From a virus, in IMG/VR virus record IMGVR_UViG_3300035698_020777, positions 1 to 21,579 of that record: 21,579 nucleotides of DNA, one strand, 5' to 3'. The position numbers and the translations under genes are program-made. Position 1 is the stretch's first letter. Each line of letters opens with the position of its first letter. Below are positions 1 to 21,579 of this stretch, one piece after another. Under the pieces are notes generated by a model. The model ran no database searches and was not told where the DNA came from. It saw only the letters and a program-made list of their open reading frames with translations.

Positions 1-1
1 G

Positions 2-91
2 AATAATAAGACTTGGAAGATGAAAAGTGTTTTAGGGAAGAATAAAGGTAAAACATTCAATACCCCTCCATTTTTAGTTAAAAAGGCATAA
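2..91 (+). CDS. C-terminal end of an unrecognised CDS, cut by the window edge
   Basis: An open frame enters from the left edge and stops at TAA 89-91, three bases before the next start codon. It encodes about 29 residues ending in TPPFLVKKA. Both other forward frames are interrupted (stops at 4-6 and 21-23), and the tight spacing to the next gene fits the packing of the rest of the window, so a real gene end is likely. The tail is basic (many Lys). Too little is present to name a family. Confidence 0.55.
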   Translation, partial: NNKTWKMKSVLGKNKGKTFNTPPFLVKKA

Positions 92-94
92 GCT

Positions 95-328
95 ATGACA
101 TTAGAAGAAATTTTAAACCCTCCACCCAAAACTACTTATTCATTATTTGCAACTCATGATGGGGATTATTGGTTCCAACTTGGTAAAAGTTTACCAAGTA
201 AAAAATTAGTATTAGCTGCTTTGAGGAAAGAAGCATACCCATCTGATCTTGAGGAATTTAAAGGATTATTTTGGAGAGAGGAAGAAAATATTTGTGATAT
301 TAATATTATTAAATTTAATGAGTTATGA
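95..328 (+). CDS. Small hypothetical protein, 77 residues
   Basis: I do not recognise a family. The product is acidic in its second half and mixed hydrophobic, with a Trp in YWFQLG (about residues 26-31) and another in FWREEE (about 59-64). No signal peptide, membrane segment or metal motif is visible. The stop codon overlaps the ATG of the metallophosphoesterase in an ATGA arrangement (325-328), which implies co-transcription and probably translational coupling. A role connected to the phosphoesterase is possible only by association. The ATG is chosen because the previous gene ends at 91; the AAGG at 83-86 is a weak Shine-Dalgarno-like match. Confidence 0.65.
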   Translation: MTLEEILNPPPKTTYSLFATHDGDYWFQLGKSLPSKKLVLAALRKEAYPSDLEEFKGLFWREEENICDINIIKFNEL

Positions 329-825
329 GTTGTTTACGTTACGTTTGTGCGGACCTACACCTAGGTCATAAAAATAATTGCTTACGTAGAGGTTTCACCT
401 CTATTGAAGAACATGATGGAATGATTATTGAAAGATGGAATTCTGTAGTTAATAAAAATGACATTGTTTATATCTTAGGAGATTTAACTATGGAAACTAA
501 AAGACATTACCATTTATTAGATCGTTTGAATGGATTAAAATATGTGGCTCTTGGTAACCATGAAAGAAGACAAGATATTACATCATTACTTGAGCATATA
601 AACGGAATAGCTACGTGTTTTGAGTGGAAAAACGCGATATTAACTCACATCCCCATCCATCCACGCGAGATAGGAAGGTTCCGCCGTAATATACACGGAC
701 ATTTACATACCAGTATTGTAACTAAAAGAGTTGGAAGGTATGTAGTTCCTGATAGTAGATATATTTGTGTGTCAATGGAACAAATTAATTATACACCTAT
801 TTTATTAAGTTCAATATTGGACTAG
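325..825 (+). CDS. Calcineurin-like metallophosphoesterase
   Basis: A compact 166-residue member of the calcineurin-like phosphoesterase superfamily, which hydrolyses phosphodiesters or phosphomonoesters with two metal ions. The expected motifs occur in order: DLHLGH (D10, H12), GDL (D53), GNHE (N78, H79), TH (H108) and GHLH (H126, H128). The set is complete, so it should be active. Phages often encode such stand-alone enzymes; the substrate (nucleotide, cyclic nucleotide or nucleic acid end) cannot be told from sequence. The ATG overlaps the previous stop as ATGA. The stretch 601-700 is about 47% G+C by my count, much higher than most of the window, which may mean a separate origin. Confidence 0.88.
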   Translation: MSCLRYVCADLHLGHKNNCLRRGFTSIEEHDGMIIERWNSVVNKNDIVYILGDLTMETKRHYHLLDRLNGLKYVALGNHERRQDITSLLEHINGIATCFEWKNAILTHIPIHPREIGRFRRNIHGHLHTSIVTKRVGRYVVPDSRYICVSMEQINYTPILLSSILD

Positions 826-839
826 TAATGAATTTTCAT

Positions 840-852
840 TATATTTATATAA
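840..852 (+). promoter_or_regulatory. TATATTTATA motif, candidate phage late promoter
   Basis: TATATTTATATAA lies 3 bases before the ATG at 856; the 10-base core TATATTTATA ends 6 bases before it. It is a member of the repeated motif described in the findings and here has two extra bases before the final AA. A short weak hairpin (AATGAA / TTCATT, 827-840) ends against its first base. Confidence 0.5.
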
Positions 853-855
853 TGT

Positions 856-1290
856 ATGGGATTAAACTATGAAAAAGTATTTCAATTATTCTCTTTAGAG
901 AATACAGGTGTTTCTGACGAGATTTCATATGATGATCTTACTAACCATCCCATCTATTGGATTGGTATGTATAAAAAAATAGTTATTAATCAACCAAATG
1001 TTGAGGAATGGGTTAATAAATCTCTTAAAGAGCTGAAAGGGATGTCATTAAGTCATGAAGACCTGATCAAGGCAAACAAATTCATTAATTATAATAAAGC
1101 TTATAATTATCTTTTGAATTTTGATATCGAGAATAAAGAAAATCATAAATTATTAGAAAAATATGTTAATGATGAGTTACTGAATTCATTACATATGGGT
1201 ATTAAGTATTTTGAGGCTAGTACTGAATATGAAAAATGTGCATTTATTAAGAAAGTATATGATTTATCTATGAGTTTCCAAAGTAACTAG
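856..1290 (+). CDS. Hypothetical protein, 144 residues
   Basis: No family recognised. The product looks mostly helical, with alternating hydrophobic and Lys/Glu residues and no transmembrane segment or Cys pair that would suggest metal binding. It contains an aromatic patch, HPIYWIGMYK, near residues 31-40. It directly follows a candidate late promoter, so it may be expressed late, independently of the genes to its left. The ATG at 856 fits; the ATG at 852 is in another frame and closes quickly. A virion or morphogenesis role would fit late timing but nothing in the protein shows it. Confidence 0.7.
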   Translation: MGLNYEKVFQLFSLENTGVSDEISYDDLTNHPIYWIGMYKKIVINQPNVEEWVNKSLKELKGMSLSHEDLIKANKFINYNKAYNYLLNFDIENKENHKLLEKYVNDELLNSLHMGIKYFEASTEYEKCAFIKKVYDLSMSFQSN

Positions 1291-1342
1291 GATACGCAAG
1301 TTTTTCTATATAACTTCTCATCAAATAATTAATAAGAAAAAT

Positions 1343-1543
1343 ATGCAAAATAGAAATTTACTAATTAACAAAATTGAAACCTTAGAGGGGAAAATGAAAA
1401 TTTTGAAAAACAAAATCAATACTTCCAGACCAATTTCAGAATTCTTAAACGAAATAAATAAATCAGAGGATACTATTGAAGAAATTAAGACAATGATAAA
1501 TAGAGAGCCTAGAACAGCTAACGAACAAAATTACTTAGGATAA
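1343..1543 (+). CDS. Small coiled-coil protein, 66 residues
   Basis: The product is short, highly charged and predicted to be helical. Leu/Ile residues spaced as heptads at about 6-27 (LLINKIETLEGKMKILKNKI) suggest a coiled coil, followed by a Pro-containing break (SRPISEF) and a second helix ending in an IKTMINREP segment. The 52-base gap upstream (1291-1342) has no Shine-Dalgarno; it holds CTATATAAC at 1306-1314, which may be a degenerate promoter. Function unknown. Confidence 0.65.
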   Translation: MQNRNLLINKIETLEGKMKILKNKINTSRPISEFLNEINKSEDTIEEIKTMINREPRTANEQNYLG

Positions 1544-1563
1544 TAGGAAATAAAACATATATT

Positions 1564-2322
1564 ATGGCGAACAATCTAAACAAGTTTACACCTGAAGAGT
1601 TAATGGCTAATATGGAGGTATTTTATAATCTTATAAAGACATATATTCAGGAGCCACGACGTTCTAAATTACTAGAATTTTACAAAAAACACGAAGATGA
1701 ATTGGTATTAATGCCAGCATCTCATAAAACTGCATTTCATAGTGCATTTCCAGGCGGGTATATATCTCATGTTAATAGAGTAGTCCAAGCATCCTTAAGA
1801 ATAAACTCAGTATGGAAGGAGTTTGGAGTTGATACATCAACATATTCTATAGAGGAACTTGTTTTCTCAGCAATTAATCATGACCTTGGGAAAATGGGTG
1901 ATGGTACTAACTATAACTACACATTATCAACAGATAATTGGAGAATAAAGAATATGGGGGAAATATACGAACATAATGAAGCAATTGGTTTTATGAAAGT
2001 TCCAGATCGTTCACTATTTTTATTAGCTAATGCAGGAATAGAAGTATCTGAAAATGAGTGGGTAGCTATTCAAACTCACGATGGGTTATATGATGAAGGT
2101 AATGTAGCTTATTTAAAAGCATACTCAAATGCTTGTAGACCAAGAACTTCCATCCCATTTATATTACATCAGGGAGATATGTTAGCAGCAAGAGTAGAGT
2201 GGGAAAGTGATAATTTAGAACAATTCAAAACACAATCAACAAAAATTACTAAACCTACACCAAAAAAGGAGAATAAACCAAAAGTCAATAATGACTTATT
2301 AGATATGTTAAACCAATTATGA
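1564..2322 (+). CDS. HD-domain phosphohydrolase
   Basis: A 252-residue protein with the metal-binding series of the HD superfamily: H69 (YISHV), H106-D107 (INHDLGK), H137 (EHNEA), H172 (QTHDG) and D205 (LHQGD). The superfamily hydrolyses phosphate bonds in nucleotides, cyclic nucleotides or nucleic acid ends, and phages commonly use members to adjust nucleotide pools. The catalytic part seems to end near residue 220. A Lys/Pro-rich, probably disordered linker follows, then a short hydrophobic tail, DLLDMLNQL. The stop overlaps the next ATG (ATGA, 2319-2322). No good Shine-Dalgarno precedes it. Substrate unknown; a host-signal or defence nucleotide is possible but unproven. Confidence 0.82.
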   Translation: MANNLNKFTPEELMANMEVFYNLIKTYIQEPRRSKLLEFYKKHEDELVLMPASHKTAFHSAFPGGYISHVNRVVQASLRINSVWKEFGVDTSTYSIEELVFSAINHDLGKMGDGTNYNYTLSTDNWRIKNMGEIYEHNEAIGFMKVPDRSLFLLANAGIEVSENEWVAIQTHDGLYDEGNVAYLKAYSNACRPRTSIPFILHQGDMLAARVEWESDNLEQFKTQSTKITKPTPKKENKPKVNNDLLDMLNQL

Positions 2323-2627
2323 TAATTCCACTAACTATAACATCAGTAGTATTATTTCTTATAACTTGTACTTTATTATATACAACTAGAAATCTCCTCA
2401 GAAAACAGGAGAGGGCTGAAGATATTGTAAGTGGGTATTTACAGTATTTAGATTCATTGTCTAGGGTGATAGAAATTACAGATGAAAAATTAAAAGATTC
2501 AACTTTGAAGGAAGCATTTGAATCAGATGATGATATAGGTTTCTTCTTCAAACAAATTAAAAGTATTCAAGAAATCTTAAATGATTTCATATTAAAAGAA
2601 GATAAAGGAGATAAAGATAATGGATAG
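2319..2627 (+). CDS. Small membrane-anchored protein, 102 residues
   Basis: An N-terminal hydrophobic stretch at about residues 2-22 is followed at once by RNLLRKQER. By the positive-inside rule this places the rest of the chain in the cytoplasm. The remainder is a helical, acidic domain with DSLSRVIEITDEKL and a DDDIGFFFKQIKSIQ segment. I recall similar small single-span proteins in marine T4-like phages, but know no assigned function. It overlaps the HD gene by 4 bases and the sigma-factor gene by 8, so the three form one translational unit. Confidence 0.72.
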   Translation: MIIPLTITSVVLFLITCTLLYTTRNLLRKQERAEDIVSGYLQYLDSLSRVIEITDEKLKDSTLKEAFESDDDIGFFFKQIKSIQEILNDFILKEDKGDKDNG

Positions 2628-3579
2628 AATAATAGAAAAACACAGAAAGAAAAGACAAAAGAGAGATTACTTTGATCAAGAAACAGAGGATGCTATTATA
2701 CTTTACAACAATACAGAAAATCCCGATAAGAGGAGTAGAATATATGAAAAGAGCATTCATTATAGTTTATTTAAACTTACTCAAAACATAATTCACTCCT
2801 TCAAATTTTACCATACAGATGTCCAGAATTTAGAACATCTCCAACATGAAGTAATTATATTTTTACTTGACAGATTCCACTTATATGATCATAAGAAAAA
2901 TGTCCAAGATAAATTAGTTAAAATTATAATTAAAGATTTCAATAAAGTATTTACTGGTGATTTTGTTGATTTTGTGGGTAAAAATACCCTAAAAGTAACC
3001 CAAATCCAGATTGATAGATTTATAGATGCATTAGAATTAACTAATGATGAAAAAGATATTCTTAAAAGGAAAATAACACCACCAAAAGCATTTTCATATT
3101 TTGGTACTATAACAAAAAGATACCTTATTACTTACAATAAAAATAATTATAGTAAAAAAGTTAAAAATACATCATTAGATTACATATCAGATAATACAGA
3201 CAATGAAAATAATCAACACCAATCAATATTACATGATAATAAAATAATTGCTGATGAAGTTGATATTGATTTTAAAACACCACACATCAATAATGAAACT
3301 CCATTATATTATTTTATGGAAGATTACATTAAATATGTAGATGAGAATTTATATGAATTATTCCCCAAGGAATTAGATTGTAAAATTGCAGATGTAATAT
3401 TATGTTTATTCAAACAAAGAAACAGTATTCAAATATTTAACAAAAAAGTATTATACTTAAATGTTAGAGAAAGGATTGATGTAAATGCTCCAAAAATCAC
3501 AAAAATCACTAAAAAACTCTCCTCAATATTCACTAAAAGATATACGTTCTTCTTGGATAATGGTTACATTCCTAAGTAG
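2620..3579 (+). CDS. 55: gp55-like late-transcription sigma factor
   Basis: The product resembles the T4 gp55 type of sigma factor, which redirects host RNA polymerase to phage late promoters. The N-terminus is very basic (KHRKKRQKRDYF). Residues about 42-90 (SLFKLTQNIIHSF, then LQHEVIIFLLDRFHLYD) match the start of a sigma region 2, and residues 156-170 (KAFSYFGTITKRYLI) match its continuation, where sigma-70 proteins have an F-x-x-Y aromatic segment. About 60 residues separate the two halves, where the family usually has only a few, so an insertion is likely. The C-terminal 140 residues are charged with no obvious region 4. An AAGGAG sequence 9 bases upstream is one of the few Shine-Dalgarno-like matches here, though it lies inside the preceding gene. 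Confidence 0.75.
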   Translation: MDRIIEKHRKKRQKRDYFDQETEDAIILYNNTENPDKRSRIYEKSIHYSLFKLTQNIIHSFKFYHTDVQNLEHLQHEVIIFLLDRFHLYDHKKNVQDKLVKIIIKDFNKVFTGDFVDFVGKNTLKVTQIQIDRFIDALELTNDEKDILKRKITPPKAFSYFGTITKRYLITYNKNNYSKKVKNTSLDYISDNTDNENNQHQSILHDNKIIADEVDIDFKTPHINNETPLYYFMEDYIKYVDENLYELFPKELDCKIADVILCLFKQRNSIQIFNKKVLYLNVRERIDVNAPKITKITKKLSSIFTKRYTFFLDNGYIPK

Positions 3580-3581
3580 AG

Positions 3582-3592
3582 TATATTTATAA
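3582..3592 (+). promoter_or_regulatory. TATATTTATAA motif, candidate phage late promoter
   Basis: An exact copy of the 11-base motif lies two bases after the sigma-factor stop codon and 7 bases before the ATG at 3600. It would drive the baseplate block. If the last A of TATATTTA corresponds to the end of a -7/-10 element, transcription would begin about 5 bases before the start codon. Confidence 0.55.
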
Positions 3593-3599
3593 ATAAAAT

Positions 3600-3944
3600 A
3601 TGGGAGCGCTAGATGAAAAATTATTCGGAAAGAAAAAATTTTCCAATCTTCTTGAAGAGATATATAATAATCAAAAGAAGAAAGAAAAACAAATTGAAGG
3701 TCTAATAGAACAATTAAAACCATTAATTAAAGATATGGGAGATGCAACTGTCTTAGTTCCATTAATTAAAGAATATTTAGATTTAGGTATCAAAAATGAT
3801 GATCAATTAATTAAAATGGCAACAATTCTCCAAAGAATATTTAATTCATCATCTTCTTCATCTAATAATGATGGATCAGGATTATCAGAATCAGAAAAGA
3901 AAGAATTATTGGAAGAAGTTGAAAGGTTAAACAATATAGAGTAA
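3600..3944 (+). CDS. Small helical protein at the head of the baseplate block
   Basis: A 114-residue protein with a basic N-terminus (LFGKKKF), a long charged helix (about residues 16-45), a more hydrophobic segment with VPLIKEYLDLGIKNDDQLIK (about 53-72), a Ser/Asn-rich linker (about 83-94) and an acidic C-terminal helix. I recall similar short proteins beside the baseplate genes of other marine T4-like phages, but know no function. It is the first gene after the candidate late promoter and is one base from the spike gene, so a baseplate or assembly role is likely by context. A late-transcription accessory factor cannot be excluded, as it sits next to the sigma factor. Confidence 0.7.
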   Translation: MGALDEKLFGKKKFSNLLEEIYNNQKKKEKQIEGLIEQLKPLIKDMGDATVLVPLIKEYLDLGIKNDDQLIKMATILQRIFNSSSSSSNNDGSGLSESEKKELLEEVERLNNIE

Positions 3945-3945
3945 T

Positions 3946-5181
3946 ATGGCTTTAAAAAGACATAGTGGTGTAAGTTCTAAACAAACTACAAGTAAAAATC
4001 CAAACTCAAAAGACCAAATATTTAGTGCAAGAGTCCAATCAACTATATTAGATGACATTCAATATCCAGATCTATTTGAACAGTATGGAGGGTGGGCCTC
4101 TATAGGGGGAATTATGTTTAGGAATTTAAATTCTCCTGCACCATTTAAAGATTATTCAACTTCCAACTTCGCAAAACCCCTATTCCCTAATATAAAAACC
4201 CCACCTATAGAAAATGAGATTGTTTATATAATATCATTACCATCCCATAATCTTGAATCAAATATAAATGCTAATGAATATTATTATTTTCAACCTATAA
4301 ACTTATGGAACAGTGTTCATCACAATGCTATACCTGACCCTTTAGGGAACAATATTACCCCAACAACTCAAAACCAAGACTACCAACAAACATCAGCAGG
4401 ATCTACAAGAAGATCATCTGACGGGAATGAAGATATACCTTTGGGAGAAACATTTAAAGAAAAATCAAATATAAAATCATTATTACCTTTTGAAGGTGAT
4501 GTTATATATGAGGGGAGATGGGGAAATTCAATTAGATTTGGTAGTACTATTAATAACAGTAATGTAATTAATAATTGGTCTAGTGGAGGTAAAAATGGGG
4601 ATCCTATTATTATAATAAGAAATGGTCAATATGAGGATAATAAAGAATCATGGATACCCACTATAGAAGACATAAATAAAGATTTATCTAGTATTTGGCT
4701 CTGCTCTAACCAAATAATCCCTATCGAGTTAGCTAGTGAAGATTATAAATCATATGATGAATCTCCATCAAAATCCAACGAATATCAAGGGAAACAAGTA
4801 ATAATAACATCAGGAAGAATATTATTTAACGCAAATGACGATCATATAATTTTTAGTTCGAAAAAAACTATAAATCTCAACTCACAAAAGACGGTTAATA
4901 TTGATTCTAAAGAAGGAGTTATAATATCATCCAAATCAATACTACTAGGAGATAAAAATGCTACTGAATCATTGATATTAGGGGATAAATTTTTGTCTGA
5001 TCTAAAGAAAGTTTTAAACCAGTTATTTATATTAAGTAATGTCCTCCCTACAGTTGGAACTGTAACTCCATTCACTCCTAATGTTGCAGTAGCCCAAGCA
5101 TCAACCCAATTAGCTGCATTAGTGAAATCTATGTCTGGAAGGATAGAAACATTTAAATCAAAAACATCTAAAACTAAGTAA
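3946..5181 (+). CDS. gp5-like baseplate central spike protein without visible lysozyme domain
   Basis: A 411-residue candidate for the needle/spike at the tip of the tail tube. Residues about 30-60 (DDIQYPDLFEQYGGW...) and 182-202 (FEGDVIYEGRWGNSIRFGS) look like the OB-fold region of gp5/VgrG-like spikes. Residues about 286-345 form a run of short beta repeats (HIIFSSKKTINLNSQKTVNI, then further strands), the pattern of a trimeric beta-helix. The C-terminal 60 residues are helical and basic. T4 gp5 carries a muramidase domain between OB fold and helix; I see none here, only a Thr/Asn/Ser-rich stretch. The position before gp25 and gp6 supports the baseplate role. A different hub component is the alternative. 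Confidence 0.62.
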   Translation: MALKRHSGVSSKQTTSKNPNSKDQIFSARVQSTILDDIQYPDLFEQYGGWASIGGIMFRNLNSPAPFKDYSTSNFAKPLFPNIKTPPIENEIVYIISLPSHNLESNINANEYYYFQPINLWNSVHHNAIPDPLGNNITPTTQNQDYQQTSAGSTRRSSDGNEDIPLGETFKEKSNIKSLLPFEGDVIYEGRWGNSIRFGSTINNSNVINNWSSGGKNGDPIIIIRNGQYEDNKESWIPTIEDINKDLSSIWLCSNQIIPIELASEDYKSYDESPSKSNEYQGKQVIITSGRILFNANDDHIIFSSKKTINLNSQKTVNIDSKEGVIISSKSILLGDKNATESLILGDKFLSDLKKVLNQLFILSNVLPTVGTVTPFTPNVAVAQASTQLAALVKSMSGRIETFKSKTSKTK

Positions 5182-5969
5182 TGGGATTAGAAAAAATAGT
5201 AATATCTATAGTAAAGAATGTAGTGACAAATGTTACTAATTTTGAATCAAATATAGATAAGATTCAATCTAAATTTAAAGACGGTTGTCCTACAAAAAAA
5301 GAAATTTTAAGTATAATTTCTTCAAAGAATAAAATATCAACGGCATTAACTCAACTCCAATCCCAACTATCATCATTAAATAAAACTAAAACAACACTAG
5401 ACACTTCTAATAAGATATTCAAAGGCATAATTACAGTTGTAAAAAACATACCATCTCCTTCAGCAATAGCAGGAGTAGGAGTACCAATATCAGTAATAAC
5501 TAATTTATCAAGTGTTTTAGATACTCTTGGAGATAAAGTAAAACAGGGTGAAGGTGTATCTAATATAATTCCAAGTGTTGTAGATTCATTAGAAACTAAT
5601 ATAGAAAATACTCAATCCAAATTAAATAAATTAAATGAATCTATATTGAAATGTCTTAAAAATGAATTGGATGTATTGTCAGAAAATGAAAAAAGTGAAT
5701 TACTTAAAGAATTAAACATAGTTGTAGAAGATAAATCTAATTCAAATGATATATCTTTAGAAGACCAATTACAACCAGGTAGTGAAAATCCATTAAGTTA
5801 TAATGGTTTTGTATTAACTATAGAATTTGATCCTTCTAATGAATTCCCATTCCCTAGAAGGAGAATAAGAGCATTAAAGGATAAATTTGCAATTATAGGA
5901 GATTTATCATATAGTGCATCAGCTCAAATATTGATTGATGAAATAAAATTTAAAATCAACAACTTATAA
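5181..5969 (+). CDS. Coiled-coil virion structural protein of the baseplate region
   Basis: A 262-residue protein. Residues about 1-190 are mostly helical with long heptad-like stretches rich in Ser, Asn, Leu and Lys, containing a hydrophobic PSPSAIAGVGVPISVITNL segment near residue 92. The final 55 residues form a separate small beta-like domain starting YNGFVLTIEF and ending ILIDEIKFKI. I recall this two-part layout, including the short hydrophobic Pro/Gly segment, from hypothetical structural proteins near baseplate genes in marine T4-like phages. The start overlaps the preceding stop by one base (TAATG). Exact role unknown; a tube, hub or tape-measure-like part is possible. Confidence 0.65.
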   Translation: MGLEKIVISIVKNVVTNVTNFESNIDKIQSKFKDGCPTKKEILSIISSKNKISTALTQLQSQLSSLNKTKTTLDTSNKIFKGIITVVKNIPSPSAIAGVGVPISVITNLSSVLDTLGDKVKQGEGVSNIIPSVVDSLETNIENTQSKLNKLNESILKCLKNELDVLSENEKSELLKELNIVVEDKSNSNDISLEDQLQPGSENPLSYNGFVLTIEFDPSNEFPFPRRRIRALKDKFAIIGDLSYSASAQILIDEIKFKINNL

Positions 5970-5983
5970 AAAATTAATGAACA

Positions 5984-5994
5984 TATATTTATAA
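5984..5994 (+). promoter_or_regulatory. TATATTTATAA motif, candidate phage late promoter
   Basis: An exact 11-base copy lies 3 bases before the ATG at 5998, in a 28-base gap between genes. Used as a -7/-10 element it would place the transcription start at or beside the A of the ATG, giving a leaderless mRNA for the gp25/gp6 part of the block. Confidence 0.55.
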
Positions 5995-5997
5995 CAA

Positions 5998-6342
5998 ATG
6001 AAAGCAGGAGAATTAAAAAAATTAATAAAAGAAGCAGTAAGGGAAGCAATTCAAGACGAATTGAAGGAGATATTATTGGAATCAATTAGATCACCAAAAC
6101 AAATAATCCAAAACAACCAACCTTATGATACTCCACCCTTAATAAACTCCCAAACTAATAATATTAGCAATCCCCCTGGTAATATAAGGGAGTCTTATAT
6201 GAAAGTATTGAACGAAACAGCAACACCTACAAATGAATCAATACAAGGATCATTTAAACCTAGTCTGAGTGGTGGTGCTGATGGTGAGTTGGGAGTTGGG
6301 GATATGGGTGAAGATCAAATAATGGCATTGTTGAATAGTTAA
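5998..6342 (+). CDS. Small protein with amphipathic N-terminal helix, 114 residues
   Basis: Residues 1-30 form a strongly amphipathic, charged helix (KKLIKEAVREAIQDELKEIL). The middle is Asn/Pro/Thr-rich and probably disordered, and the C-terminus is Gly/Asp-rich, ending DQIMALLNS. Such a helix-linker-peptide layout suits a scaffold or connector that tethers two partners, which is inference only. I do not recognise a named family. It has its own motif-type promoter and lies 6 bases before gp25, so it should be expressed with the baseplate wedge genes. Confidence 0.65.
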   Translation: MKAGELKKLIKEAVREAIQDELKEILLESIRSPKQIIQNNQPYDTPPLINSQTNNISNPPGNIRESYMKVLNETATPTNESIQGSFKPSLSGGADGELGVGDMGEDQIMALLNS

Positions 6343-6348
6343 TAAAAA

Positions 6349-6756
6349 ATGGCTGAAATAATAAATAATAAATTCCCGTTAGATTTAGATGATAGAAAAA
6401 TCATTGGGTTTGGATTTCCTTTTAATGGAGATGCTGTGTTTCAACCAACATATACTACTAAAGACCAAATTAAGGCCAACTTAATTAATTATTTATTAAC
6501 TAATAAGGGTGAAAGATATTTTAACCCCAATTTTGGGGCAGACTTAAGAAATCTTTTATTCAATGTCATTGATATAGAAAATCAAAATGATTTAAGAGAC
6601 CGCATACAAGAAGATATCTCTCTTTTTTTTCCTGATGTTGTTGTTAATGAGATTGGATTTAATAACCAAACAGACAGAAATACTATATATTTTACATTAA
6701 ATTATTCAATTAGGAATTTTGGTGTAGAAGATGAAATTAACATTGATTTAAACTAA
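6349..6756 (+). CDS. 25: Baseplate wedge protein gp25
   Basis: A 135-residue member of the Gp25/IraD-like family, usual length for it. The family signature is clear: IGFGFPF (residues 19-25), then LLTNKGERYFNPNFGADLR (residues about 49-67), close to the conserved NKGER...P.FG...R...F core of T4 gp25 and its relatives in contractile tails and type VI secretion (TssE). gp25 joins gp6 in the wedge and helps start the sheath. The gene overlaps the gp6 start by one base (TAATG), keeping the standard gp25-gp6 order. Confidence 0.95.
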   Translation: MAEIINNKFPLDLDDRKIIGFGFPFNGDAVFQPTYTTKDQIKANLINYLLTNKGERYFNPNFGADLRNLLFNVIDIENQNDLRDRIQEDISLFFPDVVVNEIGFNNQTDRNTIYFTLNYSIRNFGVEDEINIDLN

Positions 6757-8615
6757 TGGCTGAGAAAAAGAGAGATATCCGATATGTAAATAAGAATTTT
6801 AATGATTATAGAGATTCCTTAATTGAATATTCTAAAGCATATTTTCCTGATTCTTATAATGATTTTTCAGATGAATCAACAGGGATGTTATTTATGGAAA
6901 TGGCATCTTATGTAGGTGATGTCCTTTCATTTTATCTTGATAACCAAATCCAAGAAACATATTTAACTAATGCCAGACAAACAGAAAATCTCTACAATAT
7001 GGCTTATATGTTGGGGTATAAACCTAAAGTAACAACAGCATCCACAGTTGAGTTAGATGTTTACCAACAACTCCCTTCAATATTAATAGGAGGAGAACAT
7101 GTTCCTGATTATTCTTATGCTTTAAAAATACAAGCAAATTCCCAAGTGAATTCAAGTATTGATACTTCCAATAAATTCTTAATAGGAGATGCTATAGATT
7201 TTTCATATAGTAGTTCAAATGACCCTACCGAAGTAACTGTATATGCATTGCAAGGAACACAACCACAATATTTTTTATTAAAAAAAACAAGAAAAGCAAT
7301 TTCTTCAACAATTAATTCAACAACATTTACATTTTCAAGTCCACAGAAATTTGATACTAGAACTATAACAGATCCAAACATAATAGGTATATTAGATGTA
7401 ATTGATGGGGAAGGGAATGTTTGGTATGAAGTACCCAACCTAGCCCAAGAAACGATTTATGATTCTATATCTAACACCACCCAAAATGACCCCAACTTAT
7501 CAGGGGATGGTAGTGTATCTGATCTTCTAAGATTAAAACAAGTCCAAAGAAGATTTGCATCACGTTTTTTAAATGAGTCGAAATTACAATTACAATTTGG
7601 AGCTGGAGGAACTAATTTAAATGATGAAGAAATAATCCCAAACCCAGACAATGTTGGTTTAGGTTTACCCTTTGATAAGGATAAAATGACTACAGCATTT
7701 TCTCCACTAAATTTTGTATTCACTAATACTTATGGATTAGCCCCTTACAACACAACCCTCACAGTTAGGTATTTAACTGGTGGAGGTGTATCTTCTAATA
7801 CAGCAGCAAACACAATAAATAGCATTAATGGAGGTATCACATTTGCAAATTCAACTGTTTCAAACTCCACATTAGCAAACTCAATATATGCATCAGTAGC
7901 CTTAAATAACATTAAAGCAGCAAGTGGAGGTAAAAGTGGAGATACTACAGAAGAAATAAGACAGAATACAGTAGGGAATTTCCAAAACCAATTAAGAACA
8001 GTTACTCCCCAAGATTTTGTTATAAGATCTTTAAGTATGCCTTCTAATTTAGGGAGTATATCAAAAGCATATGTAACACCTTCAAAAGTAGGAGAATATA
8101 ATTTAGGAGAACTACCATCTGTTTTAGATCTATATGTATTGTCTTATGATTCTTCAAAGAATCTAACTCAAGCAGGTACTACTTTAAAACATAATTTAAA
8201 AACATACCTATATGAATATAGAATGATTAATGATAAAATTAACATTAAAGATGCTTTTATTATTAATATAGGAATTGAATTTGATATAACAGTACTCCCC
8301 AACTACAACAGTAATGAAGTACTAACAAGATGCATAACAGAACTAATATCATCATTTCAAATAGATAAGTGGCAAATTAACCAACCCATAATTTTAAGAA
8401 GTTTATATGTATTATTAGATCAAGTAGAAGGAGTTCAAACTGTTAAGGATATTAAAATCACAAACAAAACTGGAGCTAATCTAGGATACAGTGAATATGC
8501 TTATGATATAGAAGGAGCTACCATAAATAATGTTGTTTACCCTAGTATTGATCCTATGATATTTGAATTAAAATTACCCAATACAGACATCAAAGGCCGC
8601 ATAACTGGTCTCTAA
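6756..8615 (+). CDS. 6: Baseplate wedge protein gp6 (baseplate J family)
   Basis: A 619-residue homologue of T4 gp6, the wedge protein that forms the continuous ring of the baseplate. The N-terminal 110 residues hold the strongest match: NKNFNDYRDSLIEYSKAYFP, then DESTGMLFMEMASYVGDVLS, then QETYLTNARQTENLY and MLGYKPK. These are typical of the T4-like gp6 branch of baseplate J-like proteins. The C-terminal half (about residues 400-619) holds EIRQNTVGNF, TPQDFVIRSL and VEGVQTVKDIKITNKTG, matching the J-like core. The length is close to T4 gp6. The start codon overlaps the gp25 stop. Confidence 0.95.
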   Translation: MAEKKRDIRYVNKNFNDYRDSLIEYSKAYFPDSYNDFSDESTGMLFMEMASYVGDVLSFYLDNQIQETYLTNARQTENLYNMAYMLGYKPKVTTASTVELDVYQQLPSILIGGEHVPDYSYALKIQANSQVNSSIDTSNKFLIGDAIDFSYSSSNDPTEVTVYALQGTQPQYFLLKKTRKAISSTINSTTFTFSSPQKFDTRTITDPNIIGILDVIDGEGNVWYEVPNLAQETIYDSISNTTQNDPNLSGDGSVSDLLRLKQVQRRFASRFLNESKLQLQFGAGGTNLNDEEIIPNPDNVGLGLPFDKDKMTTAFSPLNFVFTNTYGLAPYNTTLTVRYLTGGGVSSNTAANTINSINGGITFANSTVSNSTLANSIYASVALNNIKAASGGKSGDTTEEIRQNTVGNFQNQLRTVTPQDFVIRSLSMPSNLGSISKAYVTPSKVGEYNLGELPSVLDLYVLSYDSSKNLTQAGTTLKHNLKTYLYEYRMINDKINIKDAFIINIGIEFDITVLPNYNSNEVLTRCITELISSFQIDKWQINQPIILRSLYVLLDQVEGVQTVKDIKITNKTGANLGYSEYAYDIEGATINNVVYPSIDPMIFELKLPNTDIKGRITGL

Positions 8616-8624
8616 TAATTAATT

Positions 8625-9743
8625 ATGGCTACTTATAAAATATTCCCCTCTAAAGACAATACAATATATTCTGAATTCCCTATTATGAATGCAGGTTTGG
8701 ACTCAATATTGGAATGTTCAACTTACATTAAAGATGATTCAGGTCAAGTTAGTAGAACATTAATACAATTTTCCCAAGATGAAATAGCTAATCTAATGAG
8801 TGGTAGTATATCTACCTCGAGTTTTTCTGTTTATTTTAAAGAATTTATTGCCCATGCTGATGGATTAAATCTAGAAAATACCATAGAAATATATCCCATA
8901 TCACAAAGTTGGGGAATGGGTACTGGTCATTATGGAGATTTACTCCAAGTAACTAATGGTAGTAGTTGGGAATTTAGAACATCATCAGGTTCAGATGCTT
9001 GGTCCACTTCAAGTTTTGGAGCATATGCTACTGCATCATTCCACCCATCCCACTCAGGAGGTGGAGTTTATTATACAGGATCTTCTTTAGGATTGAATGT
9101 AGTTCATACTAAATCATTTACATATTCAGACGATTTAGATATTGGTGTGGATGTAACTAATACTATTAACACTTGGAATAGTGGAGGATTACCTAATAAT
9201 GGTTTTATTATAAAGCAAAAAAACACAGATGAATTCCAAAATAACCTCCAATATTCAACTACACTCAAGTATTTCTCAATAGATACTCATACCATATACC
9301 CACCCCATTTAGAATTTAGATGGGATGACTATTCATATAATACGGGTTCATCAACAAACACAATACTAAATTCATCAAACTCATTTATATCTGTTACAGA
9401 CAATGATGGTTTATACTACACAGGTAGTATCCAGAAATTCAGAATTAACTCTACCCCCAAATACCCACTAAGGTCATTTTCCACAAGTTCATTATATACT
9501 ACCAATTATTACTTACCAGAAGGAACATCTTTATATGCTATAAAGGATCTAGATACTAATATGTTTGTGGTAGATTTTGATGAAACATATACTAGAATAA
9601 GCTCAGATGAAACAAGTAGTTTTTTTACTGTTTATATGAATGGTTTAGAACCAATGAGACAATATATTATCGTAATAAAGACTATATTGGATGGAACTAC
9701 TAAAATTTTTGAAGATGGGATTACATTTAAAGTAATAAATTAA
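8625..9743 (+). CDS. DNRLRE-like beta-sandwich virion protein
   Basis: A 372-residue, Ser/Thr/Gly-rich protein. The N-terminal 210 residues fit the plan of DNRLRE-type domains: a start of the form YKIFPSKDNTIY with NAGLDSILEC, then SRTLIQFS, a SQSWGMGTGHYGD segment, and DVTNTINTW followed by NNGFIIKQ. In bacterial and phage surface proteins this is a beta-sandwich often tied to carbohydrate binding. Residues about 230-372 look like a second beta domain. The place directly after gp6 is where T4 has gp7 and gp8, but no similarity to either is visible. A baseplate-periphery or fibre-attachment role is inferred. Confidence 0.62.
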   Translation: MATYKIFPSKDNTIYSEFPIMNAGLDSILECSTYIKDDSGQVSRTLIQFSQDEIANLMSGSISTSSFSVYFKEFIAHADGLNLENTIEIYPISQSWGMGTGHYGDLLQVTNGSSWEFRTSSGSDAWSTSSFGAYATASFHPSHSGGGVYYTGSSLGLNVVHTKSFTYSDDLDIGVDVTNTINTWNSGGLPNNGFIIKQKNTDEFQNNLQYSTTLKYFSIDTHTIYPPHLEFRWDDYSYNTGSSTNTILNSSNSFISVTDNDGLYYTGSIQKFRINSTPKYPLRSFSTSSLYTTNYYLPEGTSLYAIKDLDTNMFVVDFDETYTRISSDETSSFFTVYMNGLEPMRQYIIVIKTILDGTTKIFEDGITFKVIN

Positions 9744-10186
9744 TGAAAGCACCACTACAAAGACAAGTATTTAATAGAAAAGAATTTGATAACACAGTTA
9801 ATACTAAATATACACAATTAGTAAATGAATTAGACTTATCATTTTTTGATATTAATTTAGCTACTATAGATGATTTCTTTACATTATATAGTAATTTATT
9901 TTTTGAAATTCCTCAAAATGGGGAAATAAATTCACATGAATATATTGCGAAAAAAAGTGGGGAATATGCTAATTTCTTAGAATTAGATGGGCAAATAAGT
10001 GCTCTTTTAGATGAAATAACTTCCTTAAGGGAAGAAAATTTGGAATTACGAAGAGAAAATATTAACATCCTATTACCAACATCAACTAATAAAAAACCCT
10101 TAATAAAAGGAATAATACAACAAACTCCAAAAATCCAACTTTTAACTGCTGTAAATAGTAAAACCACCCCCAAATCAAAACAATAA
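9743..10186 (+). CDS. Small structural protein with C-terminal coiled coil, 147 residues
   Basis: Residues about 40-80 carry a compact motif of the type DDFFTLYSNLFFEIPQNGEI followed by NSHEYIAKKSGEYANF. A clear leucine/isoleucine heptad helix follows at about 78-108 (LREENLELRRENI), then a basic, unstructured tail (TTPKSKQ). I recall similar short proteins before the large fibre-like gene in marine T4-like phages, but no known function. One-base TAATG overlaps join it to the genes on both sides, so it is probably made in step with them. A chaperone or an oligomerising connector for the giant protein is a fair guess. Confidence 0.65.
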   Translation: MKAPLQRQVFNRKEFDNTVNTKYTQLVNELDLSFFDINLATIDDFFTLYSNLFFEIPQNGEINSHEYIAKKSGEYANFLELDGQISALLDEITSLREENLELRRENINILLPTSTNKKPLIKGIIQQTPKIQLLTAVNSKTTPKSKQ

Positions 10187-13100
10187 TGGATATATCTTCA
10201 TCTATAAACAATATATCACCATCAACAATTACTGATAGTGGGTTTGAACTTATTGACCAAAATATAATCCCCAACCAAATATTTGAAGGTAGTTTCACCC
10301 CTGAAATAGATAAAATTGAATTATTCATTTATGATTTTAATAAAAACATAATACACTCAAATTACCAATTTAAAGATTATTCTATAAGTGATGATAAGCT
10401 TATTACAGAAGAAAATACCGTAACACAACTACAATTAAACCCAAAAGAAGATCTACTTAATGAGGGTTTAAACCAAGGTAATTATTACTCAATATATAAT
10501 TTTATACACAATGAGTTATCATCTTCCCAAGAAGAAAAATATTTCATATCTGAAATTTCATCCGATAGGACAGAAATAAAGATAGGATCAAACTTCATAA
10601 GCAACGAGAACATAGAATCATCATATAATAAACTTAAATCAAAACTAAATAACCCAGAATATTTTGATGAATTTTATATATCGTTTGATGGGAATGTATC
10701 TTTTATAGGAGTTAATATTTTATTAGAAAAGGAAGATAATAAGAATGTAATTCTGATAAAATTATACCAATCTCTACCTCCACAAATAAAATTAAAAGAT
10801 GAAATATACATAACTACTAGAGTTGCTGAAACTATAGCATATGAAATTAAATACTTCCCGAATAATTCATTTATTACTAAGAAGAAATTTATTCAAGGAC
10901 CTAACATTAATATTAAGTTAAATGATGAAATTAATAATTCAACAGATTATAAATCATACCAAGAATTAACAACTTCATTATTAACAGGTTCTAATGACCA
11001 ATTATCAAATATATTAAATAGAAAAGGAGTAACCATAACTCCAAATTATTCTAAAGATACTTTTGATGAATTCATCCATTTTTCATCTGCAAAGGACAGA
11101 ATAAATAATTTCATCCAAAAAATATCCCTGATAGAAAGTTATGAAAATAACATAACATCTATAAATTCAGTAACAGGCTCTACTTCTTCATCAATACAAG
11201 TATCCCAAAGTGCTAACATACTAGAAAATAAAATAAAAGACATCAAATCTCACTTTGATGGGTATGAATATTTCTTATACTATGAATCAGGTTCTTCATC
11301 ATACCCTAAATCAAACACCACACCACCATTTACCTTATATTCTACAGGTTCGAGTAATACTCTAACATGGTTGGGTAGTGATGATGAATTAAATGTTAAC
11401 TATGGAGGTATAGTATTATCTGCATCTTTATACGATAATAATAACTCTGATAATCTTGAATATGCTATTCCAGAATTTATTAGAGATAATGCTGACAACC
11501 AGCAATATATTAACTTTACTCACATGATGGGCCAGCATTTTGACGAATTATGGCTCTACATAAAATCTATAACAGATAAATCAAATACTACAAATGAATT
11601 AGATAAGGGCATACCATTACAACTAGTAAATGAAGCTATCAAATCATTAGGCTTTGAAGGGATAAGCAACAACTACAACAACTCAGACAACTTCATAGGA
11701 CTAACAGGCCTATCAGGTAATGGAGATTACCAACTTCCTTCTGGGTCAGAGATGATAACAGACTTAATATCAATAAATTCTGGTAATTTAAGTAGTTCAT
11801 TTAATCCTGAGGATGAATTTTTGAGTGCATTCCCTTATGCTGTAGATGACATAAGTAAAGAGATTTACAAGAGATTATACCATAATATGTCTTATTTAGT
11901 TAAGAAAAAGGGAACTATTTCTGGGTTAAGACAGCTTATCAATATTTGGGGAGTTCCAAACACTATTTTAAGAATTAATGAATTCGGTGGGAAGAATAGA
12001 GACAACACTAATGACTATGATTCTTGGAATAAGAGATATAGTTATGCATATAACACAAACTCAACATCATCAATATTAATTCCCTGGATAACAACGGGTA
12101 AAAATTCACTAGATGGGGTTGGGGCTAATGGTATTCCAAGCACCATTTTATTTAGATTTAAAACACCAGGAATACCTTCAACTACTACGGGATTGAGAAC
12201 CACCCAATCCCTTTTATCAAAAAGGATAATAAATGACCAAACTAATACATCAACTGAATTTGGTATAAACCTATACTACTCAGGTTCAACTTCCTCAGGC
12301 TCATACTCTGGTTCCATAATGGATCTCAATAATAAGTATGGATCAATACAATTTTTTATTTCTGGCTCGAGTGTAATAAATCAATCATCATCACGTATAA
12401 CTCTCCCATTCTTTGATGGTGATTGGTGGTCAGTAATGCTACAAAAAAGAACATTAAGTAATGGTGATAAGAAATATGAATTAATAGCAAAAAATAATAT
12501 ATATGATGGGTATGATGGAAATAAAATTGGTTATCAATCCTCATCTTCTTTTACTAACTCCCCAATTGGAGATATAGCCACCAACAACCATTGGAAATCA
12601 TACTCTACAGGATCTGAAACTGGTATATATTTGGGAGGATTTATATCAGGTTCTAAACTGGGGAACTTACAGATATCATCAACAGGAAGTTTATTCTCTG
12701 GATCATTCCAAGAATTTAGATTATATTCAAATCCTATAGCTGAAAGTCATTTTGATGATTATGTTATGAATCCTGAATCTATAGAGGGGAACCAAACTAC
12801 AGGATCAGACAGTTCATTTGATTTATTATCTTTTAGAGCTCCACTAGGGAATGAATTAGAAACAAAATTTGAAACAACTCAATACAACTTCCACAGCCAA
12901 TCATTTAATAGTATTCATCCCTCTAACACAACATCAACCACATTATTAAATACTGCTTCATTTGTAGATTATCAAGACTTAAACTATTCATCAAGTGATT
13001 ATAAAGTAATTTATTATTCTAGTTCATTTACTGGGGCATATAGTGAACCTATAGTACAAACTATATATAGGGATCAATTAGCAGCGGGAGTTAGGAATTT

Positions 13101-16050
13101 CAATAACAATAAAATTGAAATTGTTGAAAGTTCTTCTTATGGAAATATATTATCTTTAAATACATCTATTGAACAACAATACCAAAAAGATGAAGATTAT
13201 AATGAAAATTTAAATACTTTAGAAGTTGCATTCTCCCCACAAAATGAAATAAATGATGATATTACTCAAACATATGGGTTTGGAGTTCTCCAAGATATAT
13301 TAGGAGATCCAAGATCAATATTATCTTCTGAAGATTATTATCCCGAATTAAGAAAATTATCAACAGATTATTTCAAAAAATTTAAAAAATCTAACGTAAC
13401 AGATTATATTAAATTAATAAAATATTTTGATAATTCATTATTTAAAGCAATTAAGAACTATGTCCCTGCAAGAACAAGTTTATCAACAGGAATAGTAATT
13501 AAACAACATTTACTAGAAAGGAATAAATATAGGGCCCCAAATATATCAGTTGAATATAGTTCATCCCAAACATATCTTACAGCAAGTTTCGAAACAGATT
13601 TTATGTCTGGGAGTAGTGGAGGATCAACAGATCAATTCAATTATTACTTATCATCATCTACATTCTCATCTACTGGATCAATAGGAATACATAATGGTAT
13701 AGATGATGTATTAGCGTTGGGGACTAACATCACATTCTCTCTATTCAATTCATTCCAAACTTCATCACAAGCATATGCTGGTACTTATAGTGCCCAAGGC
13801 CAAACTCAACCAGGATTTAACCAAGCAACAGCCCAATTCTCCCATTCAATTACGGTAAATGTCCCTGACATCGTAGACGTTAGGATGCATATTTATCTAG
13901 AAAGCGCATTGAATAGTGGATCATTATTTGAATTATATGCCAGAACATCAGATTTTCCTATTTCACAAGTCAATTTAGTAAATTACTTTAATACTAGTTC
14001 TATACAATCTTGGCAAACATTAAATATCCCTATCTCAGACTTTGGATTATCTGGACCTACATTAGATGCTTGGTGGATTTATTTAGCAGATACAAATAAT
14101 GCTATTTGGTATTTAGATAATTTTGAATATTCCATTAATAATGATGATGTAACTACTTACTATGATTCTAATTACAATGTATTAACGGGGGATAACTTAT
14201 TGAATTGGAAATTTAATAAGATAGAAAACACACAGTCATGGGATAATACGTTTGATACTGAAGGGGGATTACAGACTATAATAGAAAACACTCAAAAAGA
14301 ACTATATGATGGTGAATATAGTGGGAGTATATTAACTGTAACTACTACCAGCTTAAACCCTGACAACCCAATAAAGAAATACAACTATGATAACTTCACA
14401 GGCTCTACAATACATTATGATTCTTGGAACCCTAAATTAAATAATGTTGAAGATGTAAGAACTAATAAATTTAAACAAGATGTAGATTATTCTTATGATT
14501 TAAAAACTCCAATAAATTTAGATAACATAAAATCGGGTAGCGCTCTATTAGCTACAGTCCCAGAAAGTAATTATACTACAGCAAGGATTATTAATCCTAG
14601 ATATAGAGGGACAAAGGTATCAAGTTTAACATACAATACATTTACTCCATCAGGAAGTATATCACCTGACATAACATTAAGGTCGGGAATATTAACAACA
14701 TATAACCCATCCCCAATATTCTTAAATGGAGATACGGGATCTTATGGAGGTGATATATCATATGGTAAAAACTCAGTAATAGACACTAGACCTACATATT
14801 TTGCACATTTTAAATCATCCCATAATAATTATAATCTTTGGGGTACTTACACATATACACTAGACCAGCTAATCCTCATACCAGATGAAGATATTAGAGA
14901 AGTACAAGGATATCAACCAATAACTATTCAATTAAATAATGATACCAGAAATACTGTTGATGTTTCAAGTACATTTGGTAATGGTAGAAAGACAACAGCA
15001 GTATATAATTCATTGGTAAAAGATGGTATAGATTATACTAAACTAAAGGTAGGTTCATTTAACATATTCCAGGGAGCATTAGATTTTACAACCCTAAATA
15101 CAAACCAGAAATTAGAGATGGAATTAGCCCCCTCATGGTCATATAATAGATTTGGTCAATTATATAGTGGTTCAAACACTAATTCCCAATCACTAAAGCC
15201 TGTGGTTCAACTCCACACTTCTAGCAAATCAAACGAATTATATTTAAGTGGCAGTCAATTAGGCCCCAATGATTATATTTCATTTTTTAACTCCCAAAGT
15301 CAAGGTAAGAGTTTTGGGGTTGGGTTATGTTCATTAGTTGGTCCTCAACTCCAAGTAATGAATAATTATAATAACTACTTATATAACAGAATCACCAGTT
15401 CTGATGTGTCTAGTGATACTGGGACTCGTTGGACTATGTGGGTGGATCCTTCCTTAAATCCTAAAGACATAAATAATTATTTTATATTAAATCCAAACTA
15501 CCAACAAACACCAGGATATGAAACTCCAAACCAACCATTCATGGTATTACCAGGAGATGAAATTAGAGTTTCTTATCTATATACAGGCTCAAATGCAAAC
15601 GACGCAAAAAGAACAGTAGAACAAGATTTTGTAGTAACAGGATATGCTCAAGGAGCAAAAACTGGAGCAGACATTTATCCTCATTCTCCTGGTAGTGTGA
15701 ATAATAATTATGTCCTTCAACAAAATGGTGTAGGATCTGCAACAGGTGTGATAGGATTTAAAACAAAGGCATATGATACTCTAGTAGTTGAACCAGATCC
15801 TAAAACAATAGAATTCCCTATACCTAAAGGAGAAATTTTTTACTTTACAATTAGAAGAAGAACAGAATCTTCAAATAAAGTAATAGTATACTCTAATGCC
15901 CCATCAGGTACATTAGGACAATCCACAAAATCAGGAGAAGGTTTTCTGATACCAGATGATTGTACTGAAATCCAAAAAGATAATATTAAAAATATAATAA
16001 CTCAACTAAGAGGTAAAAATTCTTTTAGAGATGATAATTCTACAGCCTAA
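10186..16050 (+). CDS. Giant modular virion protein with lectin-like domains, 1954 residues
   Basis: By far the largest gene of the window. Approximate layout: 1-330, beta-rich N-terminus; 440-600, helical region ending in YLVKKKGTISGLRQLINIWG and INEFGG, a motif I recall from large structural proteins of many uncultured phages; 640-870, LamG/concanavalin-A-like region finishing FQEFRLYSNPI; 1040-1120, helical region with NYVPARTSLSTGIVIKQHLL and ERNK; 1170-1320, jelly-roll-like domain ending AIWYLDNFEYS; 1320-1954, beta-rich tail. Ser, Asn, Thr and Gly dominate, with many TGS/SGS turns. The position after gp6 suggests a baseplate-peripheral or adhesin role; it could take the place of T4 gp7 or gp10. 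No frameshift is seen along its whole length. Confidence 0.75.
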   Translation: MDISSSINNISPSTITDSGFELIDQNIIPNQIFEGSFTPEIDKIELFIYDFNKNIIHSNYQFKDYSISDDKLITEENTVTQLQLNPKEDLLNEGLNQGNYYSIYNFIHNELSSSQEEKYFISEISSDRTEIKIGSNFISNENIESSYNKLKSKLNNPEYFDEFYISFDGNVSFIGVNILLEKEDNKNVILIKLYQSLPPQIKLKDEIYITTRVAETIAYEIKYFPNNSFITKKKFIQGPNINIKLNDEINNSTDYKSYQELTTSLLTGSNDQLSNILNRKGVTITPNYSKDTFDEFIHFSSAKDRINNFIQKISLIESYENNITSINSVTGSTSSSIQVSQSANILENKIKDIKSHFDGYEYFLYYESGSSSYPKSNTTPPFTLYSTGSSNTLTWLGSDDELNVNYGGIVLSASLYDNNNSDNLEYAIPEFIRDNADNQQYINFTHMMGQHFDELWLYIKSITDKSNTTNELDKGIPLQLVNEAIKSLGFEGISNNYNNSDNFIGLTGLSGNGDYQLPSGSEMITDLISINSGNLSSSFNPEDEFLSAFPYAVDDISKEIYKRLYHNMSYLVKKKGTISGLRQLINIWGVPNTILRINEFGGKNRDNTNDYDSWNKRYSYAYNTNSTSSILIPWITTGKNSLDGVGANGIPSTILFRFKTPGIPSTTTGLRTTQSLLSKRIINDQTNTSTEFGINLYYSGSTSSGSYSGSIMDLNNKYGSIQFFISGSSVINQSSSRITLPFFDGDWWSVMLQKRTLSNGDKKYELIAKNNIYDGYDGNKIGYQSSSSFTNSPIGDIATNNHWKSYSTGSETGIYLGGFISGSKLGNLQISSTGSLFSGSFQEFRLYSNPIAESHFDDYVMNPESIEGNQTTGSDSSFDLLSFRAPLGNELETKFETTQYNFHSQSFNSIHPSNTTSTTLLNTASFVDYQDLNYSSSDYKVIYYSSSFTGAYSEPIVQTIYRDQLAAGVRNFNNNKIEIVESSSYGNILSLNTSIEQQYQKDEDYNENLNTLEVAFSPQNEINDDITQTYGFGVLQDILGDPRSILSSEDYYPELRKLSTDYFKKFKKSNVTDYIKLIKYFDNSLFKAIKNYVPARTSLSTGIVIKQHLLERNKYRAPNISVEYSSSQTYLTASFETDFMSGSSGGSTDQFNYYLSSSTFSSTGSIGIHNGIDDVLALGTNITFSLFNSFQTSSQAYAGTYSAQGQTQPGFNQATAQFSHSITVNVPDIVDVRMHIYLESALNSGSLFELYARTSDFPISQVNLVNYFNTSSIQSWQTLNIPISDFGLSGPTLDAWWIYLADTNNAIWYLDNFEYSINNDDVTTYYDSNYNVLTGDNLLNWKFNKIENTQSWDNTFDTEGGLQTIIENTQKELYDGEYSGSILTVTTTSLNPDNPIKKYNYDNFTGSTIHYDSWNPKLNNVEDVRTNKFKQDVDYSYDLKTPINLDNIKSGSALLATVPESNYTTARIINPRYRGTKVSSLTYNTFTPSGSISPDITLRSGILTTYNPSPIFLNGDTGSYGGDISYGKNSVIDTRPTYFAHFKSSHNNYNLWGTYTYTLDQLILIPDEDIREVQGYQPITIQLNNDTRNTVDVSSTFGNGRKTTAVYNSLVKDGIDYTKLKVGSFNIFQGALDFTTLNTNQKLEMELAPSWSYNRFGQLYSGSNTNSQSLKPVVQLHTSSKSNELYLSGSQLGPNDYISFFNSQSQGKSFGVGLCSLVGPQLQVMNNYNNYLYNRITSSDVSSDTGTRWTMWVDPSLNPKDINNYFILNPNYQQTPGYETPNQPFMVLPGDEIRVSYLYTGSNANDAKRTVEQDFVVTGYAQGAKTGADIYPHSPGSVNNNYVLQQNGVGSATGVIGFKTKAYDTLVVEPDPKTIEFPIPKGEIFYFTIRRRTESSNKVIVYSNAPSGTLGQSTKSGEGFLIPDDCTEIQKDNIKNIITQLRGKNSFRDDNSTA

Positions 16051-16079
16051 TATAAGTTGGATTAAAAAAATAAAATTGA

Positions 16080-16090
16080 TATATTTATAA
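16080..16090 (+). promoter_or_regulatory. TATATTTATAA motif, candidate phage late promoter
   Basis: An exact 11-base copy sits in the 68-base gap after the giant gene, flanked by an inverted repeat TTGAT (16076-16080) and ATCAA (16090-16094). It is 28 bases before the next start codon, the farthest of the set, so the mRNA would have a true leader of roughly 20 bases. The gene behind it is the only one here that clearly begins with TTG. Confidence 0.55.
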
Positions 16091-16118
16091 TCAAATTAAT
16101 AACTAAAAACAAAATATT

Positions 16119-16781
16119 TTGGGCTTTCTTTCAAATCAAATCGTAACTATTGACGCTATTTTAACAAAAAAAGGTAGAGAACTCTTAGCCAGAGGAGATG
16201 GCTCATTCAAAATTACTCAATTTGCTTTAAGTGATGATGAGATTGATTACACTTTATACAACCCTACCCACCCCTCAGGATCATCATATTATGGAGAAGG
16301 AATTACAAATATGCCTTTATTAGAAGCATTCCCTGATGAAACTCAATCAGTAAAATACAAATTGGTAACTTTACCTAGAGGTACTTCAAAGATGCCAATT
16401 TTGGATATTGGGTATCAATCAATAACAATGAAACAGGGCACTACATTAGCTTTAACTCCCCAAACATTAAATTATCTTGGAGCAAATACATCTAATGAAT
16501 CTTCTGGATACACTGCAACAATTTCTGATGTTAGATTATTTAATAAATTTACTGGATTAGGGATTAATAATGAACAATCAACAAAATTAAATACAAACCA
16601 AACGATAGGCACCAACGTATCTAAAACAGTAATAGGAACTACTATTAATTTAACTGCAACTACAGTTAATACTTTATTTAATACGAACACAACAATCAAA
16701 GCGCAACTGATAATAACAGGCCGAGACAGTGGTGCAAGGTTAGTAATCCCAGTAACAATCACCCAAACAGCAACAGTATAA
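16119..16781 (+). CDS. Conserved virion structural protein, 220 residues, TTG start
   Basis: The first 65 residues are highly characteristic: MGFLSN, then ILTKKGRELLARGDGSFKIT, then FALSDDEIDYTLYNP and SGSSYYGEGI. I recall closely similar starts in structural proteins of T4-related marine phages, beginning at the same MGFLSN, which supports TTG 16119 as the start since no ATG is available upstream in frame. The rest is Thr/Asn-rich and beta-like, with a C-terminal domain ending RLVIPVTITQTATV. It stops one base before the next gene. It is likely part of the tail or fibre structure; the exact location in the virion is unknown. Confidence 0.7.
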   Translation: MGFLSNQIVTIDAILTKKGRELLARGDGSFKITQFALSDDEIDYTLYNPTHPSGSSYYGEGITNMPLLEAFPDETQSVKYKLVTLPRGTSKMPILDIGYQSITMKQGTTLALTPQTLNYLGANTSNESSGYTATISDVRLFNKFTGLGINNEQSTKLNTNQTIGTNVSKTVIGTTINLTATTVNTLFNTNTTIKAQLIITGRDSGARLVIPVTITQTATV

Positions 16782-16782
16782 T

Positions 16783-17796
16783 ATGAAAAGATTTGACCAA
16801 GAAGATATAGTAATTAGCGCAGATTCAATCACATCCACAGTTTGGAGTGATAATACCCCTACTCTAACAAAATTCTTTACCTCATCAGCACAAGAAACAG
16901 CCAACACAGGAGATTATTACTTGAATACCTACCAAACTTCTTCAGACTTATCTAACTCAGCAATCCAGTTTGGTATGGCTTATGGTCATAAAGGGGGGAG
17001 TGGGAGTTTGAATTACAATGTATTAGTATCTGGTTCTTCACCAACAAGAACTATTTATGGACAACATAGGACTTTAGTATTAGGAGATGAAAGTGCAAAT
17101 TTCATATATGGGTCTCATACAGGGTCTGATTTTTTCACTGTTTCTGTAGAAAGAGCAAGATATAAAGAAAAATTACTACCTGGAACAATGACATTTCATA
17201 TATCAACATCAGCGGGTGAAGTAGTATTGACTGATGATAGCTTAAATGGAGCTCCTGTAACATATAATGATGCTGGTAGAGTATACCAAATAGTATCAGG
17301 ATCATCAGGAGCTATATATACAGGAAACAACTCAAACGGATATGCTAATACAACTGCATCATATGGTTTATTTCTTCCAGACATAGGAACAATACTCCTA
17401 AACCCAGATGCATTATCTGGTTCTGAAGCTAATGGAGGTATTGGGTTAGGAGTATTAAGGAACTCAAACACAGATGATAAAAACCCTGCAAAATTATTTA
17501 ATGCAATTAGTGGAGGTGCTTCATTTTTATTAAATAGTGAAGAAACACTTTCATCCATGTTCGCATTTGTAAGAGCAAGAAACTCAGAATTTAACTATAC
17601 TCAAAACCCATCATTCATATCGGGAAGTACAGGAGCTATATTATATGATTCATTTATTAACAGTCCCCAAACATATATAGCATCAGTTGGGTTATATAAT
17701 GATAGTAATGAATTATTAGCAGTAGCAAAATTATCTAGACCATTAGTGAAAGACTTTACTAAGGAATTGCTTTTGAGAGCAAAGTTGGACTTTTAG
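16783..17796 (+). CDS. Fibre-like virion protein A, 337 residues
   Basis: A Ser/Gly/Thr-rich, beta-type protein with the N-terminus MKRFDQEDIVISADSITSTV. Mid-regions include TIYGQHRTLVLGDES (near residue 90) and VERARYKEKLLPGTMTFHIS. The C-terminal 45 residues (about 293-337) contain SVGLYNDSNELLAVAKLSRP and end FTKELLLRAKLDF. The GLYNDSNELLAVAKLS module recurs in the next gene, which therefore seems to be a diverged copy. Both are probably tail-fibre or decoration proteins, inferred from composition and position. It is separated from the preceding gene by one base, with no Shine-Dalgarno. Confidence 0.68.
   Translation: MKRFDQEDIVISADSITSTVWSDNTPTLTKFFTSSAQETANTGDYYLNTYQTSSDLSNSAIQFGMAYGHKGGSGSLNYNVLVSGSSPTRTIYGQHRTLVLGDESANFIYGSHTGSDFFTVSVERARYKEKLLPGTMTFHISTSAGEVVLTDDSLNGAPVTYNDAGRVYQIVSGSSGAIYTGNNSNGYANTTASYGLFLPDIGTILLNPDALSGSEANGGIGLGVLRNSNTDDKNPAKLFNAISGGASFLLNSEETLSSMFAFVRARNSEFNYTQNPSFISGSTGAILYDSFINSPQTYIASVGLYNDSNELLAVAKLSRPLVKDFTKELLLRAKLDF
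17687..17736 (+). repeat. Paralogous coding repeat, copy 1
   Basis: 50 bases in the end of fibre-like protein A that match 18658-18707 at 46 of 50 positions by my alignment. They encode the GLYNDS/ELLAVAKLS module. Confidence 0.8.
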
Positions 17797-17820
17797 GTTT
17801 TATAACTAGTGCTGTTAGTC

Positions 17821-17831
17821 TATTTATGTAA
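17821..17831 (+). promoter_or_regulatory. Diverged late-promoter-like motif (TATTTATGTAA)
   Basis: TATTTATGTAA lies 9 bases before the ATG at 17841, in a 44-base gap. It shares TATTTAT with the exact copies but lacks the leading TA and has a G where they have A. Placement supports it, sequence only partly. Confidence 0.3.
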
Positions 17832-17840
17832 TAAAAATAA

Positions 17841-18770
17841 ATGAGTGCATTTAAACAATTTACTACTAAAGATATAATAATAACTCCATTCAACACCAAC
17901 AAATCATTCTCATTTGAGGGAAGTGAAATAACTGGTTCTGATGTAGGTATTGAATATTACTTAGGAAGTAAACCAATAAATAACTTATTTATTTCATCTT
18001 CATCATCACCTACAGGATATGTTAACATCCAAAATACTACTGGAGTTTATCACTCAATGAAACAGTTATATTATTCTAACTACTTATCTTCTAGCACAGG
18101 AGATTTAGTTAATTCACAAAGTTTGGTATTAGGAGCAAATGAAGAAGGTAACAGATTTGTAGGTAGGATTAATTCCCCAATATATGAAAATTATCTACAA
18201 ACAACCTTATCTCAATCAAGATACTTCCCCACAAATTCATTAGATGAGATATCTGTAATTTCTATCCCAGTAAAATTATATGGTAATAATATTTTACCCA
18301 CATCATTTGTCTTTACTACAAGGACTGAAAATGGCCAAGAACATAGCATCACAGATGATGGAGAAGGAAATCTAATAAGCGCTTCAATATCAGTAGGTCA
18401 AATATTTTATTCACATGGTATAGCAATACTTACTTCAGGATCATTAGGTAATGCATTCTCACAATCACTTAGTCGATTAACAGCATCTAATATAGCATTT
18501 CAATCCTCATACAATATATTTGAGAATCAATATAAATGTACTATTAGTGAAAACGAATTTGGTTGCTCTTTAAACCCAACATTATTGTCAGGGAGTTTAG
18601 ATGATCAATATCATGATTTTGCAACAGGTTCTATATTTACTCCATATCTAACTACTATTGGGTTATATAGTGATAGTCAAGAATTACTAGCAGTAGCAAA
18701 ATTATCTCAACCAATCCAATTAAGTAATAATACTGACATGACATTTATTATTGGTTGGGATCAACTTTAG
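17841..18770 (+). CDS. Fibre-like virion protein B, 309 residues, paralogue of the preceding gene
   Basis: The overall plan matches the gene before it: a start of the form MSAFKQFTTKDIIITPFNTN, a mid-region SQSLVLGANEEGNRFVGRIN parallel to HRTLVLGDES in protein A, and a C-terminal TIGLYSDSQELLAVAKLSQP. The last 15 residues differ (LSNNTDMTFIIGWDQL), so the end has diverged or been replaced. Between these landmarks the sequence is only loosely similar, which suggests an old duplication with rapid change, as expected for host-contact proteins. The role as fibre or decoration protein is inferred. Confidence 0.68.
   Translation: MSAFKQFTTKDIIITPFNTNKSFSFEGSEITGSDVGIEYYLGSKPINNLFISSSSSPTGYVNIQNTTGVYHSMKQLYYSNYLSSSTGDLVNSQSLVLGANEEGNRFVGRINSPIYENYLQTTLSQSRYFPTNSLDEISVISIPVKLYGNNILPTSFVFTTRTENGQEHSITDDGEGNLISASISVGQIFYSHGIAILTSGSLGNAFSQSLSRLTASNIAFQSSYNIFENQYKCTISENEFGCSLNPTLLSGSLDDQYHDFATGSIFTPYLTTIGLYSDSQELLAVAKLSQPIQLSNNTDMTFIIGWDQL
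18658..18707 (+). repeat. Paralogous coding repeat, copy 2
   Basis: Partner of 17687-17736 with four mismatches, in the same frame and at the corresponding position of the neighbouring gene. Confidence 0.8.
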
Positions 18771-18774
18771 AACT

Positions 18775-19224
18775 ATGTGGATTTATCAAGGTAAAGAAAT
18801 AACAACATTAGAGGATTTTAAAGATCAAACCCCATTTGGTTTTGTGTATAAAGTAACTAATATAGAAACAGATAAATTCTACATTGGTAAAAAACAAATA
18901 ATGTCCTACACTAATAAAAAATTAGGAAAAAAGGAATTAGCAGCATTACCAATAACTAGAGGAAGAACAGCATCAAAAAAGATAGTTATTAAAGAATCTA
19001 ATTGGAAATCTTATTGGGGTAGTCATAAAGGTTTAACAGAAGAAATTAAAGAATTAGGTAAAGATAAATTCAAACGAGAAATTTTATTATTAGTTTATAC
19101 TAAGAAGGAATTAACTTATTTTGAATTAGCATACCAAATCAAATATGATGTTTTGAGAGTTAATAGCTATAACGATTCTATATTAGGTCGTTATTTTTAT
19201 AAAGATTTTACTGTTCCTGAATAA
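18775..19224 (+). CDS. SegE-like GIY-YIG endonuclease
   Basis: A 149-residue free-standing nuclease of the GIY-YIG superfamily. GFVY at 22-25 stands for the GIY element and YIGKK at 36-40 for YIG. These are followed by SNWKSYWGSH (75-84), KREILLLV (100-107) and a helix with YFELAYQ, in which E117 is the likely metal-binding Glu. This arrangement, starting MWIYQGKEI, fits the SegE-type homing endonucleases of T4-like phages. No separate DNA-binding domain follows. The ATG at 18775 is preferred, 4 bases after the fibre-gene stop; an in-frame TTG at 18751 would overlap that gene and add residues outside the family pattern. It probably spreads its own locus among co-infecting phages. Confidence 0.78.
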   Translation: MWIYQGKEITTLEDFKDQTPFGFVYKVTNIETDKFYIGKKQIMSYTNKKLGKKELAALPITRGRTASKKIVIKESNWKSYWGSHKGLTEEIKELGKDKFKREILLLVYTKKELTYFELAYQIKYDVLRVNSYNDSILGRYFYKDFTVPE

Positions 19225-19235
19225 TATATTTATAA
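19225..19235 (+). promoter_or_regulatory. TATATTTATAA motif, candidate phage late promoter
   Basis: An exact 11-base copy that begins one base after the nuclease stop and ends 2 bases before the ATG at 19238, the closest spacing of the set. A start of transcription at the A of the ATG would be expected if it acts like a -7/-10 element. Confidence 0.55.
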
Positions 19236-19237
19236 AC

Positions 19238-19441
19238 ATGCCTATAACAGGAACACCCAACTGCATTGAAGGTAGAGATAAGGTAGTATTTACATGGGAT
19301 GGAGCTGATATTTGTTGGGGTGCTAATCCTTATTGTTGGGATGAAGTTTATTTTTTAGTTCATTTAGGTAGAAGAGCTAATTTAACTGGAGCTGACCAAT
19401 TTGATTGTGTTGCTTATGGTTTTTCAAGAGAAAAGGAATAA
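19238..19441 (+). CDS. Very small Trp/Cys-containing protein, 67 residues
   Basis: The protein has the central segment TWDGADICWGANPYCWDEVY (about residues 19-38), with three Trp-containing repeats of the type W-(D/G)-(G/A) or CWD, followed by YFLVHLGRRANL and a C-terminal GFSREKE. It has three Cys in the first 33 residues and one later, too irregular for a clear zinc site. I recall short W-repeat proteins in T4-like phages of this kind but no function. A dedicated, exact promoter motif directly in front suggests it is highly expressed late, as a minor structural or assembly protein might be. Confidence 0.62.
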   Translation: MPITGTPNCIEGRDKVVFTWDGADICWGANPYCWDEVYFLVHLGRRANLTGADQFDCVAYGFSREKE

Positions 19442-19470
19442 AGTATATTGTTTTATTAGATAAATTTTAT

Positions 19471-19482
19471 TATATTACATAA
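19471..19482 (+). promoter_or_regulatory. Diverged late-promoter-like motif (TATATTACATAA)
   Basis: TATATTACATAA ends 2 bases before the primase ATG at 19485. It keeps TATATT and ATAA but has AC in place of the central T. Primase is usually expressed early, so this may be a related promoter of another class or a chance AT-rich match. Confidence 0.3.
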
Positions 19483-19484
19483 AT

Positions 19485-20435
19485 ATGATTGATGAGTTAT
19501 TAGTTAATTTAACAAACACGGTTTTAGGGCAATCAAAGTCAAGATCAAAAGGCAATAAAGCCTATATATGCCCCTTCCATACTCAAGAAATAGTTTCTGA
19601 AAAATTAGAAATTAATTTTGATAAATCTTCCCCTCATTATGGTTGGTGGAGTTGTTGGTCATGTCCTAAAGAAAATAAATCATCTGGGAAATCAATAAAG
19701 AGTTTATTTAGGAAAATGAATGTAAACTCTCATTACATGGATGAATTAAATGTAATTATTCCCTCTGGTAAAAATTCATCTTATACTAAAGACATTACAG
19801 AAGATAAGATTCCAAAATTACCTGAAGACTTTAAAAAAATAGATTACAATTCAAAAGACTTAACAGCTAGAAGAGTATCTCACTACTTGAGGAAAAGAAA
19901 TATCACACAAGATGATATAGATAAATACAATATAGGTTACTGTGAATATGGTAAATATAAAAACCGCATAATAATCCCATCATATGATTCAGATAATAAA
20001 TTAAATTTTTTCACAGGAAGATCATTCACTGAAGATATAAAATATATAAATTCAGATACATCAAAAGATGTGATAATATTCGACCAATTAATAAATTGGA
20101 ATTCTCCTATAGTTTTATGTGAGGGAGTATTTGATGCTATGACTATAAAGAGAAATGCAATCCCTATAATGGGTAAAAATATTCAAGATAGTCTTCTAAA
20201 GAAAATAATTTCACAACCCACAAGAAAGATTTATATAGCATTAGATTCTGATGCTATGGATTATGCTATAGACTATAGTTTAAAATTTATAAATGAAGGA
20301 AAAAAAGTGTTCTTAATTGAACTAAATGAAAAAGACCCATCACAACTTGGGTTTAAAAACTTTACTAATTTAATCCAAAATGCTACTCCACTTACAGAAA
20401 GAAAAATTATGGAGTTAAAATTGGAAGTAATATAG
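19485..20435 (+). CDS. 61: DNA primase, gp61/DnaG type
   Basis: A 316-residue primase that makes RNA primers for lagging-strand synthesis and normally works with a gp41-type helicase. The N-terminal zinc-binding domain has CPFH (C29, H32) and CWSC (C57, C60). The Toprim core has the catalytic Glu in VLCEGVFDAMT (E213), followed by PIMGKN and the metal-binding pair in ALDSDAMDYA (D254, D256). A segment RNITQDDIDKYNIGYC (138-153) fits the usual region between zinc and Toprim domains. Length agrees with the T4-like primases. It marks the change from virion to replication genes. No helicase gene lies in the window. Confidence 0.9.
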   Translation: MIDELLVNLTNTVLGQSKSRSKGNKAYICPFHTQEIVSEKLEINFDKSSPHYGWWSCWSCPKENKSSGKSIKSLFRKMNVNSHYMDELNVIIPSGKNSSYTKDITEDKIPKLPEDFKKIDYNSKDLTARRVSHYLRKRNITQDDIDKYNIGYCEYGKYKNRIIIPSYDSDNKLNFFTGRSFTEDIKYINSDTSKDVIIFDQLINWNSPIVLCEGVFDAMTIKRNAIPIMGKNIQDSLLKKIISQPTRKIYIALDSDAMDYAIDYSLKFINEGKKVFLIELNEKDPSQLGFKNFTNLIQNATPLTERKIMELKLEVI

Positions 20436-20441
20436 AATAAT

Positions 20442-21233
20442 ATGAAAAAGAAATTATTAAATAGATCGTATAAAAGAAAACTAATAATATCAAAAGACTA
20501 CGCTCAAATTACGTTGCCTGATTCACGTTACTACAGAAGAAATGGAGAATATTACCCATCTATTACTTATGTTCTTAGTTCATTCCCTAAAGGTAAATAT
20601 TTTGAAACATGGCTAAAAGATCATGGTCATACATCAAATTATATAGCAAATAAAGCAGCTAACTCGGGAACAGTAACACACCAATTAATCGAAGATTGGT
20701 TAAATGGTGAGGAATTAAACTTCTTAGACCAATGGAATAATCCTAATTATGAAGTCAAAGAATGGCAAATGTTTCTTAACTTTGTTAACTTTTGGGAACT
20801 TTACAACCCAACATTAATTGAAGCTGAAGTACATTTATTTTCAGATAAACTTAAAGTAGCAGGTACTTGTGATTTAGTATGTGAGATCGAAATTAATGGG
20901 AAAGTAGAACGTTGGATTATTGACTTCAAAACATCAAACCACTTAAATGATTCATATGATATCCAGGGAGCAGTTTATGCTGAATGTTATGAAGAATGCT
21001 TCGGTAAGAAAATAGATAAAGTTGCTGTATTATGGGTCAAATCAAAATCAAGAGGTGAAGATAAAAATGGTAAAAGGATTAAAGGTAAAGGATGGGAATT
21101 AGTAGAATCAGTTCGAACTCGTGAAGAGAATATGGAATTATTCAGATGTACTAAAACATTATTTGAAATCACAAATCCGAAACATAAACCATATGAATCT
21201 ATGTTTCCTACGCAGTCTAAACGGTTGAAATAA
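20442..21233 (+). CDS. PD-(D/E)XK nuclease, RecB/Cas4-like exonuclease family
   Basis: A 263-residue nuclease. The motifs follow the RecB-like order: GTVTHQLIEDWL (H80), an acidic residue in EAEVHL (E129), AGTCDLV (D144), IIDFKTS (D161, K163) and the QGAVYAECYEE helix (Q175, Y179) that defines RecB/Cas4-type members. Such phage enzymes act in recombination, DNA-end processing or host-DNA breakdown. The four-Cys iron-sulfur cluster of Cas4 and AddB is not evident; the Cys residues present (143, 147, 182, 186) are not in the usual positions. The gene lies 6 bases after the primase, so a replication/repair role is likely. Confidence 0.85.
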   Translation: MKKKLLNRSYKRKLIISKDYAQITLPDSRYYRRNGEYYPSITYVLSSFPKGKYFETWLKDHGHTSNYIANKAANSGTVTHQLIEDWLNGEELNFLDQWNNPNYEVKEWQMFLNFVNFWELYNPTLIEAEVHLFSDKLKVAGTCDLVCEIEINGKVERWIIDFKTSNHLNDSYDIQGAVYAECYEECFGKKIDKVAVLWVKSKSRGEDKNGKRIKGKGWELVESVRTREENMELFRCTKTLFEITNPKHKPYESMFPTQSKRLK

Positions 21234-21277
21234 CATTATAACCAATTCCACACCATACTGCGTGACTTACTTGGTTA
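21210..21277 (+). promoter_or_regulatory. Two interlocking inverted repeats before the last gene
   Basis: ACGCAGT (21210-21216) pairs with ACTGCGT (21257-21263), and TAACCAA (21239-21245) pairs with TTGGTTA (21271-21277). The order of the arms is that of an H-type pseudoknot or of two alternative hairpins. The last arm ends directly before the ATG at 21278, so the structure could control access to that start. Seven-base matches can arise by chance. Confidence 0.25.
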
Positions 21278-21577
21278 ATGCGCTGTTTATTCGTATATTT
21301 ACGCATAAGAAAAGGTTATGAGCATACTAAGAAAATATCATATATAATTTCGGGCGGTGGTAAACGATTGAAGCCGTTGGAGGTGCTGAATGAAAGTTGT
21401 ACGCCAACAATAATAGTAGAACGCATACCGCCTGAATTATATATGATATTTCCAAGAAACAAATTAATGACTACAAATGAAGTACAATTAATTGATATTA
21501 GTAATAATAGAACTAGGATAGTAAATATTAAAAAAGAGCGTGTTTTAGAGATGTTAAGTGGTAAAGATTGGAAATAA
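21278..21577 (+). CDS. Unrecognised protein, 99 residues
   Basis: The first 15 residues are basic (MRCLFVYLRIRKGYEHTKK). A mixed alpha/beta region with SGGGKRLKPLEVLNE, IIVERIPPELYMIF and NEVQLIDISNN follows, and the end is a charged helix (KKERVLEMLSGKDWK). The SGGGKRL segment is basic and Gly-rich but is not a complete P-loop. No family recognised. By my count the bases 21351-21440 are about 47% G+C, clearly above the neighbouring genes, which hints at a different origin. The ATG is the only in-frame one near the beginning; no Shine-Dalgarno precedes it. The stop falls two bases before the window edge. Confidence 0.5.
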   Translation: MRCLFVYLRIRKGYEHTKKISYIISGGGKRLKPLEVLNESCTPTIIVERIPPELYMIFPRNKLMTTNEVQLIDISNNRTRIVNIKKERVLEMLSGKDWK

Positions 21578-21579
21578 TC

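Follow-up and report, generated by a model that had tools for sequence, protein, structure and literature searches.

A probable late promoter in a large lineage of T4-like phages including Flavobacterium phage immuto, and a candidate phage sigma factor to read it

Introduction

How T4-like phages transcribe their late genes is textbook knowledge, and the RNA polymerase of the Bacteroidota uses unusual promoters. The T4 late promoter has a register of -13 to -6, and in the T4-like phage Aeh1 a diverged version of it, CTAAATA, is paired with a diverged gp55 (PMC1524935). Promoters of the Bacteroidota sigma-A consist of a -33 TTTG and a -7 TAHHTTTG element (PMC6847099). In F. johnsoniae the -7 element spans -12 to -5, transcription starts 4–5 nt after it, the DNA is AT-rich near -18 and -28, and leaders are longer than 10 nt in 87% of cases (PMC6847099).

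The element described here, ATATTTATAA, works like the T4 late system but is not a member of it by consensus sequence. As in T4, a single short AT element lies near late genes, mostly with no -33/-35 element, the phage encodes a sigma-70-like factor, and T4-like virion genes stand behind the promoter. Unlike in T4, where the consensus is TATAAATA, the element is accompanied by an A-tract and an AA, and in the immuto branch the host polymerase comes from another phylum. Aeh1 provides a precedent for the joint divergence of late element and gp55 in a T4-like phage, although its element has another sequence and the sigma factor found here is much more distant. The literature that we searched (without preprints and most subscription papers) contained no description of this late promoter in Bacteroidota T4-like phages. 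The phage group itself is large and little studied, with at least one member infecting Flavobacterium.

Results

A repeated intergenic element in a T4-like phage fragment

The window, by which we mean the whole 21.6 kb stretch of DNA analysed, is a viral fragment bearing T4-like baseplate genes. Among annotated phages, the cultured Flavobacterium phage immuto (160 kb) is its best relative, with a gp6-like protein that is 47% identical, and gene order is the same in both, running from a phosphohydrolase through a sigma candidate to the baseplate. A preliminary description had placed TATATTTATA at five positions, all on the + strand, intergenic and followed by a start codon, with the last four copies continuing as the 11-mer TATATTTATAA. 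Exact searches confirmed this and found no other copy in the window: TATATTTATA has five copies on the + strand and none on the other (1.02 copies expected from dinucleotide shuffles, none of 100 reaching five), always between ORFs, the next start codons being at 856, 3600, 5998, 16119 (a TTG start) and 19238. The 11-mer is confined to 3582, 5984, 16080 and 19225, with no copy on the - strand and 0.21 expected under an order-3 Markov model. One-mismatch versions of ATATTTATAA were not in excess (17 vs 22.9 expected), indicating that the element is sharply defined. A chance origin of the motif was rejected on the basis of the shuffles, the order-3 expectation and the conservation before orthologous genes presented below. 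The features of the window discussed in the text are as follows.

840, 3582, 5984, 16080, 19225 (+ strand): copies of TATATTTATA in the 21.6 kb window
840..849 (+ strand): TATATTTATA followed by T (TATATTTATAT), possible host-type promoter, TTG at 817
2620..3579 (+ strand): sigma-70 family factor, proposed late sigma, with region 2 and a C-terminal helical domain
3582..3592 (+ strand): candidate late promoter core TATATTTATAA, 7 nt 5' of the gene 3600 ATG and directly 3' of the sigma gene
5984..5994 (+ strand): candidate late promoter core TATATTTATAA, 3 nt 5' of the ATG of gene 5998, the first gene of the gp25/gp6 baseplate block
5998..8615 (+ strand): baseplate genes behind the 5984 site (5998, gp25-like 6349-6756, gp6-like 6756-8615), from PHROG matches
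16057..16059 (+ strand): host-type -33 TTG superimposed on the putative late core, 20 nt 5' of TATATTTA at 16080
16080..16090 (+ strand): candidate late promoter core TATATTTATAA of a putative hybrid site, upstream of gene 16119 (TTG start)
19225..19235 (+ strand): probable late promoter core TATATTTATAA, an exact copy, 2 nt 5' of the gene 19238 ATG

Conservation before orthologous genes

Searching IMG/VR for relatives of the gp6-like gene yielded 301, of which 80 loci were kept. Across these loci TATATTTATAA was present 54 times on the + strand and not once on the - strand. The core had earlier been read as the reverse complement of the T4 late box; we rejected this because the element points towards the downstream gene, and regard the likeness as incidental. 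Read as transcribed, the motif departs from the T4 consensus TATAAATA, matching it at 6 of 8 positions. A literal TATAAATA at 3588, overlapping one of the copies, was rejected as the true element as well, not being conserved in relatives.

The preliminary description had proposed comparing the promoter regions of relatives and scanning for copies inside genes or before early genes, and both comparisons came out in favour of a promoter. In the 80 relatives, 164 of 192 + strand copies of the 9-mer TATTTATAA were intergenic, where intergenic DNA amounts to ~3% of sequence (ORFs ~97%), and 99% of the intergenic copies with a following ORF lay no more than 45 nt from its ATG. Motif discovery without a seed returned TATTTATAANNAAA and ATATTTATAA. 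The exact 9-mer was found upstream of the gene 3600 orthologue in 53/53 relatives, whose 17 distinct upstream sequences have almost nothing invariant except the motif and the AAA that follows it, and upstream of the gene 5998 orthologue in 68/69. Behind the latter site, the gp25-like and gp6-like products match PHROG tail/baseplate families, and no intergenic gap of at least 12 nt was seen before gp25 or gp6 in the relatives. For gene 16119, the exact 9-mer preceded the orthologue in 10/10 relatives. Neither protein 16119 nor protein 19238 retrieved relatives when used singly as a query, but an alignment did so for 16119; of the 79 usable orthologues of this gene from a further scan, 70 had TATTTATA upstream, and eight of the remaining nine had ATATTTAT. 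For gene 10186, the exact 9-mer was upstream of the orthologue in 15 of 52 relatives.

The 16080 site differs from the other conserved sites in its TTG. Among the relatives of gene 16119, 13 of 57 distinct sites have a TTG between core -24 and -26, most often at -25, and immuto has one too. As judged from sequence, the coincidence of a TTG at host spacing with the late core suggests that 16080 is a late/host-type hybrid, which in part of the group both holoenzymes could read. The proposed late set of five copies therefore survives in part: 3582, 5984 and 16080 are conserved and 19225, an exact copy, is probable, whereas the 840 copy looks host-type and is probably not a late promoter. We set it apart because its last A is missing and it is not conserved (9-mer upstream of the gene 856 orthologue in only 2/42 relatives), despite its TTG-N20; with four TTG-N20-TATATTTA sites in the window vs 2.1 expected, even that arrangement may be chance. 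The looser versions of the motif that had been noted before 17841 and 19485 were not borne out: the two orthologues found for 17841 had no motif before them, and for 19485 the relatives yielded no usable upstream sequence.

The 9-mer did not occur upstream of the phosphohydrolase gene in any of 46 relatives, 44 of which have a gap there, or upstream of the sigma gene in any of 50, and no late motif or host-type promoter was found upstream of the sigma operon in relatives. In LR756508, a 484 kb phage with a sigma orthologue, no late motif was seen by eye around the gp6-like gene. Orthologues of the phosphohydrolase (window gene 1564) carry a conserved AAAGTT directly 5' of the ATG, for example at loci L067, L055 and L060; it is distinct from the late motif and possibly a translation signal.

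Late-gene bias in immuto and related phages

With late status assigned by annotation, homology and gene order rather than timing, and the immuto late region drawn by us from the annotation (78.9-101.3 and 114-160 kb), TATTTATA precedes 17/38 late-region gaps in immuto vs 7/79 gaps elsewhere (Fisher p = 1.7e-5). These sites include terminase, portal, tail sheath, tail tube and tape measure, and a minority of motif copies stand before genes outside the late region. A 164 kb contig (G002) shows the same bias, with the motif before 9/19 gaps of immuto-late homologues vs 1/18 of other homologues. Across dozens of diverged relatives the element keeps its place in front of the same virion genes, and it is late-biased in immuto and G002, which supports its earlier designation as a late promoter.

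The small-gene (early) region of immuto, at 60-76 kb, has host-type TTG-N20-TATATTTAG instead of the late motif; ~20 copies precede small genes there (NC_055915, locus L006), most of them followed by GGTATCAATAATTAAAAC or something similar. Elsewhere in NC_055915, at 25038, 43392 and 118992, terminator-like hairpins with T runs were seen by eye directly 5' of immuto motifs, as would be expected if transcription restarts there. No such sites stood before genes in the unrelated Bacteroidota phages FCL-2 and crAss001 (first half of the latter) or in two T4 stretches.

In Mel-JY01, many of the virion genes among those listed are preceded by ATATTTAT, ~40-50 nt from the ATG, with SD-like GGAG/AGG near the start. 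The element keeps its shape while the distance grows to fit the leader, which is how a promoter, but not a translation signal, would be expected to behave. This phage (PP395634) is listed for Microcystis, and has the baseplate block and sigma in common with Bacteroidota-type phages, yet its leaders are SD-like.

A candidate late sigma factor

The gp55-like factor of the preliminary description holds in so far as ORF 2620-3579 encodes a factor with sigma-70 region 2; the support comes from weak profile scores and the fold, and clear homology to T4 gp55 was not seen. The product is 28% identical to immuto gp118. The Sigma70_r2 profile matches 22 of 24 members of the orthologue family (best 1.3e-4, with the one fully listed member falling short of the Pfam cut-off), and the PHROG late sigma profile matches 15 of the 24 as single members (best 0.0025). 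In genome searches, the latter recovers the same ORF and no other in both immuto and G002 (1.6e-4 in G002). A relative modelled with AlphaFold2 (pLDDT 73.7) retrieved sigma factors throughout its match list, and its best superposition on sigma region 2 had a Z of 9.7 and an rmsd of 2.3 Å over 91 residues.

Direct alignment to T4 gp55 alone with hhalign gave no significant result, and the gp45 and gp33 profiles matched T4 only. A diverged clamp may have escaped this search, since G002 and Mel-JY01 have a gp44-like clamp loader, although none was found in immuto. The window sigma also has an insertion of ~60 residues (~residues 96-155) within region 2, which is absent from 35 aligned relatives.

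Taking together the position, strand, conservation and late bias of the element and the sigma fold, we consider it very likely that ATATTTATAA is a late promoter of a large T4-like lineage including immuto, and that the ORF 2620-3579 sigma would read it on host RNA polymerase. It seems to us unlikely that this late promoter is read by another factor, such as a second sigma, an activator or a modified host sigma, with ORF 2620 acting elsewhere. Many phage genes are of unknown role, the complete-genome search covered this sigma family only, and we infer the pairing of motif and ORF 2620; against this, a search of five records for the sigma family found exactly one gene in each, Mel-JY01 included, and the PHROG late-sigma profile led to that same single ORF in immuto and G002.

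Fine structure and the predicted start site

Across 166 non-redundant sites, the distance from the first T of the core to the ATG was at least 11 nt, and in 94% at most 35 nt; two distances of 8 were set aside, as they look like misplaced starts. In the pooled sites A-TATTTATAA is preceded by an A-tract (AAAA, -18 to -15) and a T (-13) and followed by AA (core +11/+12), and we take the whole as the refined element. The A at -1 was built into the search pattern for the pooled sites, and was present in all 57 distinct gene 16119 sites picked without that requirement. The AA at core +11/+12 is retained whatever the distance to the ATG, and since it persists when the ATG is far away, we regard it as part of the promoter; it may be the start site.

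Applying the F. johnsoniae register to the motif would place the start at core +10 or +11, in agreement with the 11-nt lower limit, whereas the T4 register would place it at core +13, for which the motif-to-ATG distances of 11-12 are short. Transcription is accordingly predicted to start ~10-13 nt after the first T of the core. Under either register, late mRNA leaders would in many cases be 0 to a few nt long, and some late mRNAs may be leaderless.

These details also bear on whether the motif is an ordinary host sigma-A promoter, its TATATTTA fitting the -7 TAHHTTTG and being read by the host holoenzyme, a reading to which we give little credence. TATATTTA lies in the -7 register and recurs in immuto early promoters, the upstream DNA is AT-rich as in F. 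johnsoniae, and TTG is at host spacing for 16080 and 840. Most sites, however, have no TTG: one was found near host spacing in 0/17 distinct gene 3600 sites, in 2/41 at 5998 (within 1 nt) and in 13% of the pooled sites, and within the window the combination of -33 TTG and -7 TAHHTTTG is seen in part at 16080 and 840, the other three copies being without TTG. Moreover, the final G is always A, conservation extends through TAA, the position two bases ahead of the core, where the host has T-12, varies, and early and late genes have different forms. Of the proposed blend of a phage late sigma with a host -7 element, the register accordingly remains plausible, whereas the -33 TTG and the final G are missing from most sites.

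That the motif acts in translation initiation on Bacteroidota mRNAs, as part of an A/U-rich, Kozak-like leader and with no promoter function, is very improbable: it does lie near the ATG, and Shine-Dalgarno sequences are lacking in Bacteroidota, but its distance from the ATG ranges from 11 to >30 nt between genes, genes abutting the preceding gene have no motif, nor does FCL-2, Mel-JY01 combines a distant motif with SD-like leaders, and the phosphohydrolase orthologues have AAAGTT, another short sequence, directly before the ATG.

Discussion

If ATATTTATAA is a late promoter served by the phage sigma, the ORF 2620-3579 product would join the host RNA polymerase, and the polymerase bearing it would open DNA at the -10-like ATATTTATAA, mostly without a -33 element, so that transcription of virion-gene blocks would begin from there. 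Early genes would be served by host-type promoters (TTG-N20-TATATTTAG in immuto), and at gene 16119 and its orthologues late and host-type signals would be superimposed in part of the lineage. We offer a more detailed version tentatively, thinking it somewhat likelier to fail than to hold: with its region 2 and a C-terminal domain of its own, the sigma would reprogramme the Bacteroidota polymerase to a late promoter that lacks -33 and keeps the host -7 register, some promoters would be read by both holoenzymes, and transcription would start on or next to the AUG, producing leaderless virion mRNAs.

The motif provides a direct means of predicting late genes across hundreds of uncultured phages, and the sigma and its putative promoter form a pair that can be studied on the Flavobacterium polymerase. 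With the motif so close to the AUG, leaderless translation in the Bacteroidota, whose mRNAs mostly carry leaders, becomes a question that can be tested.

Two start codons deserve mention. A late motif at NC_055915 1337-1355 (TATTTATAAATG) overlaps the start annotated for immuto gp002 (1346), which is followed 9 nt later by an ATG in the same frame. In the window, 21271-21301 holds a TTGG...TTCGTATATTTA closely resembling the immuto early promoters, which overlaps the start of ORF 21278; the true start of this ORF may lie further downstream.
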